Part shown: in pieces, positions 1 through 64,000 of the stretch
Numbering within the stretch: the stretch's first letter is position 1
Layout: each line of letters starts with the position of its first letter
Assembly (NCBI GenBank): GCA_030272155.1
Contig: CP126204.1
Span: 4,517,501-4,581,500 of the forward strand
Length of the DNA stretch: 64,000 bases
Origin: Tetradesmus obliquus
Taxonomy: Eukaryota > Chlorophyta > Chlorophyceae > Sphaeropleales > Scenedesmaceae
Direction: 5' to 3'
Made by a program: the position numbers and the translations under genes
The notes under the pieces: generated by a model
The model's database searches: none
What the model saw: only the letters and a program-made list of their open reading frames with translations
Told to the model about the DNA's origin: nothing

Positions 1-955
1 TGTGCGGGCGCTGCGTTCATGAATATTCATGAATGTGGCTGGGTGAGGTGTGTGCGCGCTGCGTTCATGAATATTCGTGAATGTGGCTGGGTGAGGTGTG
101 TGGGCGCTGTGTTCATAACTATTCATGAATGTGGCTGGGTGAGGTGTGTGGGCGCTGCGTTCATAAATATTCGTGAATGTGGCTGTTTGAGGTGTGTGGG
201 CGCTGCGTTCATGAATATTCGTGAATGTGGCTGGGTGAGGTGTGCGGGCGCTGCGTTCATGAATATTCATGAATGTGGCTGCGGGAGGTGTGCGGGCGCT
301 GCGTTCATGAATATTCATGAATGTGGCTGGGTGAGGTGTGTGGGCGCTGCGTTCATGAATATTCATGAATGTGGCTGCGGGAGGTGTGCGGGCGCTGCGT
401 TCATGAATATTCATGAATGTGGCTGGGTGAGGTGTGTGCGCGCTGCGTTCATGAATATTGATGAATGTGGCTGCGGGAGGTGTGCGGGCGCTGCGTTCAT
501 GAATATTCGTGAATGCGGCTGGGTGAGGTGTGTGGGCGCTGCGTTCACGAACATTTATGAATGTGGCTGGGTGAGGTGTGTGGGCGCTGCGTTCATGAAT
601 ATTCGTGAACGTGGCTGGGTGAGGTGTGCGGGCGCTGCGTTCATGAATATTCATGAACGTGCCTGCGGGAGGTGTGCGGGCGCTGCGTTCATGAATATTC
701 ATGAATGTGGCTGGGGGAGGTGTGCGGGCGCTTCATGAATATTCATGAACGTGGCTGGGTGAGGTGTGCATGCGCTGTATTTGGAAAATTTATGAATTTG
801 TCTGGGAGAGGTGTGCGGGCGCTGCGTTCATGAATAAACATGAATGTGTCTGGGTGAGGTGTGCGGGCGCTACGTTCATGAATATTCCTGAATGTGGCTG
901 GGTGAGGTGTGCGCGCGCTGACTTCATAAATGTGGCTAGGTGAGGTGTGCACGCT
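1..955. repeat. 48-bp minisatellite with an embedded 18-bp palindrome
   Basis: About 15 tight and 4-5 degenerate direct copies of a 48-bp unit. Each unit carries TTCATGAATATTCATGAA or a one-base variant; the consensus is a perfect palindrome. Because 48 is a multiple of three, one + frame stays open for 239 codons (19-738) as a 16-residue Cys-rich repeat beginning NIHECGWVRC. I read this as a by-product of the repeat length and not as a gene: the frame starts and ends inside the array and has no flanking exon signals. The last units (about 780-955) diverge. The array lies upstream of the first visible methyltransferase exon, so it may be part of a long intron of that gene. Confidence 0.9.
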
Positions 956-1360
956 TTGTTAGGATGCGATGCACCCGTATGTGTGCCAATTACGGTCATT
1001 GTCCGGGAATCTTTACTGCAGTATAGCTTTAATATTCATTGAAGCACTTCCCCACACTGCGCACGTGTATGCAACTATCTGACACAGCAGGGCGGGTGCT
1101 TGCAATCCCGTGCCACAGCTGCATGCACTGCTGTCGCATCACCCTGGCACGCAACACATAAAGCATAGCTCTGTGTAACATACTGCCTGGCAAAATACAA
1201 CGGTGCTGCATGCGCATATGCTTTGCAGGTTCATCGCATGGGAGCCAGTGCCGCAGTTCCGGGCGCTGCTGGCTCTCAACCTGGCCCGCAACACACAGCA
1301 CTCTGTTCTTCATACCGCCTGGCAAAATGCAACTGTGCTGCATGTGCATATGCTGTGCAG

Positions 1361-2487
1361 GGTGATTGCCTGGGAGCCAGTGCCGCAGTTCCGGGCGCTG
1401 CTGGCTCTCAACTTGGCACGCAATGGGCTGAGCCAGCTTGTGAGCGTGCGGCCGGCTGTTGTGGCGCACCCGCCCGGCATCAAGCAGGTGCGGCCCGGTG
1501 TGTTGTAAGGGGGAGGGGAGGGGTGTGGGAGTGGATGGCAGTGCAGGTGCAGTTTGCAGTGGCAGCCGGCTGTTGTGGCCCACCCGCCCGGCAGCAAGCA
1601 GGTGCGAGGATGGGAGGGGCGGGCAGGGGAGCCAGGGGGGTCGTGTTGCATGTATGTAGATGCACCCACCCACAGGGCTGCTACAAGTGCCCTGCAAGCA
1701 GCAACCCGTAGCTGCCAGCAACAACAACACACATCAGCCATCACCTGCTGCGGCTCCACCTTGTGAAATACTGGCTTGCTCACTGCATCAGCGGGTAGGC
1801 AGCTGTTGTGGCGCACCCGCCCGGCAGCAAGCAGGTGCGGCCATGTGCAGTGCAGAGGAGAAGCGAGGGAGGACAGGGCAGGGCAGGGGAGTCAAAGGGA
1901 TGCTGCTGCTACAGGTCTACTTGGCGCAGGCAAGGCAAGGTGTGCGTATCATCACATATGCTGGTGTTGCCAAGGGTCCTGCGCAGGCTGTGGTGGTAAC
2001 ACGTGGTGTTGCTGCTGAGGCTGCTGCTGCTGCTGCTGCTGCTGCAGGTGGTGGTGATACCCAACCGAGGCATCTGGGGCACTGCCGGCATCGGCGGCGC
2101 AAACGTGGACCTGAGCATACACGACAAGGCCAGCGGGCCGCCCCAGCAGGTGTGAAATTGGCTGCATAGGATGTCTTGGCGTTTTGCTGTCAGTCCTCAA
2201 AGGATTTGAGCATACACGACAAGGCCAGCGGGCCGCCACGGCAGGTGTGATACATGTGACTGCTTTAGAGGAAGTCTGTGTATTGTTGGTGGATACCAAT
2301 GCTGCAGTTGCTCAGGTATGTGCTTGCGTGTCTGTGTGCATACTTATGACATGCTCTTATGGTGAAGATGCGTTTGTCGAACAAGCAAGGAGAGCATGAT
2401 GGCTGCGCATGACTGAGCCAGCCGTCAAAACTTTGTTGGCATCAGTTCTGCTGCGTCCTTTGTGAGCCTGTGATGCGTGTGTGTAAC

Positions 2488-2522
<35 letters not shown>

Positions 2523-5500
2523 AGGTGGAGGTGGTGGCTGAGTCTCTGGATGAGATGCTGGCAGGGCAGCACGTGGACCTGCTCAAAGTGGTGAGCGGCG
2601 CAGGCCCCAAGACTGCAAAGGGAGGGGGCCATTGCTGTGTAGCCGCTGCTTGCTGAAAGAAAATATTGTGTGATGCTAACCGTGCCATCCACAGTACTGT
2701 GGCAGACTGGTCCTGCTAGTCCTGTGCATGCATGCAAATCCTGCAAACGCCGCATGATGCTGTTGTGTGTTGCGCTAGTCCTCTGTCAAGCGCTACGTTC
2801 CGTCTCTGGATGAGGTGCTGGCAGGGCAGCACGTGGACCTGCTCAAAGTGGTGAGAGAGGTGTCTTTGTGTCAGCTTGACTATGATTTCGTTGAATTTTG
2901 ATGCCCTACATAATCGTTTACTTCACAGTTGTTCAAAACTCAGTGATACTGGGCACAGGCGCGCAGTTGGCGGCTTAGCTGGCCTTAGCTGGCCGTAGCA
3001 CGGCTAGCTAACCCCTGCTAAGGCAGGCTAAACCTAGCAGGAGGGCCTGCATGCTGGTAGAGCTGAAGCTCAGTCCTGTAGCGGTTCCTGGCAAACACGT
3101 GCGACGGTGGCGTGACCGCTAAACCGCCGCGGCTGGCCCTGGTTTTGTGGGAATGCAATGTTACTAATACAAGTATGATGTACAACTGCTCAACATCCAG
3201 TGATAATGGAGTGCAAGGTGTGTTTTGCGCATAGCAGCGTCTCGGGCTCAATCCTGTGGCTGTGCCATGCAAACACATGTGACGGTGGCGTGACTCCTAA
3301 ACCGTTGCCGCTGGCCCTGGTTTTGTAGGAATGCAATGTTATTGATACAAGTATGATGAACAGCTGCTCAAAACTCAGTGACAATGGAGCGCAAAGTTTG
3401 TTTTAGGCGTGGGCAGCGTCTCAGGGTCAGTCCTGTGGCTGTGCCATGCAAACACATGTGACGGTGGCGTGACACCTAAACCGCTGCCTCTGGTTCTGGC
3501 TCTGTAGTAATTTTATTGATACACATATGATGTACTGCTGCTCAAAACAAAGTAATAGTGCAATAATTGATTTGGGCATGGGCAGCGTCTCAGGCTCAAT
3601 CCTGTGGCTGTGCCAGGCAAACACATGTGACGGTGGCGTGACCCCTAAACCGCTGCCGCTTGCCCTGGTATTGTGGGAGTGCAATGTTACTAACACAAGT
3701 ATGATGTACAGCTGCTCAGTGATAGTAGAGTGCACTGTTTGTTTTGGGCTTGGGCAGCATCTGAGGCTCAGTCCTGTGGCTGTGCCATGCAAACACATGT
3801 GACGGTGGCGTGACCCCTAAACCGCTGCCGCTAGCCCTGGTTTTGTAGGAAAACTATTGTAGTAATACAAGTATTATGTACGGTTGCTCAAACCCCAGTA
3901 ATTAAGGAGTGCAGAGTTTGTTTTGGGCATGGGCAGCGTCTCAGGCTCAGGCCTGTAGCGGTTGCAGGCAAGCACATGTGACAGTGGCGTGACCCCTAAA
4001 CCGCCGCGGCTGGCCCTGGTTTTGTGGGAATGCAATGTTACTAATACAAGTATGATGTACAACTGCTCAACATCCAGTGGTAATGGAGTGCAAGGTGTGT
4101 TTTGCGCATAGCAGCGTCTCGGGCTCAATCCTGTGGCTGTGCCATGCAAACACATGTGACGGTGGCGTGACCCCTAAACCGTTGCCGCTGGCCCTGGTTT
4201 CGTAAGAATGCAATGTTACTGATACAAGTATGATGAACAGCTGCTCAAAACTCAGTGACAATGGATGCAGAGTTTGTTTTAGGCGTGGGCAGCGTCTCAG
4301 GGTCAGGCCTGTAGCGGTTGCAGGCAAGCCCATGTGATAGCAGCGTCACCCCTAAACCGCTGCTTCCAGCCCTGACTTTGTACGAATGCAATGTTACTAA
4401 TGCAAGTATGAATCACAGCTGCTGAAAGCCCAGTAATAATGGAGTGCACGGTTTGTTTTGCGCATGGGCAGCGTCTCAGGCTCAGGCCTGTAGCGGTTGT
4501 TGGCAAGCCCATGTGATAGCGGCGTCACCCCTCAACCGCTGCTGCCGGCCCTGATTATGTAGGGATGCAATGTTACTAATGCAAGTATGAATGCAAGCTG
4601 CTGAAAGCCCAGTATTAATGGAGTGCACGGTTTGTTTTGGGCATGGGCAGCGTCTCAGGCTCAGGCCTGTAGCGGTTGTAGGCAAGCACATGTGACAATG
4701 GCGTCACCCCTAAACCGCTGCTGCCGGCCCTGATGTTGTAGGGATGGAATGTTACTACTGCAAGTATGAATCACAGCTGCTGAAAGCCCAGTAATGATGG
4801 AGTGCACGGTTTGTTTTGGGCATGGGCAGCGTCGCAGGCTCAGGCCTGTAGCGGTTGCAGGCAAGCACATGTTACAGCAGTGTCACCCCTAAACCGCTGC
4901 TTCCGGCCCTGATTTTGTAGGGATGCAATGTTACTAATGCAATTATGAATCACAGCTGCTGAAAGCCCAGTAATAATGGAGTGCACGGTTTGTTTTGCGC
5001 ATGGGCAGCGTCTCAGGCTCAGGCCTGTAGCGGTTGTTGGCAAGCACATGTGATAGCGGCGTCACCCCTCAACCGCTGCTGCCGGCCCTGATTTTGTAGG
5101 AATGCAATGTTACTAATGCAAGTATGAATGCAAGCTGCTGAAAGCCCAGTAATAATGGTGTGCGAAGGTCTGTTTTGGGCATGGGCAGCGTCTCAGGTTT
5201 GGTCCTGTAGCAGTTGCAGGCAAACAAATCCGACAGTGGTGTGACCCCTTAACCTCCGTTTCTGGCCCTGACATTGTAGGCAGTGTGACAATGTTGATAC
5301 AATTTTATTTCACAGCTGCCTCAAAACGCAGTGTTCATGCGATGATTTGCTCGTGCTGCTGCTGCTGGCACTGCTGCTGTCGCAGGATGTGGAGGGCTAC
5401 GAGCCGTCTGTGCTGGCTACTGCACAGGCGCTGCTGGCGGCCGGAGCAGTGGACAACGTTGTGCTGGAGTACTCGCCAGGCGTGTATGAGCGAAGCTCAC

Positions 5501-7863
5501 GGTGCGTGCTTCTTCTCCTGCTGCTGCCGCTGTTGATGTTATCTTGCTGCCATAGCTCAATGCGTTTTGTTGCAGCCCTCCTCTGGTGTGTATGAGTGCA
5601 GTTCACCCGCAACAGCAAAAACCTGCCGCGACAGAAGTTGCCGCTGACATCCTGCTGTTGCTGATCCTGCTGCTTGCTGTATATGCTGCATGTTGCTGCT
5701 TGTTTCCACTGCCGTCAGGTGGTCTGAGATGGACGTGCACCCGCGCATGCTGCTGGACTTGACCAAAGCAGGCTTCCGCCTGATGCACATGCCGGACACT
5801 TTCACTCGAGTCTGGTGGGACGGCAGGGCTGTTGCGGGCGCCATACCAAAACTGCGGGAGGTGACACCAACAAACCTGAAGTACGATTTGTGGGATGCAG
5901 CAATATACAGGTGTGGCACATAAAGGCAACCGGCTTGATTTGTCATTTGGCTTTTGTACAAGTTCTGTTACAATGACAGACACTTTGTTAGGAGGTGCTG
6001 CTTTCCTTCTGCAGAGTGTGTTGTGTTTAATGGGACGGCAGGGCTGTTGTTGCGGGCACCAATCCTAAGTTGCGGGAGGTGACGCCGACAAACTTGAAAT
6101 ACGATCTGTGGGATGCAGAAATGTACAGGTGAGGCAGATGGAACAACATGCTGTGTTCGTTGGTGTGAGGAGTAATTGCGTCTGGCTGTCACGCTCACAG
6201 CAGTTCCTTGAGAGGAAGTGCTGCCTCCCTTTTGTACAGCATGTTGTGTGGTGGGACGGCAGGGCTGTTGTGCGCGCCATCCCAAATGGGATCGGGAGGT
6301 GACGCAGACAAACTTGAAGTATGATCTGTGGGATGCTGCTGCGTACAGGTGTGGCACATAAAGGCAACCGGCTTGATCTGTCATTTAGTTTTCGAAAACA
6401 TTGTGTACAAGTGTTGTTACAATGGCAGACACCTTGTGAGGGGTGCTGCCTTCCTTCTGCAGCATGTGTTGTGTTTAGCCGGACGGCAGGGTTGCGGCGG
6501 CGCCATGCTCAAATTATGGCAGGTGACGCCGACAAATTTGAAGTATGCTCTATGGGATGCAGCTGCGTACAGGTGCGCTTGGCTTGTTTCTGATTACGTT
6601 TTGATCGCCTGTGAGATCCGCCTGAAGGACGACAGCGTTGGCGTGATGCTGTGGCACACGTTCTCTGCATAACAGCCGACCTGACAGCCTTGTAATAGTC
6701 TTTTTTGCATAACAGCCTTGTAACAGCTGCCATTTAACGGCAGTGGCAGCCGTAGGACAGGCTTCATTGCGGCAGGTGCCTTCGCACAGCTGAAGCCAAG
6801 TGACAGCTTGGAGCTTGAAGTACGATCTGTGGTTTGCAGCAACGCACAGCAGTGGTTTGCAAGGTGTTGTGCATGACTGCAGCCTCCATTGACCATTGCA
6901 GCATCTCCGGCGCTCCAAGTTCAATGTTGTTGCCAACTGCACAAAGTGTTGCCTGCTGTCGGAAGGTGATGCAACACAAATCCGCTCGTCTCAACATTTT
7001 GCCTGCCTGTCCATCGCTTGCTGCACTGCATGACAACACCAGCACGGGCGCCTTGGACCCCACTTCCAAGCCCTTCTGCCTTGCAATGGTGGCGCTGGGC
7101 CTCGACAACCAAGGCATTCCGGAGCGCCTGCAATCACTCATACCCTCTTTAACAAAGGCTATTGCCAAGCAGCATGCATAGATGCTAACAAGCCGCTGCC
7201 TCCTCCTTGCTGTGCACATAACACATTGGCCACCTCCTCAACCTGCCCCTGCCTATTCCTTCCCTTCTTGCCCTGGCATGCACAACAACACCGCAGCACG
7301 GGCGCCCTGGACCCCACTTCCAAGCCCTTCTGCCCTGCAATGGTGGCACTGGGCCTCGACAACCAAGGCATCCCGGAGCGCCTGCACCCCAAGTCCTTGC
7401 ACTCAGCGTTCGGCCACAACACCAACGTGTGGGCCACAAAGGACGCCAAGGTGAGCTGCAACATACCTGCTTGCAGCGTCGGCAGTGCACAGCTGTCCGC
7501 TGCTGTGAGTGGCTGCACCCCAGGTCTTTTCACTCATTCATTCATTCATTCACTGATCATCCGGCCACAACACTGATATGTGGGCCGCAAAGGACGCCAG
7601 GAAGCTTCCTTAAGGTGAGCTGCTGTGTACTGCTATGAGCGCCAGCACAGGATGTATGACCCCAAGTCCTTCCACTCAGCGTTCGGCCACAACACCAACG
7701 TGTGGGCCACTCGAGACGCCAAGGTGCGCTGCTGTTCTGCTGCTGCCTTCCCGCGTCAGCACTGCGCCCCTGTGTGAAGCCTGGACGGTGTGAGTCCCCG
7801 AGTAGGCACCAATGCCGAGGTGCAAACCCTCAAACATGCTGTTGCTGTTAGCACATACCCCTG

Positions 7864-7894
<31 letters not shown>

Positions 7895-9157
7895 CCGCTT
7901 GCATTCACCAGATTGCGGCCGAGCTGATACGCCCGCCAGAGGGCGTGATCCCCCTGAGCCAGCCGATTAACGCCAGCTGGTTCCCTCCCGCGTCGGTGAC
8001 GATGGGCCTGGGCGGGGTCAGCGTTGCGGCGTGTTGAATGACCTGAGTACTGCACTGTAGAAACTCTGGACTGACGCCGCTGCTGCTACTGCTGCTGCTG
8101 CTGCTGCTGCTGCTGTCCACTTTCTGTGCGTCAGATTGCCGCGGAGCTGATAGGCCCCCCAGAGGGTGTGATCCCCCTGAGCCAGCCCATCAACGCGAGC
8201 TGGTTCCCTCCCGAATCAGTGACGATGGGCCTGGGCGGGGTCAGCTGCCGCGATGTGGTGGACGATCTGAAGAGCAGCCTGTCCCTGAAGAGCAAGCGGG
8301 ACGTGGCGATCAGCATGACGGTGCTCATCGGCAGGCGCTGCAGGTGTGTGACTGTGTTGAAAGTATCTACATTGCCCGTTTGATTGCAGACTGCGTAGTT
8401 CGTTGGTTGTGCAGATTGGCATGGCACTGCAGGTGAGTGGGTGCCACAAGCGTAGGAGGGGTTATGGAGTTGTTGGTTTGGCGTGGTGGCCGCAGTATGC
8501 ACTCCTGCAGACACTGATGCTGCGAATCGTGTCGACATCGGCAGGTGCTGCAGGTGGGTGGCTGTATTGAAGGCGGCTGCATTGCCCAGTAAAGTGCATG
8601 CATAGCAGGCTGCGCTGCATGTGTTGTTGGGTATAGCACCTGCACTAGGTTTGCTTCCAAGCAGCGGCTGCTGCGTCATGCGTTGCCGCATGTGGCTTCA
8701 GTTGTGCTTTGAGGGTGGCACGAGGGGTTGCTGTGCCTGCAGCGCTGTTGCTCTTTAATGACCAGCAGCTGCAGCATGCATGCCACCAGCAACGCATGTC
8801 AGGCAACGGGGACTGCTGGCTCGGCATATGTCAGCAGCATGGCGTTGCAGCATGCATGGGCTAGTGTTCATGCAGGCTCTTGGCTGGTCCAGCTGCACAG
8901 TATCCTGCGGGGCCGTCAATGGAGCTGCTGACGCAATGTGGCCGAATGTACAGCAGCCACATGTGGCCTCTGGTGCTACGAGCCTGCGGAGGTGATGCTT
9001 CAGGTCATGCTTATTGAGAGTCTGCAACATTTGCGTGAGTAACGGTGTGCTGCTGCTGTTCTGCAGGTGCGTGGCTGCGCTGCCATGTAAGGAGTATGAG
9101 GCGGCAGCAGAGGCCTGCGCAAAAGAGGGCACCACGCCGTACGTGGACTTGCCCTGA
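1361..9157 (+). CDS. FkbM-family SAM-dependent methyltransferase (5' end missing)
   Basis: Proposed exons are <1361-1487, 2048-2149, 2525-2590, 5386-5501, 5719-5910, 7297-7450, 8135-8343 and 9067-9157 (TGA). All junction phases close. The translation shows typical FkbM blocks: RVIAWEPVPQFRALLALN, then NRGIWGTAGIGG, then LLKV joined across the long intron to DVEGYEPSVLATAQALL, then NVVLEYSPGVYER and KLREVTPTNLKYDLWDA. Members of the family transfer a methyl group from SAM, often to O-linked sugars; the substrate here cannot be told. The exon with the SAM-binding glycine motif should precede 1361 and was not found, so the 5' part is probably beyond the window start. Nearly every exon has one to four extra partial copies in the adjoining intron (1205-1300, 1560-1605, 1795-1845, 2205-2250, 2785-2850, 6031-6850, 7021-7150, 7540-7730, 7912-8035). 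Which copies are spliced in vivo is therefore uncertain. Confidence 0.85.
3010..5285. repeat. Satellite of about 178 bp filling one methyltransferase intron
   Basis: About 13 direct copies of a 175-180 bp unit. The marker GTGACCCCTAAACCGC (or a close variant) recurs near 3114, 3291, 3469, 3638, 3810, 3990, 4168, 4344, 4524, 4703, 4883, 5065 and 5240. The array makes up most of the intron between the exon ending ...LLKV (2590) and the exon starting DVEGYE (5386). Later copies (4300-5100) resemble one another more than the earlier ones do, which suggests separate rounds of expansion. Confidence 0.93.
5817..6850 (+). repeat. Five tandem copies of a methyltransferase exon end
   Basis: The segment starting GGGACGGCAGGGCTGTTG and ending at the exon end recurs with exon ends at 5910, 6128, 6348, 6572 and (degenerate) about 6850. 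Each copy encodes a version of VTPTNLKYDLWDA and the first four end in TACAG followed by a GT donor. Phase closure to the next exon at 7297 works with the first copy (end 5910). The other four are likely intronic relics or alternative donors. Confidence 0.85.
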
Positions 9158-9178
9158 CACGAGATGGCCGTTAGTCTT

Positions 9179-9183
9179 GTAAC
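9179..9183 (+). terminator. UGUAA polyadenylation motif
   Basis: TGTAA lies 22 nt after the methyltransferase stop codon; another is at 9242-9246. UGUAA is the usual poly(A) signal of chlorophycean algae. Assignment is by position and family knowledge only. Confidence 0.45.
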
Positions 9184-9980
9184 ACAACCAGACACAGCTA
9201 TTTATATGACGGTATTTAGCGTGAGAGTGGTGCAGCATTGGTGTAACAAATCGGCCGGTGCTGCAGCCGGTGCACCAACAGCTACAGCAGCAACAGCAGC
9301 AGCAGCAGCTATTGCTGGCGGTATGGGCCCCTCGGTTTTGGTAAAGTATGGTTGTTGCAAGTGTGTCGGATGTCAGCAGACAACAGCAGGGCACCTTGCT
9401 GCATCAGACAATCACCTCGAGGGAGCACCACTGGGTGCTTGTCCAAGGTCATCCTGTTGCATGCTGCTGCCATGAGCATCTGATTCAAAAGGTGTTTGAA
9501 TGAAAATTTGCGCATTCTATAATGCAACGACAGCGTTGCAGCGTCAGAGGTCATGCAACACTGCAAACACGCCGGTGTAACCAGAGCACGTGGCACCCGT
9601 ATCGGTGACAGTGCCGGGCACACGGCAATGCGGAAGTAGAAAGATTTATAGCAGGTGCAATACCTATACATCACACAGTGGCAGTCGTCAATCGCTGAAG
9701 GAGCAGCAGCACTTTAGGTCTAAGGCAGGCTTAAAAGCACGGTAGTGCAGCGCATCGGGCAGGCAGCACGGAAATTTATCCATACAACGTCTAACGACAT
9801 CTCGTGCCTATTGGATCATCTTAAATTGGAGCAGTGCCTGCATGGAGCCCTTGCTGGTAGGTCTACCCAAAGGCACCTGTCAGTGGTACTCTGCACATTG
9901 TGCTGTCCTAGCAATTCCTGACTTGGAACAGAATAATAAGAAAAACTAAATGCTCAGTTACGTTGCAGCTTCGATGCATC
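9184..9980. other. Intergenic / 3' untranslated stretch
   Basis: No exon-like coding block was recognised. There is a short (CAG)n run near 9286-9309 and a further TGTAA near 9573. It lies between two genes on the + strand and presumably holds the 3' UTR of the methyltransferase gene and the promoter of the F-box/LRR gene. Confidence 0.5.
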
Positions 9981-10485
9981 ATGCGGTCGGGTCCTGGCCC
10001 ATTGTCACCTGACAAGCTGGGTGCTGCTGCTGCTGCTGCCGCTGCCTTCCTTGCTGCCTTTCATTCACTGCAGCCACACCCTGCAGAGTTCAAGCATAGA
10101 CTGGCACTAGACCTTGCACTGCAGCATCCAGCACTCAGCACAGACCCCAGGATCCTGTGCAGAGCAGCACAGACATGCAAGGCCTGGCAGCAGGCAGTGC
10201 AGCAATGCAATGCCTGCAACACTGTTGTGGTGCTTGGCCCAGCAATATCGCTGCAGCAAGTGTGCAGCTTCAAGCGCTAGCTGTTCCGGCATCCCGGGCT
10301 GCTGAAAAGCTTGACAGCCAAGGTTTGTTATGTGCGTCACCAGGAGCACCACGCTGAAGCAGTGCAGGCACTGCTGCAGCAGGCGATGCAGCAAGCACTG
10401 TGGACGCCAGCAGCAGCAGCAGCAGCAGCACCACCACCAGCAGCAGGTAACAAAACACAACAAACAGATGGACAGCAGCTTCACC

Positions 10486-10527
<42 letters not shown>

Positions 10528-12075
10528 TGCGCATAGCCAGCTTCACCAGCAACCTACCTGGCGCACCAAGCATGCTTGCTGCTCTGTCAGGCCGCCACCT
10601 GACCCACCTGGACCTTCAGCTGCAATGTGGCAGCTGCAAAGCCTGCAAAGCCTGCAACACAGCAGATGGGCCGTGGCTGGCTGCTGCACTGCCGCAGCTG
10701 ACAGGCTTGCCGGAGCTTCATTTGAAAGCCTGCTGCTACATGTCTGGCAGCTGCCTTGTAGCCATCTCAAGCCTCACACGGCTGACTATGCTGGAGCTTG
10801 GCGGCGGCTTCACAAATATGCAGCACCCGCTCCAGCAGGCGCTGCAGCAGCAGCAGCTGCTGCGCGTCTTGCGCCTGCAGTATACCGAGGAGGAGCCAGC
10901 GCTTGACTTGTCACTGCTGACTCAGCTTGAAGAACTGGTGGCAGCGATACAGCCTGGGGGAACTGTGCTGCCGCCGCAGCTCAAGCGCTTGTGTGCATGG
11001 AACTGGAAGCCAATACAGGTGAGATGGGGTGCCTTCGAGCACCGCAGTTTCGTTTAATGCTTCTGGAGTCAACATTTGATAATTGGCGTGCAAGAGTGTG
11101 CATCGTGTTCAATGGTGTTCTCTCCCTTATCTGTTCTAAGCAAGATGGTGCCAGGACCCACATGTAGCTCTTCCCTGTCCATTATTGCAGGACCTGTCAG
11201 CACTGACACAGCTGCAGGACCTCACGGCAACCGTAGAGCCTGGGCAGAGTGTGCTGCCGCCGCAGCTACAGAGCTTGCGTGTGACGAACTCTGTGGATGG
11301 CCACATTCTGGCAGTACTCACACAGCTGCAGCAGCTGCGGCGGTTGCGCCTGAAGGTGTGCTTTGAAGAGCCGCAGCTGCTGCTGCGCCTGAAGCAGCTT
11401 CCAGGCTTGCAGCACTTGCATCTAGCGTATTGTGAGGTGCAGCATGCGGCAGGCACGGCAGCGGCCTGGGCGCAGCTGCCGCAGCTGAAGGCACTCAAAG
11501 TTACCTGGAGTGATGAGGAGGAAGAGGATCTTCCCGATGAGGAGGAGCTAGCAGTCATTTGGGCGGGTGCATTGGCATGCACTGGCTTGACACGGCTGTG
11601 GTTGAGTGCGCAGAACCCCTGGATTGACCCTGACAGTGTGGCTGTATGCTTCGGGCTGGCTCGGCTGACGGGGCTGCAGGAGCTGACCATCGGTTCCATA
11701 ACCTCACTGGCACCAGGCGATGCACGGGCGCTGACAGCGCTGACGGCACTCACGTACTTGTCGTTGAGTGGTGTGTTGTGTATTGATGATGCAGACATGG
11801 TCGTGCTGGCATACGGCTTGCCACAGCTGCGGCACTTGGAGCTGGCAGGGCTGGATTTTGAAGGCATTGCAGCCATGGCAGCAGTGGGGCGGCTGACACA
11901 GTTGACGCAGCTGTGCCTAACAAACACTGGCGGCCTGTCAGATGAGAGCCTCATGCAGCTCACCGGGTTGGTGCAGCTGCAGGTGCTGGACGAGCCCAAT
12001 CACTGCGATGGCGTGACAGCAGAGGGGGTGGACCTGCTGTGGGCGGCTGTGCGGAGGCAGCGGCAGCTGCTGTAG
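9981..12075 (+). CDS. F-box-like/leucine-rich-repeat protein with an in-frame TAG
   Basis: Exons are 9981-11018 and 11191-12075, joined in phase 0 (PIQ|DLSALTQLQDL). ATG 9981 is the first in-frame ATG. The N-terminal part has an F-box-like end (DPRILCRAAQTCKAWQQAV). The rest is leucine-rich repeats of the algal type (LTQLQDLTATVEPG, LPPQLQSLRV, LTGLQELTIGS). Such proteins usually act as substrate adaptors of SCF ubiquitin ligases. A TAG at 10278-10280 interrupts the frame between SFKR and LFRHPGLLKSLTAKV; coding character continues in the same frame on both sides, so a TGG-to-TAG change is likely. The gene is either a recent pseudogene, polymorphic, or the base is a sequencing error. Gln tracts around 10490-10530 come from CAG repeats. 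A TGTAA lies 70 nt past the final stop. Confidence 0.8.
11019..11190 (+). repeat. Introner-like element forming a complete intron
   Basis: This 172-bp intron begins GTGAGATGGGGTGCC and ends TTATTGCAG. Its start, middle and the block GTGCCAGGACCCACATGTA near its end recur in the same order at 62989-63182 and, as the end block only, at 62291-62331, inside introns of an unrelated gene. Sharing of full-length intron sequence between non-homologous genes is the definition of an introner. Confidence 0.7.
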
Positions 12076-12145
12076 CAGTGCCGTGATGGGGGCAGCTGGT
12101 GTAGCAGTGCTGTGTGTGCTGGAAGCAGAAGCTAAAGACGGAGTG

Positions 12146-12150
12146 TGTAA
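12146..12150 (+). terminator. UGUAA polyadenylation motif
   Basis: TGTAA 70 nt after the stop of the F-box/LRR gene; assigned by position and by the known algal signal. Confidence 0.4.
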
Positions 12151-13310
12151 CACGCGTTTTGGAGCCTTTGTGTGCATGGTTTTGGCAAGTCGAGAGCCGG
12201 TTGATTTGCTGCAGGGGCTGATGGGGATGAGCCTTGGACATGCATGTCACTGCTGCTGCTGCTGCTGCTAATGAAACCTGCAACGTGATGCAATTGCTTT
12301 GTGCAGCGGCTTGTGCACGCAAAGCAATATAAGATGTGCAACAACACGAACAAACTGCCAGCGTTCTGTAACATGCACAGTTCATTGCCCTGGGCGTGTG
12401 AGCAGGCATGCACCTGGCAGCGCTTAGCACAGCCGTGTCGGGATGTCAGGTTTCTCTATAAACCACTGCACCGGGATGATCTGCCCCGAACTGACCAAAG
12501 CAGCCGAGTTACACAAGACCTGACCATAACAGCAACTGCCACCAATGATCCTTATCACAGCAAAGTACGTAGGTTCTTCTGTATCCTCAATCACTGACAC
12601 AGAGCGCCCCAGACGCAGTGTCTCCAATGCACCAGGCATGGCCGCAGCAGGCTAACGTCACAATACAAGTTGTACGCATGCAAATTCTGTAGATGTGTCA
12701 AGCTTGCAATGGTTGTCCTCATATCCATGCCATACTACAAGCACGCTGCACAGACTGCGAGTCTGTCTCAGATCTGTAACAATGCAAGTATGTAAATGCC
12801 ATGCTGACTCAGGCTAGATGACATTGCAGCAGCTGCTGCAATGCTGCACCATGGCAGGCGTCCAATGCAAACCAATGCAAGATGATGTAGCAGCAGCAGC
12901 ATGATGCAGATGCTCAGGTGACAAAGGTCAACAGCCTCTAGGTGACAGCTGTTAAGAAGCAGTTATGGCAGATCCAACTGCCAATGCTGCTGCCGGGCTG
13001 CATGCGCCCGCTGCGTGTGTGTAAGTGCTGCCAGAAAGTAACGACGGACCACATCCAGACACAAAGATCCCACAACACCCAACAGCACACTGCCTTCGAT
13101 CTGTTTGTCAAACGTTCCATTGATGAATGCATCAAGATGCATCTTCATATGCAGCATAGCAACGCTGCAGCACACCCTGCCGTGGTGGTGGAGGTAGCAA
13201 TCGGTATGGTGTCTGCGTCACATAACACATACTGCTCTGGGCAGGGTAAAGGCCTTCCAAACATGTTTCAACGCTCTGCATGCTGCAGATCGGGGTCAGA
13301 GCACGCAAGT
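12151..13310. other. Convergent intergenic region
   Basis: This lies between the 3' ends of a + and a - strand gene. Open frames occur on both strands (for example 12942-13331 +), but none resembles a known family or shows an exon context. It contains a CTG run (about 12250-12270). Confidence 0.5.
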
Positions 13311-15138
13311 TTAGGGCACGCTCTGCTGTGAATCGGCAGCTGCCTGCTGCCGCAGCTGTTGCTTCCGCCGCGGCAAGTTGTATTCGGACGCCAGGTACTG
13401 CCGAGCAGCCGGGCCTATGTCCCACTTTAGGGTTTGCTCAAAGAAGGGCAGCAGGTCCTGCTCAGGGGCTGCCACACTGGCAGCAATGAAGTAGCCGCTC
13501 CTAAATCGATCGAGGTCAATCCAGTAGACAGGCATCCTGCGCAGGAAGCAGAGGCATGCACCAGGAGCGTCAACTGGATAATGACACGTGTGACGTACCA
13601 CATCCATCACAGACAGCGCAACCAACTACACAGTCAATCACGCTCAAGCTTTCACGATCAGGATCAGCCAACTAGAACTTCGCATTACACTTAAACAGCA
13701 CCAGCCTCACCTGTCTGCCAGTTCATACAACGAGTGGAAGAAGCGCTGCAGGAAACACCTAGACTCGAAATAATCATCTGGACAATTGCCTGCTGCCCTT
13801 GCATGTCGGCCAATCCGTGCAGCGAGCGGAAGGAGCGCCGCAGGAAGGATCAGCCACATGCAAACCTTTGACATACATTAACATTGACATGCACACATTA
13901 ACATGCCTGTGCGTCAGCTTCATCATGCGCCTCACCTGTCAGCCAGCTTCATCATGCGCCTCACCTGTCAGCTTCATCATGCGCCTCACCTGTCAGCTTC
14001 ATCATGCGCCTCACCTGTCAGCTTCATCATGCGCCTCACCTGTCAGCTTCATCATGCGCCTCACCTGTCAGCCAGCTTCATCATGCGCCTCACCTGTCAG
14101 CCAGCTCATACAGCGAGTGGAAGAAGCCGCTGCAGCGGCTGCAGGAAGGCTGAAGTGCTCCAACCATCAACCTTCGACACAGATATGGAACAAATGACCC
14201 AGCATCGGCCTCACCTGTCGGCCAGTTCATAGAGCGAGTGGAAGAAGCGTTGCAGGAAGGTGTAGCGCCGCTGGCCGAAGCGCCGCCACAGGTGCACAAA
14301 CACGCCGCTCGCCAGCAGCCGCACCGGTGCGGTCTCATTGTCAAGAGACGTGCCCTGGGTGGTGGCAGCAGCGCAGGTGTGTTGAGACCGTAAGAACGCG
14401 TCAAGATGAGGGCGCGTGGGAACTGCGCAGGCAGCTGGCTGTGCTACATGCGGAAACTGCACATGACAAATGAACAGGGGCATGTAGTTGCAGGCGGCAG
14501 ATCTCTCAGGTGGCCATCACTATAGGAATTCCCCACCGTCAGGTTTGCTTTGTCACCGTATTGCCATGGTTAACACCTTCGCAAGCCATGTTTGCGAAAC
14601 GTTTTGGGAAGGGTTTGCGAAGCCCCCCGTTGGTGCAGTGGTTGCCCATACACTGCTGCAGACATATTGCTGAAGGTGGCGCGGGGGCACATGGCTCACC
14701 TGGCCCCATGTTGCGGGGGCACATGGCGCGGGGGCACATGGCTCACCTGGCCCCATGTTGCGGGGGCACATGGCGCGGGGGCACATGGCTCACCTGGCCC
14801 CATGTTGCGTCCCAGCTGTAGTTCTTCTGCTGCAGTGTGGCCAGCGCCGAAGCCTCCCAGTAATCCAGCAGCTGCGCAAACGTGAAGTTGCGCGGGTGCC
14901 CGCTCAGCTTCAGCTGCGGCAGGCGGCTTGAGATCATTATGGTCATTGCTGCATCAAGCACACAGTAGCCGTGGCCAGACCACCAGCCGCTTGGGGCTGC
15001 TGCGTAATCCAGGGTGCTGCTGATATGCGGGAACAGGTAGTTGAAGGGCATGCTGCGCAGCGTCGCGCGGCTGAGCAGCGACTCGTTGCGCAGCGCTGCG
15101 CGGAACATGTCGAGCAACGGAGGCGCGCCTGCAGGTGT

Positions 15139-15177
<39 letters not shown>

Positions 15178-18166
15178 GCAGCAGCAGCAGCAGCAGCAGC
15201 AGCAGCGGCGGCGGTGGCAGAGATGCAGGGTGTCATTGGTGATTAAGCCAGCATGTTCCGTCGCAGGGTGTAGGAAGCTGCACGGCAGCCAGTGGCAGGG
15301 TTGCGCTGCATTCAAGAGCTGCAGTACAGCAGTCTCAGACAGCCTGCGGTGAACTCAAAATGCATGAATGTCGTCAGCCCTTCGGCCCTTCAGCTCACGT
15401 GTCATGCAGCCTGCCGCGGCCCACCACGAGACCTAGTACACGCCTTCCATGTCGCTCGTGTACACCACCAAACACCAACCGTGTGCTCAGCGCAGTCGTC
15501 CGTGCCACATTCAGCTTTGCGCAACTAACGACACAACCTTGGACCGCCTCACTGATCTCTGAATTCCGTCAGCCCCACAGCTCACGTGTCATGAAGCCCG
15601 CCGCGCCCCACCACGAGACCTGGTACACGTCCTCCGTGTCACTCATCGACACCTCGTAGGGCGTGCGCCCGTCCAGGCTGCTGCCATGCTGCAGCTCCCA
15701 CGCCTCCAGCAGAGCAGCCGGGGCCATGCCGATCAGCCGGTCAAACATAACTAACACTTTCTGCATGTTATTTATGACGAGGCCTATCGGAGCCAGCACG
15801 TCTGTGGGAGTGAGGCCGGAGGCGATGAGTTCAGCTACTTCGGGCTCTTGTGTGGCGAGTACGTTGACTACCAGGGCGATTGCTAATCTCGAGCCTTTGA
15901 AGAGCCACACCGTGCCATCGCGGTACTTGGGGTTGACGGCGCGGAACAGGCGGTCGTAGCTGTTGGGGAAGCAGGAGTGCGGCAGCGGGGCGGCAGGGCA
16001 TGACGCAACGTTGTCAGGGGGCACAGTCAAGGCAGGTGTATAAAGTGATGTCGCGGTACTTGGGGTGGACGGCGCGGAACAGGCGCTCGTAGCTGCAGTG
16101 TGCAGTGAGGGTCAGCGGCACAGCAGCAGGGTGGCACAGCAGTGGGCATGGCATGACGCAGGTATGTGCTGTGTGCAGCGTGCAGCCTGCCCGCCATGTT
16201 GGCGAGCTTGACGGCGCGGAACAGGCAGTCGTAGCTGCAGGGAGGGCCAGCCACGCAGCAGCGTGGCGGCGGGGCACGACCACACAGTGTCGCCAACGCA
16301 ACCAGCTTGGGCAGCATGGCCGTGAAGGCCAGAGTAGCGCTTGCATGCCGCCTGCCATTCTGCGTGCCTGTGCTGGACAGGATGGACTCCCGTGGGCACT
16401 GCACAGTGGCCTCACATGCTTGCTGACACGTTGGACCACCCCCCCCCCCTGTGCTGTGCCGTGTTTGTCCCTGCAGGTGGTGGTGCTGGACAAGATGGAC
16501 TACGCCTGCCATGCCGCGTGCCTGTGGCTGAGGCGCCTGTCTGTATGACACGCACTGCTTGCCGGCAGATCCCCTGCATACCAAGTGCCACTATGGGGGC
16601 TGACGAGCAGTGCAAGTGACCTTTGGATGGCCTTTTGTTGTTTGCTGCATGGCCAGCAAATGGCCGCATGCTGCTGCTGTTGCTACCAGTTCGTTCACTC
16701 AAAGCTGTCACAACTGTTGCAAAATGCTCTGGCATGATGGCAGCACGGGACGTTGTGCTGCAGCGCTCAGCAAGGCTGCAAGCTGGCTGGCTCAAGGCGC
16801 TCACCTCTTATCTTCCACAAAAACCACACTGCTGCCGAATGGTGGGCCTGCAGCGACAGCAGCAGGCAACAGGCAGATGTGTGTAGGTTGGATGTTTAAA
16901 GCAGTGTGAGTGGTTGCTGCAGCTACAGAGTACTGTCGCATTGCCTGCTGCAATGCGCTACAGGTCCCAGCAGGCACAGAGCCTCCTGACAAATGTAAGA
17001 CTTGCATCATGCAAAGCAGCAGCCGGAGCATTCAGGACAGGCAGCAGTATCAAAAACAGCCGCAGGCAGATGTTAACCGTTTGTATCATATATAATGTAA
17101 TGTATAATCGCATGGCTCACCCATGCACTGGTAGCCGTCAGCACTCAGCCGCTGTCCCTGCTGGCAAGTGCAGCTGTACTGCCAAGGCGCTGCGCTGCTG
17201 TTGCCCCTGCAGGACTTGGCGCTGGGCCTGCAGATTGACACCTGGCCACAGCTGTAGCCTGCATGTCATAAAAAATTACAATGTGACAATGTGACATGAC
17301 AAATAACAAGGTGTGGTTTAATGGTTTTGTGAGGTCCTGCAGTGCACTTGCATGCAGTCCAGCCATCATGCTGAAGGAGACTAGACTAGTGACCTGAAGA
17401 TAGCCGCATCATGTAATACGGGAGGCGATAACGCTGCATGGTATGATATAACAGCAGAGCATGCTCGCTGACAGCTGTTGAGTTGCCAGGCTGGCTGCTG
17501 CTTGGTGCTGATGTTGCAGCACTGCGCTGTGAATGCTGTTTGGAGCGGCGATGCTTTCCACTTGCGAGTAAGTGCTGCAGGTAAACACTGCCCCCACAGC
17601 AGCACGATTCTCTAATCAGCACAACTCCACCCCTGCTGCTGCTGCTGCTGCTCCCATGCATGTAGTTTGCATGCCGTCTCACCTTGCTTCACCAGCGTCC
17701 CTTGGCACAGATCGTCCTGTTCCCTGGGCTGCCAGCCCCAAGCATTTACGCTGCCTATTGGGGCAGTCGGCCACTTGCGCGCGTATGCAGTCATCAGGTA
17801 CCCATCTGTTCTGGCGCCGACACAGAGGGCCTCCTTGTTGCATGCCTCTGTCAGCAGCTGCCACACATACTGGCTGGTGCCTGCTATGTTGGTGAAGGGC
17901 AGAGTGAATCCCAATGTCCTAGTGTTTGGCAGGAAGGTGTATCCTGCAGGCACTCTGTTGCCACATGTGCTGCCAGGTGCTGCTGCTGTTGCTGCTGCCC
18001 GTCTTTGCGCGGATGGGCTGGGTGGGTTAGGTACAGGCAGAGGCCAAGGTATAGTTTTGCTGTATTCTGTTTGCGAGTCTGTGGACTTGAAGGTTGCTAG
18101 CAGTACTAAAAGGGTTAACAGAAGAGCAGGTTTGCTGCCTCTCCCAGGCACTGCTGCTGGTTCTAG

Positions 18167-18206
<40 letters not shown>

Positions 18207-18223
18207 CCGGCAGCTCCGTCCAT
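13311..18223 (-). CDS. Secreted PAN-like/EGF-like protein, copy A (unknown family)
   Basis: Seven exons were joined by hand: 18223-17683, 17258-17121, 16847-16805, 15959-15586, 15128-14794, 14354-14215 and 13536-13311 (TAA). They give 598 residues and every phase closes. An Ala-rich start and a hydrophobic segment (ALLLTLLVLLATF, about residues 33-45) suggest secretion or a signal anchor. Next come a Cys-containing PAN-like region (CGNRVPAGYTF ... ACNKEALCVG) and an EGF-like domain (CTCQQGQRLSADGYQC, about 181-226). The conserved C-terminal half contains VWLFKGSRLAIAL, the block YFIAASVAAPEQDLLPFF and the ending YNLPRRK. That half loosely recalls helical parts of secreted metallopeptidases, but no HExxH was seen, so no enzyme activity is claimed. 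The paralog is at 23133-27505. Exon 4, 6 and 5 edges are duplicated in the introns (16050-16240, 13720-14150, 14688-14811). Confidence 0.78.
13918..14113 (-). repeat. Minisatellite of splice-donor copies
   Basis: Seven copies of a 26-30 bp unit reading TTCATCATGCGCCTCACCTG on the + strand. On the sense (-) strand every unit contains CTGACAG|GTGAGG, the exact donor that ends exon 6 at 14215. The array lies in the following intron. Longer, degraded copies of the exon 6 end are at about 13725-13775 and 13805-13850. Confidence 0.88.
14688..14811 (-). repeat. Three copies of the exon 5 donor
   Basis: A GGGGGCACATGG-rich unit containing GGCCAG|GTGAGCC in the sense direction is repeated three times. 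The copy at 14794 closes the reading phase; the other two are inside the intron. Confidence 0.85.
16484..16548 (+). pseudogene. Fragment resembling an NDP-sugar dehydratase exon
   Basis: After a good acceptor (TTTGTCCCTGCAG), the + strand reads VVVLDKMDYACHA, close to the VVVLDKLDYCAS strand-turn motif of RHM-type nucleotide-sugar 4,6-dehydratases. A weaker copy (VLDRMDSRGH) lies about 110 bp upstream. It is antisense to, and inside an intron of, the secreted-protein gene. The frame stops soon after, and no other dehydratase exon was seen. Only about 12 residues support it. Confidence 0.35.
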
Positions 18224-19224
18224 GCAGTTGCTAGCCTGCTGCGATCCACTAAGACGTTCTAGACCATATGCTTCTCTGATATTGAAGTGCAAACAGCAGC
18301 GTTCATGGTAGCATGCACGGAGCAGCGAAGGAGGGCAGAAGCCACGCTGCTAGGCGTCGCACTGCATCAGTTTGACCTGCACGTCAGGCTGTGGCGATAT
18401 GTGACAATCAACTGTACACAACCGTCAATACACACCCAGCAGATGCGTCTCAGATCACTGTCGAGTGGGGTCTCGTGAATAACAAAGCCGACGGAGTGTC
18501 ACCGAGAGCTGCAGCCATCAAGCCAGCCGTTGATTAGAACGGCAGGTCGTGGTGTTCCAATTGAAGTATAGTTAAACTTGCAGATAGTCGTTGAAACCCA
18601 CGGGCCGGAATGGTATTCGTTGAGTGCACTGAACCCACGTGGGATGCCCACACCTGGCCCAAGTGGGGTGTGAACTTGATTCACCATGTCGTTGTGCATT
18701 GCCGCTTTGCGATGTTGGGTTTGACCCTGGTGTAGTGTCAGAGGTACCAGAATTAATCCAGGAACTTCAGGAAGCTTTTGCAATGTCATGGCCTGAGATG
18801 CCTGGTGCACCACGGGAATGCAAGGACGTTACAGCAGGTGGCAGCCTCACAGCAGGTGCTGCCATGACGTGATCACGTTAAACATGCAACCGCTGTGATA
18901 CACTACTTTGTAACAGTGATCAAGCATAGCTGTCGTGAGCGTTGAGGAGAAACACTCCTATCCAAAAAATGTGCCCTTCAAAGCCATGTAAGCGGACACA
19001 GCATGCTGCAGTCAAGCGTGCTGCAGCAGCTGCGCCTAAATCTGAGGTATCTAGCGTCAACATGCCCCACACAAAGTGTTCTCAGTCCTGGATCAAATCT
19101 TACGTCCATACGTCCAAATCTTCCCACAAGGTGTGTGCATGCTTTATGCAAGCTTGCACTTCTGGCAAAATCCAGAAACAGGCGTACACTATGCCGAGGG
19201 AGGCTTGTTTGATCCACGTGGTAG

Positions 19225-19420
19225 CACCTTGGTAGGCTTAGTAACCCGTTTCGTCCTTGTTTACTAACCAGCTGCTAGGGTGCCCATGAAGGCATCTCCT
19301 GCTACTAAGCCTAGTCAAGGCCTACGAAGCGATGACGAAGGGAGAGGTACCAGGGCTGGTTCGCCTGGTGATACCGACCAAGGCTTCGTAGGCAAACGTT
19401 GGTCATGCTTGGTTGCTGCT
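19225..19420. repeat. Dispersed repeat, copy 1 (possible non-autonomous element)
   Basis: Shares the motifs TTCGTCCTT...TACTAACC, AAGGCCTACGA and AAGGCTTCGTA with 21440-21800, in a context of internal short inverted pieces (AAGGCTTCG / CGAAGCC). No ORF of a transposase was found, and the ends are not defined. Confidence 0.4.
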
Positions 19421-20486
19421 TAGTGCGGCTCTGAATCAAATAGTTTGGCCGTAAATCAGTGTCATGAGTTGTTCAAGAAACACATAATACCGATCAGACA
19501 CGCATTACGGCATGCAGGGCCCCGCTGAAGCTCTGTCATGTGTTACGATACAAAATAGACAGGCAGCACGTCGTCCTTTCATGTTGATCAACCGCACAAC
19601 AGATAGCTACAGACACCCTTCCGATATTAATGTGAAGTAGTAGCTTGATCGCACTCGTTCGCACGCCGCAGCTGCAGCTGGTGCATGCTGCTACAGAAAC
19701 AGCCAGCAACTGCTCACCGACAGGCAGCTCGCGAAAGTCATTAATGAAGCATGATACAACCCGATGCGAGGGTGACATGCCCAGATCGTTGCGGAAGTAC
19801 GCAGATCGAGCAGTAGGAGTATGTGCAGCAGTAGTCTGGCTTCATGGCGCATTCTCCAGGCCGTTGTTGGCTGTTCCACACACCTATATCCGCAAATCTC
19901 ACCCGATGAAGTTGCAAGTTTTCAATTGCTGAGCGTTGGTGAGCCACTCGCCGCCTGTTCAACTGCAGCTACAGAGACAGCACCAGCTGCTGCTGCCAGC
20001 GGCGTCAAGCTGCGCATGCGCTGCCTGCCCACGAGCCTAGCATGTGCTGTAGTGCAGGCTGCTGACACCAGCCGCAGCAATGCAGTGGAAGATGGCTGGC
20101 ATGATCAAGCAGACGGAACGGCAAGCAGGGTTTGCAATGTATCAGCCATGTACACTGCTGGCTGATGAGCTTGGTGCCTGCAGGTGTCCCACCAAGAGCA
20201 GCTAATCACCCACATGTACCACAACTGTGCTGTCACAAGAAGGCAGCAGCCAGGAACACAACTGGTATCTCCCAGATTGTGACACAGGTATGTCGAAGCT
20301 TGCTCCCTGTAGGATGCCATTGTTTTGGCGGCACACGGTTGTGGCTGTGCTGCGTTGAGTGGAACATCTACAGAACAGACTAGCAGCGCATTTCACATGT
20401 CCAATTGCTTCACATGCATGCCGTCCTGTACCTTTGTGCAGCAATTGATGTTGCCTGCATGTTTCCTGATGGAATGCGGGTCCTTG

Positions 20487-20520
<34 letters not shown>

Positions 20521-21439
20521 GTCAGGATCGGCCACCATGCACAAGGACGCACCATATGTATAAGAACAAATTTATTTATGTCACTGGATGACAGGCCAAG
20601 AAGCTGATCTCTAGCGGGCATGGCACAAAGGTGGCACAGCAACAGTCAGGCACCATGAGGCGGCCAGTGCACTGAGGTGAGCTGATCAAACAGTTCCCAT
20701 ACGTGGTGCAGCAGCATAGGTTGCACCTACTGCGTCTGTGATGTGCATGCTGTGGTTGGATGGCAACACCGTGTTGTTGTTGATTATGTTCATTCATTCG
20801 TGGTTTGGATTTTCAAGTTCCACCTGTTCATGTTGCATCAGTAGGTGCTTCGTGTGTGACAGGTGTCGAATTACATGTTGGACTGCCAGGGTTGAGACTG
20901 GCTACATTTCTTGGGAGCGATCACGTGCTGCTGCACTGTTCTACTGTGCTGTTGCAGGGTACCCTCTAGGGCAGGCCTGGCACAGCTGCAACTGTACAGA
21001 AGCACAGCTGCTCAAGCTGGGAAGACAACTGAGGACAGGCAGAATCTGCTGGTTATTTGCGCCTAGCATCTTAGCATCTTGAAAAGAAACACGAATAGGC
21101 AGCAGCAGTGGAAGCAGTTGATGGCTGTAACAGGTGTGCTGCCGGTGACAGCAGCATGCGCAGAAGTGATGCGTTCCGCTGCCAAACATGCAGCTGTGAG
21201 GGCCATGACGCACTGGTTTACTTCTCTTGACGTGTTTCCACGCGTCCCTTGTGTTTGCTGAATTCATCAGCTGTTGGTATGTGGTCTTTCAGGGCAGCTG
21301 GCAGCTGGGCAGTTGCACCTGCTTGCTGCATGCAGTCACTTCAAGTGAAATCAGTGCCACCAGGAGAGCTTCGCGTGGGCCTCTCTCTTGGCGTCGGGTT
21401 CTCTCTTGGCGTATAAGGTTTGTTTCTTTTGCTACTTAG

Positions 21440-21800
21440 CACTGTAACAGAGCGCCAGGCAAGGTTATGGGACTTGATAAGGCTTGACAGTGCGAAGCCC
21501 TATAGGGCTAGCTAGTAGCATGTGTGCGTACTCAGCCTTGCTTTCGTCCTTACCTACTAACCTAACTGAAGGTTAACAAAGGTTTCGTAAGGAAGGGCTG
21601 GTAATCAGGCATTGATGAGCGTATACACAAGGGCTGATAATCAAGCATTGATCGTAACAAGCCTTGTCAGCACACGGTCAAGGCTTCGTCGTCCGAGAGC
21701 TACCAAGGCTTCGCAAGCCTACTAAGGCCTACGAGGCGAGTACCAAGGTTAATCCTTGGTTAACCCCTTGTCTTCGTCCTTACCTACTAACCAAAACGGG
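21440..21800. repeat. Dispersed repeat, copy 2 (possible non-autonomous element)
   Basis: Contains two copies of CGTCCTTACCTACTAACC (near 21547 and 21776) and several AAGGCTTCG/AAGGCCTACGAGGCG pieces shared with 19225-19420. The two terminal-like direct copies might bound an insertion of about 230 bp. Confidence 0.4.
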
Positions 21801-22865
21801 TGGATCAAACAAGCCCGGTTCGGCATAGTGGTAGCGCAAGCGCAACGAAGCTGCCATAACATTGCAACCAGCAGCACGCCGTCACAATGCTGCGGCTGCT
21901 GCGGCAGCCTCACAACAGCCACCGCCACAATCAACCCCCTGCTCGACACAGCATCATTTACTAGTTTGATTTGTTTTGATAAGTCCTCTACAAGCACAAA
22001 CAAACAAGCTGCCCGAGCACAAGCGAGGGGAGGATGGTACAAGCAGCAGCAGAGTGCTTCAAGCTTCTGACGGTGCTGCACATTGCAAGTCCTGTTCCTG
22101 TGCATCCCCCACCCCCATTCTCACAAAGTCATCACAAGCATGTCACCCATTCCTACCAGCATATGCAGACAACACACTTCTGGCCCAGCATTACTTGCAG
22201 GTGCGCAGCTGTGCAGTCAACATGCGTAAACAACCTTCACACTGCACTAGCTGCGGTGCAAACGGCCCATACGGGGCCAGTAGCTGCTGAGCAGTACAGG
22301 GCAGCAGCAGCAAGTATCACAGATGCAGCTACATGATCCAACAGCCAGCATCGGCTGATATACCACAGTTGTGCATGCGCGATTGAAAGGGGAAGAGGGA
22401 CCAACCAAAAACGCACAGCAATGCAACCACCCACAGCGCAGCATACCCAGCAGCAACTAGTACTGCATGACCTCACATGCTGAAAGACTTTCACAATGCC
22501 TTGCCTTCAGTCCTGCAGCAGGGGCGTATGTGGTGGTGAGAAAAACAACCCCGGTGCATTGTGCCCTTCCCTTGCCAGCCTCAACTGCTGGGCTGTATGT
22601 GCACTTGCAGGCACACTTGATGCCAGTATTGGTTTCTCACCCCCACTGAAGTGCAAGAGTGCCAGCTAAGGAAAGCACAGCTGATTGATAAGCACCTGTG
22701 CTCCAGATGCAGCAACAGCTGCTCCGCAAATTGCTAGTGTGCCGGAGCTCGTTTAGAACAGTGGCAGCACCAGCCAATGCTGCCCCATGACACGGCGGAC
22801 CCCCCGCCTACTTCAGTGCGGCAGCGGCCGCAGATATCGCAGCTGACACAGCCGCAGACTGCCGC

Positions 22866-23195
22866 ATGTCACGGCGGGATGTCATAACGCGCCATCAAAT
22901 AACGAGGCATGCCACCGCTGATCTTCCAGCCAGGCACTGCCTTCACTGCCGGACCTACGGCGGACTCAACCAACGCGCTGAGGTGATATGTTATAACACC
23001 CTACGGTGGGATGTTATAACGCGCCTTCAAGTAACGAGGCATGCCGCCGCTGATCTTCCAGCCAGGCACTGCCTTCACTGCCGGAGCTACGGCGGACTCA
23101 ACCAACGCGCTGAGGTGATATGTTATAACACCCTACGGTGGGATGTTATAACGCGCCTTCAAGTAACGAGGCATGCCGCCGCTGATCTTCCAGCC
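22866..23195 (-). repeat. Three 132-bp copies of a gene 3' end
   Basis: The last coding block and stop codon of the secreted-protein gene B (stop at 23133) is repeated at about 132-bp spacing, with equivalent positions near 22870 and 23001. Each copy reads GGGATGTTATAACGCGCC or a variant on the + strand. The two extra copies lie downstream of the stop, in the 3' UTR or flank. Confidence 0.88.
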
Positions 23196-26100
23196 CAGGC
23201 GCTGCCTGAAGAAGGGCAGCAAGTCGGGCCCTGCTGCTGCCACGCTGGCTGCGATGAAGTAGTTGTCACGTGCCCGCTGGTAGTCGGCAGTGAAGTACGG
23301 CAACCTGAGTGTGAAGTGTCCGGCGGCGGGTGCAACGACAGATATTGTACATTATTCATGAGGTCTCTCCCTGGGTTTCTCTCAAAGTGAGGCAGCCTGC
23401 GGGTGCTTTTGTGAGGCAGGGACAAACTATGCCAAATGATAAGTCGTAAGCGCGTAAACAGCATGCAGCAGGCACTGCCGATCAGCCTGAAACAGGTGTG
23501 GTGCTGTTCGTAACAGAGAGGTTGCAGTTTGCATGTGAGCGTTGTGTTGACAGCCAAAAGCTGCACCCACGGCGTCACAAGCTTCAGCCAAACATGATGC
23601 GAGCACGTTCAAGGTTACATGCTGCTTGCAAGCGCAACACACGCATTTCCAAGTACACCAGAACTTATGCCTGTCACGCACCTGCTTGACAGCTCTGATG
23701 CCGTTTTTGCAAAGCGCCGCACGAAGCCGTAGTCGCTGCCGCCATACTGTCGAAAGAGGTGCACAAACAGCCCCGCATGCAGCGCCAGCATTGTATCGCC
23801 TTCACCCGGAAACTCCCCTAAGGCCCATGTGTTGTCCCAGGAATATCTGGCGTCACTTAGATACTGCATAACGACGCCCTCGTAGTAATCCAGCAGCTGC
23901 GTGGTGCTTGAAATGTTTGAAGTCCCCGTACCGTTGTCATATAACAGCTGGACGTCAGGCAGCTGCTGCTGTAGCGTTATGAGCAGGCTGGCATGCACGA
24001 AGCTGTGTGTTGCCCAGGAGTTTCCTGCAAACTGCTTCACAGTCTGCCAATCCAGTGCCCAGGTGAGGTCATCACTGCAGTAGTTCTGGGACAGCGCCAG
24101 CAGTACTTCATGGTCAATTGACTGCTGTCCTGCAAGCGCGCTGCGCAGCATGGCCAGCAACGGCGCAGCACCTGCGGCAGCAGTACAGACAGACGGTGAT
24201 ACAAAGAGGCGGTACAACAAGTATGGATGGGCAGTACAGTCAAAAATGTCAAGCTCTTCTGCAAGTGTGCTGCGCAGCATCGCCAGCAGCGGTGCAGCAG
24301 CTGCGGCAGCAGTACAGTCAGCATGCAGGAGAGGTACGGGTAAACATGCAGAAGCAGTACAGTCAGCATGCAGGGGAGGTACGGTCAAACATGCAGGAGC
24401 AGTACAGTCAGCATGCAGGGGTGCTACAATGAGCATGCAGGGGCAGCACAGTCAACATGCGGAGTGTCCTGCAAGCGCGCTGCGCAGCATGGCCAGCAAC
24501 GGCGCAGCGCGTGCAGCAGCAGTACAGTCACAGTTGAACCTAAACCTCTAGTTCAAACCCAAATCCAATTGAACATGTCACATGCATATGTAGAGCTATT
24601 AACCACGCAAACTGGGACCCAAACCCTGCAGCTTCAGTTCGCCACTCACGTGTGGTCCAGCCAGCCGAGCCAGCGTGTGCATTGTAGGCGAAGCTTGTGC
24701 TGTCTGTCTCATACGACACCTCCCACAGCACCCTGGTGTCCAGCAGCGTCGTGTCATTCGCCCACGCTAGTCCATTGCGCACAGGAAACGGCGGAGGCAG
24801 CGCCTTTAAAATCTTGTCAGCAGCTGCCATGACTCGCTGCAGCGTCTGCACGATGTTGCTGCCTGCTGTGATGATGTCATTGAGTGGGACGCTGGTCAGA
24901 TCGCCGAGTGCCGGCTGCATTGTATCGATTGTGGCTGCAACAGCCAGCCGGGATCCTTTGAAGAGCCACACGTGGGGGCTGCGGTGCTTTTCCAGTGTGA
25001 GGATGAAGTACTGCGTGAAGTTCGCCACGTCTGTGAACTCCACAGCGTCACCGAAGGGAGGACCTGCGCAGTAAAAGGAGGGACAGCAGCGGTTAAAGAC
25101 CGGTGTTGTGCGAGGTTCAGGGGGTTGAAAAGTGGGCTGATGTGCAGCGACTCCGTGCCATCAACAAAGAAAAGACCTGCACAGCAGATGGCAGCAGGGA
25201 CAGCAGGGTGACAGCATCATCGGTGCTTGAATGGATGAAGCAGCTGCTGAAGTTTGCCACGTTTGTGAACTCCACGGCATCGCCAAAGGGAGGACCTGCA
25301 CAGCAGAAGGCAGCGGTTGCAATGGATGACAGCACAAACAGCAGGGCAGCAGCAGCATCGGTGCATTCTAGTGTGAAGCTGAAGCACTGCGTGAAGTTTG
25401 CCACGTCGCTGAACCCCACAGCATCGCCGAACGGAGGACCTGCACAGCAGGTTGGCAGCAGCCGCAGCAGATGACAGCAGAGGCAGCAGGGCAGCAGCAG
25501 CATCAGTGCTTGTCTGGTGTGTGGAGGAAGCCGCCGGCGGGTGGCAGCAGGTGGCAGCAGGGCAGGTGGGCGGAGGGGGTTAACATAGCGCCAGGGGCGT
25601 TGCTTGTTGGCAGTGTGCGTGGCTGGTTGATTCAGGCCTGGATCAGGCACTGCAGAGATTCCGCAGTTGATCGTTGGGTGGATACAACCATGCAATCCAT
25701 GGCCCACTCGTCACAGCAGTACAGCCTGTCAGGGCTCAGCCTGTACTGACAGGGAGCCTGGGGGTTGCCTGCCACACAGCCGTGCTCACACACACAAACA
25801 AGTCCACAAAGACAAGGCTACTGCTGGTCGACGGCACACGTTGTGCAGCACAAACCTAACAGGCTAACGCTGCCGTGTCAGCAGCAGAGGCTGCTGGGCC
25901 GCACACAACAAGCTCTACATGCATCTTTGAAGTACCAGTTCCCAGCTGCACGACTTGTTGGCAAACAAAAGTCCTGCAAGTCCAATCAAAAACCCCGGCC
26001 CACTCACCGTAGCAGTACAGCCTGTCAGGGCTCAGTCTGAAGCCCTGCCTGCAGGTGCACCTGTACAGCCAGGGGGCAGCAGGGTTGCCTGCCACACAGC

Positions 26101-26422
26101 CCTGCTCACACACGCTGTACGCGCTGCACTTCTCGCCTGCAGCAGCAGCATCAAGACGGATGCACAACAACGGACGGAGGCAATGGCGAAACTGTTAAAG
26201 TAGAGTGGCTGATTACTGATGAACCTGCTGCCACAGCAGAACACTTTAGTAACATATGCTTGCTGCACCAGCTGCCGCAGCTGACCCTGCTGCATGAAGT
26301 CATAGCATATCACCCTGACAGCACCACACCAACTGCTTTTGCAGTTGCTTCTGCTTCTGCTGCACATTACCAACTATGTTGTTGCAGGCCCTGGTACGGC
26401 ACTAAACAGCTTCAGCACCATA

Positions 26423-26455
<33 letters not shown>

Positions 26456-26593
26456 ACCCAGTTTGACCAGGGTGCCTGCACAGGGCTTGTCAGCAAAGCG
26501 CGGGTTCCACGCCCAGGAGGGAGGGTACCCGTACTGCGGCAGCGGCAGCAGCAGCAGCGGCAGCAGCAGCAGCAACAGCAGGTGCAGCAACAG

Positions 26594-26643
<50 letters not shown>

Positions 26644-27263
26644 CCAGCAGTAGCAGCAGCAGCAACAGCAGGTGCAGCAGCAGCAGCAAGGTCAGGTGAA
26701 ACCAGCAGGGTGTGCTGGCAGTGCTTGGCTGCACCGCTGGTGCGCAGGCAGCGCATTGCAAGCATATGCATACTGCTGGTGACACTGCACTAGTGGTGAC
26801 ACTTGGTCGTGCTGGTGGCACTGTGCAGTGCTGGTGACCCTGTGTAGTGCTGGTGACATGTTATACTGCTGGTGACACTATGCACTGCTGCGACCCTGTA
26901 CACTGCGGATGAATGTCTGCACTGCTGATTACATTGCGCACTGCCAGTGACACTGCATGCTGCCGGTGACACCAAGTATCACTAGTGACTCAGCACCACT
27001 TCAGCCTGCTGCCGGTGTCACTGCAAGCCCCCGCTGCAGCTTTGCACTAGCCTGCACACTAAGCTCCCACCTTGCACCAAGCTGTGGTGGTGATGGCACT
27101 GCAGCGAGGATCCTTGTCACAAGTTGCTGCCAGGATACGCCAGCCAAACTCCCCGGTACCCCAATAGCCCGTCCAGGCAATGTCATAACCCCATGGCATG
27201 CTGTATGGCACGTACGCATAGCCTCTCGGCACTCTGTTGCTGCAAGTTGGATCCTGTGCAGGA

Positions 27264-27300
<37 letters not shown>

Positions 27301-27505
27301 GTTCCTGCTGCAGCACACGCACTAGGTTGCCGGATCTAGCTGCCGCAGGTTGGCTGCAGGCTGAGAGGCACAGCAGCAGCAGAAGCAGCACTGCATTTCG
27401 AGGTAGCTGCAGCTTCCTGGGCGGTGGCCAGGCTACTGCTTGGTGTGGCTGCTGTATGCCTAGCCCTACAGCAGGCAGCAGCGCTGCTGCTGTCTGCCAG
27501 CCCAT
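23133..27505 (-). CDS. Secreted PAN-like/EGF-like protein, copy B (unknown family)
   Basis: Six exons: 27505-27071, 26533-26458, 26136-26008, 25063-24650, 24171-23682 and 23304-23133 (TAG). They encode 571 residues with all phases closing. An N-terminal hydrophobic stretch ([14 protein letters not shown]) suggests a signal sequence. The PAN-like region (CSNRVPRGYAYVP ... CDKDPRCSAI) is followed by an EGF-like domain (CTCRQGFRLSPDRLYC). The C-terminal part matches copy A (VWLFKGSRLAVAA, AGLFVHLF, YFIAASVAAAGPDLLPFF) and ends YNIPP. Compared with copy A, the long exon 24171-23682 is uninterrupted where A has an intron, and an extra intron (26534-27070) splits the PAN-like part. Three further acceptor-side copies of the 25063 exon start lie at about 25174, 25296 and 25437, and two of the 24171 exon start at about 24310 and 24520. 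The function is unknown. Confidence 0.78.
24320..24470. repeat. Minisatellite in an intron of secreted-protein gene B
   Basis: About five copies of a 27-30 bp unit (CAGTACAGTCAGCATGCAGG with variable ends) between duplicated copies of the 24171 exon start. Confidence 0.8.
25690..25800 (-). pseudogene. Partial second copy of the EGF exon
   Basis: The - strand reads CEHGCVAGNPQAP, then RLSPDRLYCCDEW, matching the EGF exon at 26136-26008. The stretch with CTCRQGF is missing, which removes two of the disulphide cysteines. It sits in the following intron, one more case of an exon copy next to the parent exon. Confidence 0.7.
26770..26990. repeat. 21-22 bp minisatellite
   Basis: About ten imperfect copies of GCACTGCTGGTGACACTGT in the first intron of secreted-protein gene B. 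This intron is absent from paralog A. Confidence 0.8.
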
Positions 27506-28545
27506 GCTGTTCACATGCAGCTGCGACAGTCACACGTCACCTGTGCAGCGTGCAGCGGAATTTGAAGGGCTGGGTGAGTCAAACGCAAGGCCTGTGCTTT
27601 CAGCGGGGCTTCCGGCAGCTCTGACTTGGGCTGCTGCCGTCACCGGCAGTGGAAGATAAGTCAACGATACAGATTTACGCATCATACATTACCTATACTT
27701 GACATCTTAGGTGGTGCAGGGGGCGCTAGGCTTTTCAGAGAAAACAGACGGAAGGAACTTCAGCAATGTAGCAGTGCGCCAACGTGGCCAATAACACGCG
27801 TGCGTACATTAGAACGCTGTCAAATTGTACCAGCAATGGATGCGGCCGATCGTGTTGTATGAGAGGGGTCACCCGCAGATGTCAGGCCGAACGGTGTCAG
27901 TCGTCACTTGGCTTGTTTCGTGAATTGCTTGCTCCTGGGAGCAGCCAGGCGTCTGAATTATCGTCAACCATATGTACATATTTACAAGTTGACCAGCTGC
28001 TGCACTGCATGGGATCCACCTGAAGCAGCGCGTAAGTTACAACATAACACAAGTCCAAGGTCTTTGATGCTGCAGAAAGCGCATGGACAACGCCAGTCCT
28101 TTGGCACTGAACACTCTCTACTAGCTCTACTGCTCTAATGCAGGCATGTGCAGGAAAAGAGCTGATCATGCCTTGGCTCCAGGCAGTCCAACTCAGCCTC
28201 GCTGCTCCTGCTCCTGCTGCTGCTGCTGCAACATGTGGCCACGCAAGGACTGGCAGCCCTACATGGCCGCTACCCATCAAGCCATAGCAATAACACCATA
28301 TCCTGGCCACCACTGCTGTGCTGCACGGTGTGTTGATGCGACGCCGCATAATTAAAATACCCATCAGGCCAAAGCAATAACGCCAAGGCCTGGCCGCCAC
28401 AGCTGTGCTGCTCCATGTGCTGATGCGGGGCAAGCCACGAGCTGCTGCACCATCACATTAATGGCAGGACTTGAGACATAGAAACATCGCCTTCGATCCC
28501 GCCTGCTGCTGCAAGTTCATATACTGCTGATGCTGCTGCTGCTGC
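27506..28545. other. Intergenic region
   Basis: No gene was recognised. A segment with CCCATCAAGC-ATAGCAATAACACCAT is repeated (28267 and about 28360) and has a relative near 61620 inside another gene's intron. The left end should hold the promoter of the - strand secreted-protein gene B. Confidence 0.45.
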
Positions 28546-29777
28546 TCACAGGCCTGGGGGCGCCTCCCACTGCGTAGTGCCTGTGGCTGTGTTGTAGTAG
28601 TATGGCCGCCCCTCTGCTGTGTGGTGCACCTGCCAGCTGGACGGCCCAGCAGGCGCGGGCGGCGCTGCTGCTGCTGGCTGCTGGTCGGGTGCCTGTCACA
28701 TTCAAGTACACAGCTTTGAGCCCCACATCAACCGCCACTGCTGCGCTACACCGTGTGCTGATGAGACGCAACCCAAGAGCTGCTGCACCATCACCAATGG
28801 CAGAATTGAAGCCATTAGTACATCGCCGTCCACACGCTGCTGCTGCTGCTGCTGCTCACAGGCCCGGTGGCGCCTTCCACTGCGTGGTGCCTGTGGCTGT
28901 GTTGTCACGACAGTAGTGATACAGGCGCCCCTCTGCTGCTGCTACTGCTGCTGTTGCTGCTGCAAGTCCACACAATGCTGCTGCTGCTGCTGCTGCTCAC
29001 AGGCCTGGCGGCGCGCCTGCCACTGCGTGGTGCCTGTGGCTGTGTTGTCATGACGGCAGTGGTACGGCCGTCCCTCTGCTGCTGCTGCTGCTGTTGCTGC
29101 TGCAAGTCCACACAATGCTTCTGCTGCTGCTGTTGCGCTCACAGCCCCGGTGGCGCCTCCCACTGCGACGTGCCTGTGGCTGTGTTGCCAGACAGTAGTG
29201 GCACAGCCGCCCCTCTGCTGCTCTGCGCCCATGCTGCTGCTGCTACTGCTGCTGCTGCTACTGCTGCTGCTGCTACTGCTGCTGCTGCTGCTGCTCACAG
29301 GCCCGGTGGCGCCTCCCACTGCGTAGTGCCTGTGGCTGTGTTGCCGGACAGTAGCGGAACAGCCGCCCCTGTGCTGCTCTGCGCCCATGCTGCTGCTGCT
29401 GCTGCTGCTGCTTACAGGCCTGGTGGCGGCTCGCACTGCGTGGTGCCTGTGGCTGTGTTATAGTAGTATGGCCGCCCGTGTGCTGCTCTGCGCCCATGCT
29501 GCTGCTGCTGCTGCTGCTCACAGGCCCGGTGGCGCCTCCCATTGCGTGGTGCCTGTGGCTGTGTTGCCGAAGAGTAGTGGTACAGCCGCCCTTGTGCTGC
29601 TCTGCCCCCATGCTGCTGCTGCTGCTGCTGCTGCTGCTCACAGGCCTGGTGGCGCCTCCCACTGCGTGGTGCCTGTGGCTGTGTTGTCACGACGGGCATG
29701 ATACGGCCGCCCCTGTGCTGCTGCTGCTGCTGCAAGTTCACACAATGCTGCTGCTGCTGCTGCTGCAAGTTCACACA

Positions 29778-29823
<46 letters not shown>

Positions 29824-30008
29824 AAGTTCACACAATGCTGCTGCTGCTGCTGCTTTCACAGCCCCGGTGGTGCCTCCCATTGCGTGGTGCCTGTGGCTGT
29901 GTTGTAGTAGTATGGCCGGCCCTCTGCTGTGTGGTGCACCTGCCAGCTGGATGGCCCAGCAGGGGCGGGCGGCGCTGCTGCTGCCGCTGCTGGCTGCTGG
30001 TCGGGTAC
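28546..30008 (-). repeat. Nine-copy array of a WW-domain terminal exon
   Basis: On the - strand, the motif for YYYNTATGTTQWEAPPGL and its stop recurs with stop positions near 28546, 28856, 28996, 29140, 29296, 29411, 29517, 29637 and 29856. The first (29856-30008) and last (28546-28697) copies in gene order are complete, each with an acceptor, PDQQPAAAA, the first Trp and the whole WW core. The middle copies keep only the C-terminal half, and several have lost the second Trp or the frame. CTG runs separate the units. Three short units reading TGCAAGTTCACACAATG are at 29730-29840. Confidence 0.9.
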
Positions 30009-32012
30009 CTGTTACATTCAAGTGCACAGCATTGGTAAAGGTGAGAGCAACCAGCTGGCTAGCGAGGTTTGCGCAGAACTGCTGCTGTCTGGCCAGCCCA
30101 CAGAAGGCGGTATGAGGGCAGCAAGCCTAGGGGCAGACACTCCAGGCAAGATGCACACCTGTCGAACAAGTGACGCAAATGCAGCATTGCCTAACCAACT
30201 CAACAAGTGCTCAACCATAATGAAACCACAGCCTGCTGAACCTTCAGAAGTTGCTGCCGCTGCTGCCAGCAGCACGCCACGCACCTGGCTGGTGGGCTGG
30301 TAGTAAGGGTAGGCCGGCTGCTGAGCTGGCACCTGATCCAGCAATGACACAGCAGGCTGCTGCTGCTGCTGCTGCTGCTGGTAGTAGCCGGCACCGTCGC
30401 CGTACCCATACCCAGCAGCAGCCGGCTGCTGCTGCTGCGGCGGCTGCTGCTGCTGATATGCAGCATAGCCATTCACTCCAGCTGCTGCTGCAGGGTCTAC
30501 TACTGCTGCGGGAGGCTGTGCGCTGTAGCTGCTGCTGCTGCCGCCGCCACCGTACCCATACATGCCAGCACTGCCGCCATCTGCTGCATATGCGCTGCTG
30601 CTGCTGCCGCCGCCATAGCCTGCAGCGACAGGGCTGCTGCTATAGCCGTACGCATTGCTGCTGCTGCCACCGCCATACGCATTGGGTGCATTGCTGCTGC
30701 CGCCGTAGCCGTAGCTGCCGGTGTTGCTGCTATAGCCGCCGCCAGGCGCACCTGCTGCAGCATATGTACTGCTGCTCGGCGCTGCTGCTGCTGCTGCTGG
30801 GCCGCTGCTTGGATAGCCGCCGTAGTTCAAACTCAGATCGTCCATTCCAGCAGCAAGGCCAGCAGCGCCAGAGATCTGGCTGTAGCTGCTGATCCCGCCA
30901 TAATGTCCGCCGCTACTGCCGCCACTATACGGATCGTACATGGCTGCCGCCGGCGGCGCAGACGAGCGATAGCCGCCGCTGCCGCTGCTGCCGCCGCCGC
31001 CAGCATAGTTCACCACGCTCACCATTGCACTGCCGTTCATGCCGCTGCCGCCGCCGCCGCGCCTGCTGCTGCTGCTGCCGGCGCCCTGCGACAAGCTGCG
31101 CTCCACTTGCTTGGCCCATTCCGCCGCGCTGCTGCTGCTGCTGCTGCCGCCGTGGCGGTCCTTGCTGCTGCTGCTGCGGTGGCTGTGGCGCTCGCGGCTG
31201 CTGCTGCTGCTGCCGCCTGGCTCGCTGCTGTCATCCACACCAGCCAGCTGCTTCACAATCTTGGCGATGGCTCCCTCCAGGGCGCTGATCCACTCCACCA
31301 TCTCCGTCTCTGCAGCAGCAGCATGCAGCAGCAGCAGCAAAGTATAAGTACCAATCCATTATGGAACATGTTCACTGTACAGTTAAGCAGCAGCTGGTGG
31401 TGCTACGTAGCACCATCACCAGCTGCTACGCCATGTATTGCCCTATTGCGGCTTGACATGTGTTATATGTGCGCCCTGCACGCTCCCAACACCACACAAA
31501 CAAGGAAACCACCATAGGTGTTGCGCCTGATTCGCACACACTGCCGCCACCAACCCCGCCAAACTCCACCTCCCAGCGCAACAGCCATAGGCTTTGCAAT
31601 GCGCACCTGACTTGCACACGTAGCACACGCTACCACCGCTGGCCGTCTTGAGCTGCACGCTGTTGGCCTTGCCGGTCACGCTGCTGCTGAGCTGCAACCA
31701 CCTGTTGACCCACACTACTGTCAAGCAGGCATGCCAGGCACTGTTTTACACTCAGCACACCATGTAGGCACACACTTTCCACCAGGCACATCAACACCGC
31801 CACCAACAACAACATCAAAAGGTTCAAAACCCCTCGGGCACCCACCTGACTCGCACACGTAGCACACGCTGCCGCCGCTGGCCGTCTTGAGCTGCACACT
31901 GTTGGCCTTGCCGGTCACTGCCCGGCCATCCCGCACGTCCTGCACCTTGCTCAGGTCTATCACGCCACGCGGCTTGACCGACTCTGCAGCAGCCGCAGCA
32001 GCCACAGCAGCC

Positions 32013-32051
<39 letters not shown>

Positions 32052-33781
32052 AATCAGACTATATCCCCGCGAAGTGCAGTCAATGCCATCATGAACAGTC
32101 CCCAACGCCGACTGCTGCCACTGTCGCTGATGCCATGACAAGCCGCACAAGCTCCATAACAGACAGGCCGCCCTTCCTGCGTGTCCGCCAAACACTCTCA
32201 GGCCCCTGAGCAGGTACCCGCTGAAGCTCAAACCAGCTGCTGTTGCTGCCAAACCAGCACCCTGTAGCCGATATACCCTCAACCCTGGCTGCTGCCCAAC
32301 TGACACGTCGGGAGCTGATGAACCTGCAGGTGGCCCTGCTTGAGCACAGAAACATATTGCAGTTGCTGCTGCTGCTGTTGCTGATGTGGCTTCTACAAAA
32401 CCCTCAAAGCTACAACTCCTCACCTAAAAGCTACAACTCCTCACCTGACACGTCGGGGCTGAGGAACCTGAACAAGTAGCCCTGCTTGAGCACGAACCAG
32501 CGCCGCCGCCACACGCGCATCACCTCGGCCTGACTGCCCAGCCAGCCAGCCTTGTCAGCGGCGCGCCAGTACTGCACCGAGTCCACTGACGGCAGCTGCG
32601 GCGGCAGCAGCAGCAGCAGCAGCAGATGCATGTGAGTCTGTTGGAAGAGCAGCAGTGTGACGCAGGCTGTGAGGGGTCCGCCAGTACTGCACCGAGTCCA
32701 CTGACGGCAGCAGCAGCAGCAGCAGCAGCAGATGCAAATGAGTTTGTTGGGAGGGCGGCAGTGTGACGCAGGCTGTGAGGGGCGCGCCAGTACTGCACCG
32801 AGTCCGCTGACGGCAGCTGCGGGGCGGGGATGTGAATGCGGGGCGGGGAGGTACAGCAGCAGCAGCAGCAGCAGCAGCAGCGGCAGCAGCGCAAGACATT
32901 GTCATGGGGCCATTTGTAATGAACGTGTGCAGCGTTGCTTGAGTTAGCCGCCCTGCTGTTGGTGGAGCTGATGCGCATGTTTGGCAGGAGAACTGGCTGA
33001 TCACTGAAATGCATGCTTTGCAGTACTGACACGACCAAACAGCATGCTGTTGCTGCCAGCGGCCTCAACACCATAACACCCACACCAATGCAGACGCAAG
33101 CGAACGCCTTTGTTGCTGCATTTGCTCTGCTCCTGCTGCTATCGCTGCTGATGCTGATGCTAAAACGTATCATCATGAGTAACAACACAATCATGATAAC
33201 GGGTGCATTGATGTTGCACGCTTGCAGTAGCGCACCTTTTGTGCTTTCTTGGTCTTGCCTCCGCCTGACGCAAGCTCCTCCAAGTTGCTTGCTGCCGCCC
33301 TGTCCTTCTCCTGAATGATCTCTGCCAGCCTACAGGAAAATCAACGTATTTGTATGTGAAAAAATTGCTACGTACAGCAGCAGCTGCAACAGACGCGCTA
33401 AACTGCATGCATGCAAATTGCAACAGCAGCGCCAGCAGCTGCTGCTTTTGATTTTGAACTTGGCAGACTGAAGGGCACTCACTGCATGCAGCACATGGCC
33501 AGGGTGTCTACTAAGTTGCGGACAGTATTTGAATCCGCTGACAGCGTGAGCGGGCGCTCCTCCAGGTCTACGTCTGTCTTGGTCCAAATGACTGTGCTTG
33601 TGTCCATGAGGTCCCAGCGGGCCACGTTGCGCAGGTTGTAGGAGCGCATGGTGCGAGAGCCATCTTGGTTGAGGAGTTTGAGCCCGTCTAGGCTTAGTTG
33701 CACCGTCACACGCTGGCTGGAGCCATCGTTGTCCTGCATCGTGACCCTAAACTTCTCGGTTGCTGCGAAGCTTGACGCCAT
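29856..33781 (-). CDS. PH and WW domain protein
   Basis: Exons are 33781-33483, 33329-33236, 32595-32445, 31983-31846, 31309-30285 and 30008-29856 (TGA), giving 619 residues with all phases closed. Residues 1-105 look like a PTB/FERM-type fold (SYNLRNVARWDL, TLSADSNTVRNLVDTLA). Next comes a clear PH domain (about 135-250: AGWLGSQAEVMRVWRRRWFV, PRGVIDLSKVQDV, VEWISALEGAIAKIV). A Ser/Arg- and then Gly/Ser/Tyr/Gln-rich linker leads to a C-terminal WW domain (Trp591 to Trp613, YYYNTATGTTQWEAPP). Related plant PH proteins bind membrane phosphoinositides; the WW domain would bind proline-rich partners. The role here is not known. Exon starts or ends are duplicated at 31600-31680, 32300-32345, 32690 and 32790. 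The far copy 28546-28697 could serve as an alternative last exon in the same phase. Confidence 0.88.
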
Positions 33782-34338
33782 GGCTGCTGATCAGGCGTGT
33801 CGAGTTTTGAATAAAGGTCAAATTATATTTCTATGTGCATTTCGCGCGCAGAGACAAAGTCCTTGCTGCTGCAGGTTGCGAGGGAAGCTGGTGCTGTCTG
33901 TCCTGCACACATGCAGAACTCCAAGCAGCTTTAGAGACATACTCAGGCGAGCACGAGAGAATTGAAGAAAGAAGGCGCGATCCAGAGTTTGGCTTGTGCC
34001 CTGGTCATGACAGACACAGTCAGTAACTGCCAATGTAGCGTTCCAAGCCCCTGAGCACCCGCACAGCTGCAAGCACTTATCAGGTGCTGAGCAAATGAGT
34101 CTAATCTCCCCGCATAGCAGCCCTTGAATGAGTGCAGCCTGTTCTGTCAGACTGCCTGTGGCAGCTGTCCTGCATTCATTGTGCTGATCAAGCTTGCTCT
34201 GGCAACACTTGCACAGGACAGAAGTGCCCAACCCTTTCTGCCAGCAGAAACCCCCCTTGTTCCCTCTGCAGCTGCATCAGGCAGCTATTCTTCGAGGCAG
34301 CAGCAGCTGCAGCTGCGGCAGGAAACAGCCACGCACCC
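33782..34338. promoter_or_regulatory. Divergent promoter region
   Basis: 557 bp between the start codons of the PH/WW gene (-) and DEG15 (+), so it probably carries both promoters and 5' UTRs. I see no clear TATA box. Assignment is by position. Confidence 0.5.
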
Positions 34339-34496
34339 ATGCAGCACTTCACACCTGTTGTAGCAGTGCTGCCTGTGCAAGTAGAAGTCACAGGCCCGGA
34401 CAGCAAAGCAGTCAAGTCAAACTATGCAGCATTCCACACCTTCAAAAATGGCCGCACCACGCTGTCATGCAGTGGCCTGCTGCTGCCAGGTCAGCT

Positions 34497-34528
<32 letters not shown>

Positions 34529-35237
34529 TGCTGCATGTACTGGCCCCAGTGAGCAGCCTGTACCCCTTCCTGCAGCAAAGTCAACGGTCAAACGTGACCC
34601 AGGCAACAGCAGCCAGCCTGCTGCCAGGCGTGGAGCTCTCTGTACTGCTGCAGCAGCAGCAGCAGCAGCAGCAGCTGTGCTGCGGCGAAGTACGTGCACC
34701 ACCTCAGCAGCAGCAGCAGCAGCTGGTGCGGCTTCCTGCAAAGCTGCTGCGGGTGCTGCCGCTGCCTGCTGTGCTGGCTGCTGCTGAGAAGCTGCTGACG
34801 TCAGCAAACAGCTCAGGGGTGGGCAGCTGGAAGCTGGGCTGGATCCTGGCAGGTGCGGGCAGCAGCAGCAGCAGCAACTGCAGCTAAATTGGCTGCTTGA
34901 TGTCCAAATCTGTGCAGATATGATCAGCTGTGCCGGCGCAATCGATGGGCGCATGCGGCGCAGCCATGTAGCCACTTCAGCCGCTGGTCACTTGCATGTG
35001 CAGCTTGGGACAGTGATGACCTGCTCTGACCAGCACTGCATGCAAGCATGCTGCCCTTGCGCACACGCAAACACAGGAAAAAACATCCACAACCGACAGT
35101 CTATGTGCTGCTTTCCGGTCCTGTTGCTTGTGTTGATCTTCTCAAACTTTGCTGCAGGCCAGCAGCCGCTGGAGTCAGCCACCCCTAGCATGCTGGGCCA
35201 TGTCGCACTGCTGCAGGTACAGCAGCCGGCACCACAG

Positions 35238-35270
<33 letters not shown>

Positions 35271-35474
35271 GCACCAGCAGCAGCTGCTCAGCAGTGCACA
35301 TGTAGTGGCAGGCCGCAGCCTGGCCTGCCTTTGTCCATCAGCGGCTCGCCATTCGGCTGCCTGGCGCCACACCAGTTCCATGGAGCACTGATAACTGGCA
35401 TCGTGTCCAATGTGCTGCAGCAGCCGGCAGCAGCAGCAGCAGCAAGCAGCCAGCTAGTCAGCAGTGAAGGTAGC

Positions 35475-35510
<36 letters not shown>

Positions 35511-35966
35511 CCTGCGCTGTTCATTGTGGATGCGCGGGTGATGCCTGGCATGGAAGGCGGCGCCATCAGCTGCAGGTGAGCTTGCTGCTGCTGCTGCTGC
35601 TGCTGATCCTGTACACATGCCCGCCTTGATTGCTAATTGCAACCTGTTGCTGCCGAGTGTGGGCGATCCCTGAGCTTGCTGCATCTGCTAGTGCAACTGT
35701 TGCAGCAGCACTGCTGTGGTGGCGGGTTGTGCGCGTCCCCGCTGTGAGGATCCTGTGCGGTCTCTTGTTGTGCATGCTCTGTTGCGCTTCTTCAACATGT
35801 TGCCAGTGCGCGATGTCAGCTTGCGCGTGTTGCCTCACCCTTGCCCCTCCACATGTGCGGCTGCTTGCTGCTGCAGGTGCTGCCACCGCCTGATAGGCAT
35901 GCTGTGCCTGCCACTCAGCAACAGCAGCAGCCAGGTGGAGCTCTACTTGGGCATTGCAACACCACA

Positions 35967-36002
<36 letters not shown>

Positions 36003-36325
36003 TCCTGATGTAGGCAGTGGCGCCAGGGCAGCGCTGCAGCAGCTGCTGCAGCAGCAGACGGTTGTGTCTGCTCCAGGGCTGCAGCAGCAGTGTAAGGCAT
36101 ATATTGGAGCTCAGCAGCAGCAGCAGCAGCAGCAGCAGGCGTTGATTAGTAGAGTGCAATTATCAGCAGGCCACTGCAGCAGCACCGCTGCTGTTGAAGG
36201 ACACGTTCCTGCAAGGGCTACACTTTCCTCGACGCAGCAGCAGCAGCAGCAGCAGCAACAGTTTGATTTGCACTCATCCTATACAGCTGCTGCCACCCCA
36301 AAGCCGAACTGCTGCCTTACAGCTA

Positions 36326-36362
<37 letters not shown>

Positions 36363-37728
36363 TGCAGATGCCCTGCAGGCTGCTCAGGCTGGTGTGGTGA
36401 TGGTGATGGTGGGGCGCTCCTGGGGCAGCGGCGTGCTGCTGACAGCCTCAGGGCTGGTGCTGACAAATGCACACCTGTTCAAGGACAGCAGCAGCAGCGG
36501 CAGCAGCAGCAGCAGGAACGGTGGCAGCGGCAATGCGTATGGCAACGGCCGGCAGGTGCGTGGTAGTGGGAGTAGCAGCAGCAGGGCTAGGCAGCAGGAG
36601 TGGTGGCCGAAGCTGCAGCAGCACAGCAGCGCCCACCTGGACAATCATTTTGCAGCAGCAACATTGGAGCAAGCTAATGCTGAGCAGCAGCAGCAGCAGC
36701 AGGGGTGGCTATGTCGTGCGGACGCAGTCAACGTGCGGCTGGCACCTGAGGCTGGCAGCAGCAGCAGCAGCAGCAGCAGCTGGCTCCCTGCCAGGCTGCT
36801 GTACCGCTTCCAAGGCTACCTGGACATAGCTGTACTGCAGCTGCAGCTGCCGCCTCTACACACTGCCAGCAGCAGCCAGGCATTCAGCCAGCTGCAAAGG
36901 CACCAGCAGCAGCAGCAGCAGCAGCAGCACATGCTGCGGCCGCTGCAGCTGTGTGCTGCTGGTGAGGATGCTGCGCCCGGCTCTGATGTGTTTGTGATTG
37001 GGCATGGCTTGTTTGGCCCGGGACTGCCCTGGCCGCCAGCTGTCACATCTGGCTGTGCTGCCAGGGTGGTTGCACTAGCCAACAGCAGCAGCAGTAACAG
37101 CAGTAATGGTGGAAGCAGCAGCGGAAGCAGTGAACTGAGCTTGCAGCCAGCAGCAGCAGCAGAAGCAGGCTTGCATGGTATCGGCAGCAGCAGCAGCAGC
37201 AGCAGCAAGCCGTCGATGCTGATTACAACAGCAGCAGTGCATGGCGGCGCTAGTGGCGGCGCATTAGTCAACAGCCGAGGTCAGGTGGTGGGCTTGGTGA
37301 CCAGCAATGCCAGACATGCGCGGGGCGCTACGCTGCCGCACTGCAACTTCTGCATTGCTGCTGCTGAGCTGCGGCCCCTGTGGGCCTGGGCGCAGCGAAT
37401 GGAGCAGCAGCAGCAGCAGCAGCAGCAGGTGTTGGCTGATCCACACACTGATGCTGCAGGCGCTGGCGGCGGCGGCAGCAGCAGGTTACATGAGGAGGCT
37501 GCTGCTGCAGCAGCAATGCTGCAGGAGCTGCAAGCATTAGATTTGAAGGACCCTGCAGGGTCGCGGCTGTGGGCGTTGCAGCAGCCGCTGCCGTTGCCAG
37601 CAGCGCCCAGCAACAGCAGCAGCTGCAGCAGCGGCGGTGCAGCTGCAGCAGCAGTAGAGCGGTTGGGCAGGCAGTTGAAGGGTGTGAGCATCGGCGGCTC
37701 AAAATCACAGTCACATAGCAAGCTGTGA
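34339..37728 (+). CDS. DEG15: Peroxisomal (glyoxysomal) processing protease DEG15
   Basis: Three exons, 34339-34852, 35158-35575 and 35877-37728, phases closed, 927 residues. The N-terminal part matches plant DEG15 (VEVTGPDSKAVKSNYAAFH, TLSCSGLLLP, DARVMPGMEGG). The trypsin-like domain shows the triad: His510 in VLTNAHLF, Asp627 in YLDIAVLQL and Ser770 in HGGASGGALVNS. The protein ends S-K-L, the canonical PTS1 peroxisomal import signal, as in plant DEG15. The enzyme removes the PTS2 presequence from imported matrix proteins. It is longer than the plant protein (about 700 residues) because Gln, Ala and Ser runs coded by CAG repeats are inserted between conserved blocks. ATG 34339 is chosen because conservation begins right after it. 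Confidence 0.95.
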
Positions 37729-39007
37729 CTGCAGCAGCCTGTGTGCAGCTCCGGGCTCATGGGAGCCCTCTGTGGACCTCGGGCCGTCGATTGCACTGGC
37801 ACCGTGTTATTGCAGAGTTGCTGTTGGCACTGCCACAATGTTGCTGGCAGTGTGCAGTGGGAATAGTAGCGCTGCTGCAGCAGCGCCTGCAGGAATCCAG
37901 ATGATCACAGCAGGATGCTGGCCAGGAGATTGATGCGAAGCAAAGCAGCACCAACAGCACCGGCAGATCAACCGTGGTGGGTTGTTTCTGTCTCCTCTGC
38001 TCCAACAGCAGCCGTCGCAGACCACCACCACCAGCAGCAGCAGCAGCAGCAGGGTGTGCTGCTGGCTGGGCCGGCACCGGCTGCTGACCATGCTAGCAGC
38101 GCTGCCGCAGCTGATTGTGAGCAGGCACCAGTGCAACTATGTTGGTTGCTTGTTGTGGCAAAAAGCGCAGATATTAAGTGTGCATGCATGATGTCCTTAA
38201 CACTGTTGATTCTTGCAGCATACGATGGTTATCGCGACATCCCTGACATGTGGTCCAGGCCTGGCACTACTGCTTCTGAGCTGTGGTGGTCCTGTTTGTG
38301 GAATCTAGTCACTGCAAACATGCATTTATTCAGTCTATCTGATTGATTTTCGAAGCCTTTTTCGAAGCACTGTTGATGTGGGATGGTTCCGGGACCACTC
38401 GGGAGACTGAACCCGCCTGCAACAGTTTTCAAAGCATCAGGCTGAACTGATGCAGATGGGCACGCAGCGAACATCTGTATGAAGAAATAGTTTGGTTGTG
38501 TGTTGCTGGACATGCAGTAAGCCATACATCGTGGAGTAATCAAGCGAGCGCGGGAATCACCACTTGCAGCGTTCAAGGTCCGCCAGAGCTCTGTCATTGT
38601 GCAAGCACCTTATCCTAGTTACAGTTTTGCCTGAACAATGCTTCAGTATGTCGCTACATCCTGCCTTACCAGGGGATTCTCTGTGGCCGTTGACAGCTGC
38701 TACTGTTGTACTTGTTCTGGTGCAGGCTGGACCAACTGCACAGTATGGCACCCAACGAGCAGTATCCCTCACGTGGCATCCACTACAGGCCTCTCAGCAG
38801 CTCGGCTGCTGCTCCTGCCCACCATCAACTGCCATGCAGCGCAAGTGGCACTGCTTTCCAGGGGCAGTTGAGCCCACAGCAGCAGCAGCAGCAGCAGCAA
38901 GGGCTTGGCAACCCCTGAGCATGCCTGCAAGAAGGTGACAGTTATGGGGAGCACTCATGGCCAGGTGAGGGGAGCTGTCCGAAGTCTGGCAAGCACTGCA
39001 TGTCAGT
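37729..39007. other. 3' flank of DEG15 and unassigned sequence
   Basis: No known family was found. A coding-like block at 38706-38918 (+) follows a good acceptor (TTCTGGTGCAG) and reads PNEQYPSRGIHYRPLSSS with a Gln run and a TGA. It could be a terminal exon of an unrecognised gene, but no partner exon was identified. Parts of 37740-38340 are likely DEG15 3' UTR. Confidence 0.4.
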
Positions 39008-39640
39008 GGCTGCTGATGCTGCCTATCTTGCTTCCTGTCCTGCCTACTGTGCAGGTTCTGTCCTGCGAGTGAGGAGCAGACCAGCCACAGCCCTGCCATG
39101 ACCAGGCAGCCATTCCTGCATCAAGATAAACATTGGCTGCTGATGCTGCGATGCTTCCTGTGCTGTATGCATGCGCAGCTGCTTTCCTGCAAGCCGGCTG
39201 TGGCCGAGCAGCACCCCTGCCATCACCAGACAGTCACCCCTGCGTCCTCACCAAACAGTGGCTGTTGATGCTGCCCACACACTTCTTGTGCTGTATGCAT
39301 GCGAAACTGCTTTCATGCAAGCCGGCTGTGGCCGAGCAGCACCCTTGCCATCACCAGACAGTCATCCCTGCGTCCTCACCAAACAGTGGCTGCTGATGCT
39401 GCCCACATACTTCTTGTGCTGCATGCCTCCTGCAGCTGGTTTCCTGCAAGCGAGCTGCAGCCGAGCCATATCCCTGACATGGCCAGCAGCCAGCCCTGCG
39501 TCCTCAACATATTATTGTTGCTGCTGCTGCTCTTGCGTGCTACAGTTCCGTTCCTGCAAGCCCCGTGCAGCCCAGCTGCAACCCTGCCTTCGCCAGGCAG
39601 CCACCCCTATGTGCTTGCTCACCCTCGGTTCCCAGGCTCC
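39008..39640. repeat. 127-bp tandem array, five copies
   Basis: The unit starts GGCTGCTGATGCTGC and contains TTCCTGCAAGCCGGCTGTGG. Copies begin near 39008, 39135, 39260, 39388 and 39515. The array runs up to the first proposed exon of the myosin-tail gene and the last copy grades into it, so each unit may carry a copy of an exon edge. Confidence 0.85.
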
Positions 39641-39706
39641 CCACCAAAGGCCCAGCAGCAGCCAACCTTCGAGTCCCCTCATCCTCCTGCGGGGCCAGGC
39701 CACGCC

Positions 39707-42700
39707 ATGGTTGTGCTGCCAAACGAAGCAGCTGCTACACCCGCAGAGGGCATGGCGGACACAGCGCAGGCGGCCATCTTCCTGCAGCACCTACAAAGCA
39801 GCATGTCCGGCTGCGCATGCCCACTGGGAAATTCGGTTGCCGTTGCTGCACCTGCAGCAGCCATGGATGCGGCAGAGCATGTGAAGGGGCAGGACGCAGA
39901 CAGGGGCCACGCGGCTGGGGCTCAGATGCAAGCGACAGATCTGGAGTGTGTGACGCGCGAGCTACAGGTCTGCTGCTGCTGCAGGTTTTGTGTGCCTCAG
40001 GACACGTTCAGCATTGCTGCAGTTGCGGCTGTGCAGCACGCACGTGTGCCTGTCTGCTGCAGCTGTTTGCCAGCTTCATTCCGTGTGCAGTTGCAATACT
40101 CAGTGCTGGAGAGCATGCACATGTACCAGTATCCTTACTTTGCAGGAAACGCCTCGCTTGACTGTGGGTGTCGACATTGACTGTTGCTGCACCTCCTTTA
40201 TTCTGCATGCCAAGCAGCAGCAGCTGATCAGCGACAAGCGCAAGCAGTACGAGCAGCAGCTGGCTCACAAGAAGCCGGAGGAGCACCAACTGCTGGCGGC
40301 ACTGGCGCAGCCCATGGGCTTCCACAAGGGCAAGCCACTGGCAGCGCTGGTGGTGATCAGGGCCTGCCTGCAGTGGGGGGCCTTCAAGGCGGACCGCTGC
40401 AGCCTGTTCGGAGACATCACCCAGGTGTGGCGTTACTTTGACCAATGTTGACTGAGACGTGCTGCGCTGCATCTTGCGGATGACTGTGTCAAGCAAGCTG
40501 GGCTCTGCCTGTTTTGGGGTGAATAAAGCAGCAGAACTGTTGAGCCGCTGCCTCTGTGACATGTCTGCTGCAACTCACTTATTCTTATGACGCCAGCATG
40601 AGCGGTGCTCCCCGCAGATGCTTTCCACGTGTTCCTCAGCATGTTGTGTACTGCCGATGTGGTGTGCCCCACCTGCGCAGGTCATCAAAGGCCAGATTGA
40701 GCGGCAGCCAAGCGACAACGCGTGCCTCGCCTACTGGCTGTTCAACAAGGTAACGCTGCGGCACCTGCTGCAGCGCACCATCAAGCCAATGAGCACCGCA
40801 ATGAGCATGGCTCAGGCACTAGGCTTCGGCACCATGGGTGAGCTTGTGCCAGGCAGCCCATGGCTGGTGCGCGTGGCCTGCAGTGATGTGTTGTTTCACT
40901 TCTGCAACGATGTCGATGCTGTGTGTTGACGTGCCTGCATGTCACGTCTGCTGATGAGCACTTTTAATGTAGCTTGCGGCGGAGCTCTCGCTCCACCCGT
41001 GGCTGCTGCTGATGCCAGTCCTTAATGCACGTGCACTCAATCGCATGCATACAACTTCATGCTTTACTGCTTCGCCCATCCGTCTTGTATTCAGACCCAG
41101 CGTGCATCGATGGCGGCTTTGTGAGTGACTGCTACCCGGTGGAGGCCAAGTACCCCGCGCTGATATTCAAGCAGCAGCAGGACGAGTTTGTGCAGACCAT
41201 CTATGCCGTGATGCGCGAAAACGTGAAGAAGAGCATCGAGCCCATGCTGGTGAGCCGCTGCCTGCATGCCCGCCAACCTTGCCTACAATGCAATACCTGC
41301 AGCGTGGCCACTTCCCGCTGTTGTCACTTGATGCAAGTGAACTGCGCCAACGACGCATGTCCTGCTTTCCTGTGCATGCAGAGGTGCTGCATCGGCGACC
41401 CCACCCCCCGCAGCAGCGGCAGCGGCAGCGGAGCGGCTCCTACAGCCGCCATGCAGAGCAAGGCCTGGGGCGACCTGCTGGCTGTGTTTGACGAGCTGCT
41501 GGTGACGCTGCGCAAGAACCACGTGCCCAAGCCGCTGGCGCAGGCGCTGTTCAAGCAGCTGTTCAACTTTGTCAACGTGACGCTCTCCAACCTGCTGCTG
41601 CTGTGCCGGGAGTAAGTGGTGCCTGGGATGCTGGTTTATGTTCAGGCGTTGTGCTTGTGCAAACTTGCATGCATGTGCTGGAACAGGTGGATAGGCAGTC
41701 CTTGCTGCTGGCAAAGGGCGGCTGTTTGATGGGCCGCCATGTCAGCTGTGTGCTGCATCACATCACCAGCGGATGACGTTGTGTCTTGTTTGTCATACCA
41801 AAAAAAGTGTGTGCGGATGACACTGATGACATGCACTGCCTACTTCTGCCCCTGCAGGTGCTGCTCCTTCAGCAACGGCGAGCGCGTGAAGGCGGGCCGC
41901 TGGCAGGTGGAGGCCTGGATCATGGAGCACGGCGCCGAGTGGGGCCTTATTGCTCAACATCCTACCCCTGTTCTCATCCTGCTGCGTCACTCTGCTGCCT
42001 TGATGCCGTCCGTGCAGGTGCTGCTCCTTCAGCAACGGCGAGTACGTGAAGACGGGCCTGTCGCGAATGGAGTCCTGACTCATGGAGGCCGGCGCCGAGT
42101 GGGGCCTTGCTGCTCAACATCCTACCCCTGTTCTCATCCTGCTGCGTCACTCTGCTGCTTTGATGCCGTCCGTGCAGGTGCTGCTCCTTCAGCAACGGCG
42201 AATACGTGAAGACGGGCCTGTCGCGAGTGGAGTCCTGGATCATGGAGGCCGGCTCGGACTGGGTGGGCGAGTGCTGGGAGGAGCTCAAGTGCATCCGGCA
42301 GGCAGTCGGCTTCCTGGTGATCGGCAACAAGCCAAGGAAGAGCCTGGAGTACATCACAAAGGACATATGCCCTGTGCTGAGCATCCAGCAGCTGTACCGC
42401 ATCAGCACCATGTTCTGGGACAACAAGTACAACACTAAGACTGTGTCCAGCGAGGTGAGGAGAACGCTGTTGGCATGGGGCGTTGTTCGCCGCATTTCGG
42501 TCGTTGTGTGGGTCTTGAAGCAGCTGATGGAGGAGCAGAGCAGCAGCAACCCCTACAGTCACAACTTCCTGCTGGAGAGCAGCAGCTGCTTCAAGCCCTT
42601 GGTGGTCAACAACATTCTGGCACAGATGGACGGCAGGGTGCGCTTGAGTGCCGCGTATTGGTCACGTATAACATGTGGTTGTCATGGTGTTGTCATGTTG

Positions 42701-43470
42701 ATGTCATTTTGTCACGGCGCTGTACCTGGGAGGATGAATGGGATGCTCCATGCTTCCCTTTGAGGTGAGTGGCATCCTGGCGCAGATGGACGACGGGGTG
42801 CACCCTGAGTGATGTGTTTCCTTCTATAATGTTGTTGTGATGCTGTTGTTGTGCAAATGTCACGTTTGTCACGTTGCTGAACCTGGAAAATTGAGGCATC
42901 TACTGCATGCTTCCCTTCAAGGCGAGCGGCATCCTGCCGCACTTGGAAAGTGAGTGTGTGCTTGTGTGGTCTGTCGGCCGTTGCTGAGCGCTGTGTTTAT
43001 GAGAGTCTTTCAGCTTCAGGTTTTGTAGCTGTGTGTCCAGATTAGCCACGAGATAGGCTGGTTGTGCCAAGGAGCAAGATGCTGTACAATGGAGTGGCTG
43101 CCAGCGTCTTGGCTGCTATGACTACTTGCTGCTTCCTGAGCAGCCGGCTGCATGCAGATTGCCGCGCAAAGTTACTGCTGCTGGTCAGAGCGTTGCTTGA
43201 CCTGCAACCCTGCACAAAACTCGTGCCCCACATTGCTTTGGATGGCGAAGTGCCGGCGGCCTACTGACATTCAACCACCCCTCGTTTAACTCGGCATGTG
43301 TTCCATGTCTTACCACTGCTGCCGCTGCTGCATGCACTGATCACACTGTAACACATGTTGTGTTGTGCCTGCAGAACATGTACGAAGCGCTGCCAGTGCC
43401 CGAGCAGCTCAAGTCTGGCGCAGGCAAGGGCAGCTTCACGTTCCTGGAGCAGAAGCTGCGCTGCAGCTGA
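39707..43470 (+). CDS. Myosin XI cargo-binding tail (DIL domain) protein without motor
   Basis: Exons are 39707-39967, 40146-40424, 40681-40837, 41095-41249, 41382-41611, 42178-42454, 42521-42637 and 43375-43470 (TGA). All phases close, giving about 523 residues. The protein follows the globular tail of class XI/V myosins from end to end: GFHKGKPLAALVVIRACLQW, SDNACLAYWLFNK, VEAKYPALIFKQQ, LLLCRECCSFSNGEYVK, then IRQAVGFLVIGNKPRKS and ITKDICPVLSIQQLYRIS. This domain binds vesicle or organelle receptors. No motor, IQ motifs or long coiled coil precede it: DEG15 ends 2 kb upstream and nothing motor-like lies between. It is either a stand-alone tail or a truncated gene. The start is uncertain (ATG 39863 is also in frame). 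Intron 42455-42520 is only 66 nt and could be retained in frame. TGTAA follows at 43510. Confidence 0.9.
41858..42255 (+). repeat. Three 160-bp copies of an exon start
   Basis: Acceptor plus GTGCTGCTCCTTCAGCAACG recurs at 41858, 42018 and 42178, exactly 160 bp apart. Only the third copy runs on into the conserved tail sequence. Use of the first or second acceptor with read-through would change frame because 160 is not a multiple of three. Confidence 0.93.
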
Positions 43471-43509
43471 ATTTACCGCCAGCAGCAGCGCATGGATGCT
43501 TCAGCCAAA

Positions 43510-43514
43510 TGTAA
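43510..43514 (+). terminator. UGUAA polyadenylation motif
   Basis: TGTAA 40 nt after the myosin-tail stop; a second is at 43569-43573. Positional assignment. Confidence 0.45.
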
Positions 43515-44506
43515 GGGTAGCGGCAGCGGCGACGGCGTAGTACCAGGGCATAGGGACACACTTTGGATGTAACACAGGCTTCAGCAGCGGCAGCAGCAGT
43601 AGCAATCATGTGCTGGGTGTGTTGGCTCACGGCTGACAAGCCAAGGGAGCTGTGCAGTGGAGTCATGCCTGATAACTTAAAGCGGCATTGCTGCTGCAAA
43701 AGGAAAGGTTGACTAGCAGTGTCTAACATCAGCAGCTGTATAGTAACGACTAGATGAATTTCGTTTGAACCCTCCATAGTGCATGCATCAAGTGTCAATC
43801 TGATAGTGGTCTATACGAGGCCGTGCTACAGCATAGGGCGTTCTTCCAGCAGCAACTAGAGTCTTTGTATTCGTCAAGCACTTCTAGGATTGTCGCCATA
43901 TCCCATGCTACACAGCTGTGTGGTAGGGTTACCGGCGTGGGTAGTAAACATGGAGTTTGCAGAGTTTTTCATGCTTGCAAAGTAGAGTGTAACGCCATTC
44001 CCGCCAAGAATCCTGCTATGCTAGTGTGCTGGATGCCGCTTGCTGGCCAAATCTTCACAAGGGTGACCACTGTCATGCGTACCAAGGCATCCCAACATCC
44101 TGAGGTCCTGGTGTCCAGCGCACTGATGAACATGAGCCAACAGCCGCATTACAGTATTCAAGGGTGATAACGTGCATGCAGGTCAATCATTGCAGGTATA
44201 ATGCAACATGATGAGTACTCACATTGCCTGAAGCGGTTACAACTGACAGCGCACACCGTGGCTGTGACAGCACTCAAAAACGCCCCACAAGCATGCCAAA
44301 CACCACCTCCACCACGTTTCAAGTGGTGAACCTTCGCACTGTATCAGACCCCAAAGCACTGTTCTATTACTAGGTAACAGCTTTGCAGCAAAGCGCAGGC
44401 AAACTGGGGCAGAGGCCAGGCCGGCCTGCCAACATAAGAGGTAAGAAGCATGTGGCAGGCACAACCGCCTGATGCGCTGCCTACACACCCACGCCTCACC
44501 AGCCGC
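43515..44506. other. Convergent intergenic region
   Basis: Between the 3' ends of the myosin-tail and Pescadillo genes. An open frame at 43823-44167 (+) has no recognisable motif. TTACA (the antisense of TGTAA) at about 44235 could serve the - strand gene. Confidence 0.45.
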
Positions 44507-46236
44507 TCACGCAGCCTTCCGCTGCCTCTTCGGCCGCCCGCCAGCTGCCACCTGCTGCTGCTGCTGCTGCTGCCCCGCCAGCTTTGCCTTGCGCTGCTCC
44601 AGTGCCGCCACGCGCTCCGCCTTGCCTTCAATTGCCCGGTTGATCCTTGCATACAGCTTTCGATTCTTGCGCGTCATCATGATGTCAGCCATTGCTGCCT
44701 CCTCATCCTCCTCAGCAGCCTTGCCAGTAGCACCTGCTGCTGCTGCTTTCCGCTTCTTGCCTGCTGCTGCTGCTGCCGCATCCTCCTCCTCGTCTGAGCC
44801 CTGCTCTGAACCCTCCTCCTCCTCTGAACCCTGATCAGCATCGCCTGCTTCTACACCCTGCGCGGCCCGCAGCTCCTTAGCAAGCTCCTTTTGGTACACC
44901 TTCTCTGCTACTGCATCATCCTCGCCAGGTGCTGCTGCTGCTGCTGCCGCCGCTGCGTCTGCTGCCGAGCCGTCCTGCAGGAACGCTGCCTCAGTGGCCA
45001 GGCCTGCTGCTGCCCGGCGTGCTGTGCGTGCAGCCTCCTGCAGGGGCAGCAGGTGAAATTGACAGGCAGCAGCAGCAGCATGTGAGTGAGCACATAACAG
45101 ACTCAAGGGTGGCTCGCGCGCTGGAAATGACGACAGCAACAGCAGGCAAGATGATGGCAGACACAAGATGCTGCTGCATAAAGAAGGGCTGCTGCCTACT
45201 CGGCGGGCCAACAGCGCAAGCCCCGCATGCACAGCAGCAGCAGCAGCAGTTTACTTGCAGCTGCTTGATGGTTCGTGCAAACTCGGGCGTGTAACCCTCT
45301 GCCTCGTTGTCCACAAAGGGCGACAGGTGCAGCCCAACTCTTACATTCAAAACCCCAGGCTAAAACACAAAATGTCGCGATACTACAACCGCAGCCCCAG
45401 CTGCTGTGCCAAGCAAGCTCTGCAGAAGACAGCACAGCTGCCCCACACGCAGTACTGACAAGCCTTGCAGCGCACCTGCAGCTGCTTGATGGTGCGCGCA
45501 ACTCCGGGGTGTAACCCTCAGCCTCATTGTCCACAAAGGGCGACAGGTGCCATGCACACCATCAAAGCCTTAGGCTGTAACAACAAAGACCAGGCAGTGA
45601 CAACACCAACACGCACCTGCAGCTGCTTGATGGTGCGTGCAAACTCGGGCGTGTAGCCTTCAGCCTCATTGTCCACAAAGGGCGACAGGTGCGGCGGCGG
45701 CACCTTGCCTGGCGCGTACAGCTCAGCCGGCAGCAGCACGCGGTGGTTGATGCTGTCAAAGAGCCACTGCGGCTGCACGTAGGCGCGGCTCAGGAACCTG
45801 AACAACGTTTGCAGCGCAGACACACGCAGCAGCAGCAGCGCTTTGCTGAGTGTGGCTTGCAGGTGGCCAGCTGCTGCATGTTGGGTGCTGATGTTAGAAT
45901 TGCTGTTAAATGTTTGCAGTTGTAACAAAGCAACATGTTACATGACACATATAACATGTTACATGACACATGTAACATGTTATAGCTTATATGCGCCCGG
46001 GTGTGGGCCTGTCCACGATCTGGTGCATGTCAACCTTCTGCAGCGGAGAGCCTCCCAGGCTGCAGTGTCACCAAATGTAACAACGTAACATACGAGTGCC
46101 ATATATAACATGCTATGTAACTCACTTGTGACCCTGTGTAGGCCTGTCCACGATCTGGTGCGTGATGGCCTCGTCAGCCTCCTGCAGGGGGGAGCCGGGG
46201 CCCTCCCATGCTGCTGTGCCGCCAAACGCCCTGCAG

Positions 46237-46271
<35 letters not shown>

Positions 46272-46965
46272 CACATGAAACACACGCTGCCTTTGCAGTT
46301 TTGAACAACAGCTGCTGCTATGCTCTGTGATGCCCTCTAGATCTACTGCTCACAGCTACTGCACCTCGAGTCCCAAAGCCTCAAGCGCCGTAATCAATCA
46401 CGCTGCTGTTGCTGAGCAAATAGCCCATGTACCAGCAGCCTCAAACACCACCACTGCAGCAGCAGCAGCAGCAGCAGCAGCCCTCACCGTATCATGAGCA
46501 GCAGCGGCTCCCGAGGCACCTCCCGTGCCAGCCAGAACACGCAGCCCTGCAGCAGCACGCTGCACAGCCCCGCGTCGTCATCGGGGTCCACTGACCCAAG
46601 CCCACCACCGGCAACGGCAGCACCAGACACACCTGCAGCAGCAGCAGCAGCAGCAACTGCAGCGTCAGTTTCAGGTATGCTGAGGCACCGATCAGGGTCC
46701 ACGCTGCCCAGGCCGCCACCTGCAACAGCAGCGCCAGAGACACCTGCAGCAGCAGCAGCAGCAGCAGCAGCGTCGGCAGTGTTCGGGTCAGTTGCAGGCA
46801 TGGTGCGCCTTTCCTTGGCCTACACCACCAAGCTGCAGCACCTGAGAACCACACTGTTCACAACTGCAGCAGTCTTGCTTTTTCATCTGTACCTGCAAGC
46901 TGTTTGTTGGCCAGCCAGCTGCCAGGCATGCACTCACCAGCAGCATCGTCATCATCACCAGCAGC

Positions 46966-46999
<34 letters not shown>

Positions 47000-49009
47000 T
47001 CTTCACTGCCTGCCGCATCCTCTTCACTCTCTTCTGCTGAGCTGCCCTCCTCATCTTCCTCCTCCTCATCCTCATCCTCTGCTGCATCTGCTTCAGAATC
47101 AGCTTCTGATTCGCTGTCATCGCCACCGCCAGAATCTATCTCTGGCAGCTCCTCCGACTCATCCTCTGCTGCTGCTGCTGCTGTATCACCCTGCTGCTGC
47201 TGCTGTTGCAGCTCCTGAAGCTTCTTGCCCAGCGTGCCCAGCCGCTGCACCACATCCGGCAGCGCTGCTGCTGCTGCTGTGCCGTCCTGCTGCTGCTGCT
47301 GCTCGCCCTGCTGCTGCTGCTCATCTGCAGCCAGGCCTGCAATGTCCTTCATGATGCCTGCCAGGCCTGCTGCTGCTGCCTCCAGGCTCTTGTCCGCAAC
47401 AGGAGGGTACCTGCAGCAGCAGCAGCAGTAAAGGGCGGCACAGCAGCAGCAACGGCGGCAAAACACGTCAGCACAGGCACATAGCTTGGTTACTGCATGT
47501 TGCTGCCAGTCCTGCCTCTGCCACGACAGGTTGACCACCCAACTGTCACAAGCACGGCACAGCAGCAGCAGCAGCAGGATGCTGACGTTTCCAAAGACAG
47601 CCATTGCAGTCTCCAATAGCAATGATGCTTTAAACCTCAACCCCAAGCCCCTTGCAATCCCTAAACCGCACACCTGGGCCCCAGGTTGTGATAGAGCCTG
47701 AACATCACAAACTGCACCAGCATCGCGTAGAACTCCAAAAAGGTGAGCATCAGCAAGCTCAAAACCCTGCACCCTGTTACAAAACACCCCTAAACCACGC
47801 ACCTGAGCCCCAGGTTGTGGTAGAGCTTGAACATCACAAACTGCACCAGTGTGGCGTAGAACTCAAGGAAGGTGAGCATCACAGTGAAGTCCACGTCAGC
47901 GGGCAGCACCTGCGCCAGCTGGTGGGGCACCAGCCACGTCACGCTGCAGCCCGCCACCTCCGCCTGCAGGGTTCAAAAAATGATCATTTGTAAACGGTTT
48001 AGGTGTGGATAGATCAAACGATTTGGCCAGCTGGTGAGGGACCAGCCGTGTGACACTGCAGCCCGCCACCTCCGCCTGCAGGGTTTCAAAGGCAGTAACG
48101 TGCGGAGAAGTCGGGTCTGCTGAGATCATACGGTTTAGCCAGCTGGTGGGGCACCAGCCAAGTGATACTGCAGCCCGCTACCTCCGCGTGCAGGGTTGAA
48201 GGCGTCACATGGGTCAACAGGTGCAGTTGTTGCATAACAGCAACATGTGGCTGGCGGGACACCAGCAGCGTGACGGCGCGCGGCAACTTGCAGGACTGCC
48301 GCAAGCTGCCGTGCAAGTTCAATACCCAAATGTGACATTAGCGTATGGAGCTTGCATGTTCAGGCACTGCACAACAGCAGCCGCTGCTAACGCCGCACCT
48401 GGTAGTAGAAGCCCTTCACGCTGACTGGGTGGAAGTTTTGTGGTGTAGGCTGTCTATCACATAAGAACCCCCAGCCGTCGCACCCACCTGGTAGTAGAAG
48501 CCCTTGACGCTCACAAACACGCGCCGCAGGCTGCTGGTGCGCGCCACATACGCGTTCCACTCCAGCACCAGACGCCGGCACCTGCAGCAGCAGCAGCAGC
48601 AGCAGCAGCAGCACGATGCGGTCACGAAAAGCCAGTCGCAGGTGGTGCTGGCGTGCAATATGCTGCAGCCATACATACAAAGGAACAGTGCATGGTTGAA
48701 AGCCGGGTGCACAGCTACTCAGAATAATCAACTGATATGCTGCGGCTGTTTGCTGGCAGAATCTAATAATGTTCCCTTCCCTCACCCCCTGCATCATGCT
48801 GCATGCAACCACAGCCACTGCAGCCTGAACCACAGCCACAGCTACATCGTGTAGTATCCACCACCCCAGCCAGCCTCACTTGTCCACGGTTGATGCGCTG
48901 ATGCCCAGCCGGCCCTCAGCAGGCAGTGTGGCGAACAGGTGCAGCAGCGTGAGCGGGTCATCCAGGTCACGCAGCGCATCAATGAAGGAAGGGTAGCTGC
49001 GGCAGAAAT

Positions 49010-49073
<64 letters not shown>

Positions 49074-50065
49074 TACACTTGAACGAGAGCAAGTCACAAA
49101 TGCACAGCTTGTGATGGGCGATTAGGAAACAGGGGCACTGCAGCAGCAGTGAAGGAGGTAAAACCGCAACGCAAATCAGTGTTATGGGGTAGTAAATACG
49201 ATATGACAAAAATAACACATGTAACAGCAAAATAACAACTCACCGCTCCCTGACCAGGTGGTCCAGCTTGTAGCCTGGCTTGGCCCTCATCAGGCGCCTC
49301 GCCAGGCTGAAGTCAGCCTTGGCGCGCACCTTGAATTATTATGGTACAATAACACAAAGTGACACATATGTAACATATGTAACAACAACTCACCGCTCCC
49401 TGACAAGGTGATTCAGGTTGTAGCCGGGCTTTGCCCTCAGCAGGCGCCTCGCCAGGCTGAAGTTGGCCTTGGCCCGCACATCCATGCATTACCGTTCAAA
49501 AACATAAAGTAACACAAATCAACACATGCTATAACCAGCTCACCGCTCTCTGACCAGGTGGTCCAGCTTGTAGCCCGGCTTGGCCCGCATGAGCCGCCTC
49601 GCCAGGCTGAAGTTGGCCTTGGCCCGTGCCTTGCTCACACGCCGCTCATGCACCTTGACAGCCCTGCGGCAAGCAGCAGGCGGCAGCAGCACACAAGGTT
49701 TGTAAGTAAGGGTCCAGCACTGCTGCTGTGCTGCTGCTGTTGCCTAGGATACTACTGTTGTAGATGCTGCTGCTGCTGCTGCTGCTACTGCCATGCCAGC
49801 GCTTGTTGCCAGTTGGCCCCACTGCAGGCTGCAGCTCCGCGTGCACAGCATGCTGCACAGCAGCCGAGCCTGCGCAGATGCACCGGGCTCTGCGACGGCA
49901 GAGCTCGGCTGCGAAAGCCAGCCTGGAAGGTGCTTGCAGCACTGCACTGCTGCACCCACAGGGCGGTGTAACCTGCAGCACTGCTGCTGCTGCTGCTGCT
50001 GCTGCAACACTGCAACACGCCCTGTCAACCCGCCAGCCAGCTGGGCAGATGCCCCGCTAGCCAAG

Positions 50066-50120
<55 letters not shown>

Positions 50121-50187
50121 AACACTGCAGCACACCCTGCCAGCTCGCCAGCCCACCAGCTGGGCGGCCAGGCGTTCAGCTACCAAG

Positions 50188-50218
<31 letters not shown>

Positions 50219-51376
50219 AACATTGCTGCGCACCCTGTTACCCAGCTGGCAAGCCAGGCCCTTGCTGCTGCCTTTGCCACATGCCCTTTTGCTGCTGCTC
50301 CTGCTGCTGCTGCTGCCGCCTGTCCTTGCTACTGCCGTCTGCCCTTACTGCCACCTGGCCAGTTGCTGCTGCTGGCTCACCTGAAGTTCTGTACGAGCGG
50401 CTCGTGTGCCAGCCAGTTGATGTCCTTCACGTGGTAGTAGGTCTTGTTGGCTCCTTTCACCTTGCGCTTGGGCTCGCGCGGGTGCACGCCTTTGAGGATG
50501 CATAGCCGCCTGACAGCATGGGCAGCAGCAGCAGCAGCAGCAGCAGCATGATGAAGCACAGGCAAATGAGTATCAAGCTCTTTCTGCAGTTGGCGCGCCC
50601 TTCAGGATGCACAGCCGCCTGGCAGCAGCAGCAGCAGCAGCACACAAAGCACCAAAAACAGGGGTCAGTCTCATGTGCTGTCTGCAGACAGCATGGCCTT
50701 CAAGAAGCACAGCCGCCTGGGGCGGCAGCAGGCGCGGCGGCAGCAGCAGCAAGCAAAGCAGCAGAGAGCACAAACCGCCAGGATAAAAAGTGAAAATGAC
50801 GAAAAGGGCTCTGTTACTAAGGTGCTGGAAAGATAAAGAAAGCTCCACATCTAGCGTGCTGCAACACAGCATTGTTGCAGACAACAAGCACAAGGTGGCA
50901 ATCTAAATGCTCCACATTCTCAGGAGAGAATGTGGAGCATTCAGACTGCCAACTTGTGCTTGTTGTCTGCAACATGTTGTGGCTGCAGCTGCTATCACTG
51001 TGAATCCACAGTCGCATACAACTGAACTGTACCAGCTGCAGCACTGCTTGCGGTGCTGGGCTGAAAGCTGAAAGTGGCAGCCTGCTGCCGTCACTGCTGC
51101 TGCTGCTGCCACTGCAGCCTGGCTCCCCTAGCTGTCTCGGCTGCGGCTGCAGGTATCGTCAACACTGCTACAAAACCAATCTCATTGCTTACCTGAACTC
51201 AGACAGGCGCAGCTGCAGCTTCTTGATTGCCTGATTGCGGGTGAGGTACTGGGCAGCGTTGCCCGCCTTCCCCTGCGAAATGACGATGCATGAGCGACTG
51301 CTGGCCTACACAGTAGATTATGAATCACATAAAGATATATGTTTAAACTGCATACCCTCTTCTGCTTCTTCCCCAT
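44507..51376 (-). CDS. PES1: Pescadillo homolog (PeBoW complex, ribosome biogenesis)
   Basis: Twelve exons: 51376-51356, 51272-51193, 50509-50381, 49663-49544, 48996-48880, 48581-48488, 47963-47803, 47410-46938, 46743-46488, 46230-46126, 45797-45617 and 45037-44507 (TGA). They encode 755 residues and every phase closes. Landmarks are [19 protein letters not shown] at the start, [53 protein letters not shown], and a BRCT domain (about 440-545: [45 protein letters not shown]). It ends in a basic tail (RPKRQRKAA). Pescadillo works in the nucleolus with BOP1 and WDR12 in 27S pre-rRNA processing. It exceeds the human protein (588) through an acidic Gln/Ala insert in exon 8 and Ala runs. Partial exon copies adjoin exons 3, 4, 6, 7, 9, 10 and 11. 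Intron 2 carries a hairpin (50874-50973). Confidence 0.95.
46632..46743 (-). repeat. In-frame duplicated 3' splice site of Pescadillo exon 9
   Basis: CTG-run plus CAG|GTGTC occurs at 46743 and again at 46632, 111 nt apart. Both acceptors have the same phase, so either choice keeps the frame. The longer form adds 37 residues that repeat [18 protein letters not shown]. Confidence 0.85.
49240..49663 (-). repeat. Three copies of Pescadillo exon 4, 150 bp apart
   Basis: Donor-side copies end at 49544, about 49394 and about 49244. Each repeats the codons for [12 protein letters not shown] and a CG|GTGAG donor. The copy at 49544-49663 joins in phase to both neighbours and has the full exon; the other two lack its 5' part. 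Confidence 0.92.
50874..50973 (-). ncRNA. Intronic hairpin, candidate small-RNA precursor
   Basis: Two 48-nt arms (50874-50921 and 50926-50973) are reverse complements with three mismatches and a 4-nt loop (AGGA on the + strand). Read in the gene's sense direction (-), two of the three mismatches become G-U wobble pairs. It lies in Pescadillo intron 2, next to duplicated exon 3 starts. Long near-perfect intronic hairpins are the usual form of green-algal miRNA precursors. A short foldback transposon is the main alternative. Confidence 0.6.
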
Positions 51377-52135
51377 GGTGTTCTGCTAGCGTACAGCCAC
51401 CGCGAGAGGCTACGTAAGCTGGTTTGACCGCCGATAGACCTAATTGACAGCATGGAAGCTGTGACTAGTTAACAAAAACATCAACACGCTTCACAACTGT
51501 CGTGTTAGTCACTGCAGTGAAATAACAGTGACTGCCGGCGGGTGAACTGCAGCCACTGCTCGCAACTCAAGAATTCTCCAGGAGTACCTTTGGCTTGACT
51601 GCGTTAGATTGGTTTGTTGACGGAGGTGTTGCGCTCACTTCGACTACTTCAGGCAGGGTTCGTACTTTCACAGTGCATGTCTGGCATCACTGCTGTCTTG
51701 CAGCCAATAATCACAGAGGTGCATGTCTACGAACAGCACAGCTCCTGCTCTGTTATCCTCGATATTTACAGCACCGTGTCCCTTTCAGTCTGTTTGAAAG
51801 GTGCAATGAAATGGCCATGGTGCTTCACATCTCCTTCCCTACTTAGCCAAGAGCTGGTGTGGTCCTGCAATGCTCAATGGTTTGAAATGCCAAGGTGACA
51901 TGCAGCTACAGACCCATCACCAACTGCAGATGCTTGCTGGCATGCTTTGCTGGTGACTGGTAGGAATGTTTATACTTTCCCTGACAAGCAGCTGTGGGCA
52001 CTGCCGAGCCATCAGGCCAAATTCACATGCATTCATGCTGAATATGCACCCATGCATCATCCTGCAACGCTGACACTCGCGTGTACAATGCCAGCATCGT
52101 ACATCACGGTGTCCACGACTTGTGGACTCTGAAAG
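51377..52135. other. Intergenic, Pescadillo promoter side
   Basis: 759 bp between the Pescadillo start and the end of the next - strand gene. No coding block was recognised. Promoter function is inferred from position. Confidence 0.45.
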
Positions 52136-52343
52136 TCAATCGCTCTCGTCCTCAACCACTACCTTGCAGCCCCTGTCAGACAGCTGCTGCAACAGCACCC
52201 GCCCAGCCTGCCCAGCCGCCTGCCCATCAAGCAGCAGCAGCCGCAGCTGCGGCAGCCCCGCGGCCAGCTGCTGCAGTGGCAGTTGCCGAGCACAGCAGCG
52301 CACCCAACGCAAGCGAGTGAGGCTAGGAGGCAGCGCAAGCTCA

Positions 52344-52383
<40 letters not shown>

Positions 52384-54796
52384 AGCCCTGGCTACAAGCA
52401 CCACTGCTGCTGCTGCCGTCCACCCCTGTTCCGGCGGCATCACTCATTACGCCGCTGCTGACGAGCGTACTGGCGCAAGGATTCCTGCTGCCACTCGGAC
52501 CGCTGTTGCTGACACTGCTGCTGCTGCCGCTGCCCCCGCAGTGCTGCAAGTCCAGGTCCCGCAGCTGCAGCAGATCAGCCAAGCAACCACCACCACCACC
52601 ACCACCACCACCATCATCACCACCACCACCAGCAGCAGCACCAGCAGCAGCAGCAGCAGCTGGGAGCTCCGGCAGGCATGACAGCTGCAGCTGCTCTAAC
52701 GCAGGCAGGCATGCCAACGCCTCAAACAGCGGCCAGCATGCATGCAGTGCTGCTGGCTGCTGCTGCACTGCAGCTGCTGCTGCTGCGTTGGACCCATGGG
52801 TCCCATTCTGCAGGGTGAGCTGCAGGCGAGTGAGGCCCTGCAGGCAGCCGAACAGCTGGCACAGCTGCAGTGTGGCAGCATCCTGCTGCTGCTGTGGCTG
52901 CTGCTGCTGCATGTTGACACCAGCCAGCCCTGCTGCTAAAGATTCTGCTTCCTGCATGCCTCCTGTGCTGTCTCTGCCGCTACAAGTAGTAGGTATGAGC
53001 TGAATGCCTGCCAGGCCTGTGCAGGGCGCTGCCAGCAGCAGCACCCGCAGCCTCGGCAGCACCTGCTGGCCCAGCAGCACCCCTGAGTCAGGCTGCTGCA
53101 GCCCAGCTGTGCCTCGTGCTGCGGCTGTCCTACTGGCAACCTGCCGCTGCACTGGGGCGACTTGCACATGACGCTCCTCCATGTCAGCCTCGCCATGGTT
53201 GTCGCCCTCGTCAGCATCATCCGCATGAACATCAGCACCAGCATCAAGCATGTTGATGTTGCGCAGGCCCTGCTGGTGCTCCTCATAGCTGCCACCCTGC
53301 ACATGGTTGTCGTCCTCTCAGCAGCAGCATCAAGCATGTTGATGTTGTGCAGGCCTTGTTGCTGCTGGGCCTCATCGCTGCCTCCCTGCACAGCGCCCCG
53401 CAGCACGTCACCCAGCCCCCCAGCCGCCGCAAATGCACCCGCCTCCGCCCACTGCAGGCTCAGCAAGCTCAGCTGACGGCTGCTCTACAGCAGCAGCAGC
53501 GGCTCTAGCTGTATTCTGTGCAGGTCATAGCCTGCCAGGTGCAGCTCCTGCAGGGCTGGCAGCGCTGGCAGGTGCTGCTGCTGCTGCATTGCGCCTGTAG
53601 CATTGACCAGATCTAGCCGAGTCAGGTGTGGCAGTGCTGCTGATGATGACGATGTTGAGGTGGTGCTGCTGCAGGTTGGCCAGGCGGCTGCGCAGTTGAG
53701 CTGCAGCGTCAGGTGCTGCAGGGCCGGCAGCTGGCAGAGGCAGGCTGGCATCGCAAAGGTGTGCTGCCACTCTGCATGGTGGAAAAGCACATCAGCAATG
53801 ATATCAAAGTTTGTTATCAAAGGTCGTGCTGTGGGTTAGCGGGTGAGGTCTGTGGTGATACTGGCTGCATGACGCATGCAGATGTGGAAGCAAGCAGTGT
53901 TGAATGCACGAGTGGTAGGGGGAAAGCCCGCGGCAATTGTTGCCGCAGCCACATTCAACTGCTGTTGCCTCTCAGCCAGCTCATGTTCCATGCGCACCGG
54001 TCCAACAGCCAGACTCACTCCAGTAGTACGCGCACCTGGTGTGTTGCTGCTGATGGCAAGCTGCTGCAGCGCACTGCAGCAGCGCAGCTCCTCAGGCAGG
54101 CTGCTGAAGCTTCCGGCCAGCCTCAGCAGCCGCAGCTGCTGCAGCTGACCCAGGCAGGCAGGGGCCTGTGCCAGGCCCTGCAGGGTAAGGCTGGTGAGGG
54201 CCCTGCAGCGCTCTGCCTGGAAGAAATGCTCTGGTAGGCTGCGTTGTGAGCAGCAGCAGGGAGTGTTCTGTGAATGCGGGGGTATTGTGTCGGGTAAGAT
54301 AAGCCAGTTGTGGTTTGCTGAAATGTTGGGGGAGACCATCTAACTAGAAGGAAAGGCAGGCAGCAGCACTGTGTGCTGGCAAGAGACGCAGCCAGCAGGA
54401 TGCAGTCTCAGGCTGTGCAAACTTGTATGTTGGTGTCGTGTATCCCGGCATTGCTGCCATGCACCGCACTTCTCCACAGTCCTTTCTACCAAAGTTGCAT
54501 CATGCGACATCATGCAGCATGATGCCTGGTACCCACCTGTCGACGTGCAGTGTCAGGCTGGCGACCCTGTCCAGCTGGTGGTGCAGCGCTGCCAGCCGGC
54601 TGATGGCGCTGATGCTGTGGGGCCATTCCCTGCCAATATGAGTCTCACATTCGCCAGGCAGCACCAAACGTGCCGCATGGATGGCGTGGTTCACAGTTTC
54701 CAGGTGCAGCAGCAGGTGGGGGTCTTCTGTGTAAGACAGACACCACTCAATCAGCTCAAGAGGCAGACGTGGATGATGAAAACGGCTTTCGAACAT
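52136..54796 (-). CDS. F-box-like/leucine-rich-repeat gene, probably broken
   Basis: Exons 54796-54537 and 54238-54036, and a third from 53771, join in phase. The first encodes an F-box-like start (LPLELIEWCLSYTEDPHLLL) and the next two leucine-rich repeats (LTSLTLQGLAQAPACLG, LPALQHLTLQLN). In exon 3 a TAG at 53485-53487 follows IQLEPLLLL, yet LRR coding continues in the same frame (SSRQLSLLSLQWAEAG). A tandem duplication of about 110 bp (53270-53410; GLHNINMLDA twice) then shifts the frame. The rest (to TGA at 52136) is open again with LRRs, Gly and Ala runs (LTRLRWVRC, LPQLRLLLLDG). Introns might bypass both faults (TAG could be an acceptor after a CTG tract), but I found no matching donor. 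A pseudogene is the simpler reading. Confidence 0.6.
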
Positions 54797-55655
54797 TCCG
54801 TTCACGATATTTGCTTCCTGTCAGGGGCTCAGAGCGCTGCATGCCTGGTGACGGATGCTCGTGTAGGTTGTCGATACCGACAAACGACGGTATATCGTAC
54901 GGCGTTAACTCAGTCCACCGTTTGAATGTCCTGCCTTACTCGCGAGATCGCCCGAAACGTCCTGAAGCAACCCTCGTATGCGACGATTTGAACATAACAC
55001 CTGGTGACACCCGTGTGAAGGGGTTGTCATGAGCTTTATGTTTTTTAGTACTGTCTCACCAAGAATTTTTAAAACTGTTCCATAAGCTACTTCACGCGCT
55101 CGCACTGTCTTCAACGGTCTCATTTCGCGCACGCACACTCTTGCCTGAGGACGATCACCCCCTACGCCTGAGCCTGCTGCAAGTTTAAGAAGATGTCTCA
55201 CATATTCGGGATGGCCTTGCACTCAAAAGGCAGCAGCAGGGCTGGACCATCTGCTGGCAGCACCAACCCCACACTGAACATGTGTATGTTGCGATGCTCG
55301 CACAACAGGCTGCTGCCCTGTGAGTTGCCTCTTGCACGGTCTCCTTTTGTACGCTTAGGCTGGCAGGACACAGCTTCGTGCCTGCTGCACTGCTCCGCTA
55401 GCCCAGACTTGTTCTGCAACAGCACTGTGCTGGGGTTCAGGGTATGCAGTGTTACGAGGCTGGGCAGGCATGGCAAATTCCAGCATCGATGCCTTATTAC
55501 GGGAAATCGCATCTGTAAGTTCGTAGCAACATCGCAATGCTCAAGTTTGTGACGCACCAACGGCACTTGCTAGCTGAGGTATCAAATGTGACCAGCAGCA
55601 GCACCTGATGGGTCCGTGCAAGCTTGCGCTATTTTAATTCTCTAGTTGCTGTTTA
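54797..55655. other. Divergent intergenic region
   Basis: Between the F-box/LRR start (-) and the + strand gene. Overlapping open frames at 55193-55566 on both strands lack known motifs. Probably promoters for both neighbours. Confidence 0.4.
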
Positions 55656-55784
55656 ATGGATGAAACTGGTTGGGACCATGATTTGGGTTTCGCTCAGAAG
55701 CCGATGGTCCTATCTCCCTTGAAGGAGGAGCAAGATGTGTACTATCGGGCTGTGGTGGTGTTCGTGAACAGGCAACGCATGATG
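55656..55784 (+). CDS. Possible first exon of the SIM-containing gene
   Basis: ATG 55656 opens a 43-codon block (YYRAVVVFVNRQRMM) ending at a GTGAGC donor in phase 0, the phase needed at 56475. An intermediate exon around 56020-56105 may exist, but its frame could not be fixed. Linkage to the downstream exons is a guess. Confidence 0.3.
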
Positions 55785-56474
55785 GTGAGCAGTGTTGTTG
55801 AAACTGCGAGCGGGACTGCGACACAGCAGCAGCACACAGCACGCCTGCACCTCTGCATCAGCAGCTCCACTGCTTGAGGGTGTCAGCACTTCTACAAGCA
55901 TAATTGCGAACTTAATGTGGGCCTGGGGGTTGATGGGATTTGGGAAATCGAACCTCTTTCGGGCCTGTGCAGCTGCTGCTGCATCAGCAGCAACAGCAGC
56001 AGCGGCATTCACGAGCAGTTGTGGCAAGTGTTGATGGTTGGCACAGCAGCATACGTGTTGCAACAATGCAGAAAACTTTTGATGCTCTCACCAGCAGCAT
56101 CCAGGTGCTCTCCAGCAACACGCTTGTCAGCGTGATGTGATGCTTGTTAGCACCACCGTTACCCCGCGTGCACGCTCTACCGGCCCATGCGCCACTATCC
56201 ATACCACCACCCACCTAGTTACGCTGCTGCTGCTGCGGCTGCTACTGCTGCTGCTGTGACGGACCCGTCTTGCATATTCAGCAGCTGCCGTCAAAACACA
56301 ACCACTGGCAGGCCTAATTGCGCATCACCGTCATCACGCTGCTCCTCCGCATCCCTGCAAAACCCCCACACGCTTCGCACTCCGCACGCCCCTGCTGCGC
56401 GTGGCTGTGTGCTACCCCTGGCACCCCGCACCCCTGATCCTTCACTACTGCTCTGCATACTGCTGCTGCTGCAG

Positions 56475-56776
56475 GTCAAGCTGCAGTGGCCAGAGTACGT
56501 GAAGATTGTGCCTCGCGAGTTCTCCTTGCCGCTGGGTGATGAGCGCATCTGGCGCTACACCTGCAGCCAGGCCTACTGGGATCAGCTGCAGCACAACACA
56601 ACCAGGAAGGTGAGCCGGCGGGTTCACAGGGTGAGCTGCAGCAGGCACCTGGCAGCAGCAGCAGCAGCCTCCGCCGTCAATGCGACACGGCCTGTGCAGG
56701 CAGCAGCTGATCGCTGAGCAATGCCTTGGTTCCACAGCGCCTAGAGGCACTTCTCAAGCTTCTCCTTGAGCTGTGC

Positions 56777-56822
<46 letters not shown>

Positions 56823-58168
56823 AGAGCCAGCGCTGCACGTACCCGGGCGGCTGGCGGCCCAAGCCAGGGGCCAAGAACCACCCCTACTGCTCACTGCCTG
56901 TCAGCCAGCAGCAGAAGCAGAAGCCAGCCATGAAAGGGGCACCACCAGCTGCACAGAACAGCAGCAGGCACAAAGACAAGCGGCAACGGCAGCAGCAGCA
57001 GCGCAGCTCCAGTGGGCGCCGCTCGGAGAGTGCTGGTACAAGTGGGGGCAGCACTGCTGATGCAGCCGCGGCAGCAGCACCAGGTTTTAGGAAAGGCAGG
57101 AAGCTCAGTAAGATGGAAAGGCTGGAGCTCATTCTGGCAGGGGCGCCTGCTGCTGCAGCAGCTGCTGCGGCAGGGCGCGGGCTAGGCGGCAGTGGCAGTG
57201 CCAGCGGTGCGCACTCAGGGCCGAGTGCAGCAGCAGCAGCACCAGCACCAGCAGCAGCAGGCGGAGTAGCAGTGCGTTCCCGCAGCATCGGCAGCGGCCA
57301 AAGCAGCCCAGCTGGGGCTGCTGCTGCTGCTGCTGGTGCTGGTGCTGCTGCTGCTGGCAGCCCAAGCAACAGCCCTGCCAAACGTCAGAAGCTAGCAGTG
57401 CATGCTGCGGCATTGGTTAAGGGGCAGCAGCCAGGGGCAGGCCAGGCACTGCAGCAGCAGGAGCAGAGGCAGGAGCAGCAGCAGCAGCAACAGGAGCAGC
57501 AGCAGCAGCAGCAAGAGCAGCAGCAGGCGTCTGAGCAGCAGCAGAAGAAGCAGCTGCTGCAGATTGACATTCAGCGCTTGCTGGCTGCCCAACTAGCTGC
57601 AACGCAGCGGCAGCAGCAGAAGCAGAAGCAGCAGCCGCTGCCGATTGACATTCAGCGCTTGCTGGCTGCCCAGCTAGCCGCAAGGCAGCGGCAGCAGCAG
57701 CAGGAGCAGCAGCTGCAGCAGCAGCAGCGCCCTATCATCGACCCTGTTCAGCAGATCAACACTATCCCTGCTGCTGGTGCTGGTGCTGCTGCTGCTGCTG
57801 CCACTGATGCATCGCCATCTACTGATGACGTAGTCATCATTGATGATGACGATGAGGCAGACTCTGAACAGCTGCAGCAGCAGCAGCAGCAGGCGCAGTA
57901 TCTGCGGCAGCTGCAGCTGCAGCATCAGGATGCTGCGCACTTCCATCCGCCTGCTGCTGCTGCTACTGCTGCTGCTGCGGCGGCGGCAGCGACGGCTGCT
58001 GCTGCCAGTGCTGAGGACTTCATGGGGAGGTGGAACCACATGAAGCAGCAGGCGCAGACGGCGCTGCAGCAGCAGCAGCAGCAGCAGCACAGGCAGCGGC
58101 AGCAGCATGCTGCACCACGTGCACCTCCTGCTGCTGATGACGCCGTGATTGACTTGACAGAGGATTGA
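56475..58168 (+). CDS. Unknown protein with C-terminal SUMO-interacting-type motif
   Basis: Exons 56475-56609 and 56738-58168 (TGA) join in phase 0; upstream exons are not settled. The first block, WPEYVKIVPREFSLPLGDER, and the following WRYTCSQAYWDQLQHNTTRK look like a folded, conserved domain that I do not recognise. The second exon begins RLEALLKLLLE and soon becomes low-complexity: Leu, Ala and Gln runs from CTG/CAG repeats, a basic patch (RHKDKRQRQ), KLSKMERLELILAG, and two near-identical pieces QIDIQRLLAAQLAATQRQQQ and PIDIQRLLAAQLAARQRQQQ. DDVVIIDDDDEAD and the ending VIDLTED fit SUMO-interacting motifs (hydrophobic core flanked by acids). A nuclear, SUMO-linked role is inference only. 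A Leu run coded at 56777-56820 may instead be intronic. Confidence 0.65.
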
Positions 58169-59726
58169 TTACCGAGTCGATTGTGCCATCCCTTGTTTGG
58201 GGGAGTGGCTGGTTTGGTGCGGCACGGTAGCGTTGAGTTGATTGGCTGCTGATGTGGCGAGCTCATCGTGCTGTCCCCTGGTTGGAAGTTGCACACAATC
58301 CTTTGATGCGTTGAGGATGCTGTGTGTGCACACCACGTGGTGCCCATAGCGCCGTGACTTGCACGCATTGGTTACTCCGTGCTGTGCAGAGCAAAGCAAG
58401 CATGCGGTAGTGCTCTGGTGCCTGGGCCAAGGCGCCCCATATAGTCTGCAAAAAATTGGCGGCTCTTGAATGCCTTTGTCCAGGTTGCCCTGCGCAAGGG
58501 GCTGGGGCATTGCAGCAGCATGTCTAGGGTGTCTCAGTCCACACGCCTGTGAATGCCGCTGCTAGTGATCTTGTGCCTGGCGCCGCGCTGGTTTGCTATT
58601 GCACCCGCTGGCATAGTACGCACTTCTCTGTGTTGCTGCTGGAGAAATAGCTTGTTTACCTCGCCAAGCGCCGGGTGCTGCTGGGGCAAGTGCACCGGTG
58701 CATACAGGCCGCCTGTTCAGGGGCTGTGCCACAGCAGTGCCTCCAGGCATGGATAATCCATGGCCTGAAGTTTTGGCTGTTCAGCTGCGTCATGGCGTGC
58801 GTTTGCTGCCGCGTCCCCAGCATCCATTTAGTTGATCCTCTGATGAGAGATATTGATTCCAAGATGTTGACAGCGAGTTTGCATATGGATGTGATTCTGT
58901 GTATCTCAGGGGCAGGACATGCTGCCTGACACGCGGCACACAGCAGCCCACCTGCTGCGATTCTGCTGGGTCTTGGCGGCCGCATGAATTTGCATGGCTG
59001 CCCGCACGACAGCCGCAATGCTTATATTGTGCAACCAAACTTTTTCGGCCGCTACAACAATCGACAGAGTATCTTGCCAGCATTATGTATGTGACAACCT
59101 GCAACCCTGTATACACATCACCACTTGCCAAGTTGGGGCATTGTGTGGGGTGTCCGGCTCAGCTGTAGCGGGCGCATGTCTGGGTCATGCTTGTTATAGG
59201 TGTTGTGCCGCGTTGTGATGTCTGGCAACTGCAACTGACCTGCTGTACAGCATGTGCGTGTGGCCGCCACACATGAGGGCCTCACACCCTACAGCAGCAC
59301 CGCACACTGGCGCTGGCAGCCCCAACACCAGCACTATTGGCTGTCATTGCAAGGCACGGATTTCATCATGTACATCAATTACAGGCAATTACGTTTAGCG
59401 CTTGGAGCTCCTGGTCGCGCCTGGTCTTCAGGGACGCCCCAGAAATTGGAGTGCAGCTACAGCTGAGAGGTATCAGCTGTGAGAAGTTGAACGTGGAATA
59501 CTTGACTGATGGTGGACAACACTGCTCAGCAGTGCTGCTGTCCGTTCGTCATCTCGTTTAAAAAGGCGGTCACAGCTGTCATCAATGGCGGGTACAACGG
59601 CTTTGTTGCCGGGTGCTCTGGACAACAGGGGTGTGCCATTTCACGATTTCAAGCCCTGGTGTAAGAAATTTCACTGAAATATGAAACTTTCTGAAATCTG
59701 AAACGGAAAAGTGAAACGACTGAAAC
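58169..59726. other. Intergenic stretch
   Basis: No recognised gene. Several short frames (for example 59254-59466 +) have no family motif. Just before the next ORF (about 59665-59725) the sequence is AT-richer, with repeated TGAAAC/CTGAAAT words. Confidence 0.45.
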
Positions 59727-60062
59727 ATGTCTGAGCAGCAGCAGCAGCAGCAGGCGGGAGGGCAAGTTCAATATGCTGGCCCTGCCCGCCTCCGTTTGGC
59801 GCGTTCACGGCATGCGCTGGACGCCGAAGATCCATCGATTAGCAAGAAACCAAGGGGTGCAGCGCCCAGCTTTGCGCACAACGAGATCAGCACTGTGAAC
59901 GGCCAGAAGAGGTGCAACCACTGCAACATGTCTGTACCTGGCAACATTACACGCGTTAAGACCCACCTGTTGATGTGCCAGAAGTTCTTGACAAGTGAAG
60001 CCGCTCAGAAGGTAGCAGAGTCTAACCAGGAGGTGGCAGCTAAACTGAAGGCACTCAAGTGA
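59727..60062 (+). CDS. Small BED-type zinc-finger protein
   Basis: 111 codons from ATG 59727 to TGA 60060-60062. After a Gln run, the core is RCNHCNMSVPGNITRV followed by KTHLLMC, a C-x2-C ... H-x3-C arrangement as in BED fingers of hAT-type transposases and their domesticated relatives. The sequence CTCAA|GTGAGC at the end also looks like a splice donor, so this may be the first exon of a longer protein. No transposase core, terminal inverted repeats or target-site duplication was seen. Confidence 0.55.
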   Translation: MSEQQQQQQAGGQVQYAGPARLRLARSRHALDAEDPSISKKPRGAAPSFAHNEISTVNGQKRCNHCNMSVPGNITRVKTHLLMCQKFLTSEAAQKVAESNQEVAAKLKALK

Positions 60063-60290
60063 GCAGCAGCAGCAGCAGCAGCAGCACTACTTGCAGCAGC
60101 AGTCATGGTGTGACTTGCATACTAATCCCTTGTACGCTTTTGACAAACAACCGCAGAAACTGCTTCAGATCAGTGCTGTCATCGTTACAACTACGTCTGA
60201 ACATCGGCACTTGAGGTGTGGGTGTGGGTGTGGGAGCAATATACTTGCCATCTGCTGCTGCTGCTGCTGCTGCTGTAGACCACAGCAATC

Positions 60291-60460
60291 ATGCACCGCA
60301 ACCAGCGCCAGCTGCTGTGCCTCATGCTGGCTGCTCTGGCGACCTGCAGCAGCGCCGCACATGCCCAGTATAGCAACTTGATCAGCACCTTCCCGGCAAC
60401 AGATGATGGCCTGGACTCACCTGCCACATTTGGCCAGACCTCTTCTGCCTCCCTGTTCAG

Positions 60461-60496
<36 letters not shown>

Positions 60497-61239
60497 TCCG
60501 GCTGCCACGTGCCCGCCAGGCCCGCAGCCCGGCAACCCCGACTATGGCAAAGGCCAGAGCAGCCAGAGAGTGAGCTACGGCATCCCCATGATGCAGGTGC
60601 GAGTGAAAGCCTGCCTGACAAGTTGAGCCCACACCCTCACCAGACATGTACTATGGTCACTCACTTGCTCGCTCACTCACTCACTCACTCACTCACTCAC
60701 TCACTCACTCACTCACTCAACAACACACCTGCCACTCACTCACTCACTCACTCACTCACTCACTCACTCACCACACCTGCCTGCCCCCTGCTGCCGCCAG
60801 GTTGACAAGTTGGCTGGCGTGGCCAACAGAAGCAACGTGCTCTTCTGCATGGTCGGATTGGCCATCAGTTCAACAAACAAAGACATGCCCGAGGGTGAGA
60901 ATGGCAACAGTGGCAACAGTGGAAGTAGCCTGCCAGATGGTTGCATGGGGCCAAGCTTTGCAGCTGTTGTGTTCCCACACATTATACATTTGTATTCTTT
61001 TATGATATCAAATAGAACCACGGTTTTATTTCCAAACAACCATACATTTATAGAAACAACACTTGACTGGCACAGGTAGCTCCGCACACAGAGCCTTGGT
61101 CTAAGGTTCAGGCTACGCCAAAGGGCAGATGCATTGCCTGGTGTCTTCCCATGCCCATCCAGCACCTCATCATAACAGGCGGTGGCGTCGCAGGCAGCCG
61201 TGTGTTGCTCGTGCAGCGTATGCGTCTCTCAACTAGTCT

Positions 61240-61279
<40 letters not shown>

Positions 61280-62355
61280 TGCTGCCAGACATCAAGGGCT
61301 GTGTGCCAGGCACGCCCCGCAAGCCAGGCGGCCCGCCACGCACCTGCTACCCCTTTGACGATAACATTCATTTTCAAAACGCCATGGTCGCGCTGTCAGC
61401 CATTGGTGCCCAGGACAACAGCATTGGACTGCTGGGTGTGGTGCCCAACGCTGCTGCATACGTGTGAGCAGCGGAACGCGCCTGGTGTTTTCGCATGGCC
61501 GGGGCATTGCGGATTATGTTCCAGGCTGCTGCATGCGCATGAGCAGCAGCGCACACCTGCTGTGTCTGCCTAACAGCTGTTGCTGCTTGCAAGAGTGTCT
61601 GGCTCATCATGATCACAGTACCCATCAAGCTACAGCAATAATGCCATAGCAATGGCATATCTGCTTGCTTGCACGCCTGGCTGTGCATGGTCTTCAGCAA
61701 ATCTAGGGTTTGATTGCTGCCACACACTGCAGCTGTAGTGCTTTGAGTAGCAGCTCGCTGGGCTGGTGCCTGGGGCGGGTTCAGTCCCGTAAGTGCATTG
61801 TATTGTAATGTGTTGCTTAGCTGCCTGGCACATCAGCATGCCAGCTTGCGAGCAGATTCCCCACTTGCCAATCAGCACGCTGCATTGTGGTGCCGCACAG
61901 TGCCGCCAACCTGCAAGCGTGACGCTGCAGCGCTGCGTGTCACTTTGCATGGCTCTCAATCGTCACATGCAGGCAGCCAAGCCGCTGCTGTGTCGCACAG
62001 CAGGGCACACAAACACTGTTGCCCCTCTCACGCGTTTTCAATCTTTCTGATGCGTCCGCAGTTACAACCTGTGGCCCACCCCACTGCCAAACGTCGTGCC
62101 CCTGCTCAGCTCGAATGCTGCTCAGATCATCGCAGCCTGGGCAGATTGTGAGGCCGAGCTTAATGCACGCAAAGCCAACAGGTGAACATACGTCTGCTGC
62201 AGCTATATGGGTGTGTGCTGGGCTCTGATTGTGAGGCTGGGCTTGATGCACGCAAATCCAACAAATGAGGATCTATCAGCTGTACTTTTGCAGATGGTGC
62301 CAGGACCCACATGTCACTATCCTCTCTCATCACCCTGCTGCTGCCTGCTGCTTGG

Positions 62356-62387
<32 letters not shown>

Positions 62388-62849
62388 GCTGCAGGTCCTC
62401 TGGCATGCCTGACCTCAAGATGTTGGTCATGAGTGACACGGTGATAGAGGACGCCTCAATTGAGGCTGCCGGCGCGTACATCAAGGCTGTCAGCAAGCGC
62501 AGGAGCGACATCATCTTCACGACCTACGCCTCCTCTCTGGCAACTCCTGAGACGCTAGCAGACTCCTTCACTGCTACAGCAGCAAAACCAGCAGGCTTTG
62601 CGTCATCTGCAGCGCCAGGGCCATTTGTCATATGGACAAGCTCCGTCGGAAAGAGCGACAAGGAAGCGAGTGCATACGGCAGGCCCCGTACCAGCATTGC
62701 AGTGACGCCGCCTCTGGCTGGGGCACAGGCCGGCCTGTGGGCATCACCACCGCCAGGCAGCATTGGACGTACAAGCAGCGGCAGCATCAGCGGGGCACTG
62801 GTGGACTGTCCCAAGGGCTTCGAGACGTGTGCCAATGCGATGGTGAGTT

Positions 62850-62884
<35 letters not shown>

Positions 62885-64000
62885 TTGTGAGCTGTGCTCC
62901 CGTGGCTGCTGAACAGCAGCAATGTATAATTTTGATATGCGACAACATGCCATCTATTGGTGTGGTTTGCAATCAGAGCAAGCCGTCGGTGAGGTGGGGT
63001 GCCGCAGCGCACCACAGTAAGACGTCTCTGGAAATAACATGATAGATTTGGCGTTCAGGGGTGTGCGTTGTGTTCTACGGTGCTCACTCTCCTCTTCTGG
63101 TCTCAGACCTGTGTTCAACCTGTTGTGGCTCATACCATCAAAGATTGTGCCAGGACCCACATGTAACTATCCTCTCTCAATGTGTGTTATGCTGCACTGG
63201 CGCTAGCTGAGGTTGCATGCCTGCTGCTGCTGCTGCTGCTGGTTTGCCTTCAGGGCAAGAGCTGCCTCATCCAGCGCGGCGAAACGCCGTTTGCAGACAA
63301 GGTAGTCAACTGCGTGAAGGGTGGAGGCATAGCGGCCATCATCTACGCACGGTGAGCGCCTGGCAACAGCATGTCTTGGCTTTGTTCCTGGTTTTATATA
63401 CAGTCGCTGCGTTGAGGTCTGCTGCCCTTTTACAAATTCGCCAAACGCTATGGGGAACCCACAGCCCTCCCGCAACGATGACGATGTCATGCGACACCTG
63501 CTCGCGTAAGCTTGCACCCACTATTGCTTGCCCGGTTTCCAGTACGGCTGCTGTACAGCAGGGATGACCAGCGGCAAACAGCGCTCCATAAGGGTGCACA
63601 CACAAGCTTGACCATGTACTGCTTTGACAAATTGCATTGCTGCTGTACTGCAGGGATGACCAGCCACCATGAATGCTTCCAGTGCCACGCACACAAGATT
63701 GACCATCTACTGCTTTTTGAGGACAGCTTGCATTGCTGCTGCTGTACCGCAGCGATGACCAGCCGCCATGACTGCTTCTGATGCTGCACACACCAGCGCC
63801 GCACGCACGAGCCTGAACATGTACTGCCTTCGCTTCTTGCTGCTTTTACATTGCGGCTGTACCGCAGCGATGACCAGCCACCATGCAAGCGCTGGTTCGG
63901 CGATGTGATAGGCAATGGTGTGCCAGGGCCCCTCCCAAATGACGCTTGGCCCATCATGCTGACAGCAAGCCTGGCCCAAGGCAAGGCACTGCTGGCAGCC
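60291..64000 (+). CDS. Secreted subtilase-like protein with PA domain (3' end beyond window)
   Basis: Exons are 60291-60596, 60801-60894, 61289-61463, 62062-62181, 62395-62842, 63254-63351 and 63868->64000, all phases closed. The signal peptide is obvious (LLCLMLAALATCSSAAHA). The order of blocks follows subtilisins: a strand where the catalytic Asp should sit (VLFCMVGLAISSTNKDM), then NAMVALSAIGAQDNSIG and LLGVVPNAAAYVYNL where HGTHVAGT...NNSIGVLGVAP is expected. Both positions are replaced (Asp to Gly, His to Asn), so the protein looks catalytically inactive. A protease-associated domain follows (GKSCLIQRGETPFADKV, GGGIAAIIYARDDQPP). The Ser region lies outside the window. Exon-edge copies occur at 62215-62265 and 63545-63800. 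Confidence 0.75.
60661..60772. repeat. (ACTC)n microsatellite
   Basis: Two pure (CACT)n blocks separated by CAACAACACACCTGC in the first intron of the subtilase-like gene. Confidence 0.95.
62291..62331 (+). repeat. Introner-like element, 3'-end fragment
   Basis: GATGGTGCCAGGACCCACAT followed by CTATCCTCTCTC matches the end blocks of the elements at 11019-11190 and 62989-63182. It lies in intron 4 of the subtilase-like gene. Confidence 0.65.
62989..63182 (+). repeat. Introner-like element inside a subtilase-gene intron
   Basis: Begins GTGAGGTGGGGTGCC, contains TTGGCGTTCAGGGGTGTGCG and ends with GTGCCAGGACCCACATGTAA. The same blocks in the same order make up the complete intron 11019-11190 of the F-box/LRR gene. 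This copy is about 20 bp longer and no longer ends at a splice acceptor. Confidence 0.65.
63545..63890 (+). repeat. Four copies of an exon start, about 100-120 bp apart
   Basis: CTGTAC-GCAG|CGATGACCAGCC or a close variant recurs near 63547, 63643, 63743 and 63860. The last copy, with exon start 63868, closes the reading phase from 63351. The earlier three carry acceptor-like CAG but lead into other sequence. Confidence 0.9.

Follow-up and report, generated by a model that had tools for sequence, protein, structure and literature searches.

Internal gene duplication, reportedly set out by Gao and Lynch in 2009 (a paper cited in PMC3443670), is said to be local, often to take in parts of exons together with their splice sites, and to occur in many eukaryotes. 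The stress there lies on the creation of introns, whereas the copies of exon edges found in Tetradesmus obliquus mostly stay in an existing intron, are dense and show a preference for exon edges.

In the potato RdRp gene, as related in the portion of the paper that deals with it, a tandem duplication spanned an intron-exon boundary and a cryptic donor made a new intron (PMC4974935). The T. obliquus unit likewise extends across the junction and includes the splice site (the potato unit, according to the same portion, inherits branch site, tract and AG), but where potato offers one gene, 52 exons in 264 kb are affected in T. obliquus, and the copy seems to stay intronic. That portion also presents the AGGT model of Rogers and the ATP2A1 case (Hellsten 2011), in which tandem duplication supplies spare splice sites (PMC4974935). 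Local direct duplication with spare splice sites is displayed by T. obliquus as well; unlike these cases, it gives no sign of new introns, the copies do not abut the far exon (2 of 58 lie within 10 bp of it, at a median distance of 308 bp), and AGGT, which in the model serves as both splice sites, is present in 13 of 61 duplicated pieces. Introners, whose genome-wide effect on introns has, in the available portion of the source, been reported chiefly in rapidly evolving lineages, green algae among them (PMC9860276), differ in that each T. obliquus copy derives from its own exon; the two spacers searched, in a search that skips simple repeats, matched their own arrays only, with no shared element and no like intron sequence at many unrelated sites. 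A literature search over titles and the openings of abstracts returned no description of the exon-edge copy pattern, and PMC12571836 and PMC7590803 contain no word beginning with 'intron'.

Exon-edge copies in the window and elsewhere in the sample

The exon-edge copies are real. They were analysed in 264 kb of T. obliquus DNA, comprising the window (the whole 64-kb stretch under study) and 20 other 10-kb loci, with a gene finder self-trained on this sample, splice signals being fixed and simple repeats masked; all gene models are ab initio, from DNA alone. Repeats in the window were detected by TRF and self BLAST, and the seed exon at 42178, in the tail of a myosin XI gene whose joined peptide gives a DIL Pfam match of 1.6e-25, was placed by hand (the gene finder's own start for this exon is 42193). 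Offsets, flanks, indels and codon differences were counted in the set of 61 best exon-copy pairs.

Across the 264 kb, a nearby copy accompanies 51 of the 186 donor and 32 of the 197 acceptor edges, and the local repeat pairs are 229 direct versus 5 inverted, direct local duplicates of gene parts that include exon, as in internal gene duplication. The excess over chance that had been claimed is borne out by this imbalance and by the repeat families joining exon edge and intron, which number 39 versus 17.1 ± 3.8 under rotated labels (0 of 400 rotations reach 39); intron/intron and unassigned families are depleted relative to the rotated labels. The claim had been made to depend on copies not being equally frequent away from exon edges, and they are not, the copy probability in 20-bp windows being 0.28 at the donor end of exons versus 0.09-0.11 for positions 60-110 bp into the exon and 0.07-0.09 across the intron's first 50 bp. 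Non-exonic edge copies number 88, at the 52 exons given above; 20 of the 45 predicted genes with at least four exons carry one, as do 6 of the 10 window gene models (pescadillo, PES1, is split over two of these models), which makes the original prediction's 'almost every gene' too strong. The pattern is not specific to the window, since 84 of 123 repeat families lie outside it, in the other 200 kb, and its occurrence in unrelated genes and at many degrees of divergence is upheld.

All eight places that the original prediction listed in the window contain direct repeats. At six (41858/42018/42178, 49244/49394/49544, 45260/45490/45617, 31620/31846, 32595/32695/32795 and 15959/16080/16230) the gene models place an exon edge with its splice site in the repeat (Table 1). 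The four repeats at 63547-63860 each carry an acceptor-like CAG, the last of them taken by eye as the real exon start, and at 22870/23001/23133 the reading fails, the repeat unit being the last part of a terminal exon, stop codon included, plus the DNA that follows, rather than a splice site.

Table 1. Copied exons and their edge copies in the window, by gene or region.
Feature	Position	Strand	Remarks
Myosin XI tail (DIL domain) exon, first ~85 bp copied upstream	42178..42454	+	seed by hand
Acceptor-edge copy 1 of exon 42178, with CAG	41858..41945	+	41858-41938 called exon by gene finder
Acceptor-edge copy 2 of exon 42178, with CAG	42018..42105	+	
PES1 exon, donor end copied twice downstream	49540..49663	-	
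Donor-edge copy of PES1 exon 49540-49663	49385..49485	-	part called exon; TRF period 150, self BLAST; its peptide occurs once in annotated protein P0001
Second donor-edge copy of PES1 exon 49540-49663	49232..49333	-	part called exon
PES1 exon with two downstream donor-edge copies	45617..45797	-	
Donor-edge copy of PES1 exon 45617-45797	45474..45550	-	one frameshift indel; 5 synonymous, 0 nonsynonymous codon differences
Donor-edge copy of PES1 exon 45617-45797	45253..45330	-	5 synonymous, 1 nonsynonymous codon difference; 45255-45359 called exon by gene finder
Donor-edge copy of PES1 exon 47803-47963	47659..47752	-	
Two acceptor-edge copies of PES1 exon 47803-47963	48026..48200	-	period 112
Donor-edge copy of PES1 exon 48488-48581	48396..48425	-	
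PES1 exon; two short (~20 bp) acceptor-edge copies in preceding intron	50381..50509	-	by eye, unscored
Donor-edge copy of exon 31846-31983	31604..31679	-	also called exon
Two acceptor-edge copies of exon 32445-32595	32668..32812	-	period 106
Acceptor-edge copy of exon 15911-15959	16051..16095	-	shorter one near 16208
Donor-edge copy of exon 15586-15760	15379..15466	-	
Array of terminal exon 23133-23304 end with stop codon	22871..23207	-	period 132, no splice site
Two donor-edge copies of exon 1229-1497	1562..1842	+	1562-1606, 1802-1842
Donor-edge copy of exon 2048-2149	2207..2250	+	
Donor-edge copy of exon 2525-2590	2802..2855	+	53/54 bases identical; homology ends at GTGAG
Acceptor-edge copy of exon 7297-7450	7002..7132	+	
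Donor-edge copy of exon 7297-7450	7659..7732	+	part called exon
Four acceptor-like edge repeats, CAG then GATGACCAGC or CGATGACCAGC	63547..63885	+	exon assignment by eye

Side, spacing and intron length

The side on which a copy lies follows the edge from which it derives: among 164 pairs, donor-edge copies are found 75 times downstream and 10 times upstream of the exon, acceptor-edge copies 48 times upstream and 5 times downstream, and the rule persists (48:6 for donor, 35:3 for acceptor) in the 105 pairs that remain when the 59 copies overlapping predicted exons are set aside. Duplication of whole exons followed by decay would put both edges on both sides and is contradicted by this rule. 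Copying from spliced RNA was also rejected, with copies found for 0 of 147 spliced-junction probes; for unspliced sequence the count is 32 of 294.

The splice site is usually retained, GT in 29 of 34 donor copies and AG in 26 of 28 acceptor copies, as aligned to the last exon base. A reading of the copies as recursive-splicing sites was discarded, exons that start with GT not being commoner where acceptor copies are present (7 of 21 exons versus 48 of 190, p 0.44). Copies lie at a median distance of 90 bp from their own exon; the offsets in the 61 best pairs have a median of 149 bp and a 5th-95th percentile range of 95-376 bp, in place of the 26-180 bp previously given. Copy-bearing introns exceed the others by about 200 bp (median 468 bp, n = 27, versus 257 bp without copies, n = 124; with a 1500-bp limit, 26 versus 123 introns, Mann-Whitney p 0.0002), which is what lengthening of an existing intron would produce.

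Probable junction-spanning duplication and its alternatives

The pattern is probably the product of local duplications that span a splice junction, are tolerated with one complete exon left, and lengthen existing introns. Short local direct duplications with a period of about 80-400 bp would be frequent in the genome; those that straddle a junction would leave an intact exon whose splice site still works, and would be tolerated because that exon survives, a surplus exon edge and the spare splice site it carries ending up inside the intron. Duplications within exons would mostly be purged, selection presumably acting as the filter. The intron would gain one unit, the spare copy being spliced out with it and decaying mostly neutrally, and exchange between copies may expand them into arrays. 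In annotated T. obliquus proteins the copies are apparently spliced out: six PES1 peptides with intronic DNA copies each appear a single time in P0001 (one pair was judged by eye and one is 71% alike), and the copies are absent from P0001 and from four of the five GCL proteins compared; P0125 lacks the copy, and P0124 reads one copy as coding.

In simple simulations, which use one unit-length distribution, shuffled introns and splice signals open to substitution and which set limits to the effect without measuring it, uniform neutral tandem duplication gives a ratio of exon-derived to neutral families of 0.48, versus 56:24 = 2.33 observed, underpredicting the exon-derived share 4.9-fold; the ratio becomes 0.99 or 1.94 (a 2.4- or 1.2-fold underprediction) when the decay rate of exon-derived copies is set to 0.4 or 0.2 times that of introns, and 3.52 with a fivefold junction bias and the rate of 0.4. 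An earlier simulation, with one run each and not at equilibrium, pointed in the same direction. The simulated ratio of homologous length to offset (three runs each) is 0.75-0.94 for exon-edge and 0.63-0.86 for intron/intron pairs, at every setting above the observed 0.43 and 0.37, and a homologous span of at least 0.9 of the offset is seen in 11 of the 61 best pairs. Neutral decay with detection modelled predicts intron-side homology at z > 3 in 57 of 61 pairs and at z > 8 in 47 (observed, 30 and 16), and a third-position ratio of 1.63 for pairwise differences (observed, 2.46; bootstrap 1.96-3.19); with equal rates and no detection step it leaves z > 3 in 52-59 of 61, which is also too slow. 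The size of the exon-edge excess, and the ending of recognisable homology near the junction in about 4 in 10 pairs, go beyond what tandem duplication alone accounts for, slow decay, homogenisation or junction-anchored copying being candidates for this residue.

A more far-reaching claim, that a process anchored at splice junctions re-copies or homogenises exon edges in the adjacent intron and drives the growth of Tetradesmus introns, is possible but doubtful. As a source of the copies themselves, a repair or replication process that copies 30-100 bp of exon edge and inserts it 100-300 bp away, the spacer not being duplicated, appears unlikely. The copied piece would end at the splice site or slightly beyond it, and in agreement with this homology stops within 10 bp of the junction in 25 of the 61 best pairs, flank homology is undetected in 31, and 98%-identity copies such as those of the exons at 2525 in the window and at 701 in locus L012 stop 5 and 0 bp past it; the length/offset ratio of 0.43 and an exon-edge excess above most simulations also favour such a process. 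However, intron-side homology (z > 3) is present in the other 30 pairs, versus 21 of 244 mismatched controls, extends for at least 80 bp in 10 pairs, and is kept in 10 of the 14 most similar copies (identity at least 0.95). Also counting against it is that we know of no process preferring splice junctions in DNA.

The array in the C11 myosin paralogue bears on both this process and gene conversion. Two of its copies have 0 and 1 differences in 46 bp, but their flanks are only weakly alike, which counts against the favoured junction-spanning reading; four of six flank comparisons still give z of 3.5-5.7, contrary to copying that ends at the junction. Near-identical exon pieces beside strongly diverged flanks would be expected if conversion with the exon kept the exonic parts of old junction-spanning duplications alike as their intron parts drifted, a reading also compatible with the lower apparent copy rate of about 0.4. 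It is nevertheless rather improbable, as such renewal should give a third-position ratio near the neutral 1.63 rather than 2.46, and pieces of 40-60 bp are short for conversion. Paralogous myosin genes have their arrays at different introns.

Pairwise differences made coding selection on the copies look likely: the 38 of 61 pairs free of frameshifts and stops have a third-position ratio of 3.54 (2.66-4.70; 81 synonymous, 48 nonsynonymous codons), the L017 5544 copies change at 0, 1 and 8 sites by codon position, one T. obliquus gene model runs through the intron in frame into a copy, and 59 of the 164 copies overlap predicted exons. That the copies serve as functional alternative exon ends is nonetheless very improbable. 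The remaining 23 pairs have a ratio of 1.88 (1.33-2.69), 33 indels cause frameshifts versus 4 in frame, and the copies are absent from the PES1 and most GCL proteins, as described above. In 22 families with at least two non-exonic copies, polarised changes on the copy branches number 49:45:61 by codon position (exon branches, 5:2:20), a third-position share near neutral (0.39, p 0.07), with 64 synonymous and 89 nonsynonymous; the inclusion of copies called exonic makes the changes uneven (88:73:131, p 3e-5). The copies mostly look neutral. A few families, L017 5544 among them, do look constrained as coding sequence; the single hit to part of the L017 gene in a protein search is not labelled T. 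obliquus.

Intron creation from an AGGT-containing exon segment, put forward in the original prediction, meets with no greater credence: direct duplicates with splice sites, and AGGT in the 13 pieces, agree with it, but the scarcity of copies flush with the far exon and introns that are longer, not new-looking, do not. Assembly stutter or a mobile intron element would have in its favour the letter-perfect copies in 3 of 61 best pairs and in the L020 array, but is hardly credible, stutter because the other 58 pairs differ by at least one base, spacers often differ and an exact match to one copy occurs in a protein of a second T. obliquus assembly, which may come from the same strain, and a mobile element as spacer on account of the spacer matches reported above.

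Probable intron growth, and annotation, in T. obliquus

To our knowledge, the lengthening of introns has been less studied than their origin. Duplications across splice junctions are present here at many degrees of divergence in one genome, beside exons that keep most ancestral letters, which makes it possible to date and polarise the events and to check them in strains. They also carry a warning for annotation, as copies with intact splice sites are easily called exons, both by the gene finder used here and in one T. obliquus gene model. Mean intron length, in the portion of the source that reports it, is 462 bp in T. obliquus versus 230-302 bp in four other algae (PMC5966456), and exon-edge duplication may help explain why the introns of T. 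obliquus are longer than those of other green algae.

Placement of repeats at exon edges

Exon edges were told apart from the remaining sequence with a gene finder. Its training set was the window (C14:4517501-4581500) together with 20 sample loci, each 10 kb long; every contig contributed one locus at 1 Mb, and three further loci were taken at 3 Mb. The assembly has 17 contigs, 104.66 Mb and a GC fraction of 0.57 (the published T. obliquus genome is given as 108 Mb with 57% GC; PMC5966456). The gene finder returned 434 exons in 264 kb, with donors mainly G/GTGAG or GTGCG and acceptors GCAG/G. These models are backed by the known families recovered among them: pescadillo (the window-encoded protein is 97% identical to Tetradesmus obliquus Pescadillo), myosin DIL domain, glutamate-cysteine ligase and elongation-factor-type GTPase. 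The predicted proteins carry poly-Ala, poly-Gln and poly-Ser tracts, and CAG/CTG trinucleotide runs are very dense throughout the window.

Self-comparison of the window gave 122 direct and 0 inverted local pairs within 3 kb. When exons scoring >8 were probed with 30 bp from each edge, counting copies outside the own exon but within 1.5 kb (other predicted exons included), 51/186 donor edges and 32/197 acceptor edges in the 264 kb had a copy. Donor ends of exons had a copy probability of 0.28 and acceptor ends one of up to 0.18. Values were 0.09-0.11 in deeper exon sequence and 0.07-0.09 over the initial 50 bp of the intron, climbing back to 0.15 at 110 bp into the intron, the position where copies sit.

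The original prediction that such copies exceed chance is borne out by 400 rotations of the labels, with one representative for each of 123 families, 84 of them beyond the window: exon-edge/intron families numbered 39 versus 17.1 under rotated labels, intron/intron families 15 versus 30.9, unassigned families 9 versus 20.0 and exon-interior/intron families 17 versus 15.7.

Coordinates of repeats and related features in the window and the sample loci (prefix L)
Location	Feature	Detail
1-931	Satellite	48-bp units, ~19.5 copies
3068-5254	Array of 179-bp units, ~12 in all	Long gap after exon 2525-2590
28547-29929	50-170 bp piece, nine related direct copies	One in a predicted exon; CTG runs between
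39863-43470	Myosin tail gene	
50858-50989	Inverted repeat in pescadillo intron	87% match to own reverse complement
L007 3276-3422	First part of intron plus donor-edge copy	
L018 6390-9979		Presumably hAT transposase-like
L019 588-9753	One long reading frame in tandem, ~3 copies in predicted protein	Presumably transposase-like

Anatomy and fate of the copies

Among 164 exon-copy pairs, donor-edge copies lay downstream in 75 cases and upstream in 10, acceptor-edge copies upstream in 48 and downstream in 5; the remainder touched both edges (16) or neither (10). Exclusion of the 59 pairs whose copy overlapped a predicted exon left 105, including 88 edge copies on the expected side at 52 exons, from which the best per edge gave 61 pairs with a median exonic piece of 58 bp, a median offset from exon to copy of 149 bp and a median ratio of homologous span to offset of 0.44 (at least 0.9 in 11/61). 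Arrays have the architecture X(TX)n, as in the glutamate-cysteine ligase gene of L007, with five additional exon ends, and the GTPase gene of L020, with two additional exon starts and identical spacers. Splice dinucleotides are retained in 55/62 copies.

Frameshift indels outnumber in-frame indels by 33 to 4 in the 61 pairs. In 22 families with at least two non-exonic copies, the split of changes over the three codon positions is 49:45:61 on copy branches and 5:2:20 for changes that set the exon apart from every copy, a pattern that near-neutral copies next to a constrained exon would show. Exceptions exist, such as the L017 5544 family (0:1:8); with copies called exonic included, copy-branch changes are 88:73:131 (39 families).

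Six tested peptides each occur once in the annotated T. obliquus pescadillo (P0001), and the glutamate-cysteine ligase proteins P0121, P0122, P0125 and P0129 are without the copies. P0124, from another T. obliquus assembly, has 49 additional residues encoded letter for letter by the tabulated L007 segment; the copy is therefore not peculiar to one assembly, and a copy can end up annotated as coding.

Possible persistence or junction bias

Neutral decay of whole duplicated units, with detection modelled, predicts intron-side homology in 57/61 pairs and a ratio of third-position differences to the others of 1.63, versus 30/61 and 2.46 observed. Decay of exon-derived copies at 0.4 of the intron rate predicts 36/61 and a ratio of 2.63, with 28 flanks at z >8 versus 16 observed. 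Forward simulations that combine uniform tandem duplication with selection put the ratio of exon-derived to neutral families at 0.48. Slower decay of exon-derived copies raises it, to 0.99 at 0.4 of the intron rate and to 1.94 at 0.2, and adding a fivefold junction bias to rate 0.4 gives 3.52; the observed ratio is 2.33 (56:24). The observed exon-derived class comprises 39 exon-edge and 17 exon-only families, versus 14-25 and 25-36 in each unbiased run at rate 0.4, a split that depends on splice signals, which the simulation leaves unprotected. No simulation setting reproduced the short span relative to offset.

Because simulations of the simple model miss the data, either exon-derived copies persist unusually well or duplication is biased towards junctions. 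Unusual persistence could arise if exon-derived copies were less mutable than the repeat-rich introns of this genome, underwent conversion with the exon, or were under weak selection.

A myosin paralogue lies on contig C11. Its exon homologous to window exon 42521 has three acceptor-edge copies (one weaker) where the matching window intron measures 66 bp, and the two window copies preceding exon 42178 are absent from it. With 20/115 fourfold sites differing between the paralogues, these gains or losses are fairly recent. Two copies in the C11 array, showing 0 and 1 differences over 46 bp, lie between weakly alike flanks; for some cases at least, this speaks for conversion or junction-anchored copying. 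Differences between the paralogues are about equal across codon positions (45, 57 and 57 in 338 codons), so constraint may be weak on one of the two genes, perhaps the one in the window.

Possible consequences for intron length

Introns are known to arise by tandem duplication (PMC3443670), and creation of introns by a duplicated exon segment had been proposed for these copies as well. This is not upheld: the median distance from copy to own exon is 90 bp and to the far exon 308 bp, only 2/58 copies come within 10 bp of the latter (3/61, in introns running off the locus, were left out), and introns with copies are longer than those without (medians 468 bp, n=27, versus 257 bp, n=124). A potato case shares duplication across the boundary, but there, as described, the outcome was a new intron (PMC4974935). 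The literature searched yielded no account of introns being lengthened by dense exon-edge copies.

Mean intron length is reported as 462 bp in T. obliquus, and as 230, 302, 284 and 270 bp in four other algae (PMC5966456). Junction duplications may contribute to the long T. obliquus introns; detectable copies explain just part of that length, since introns up to 1500 bp in the present sample average 452 bp with copies, 286 bp without and 315 bp overall.
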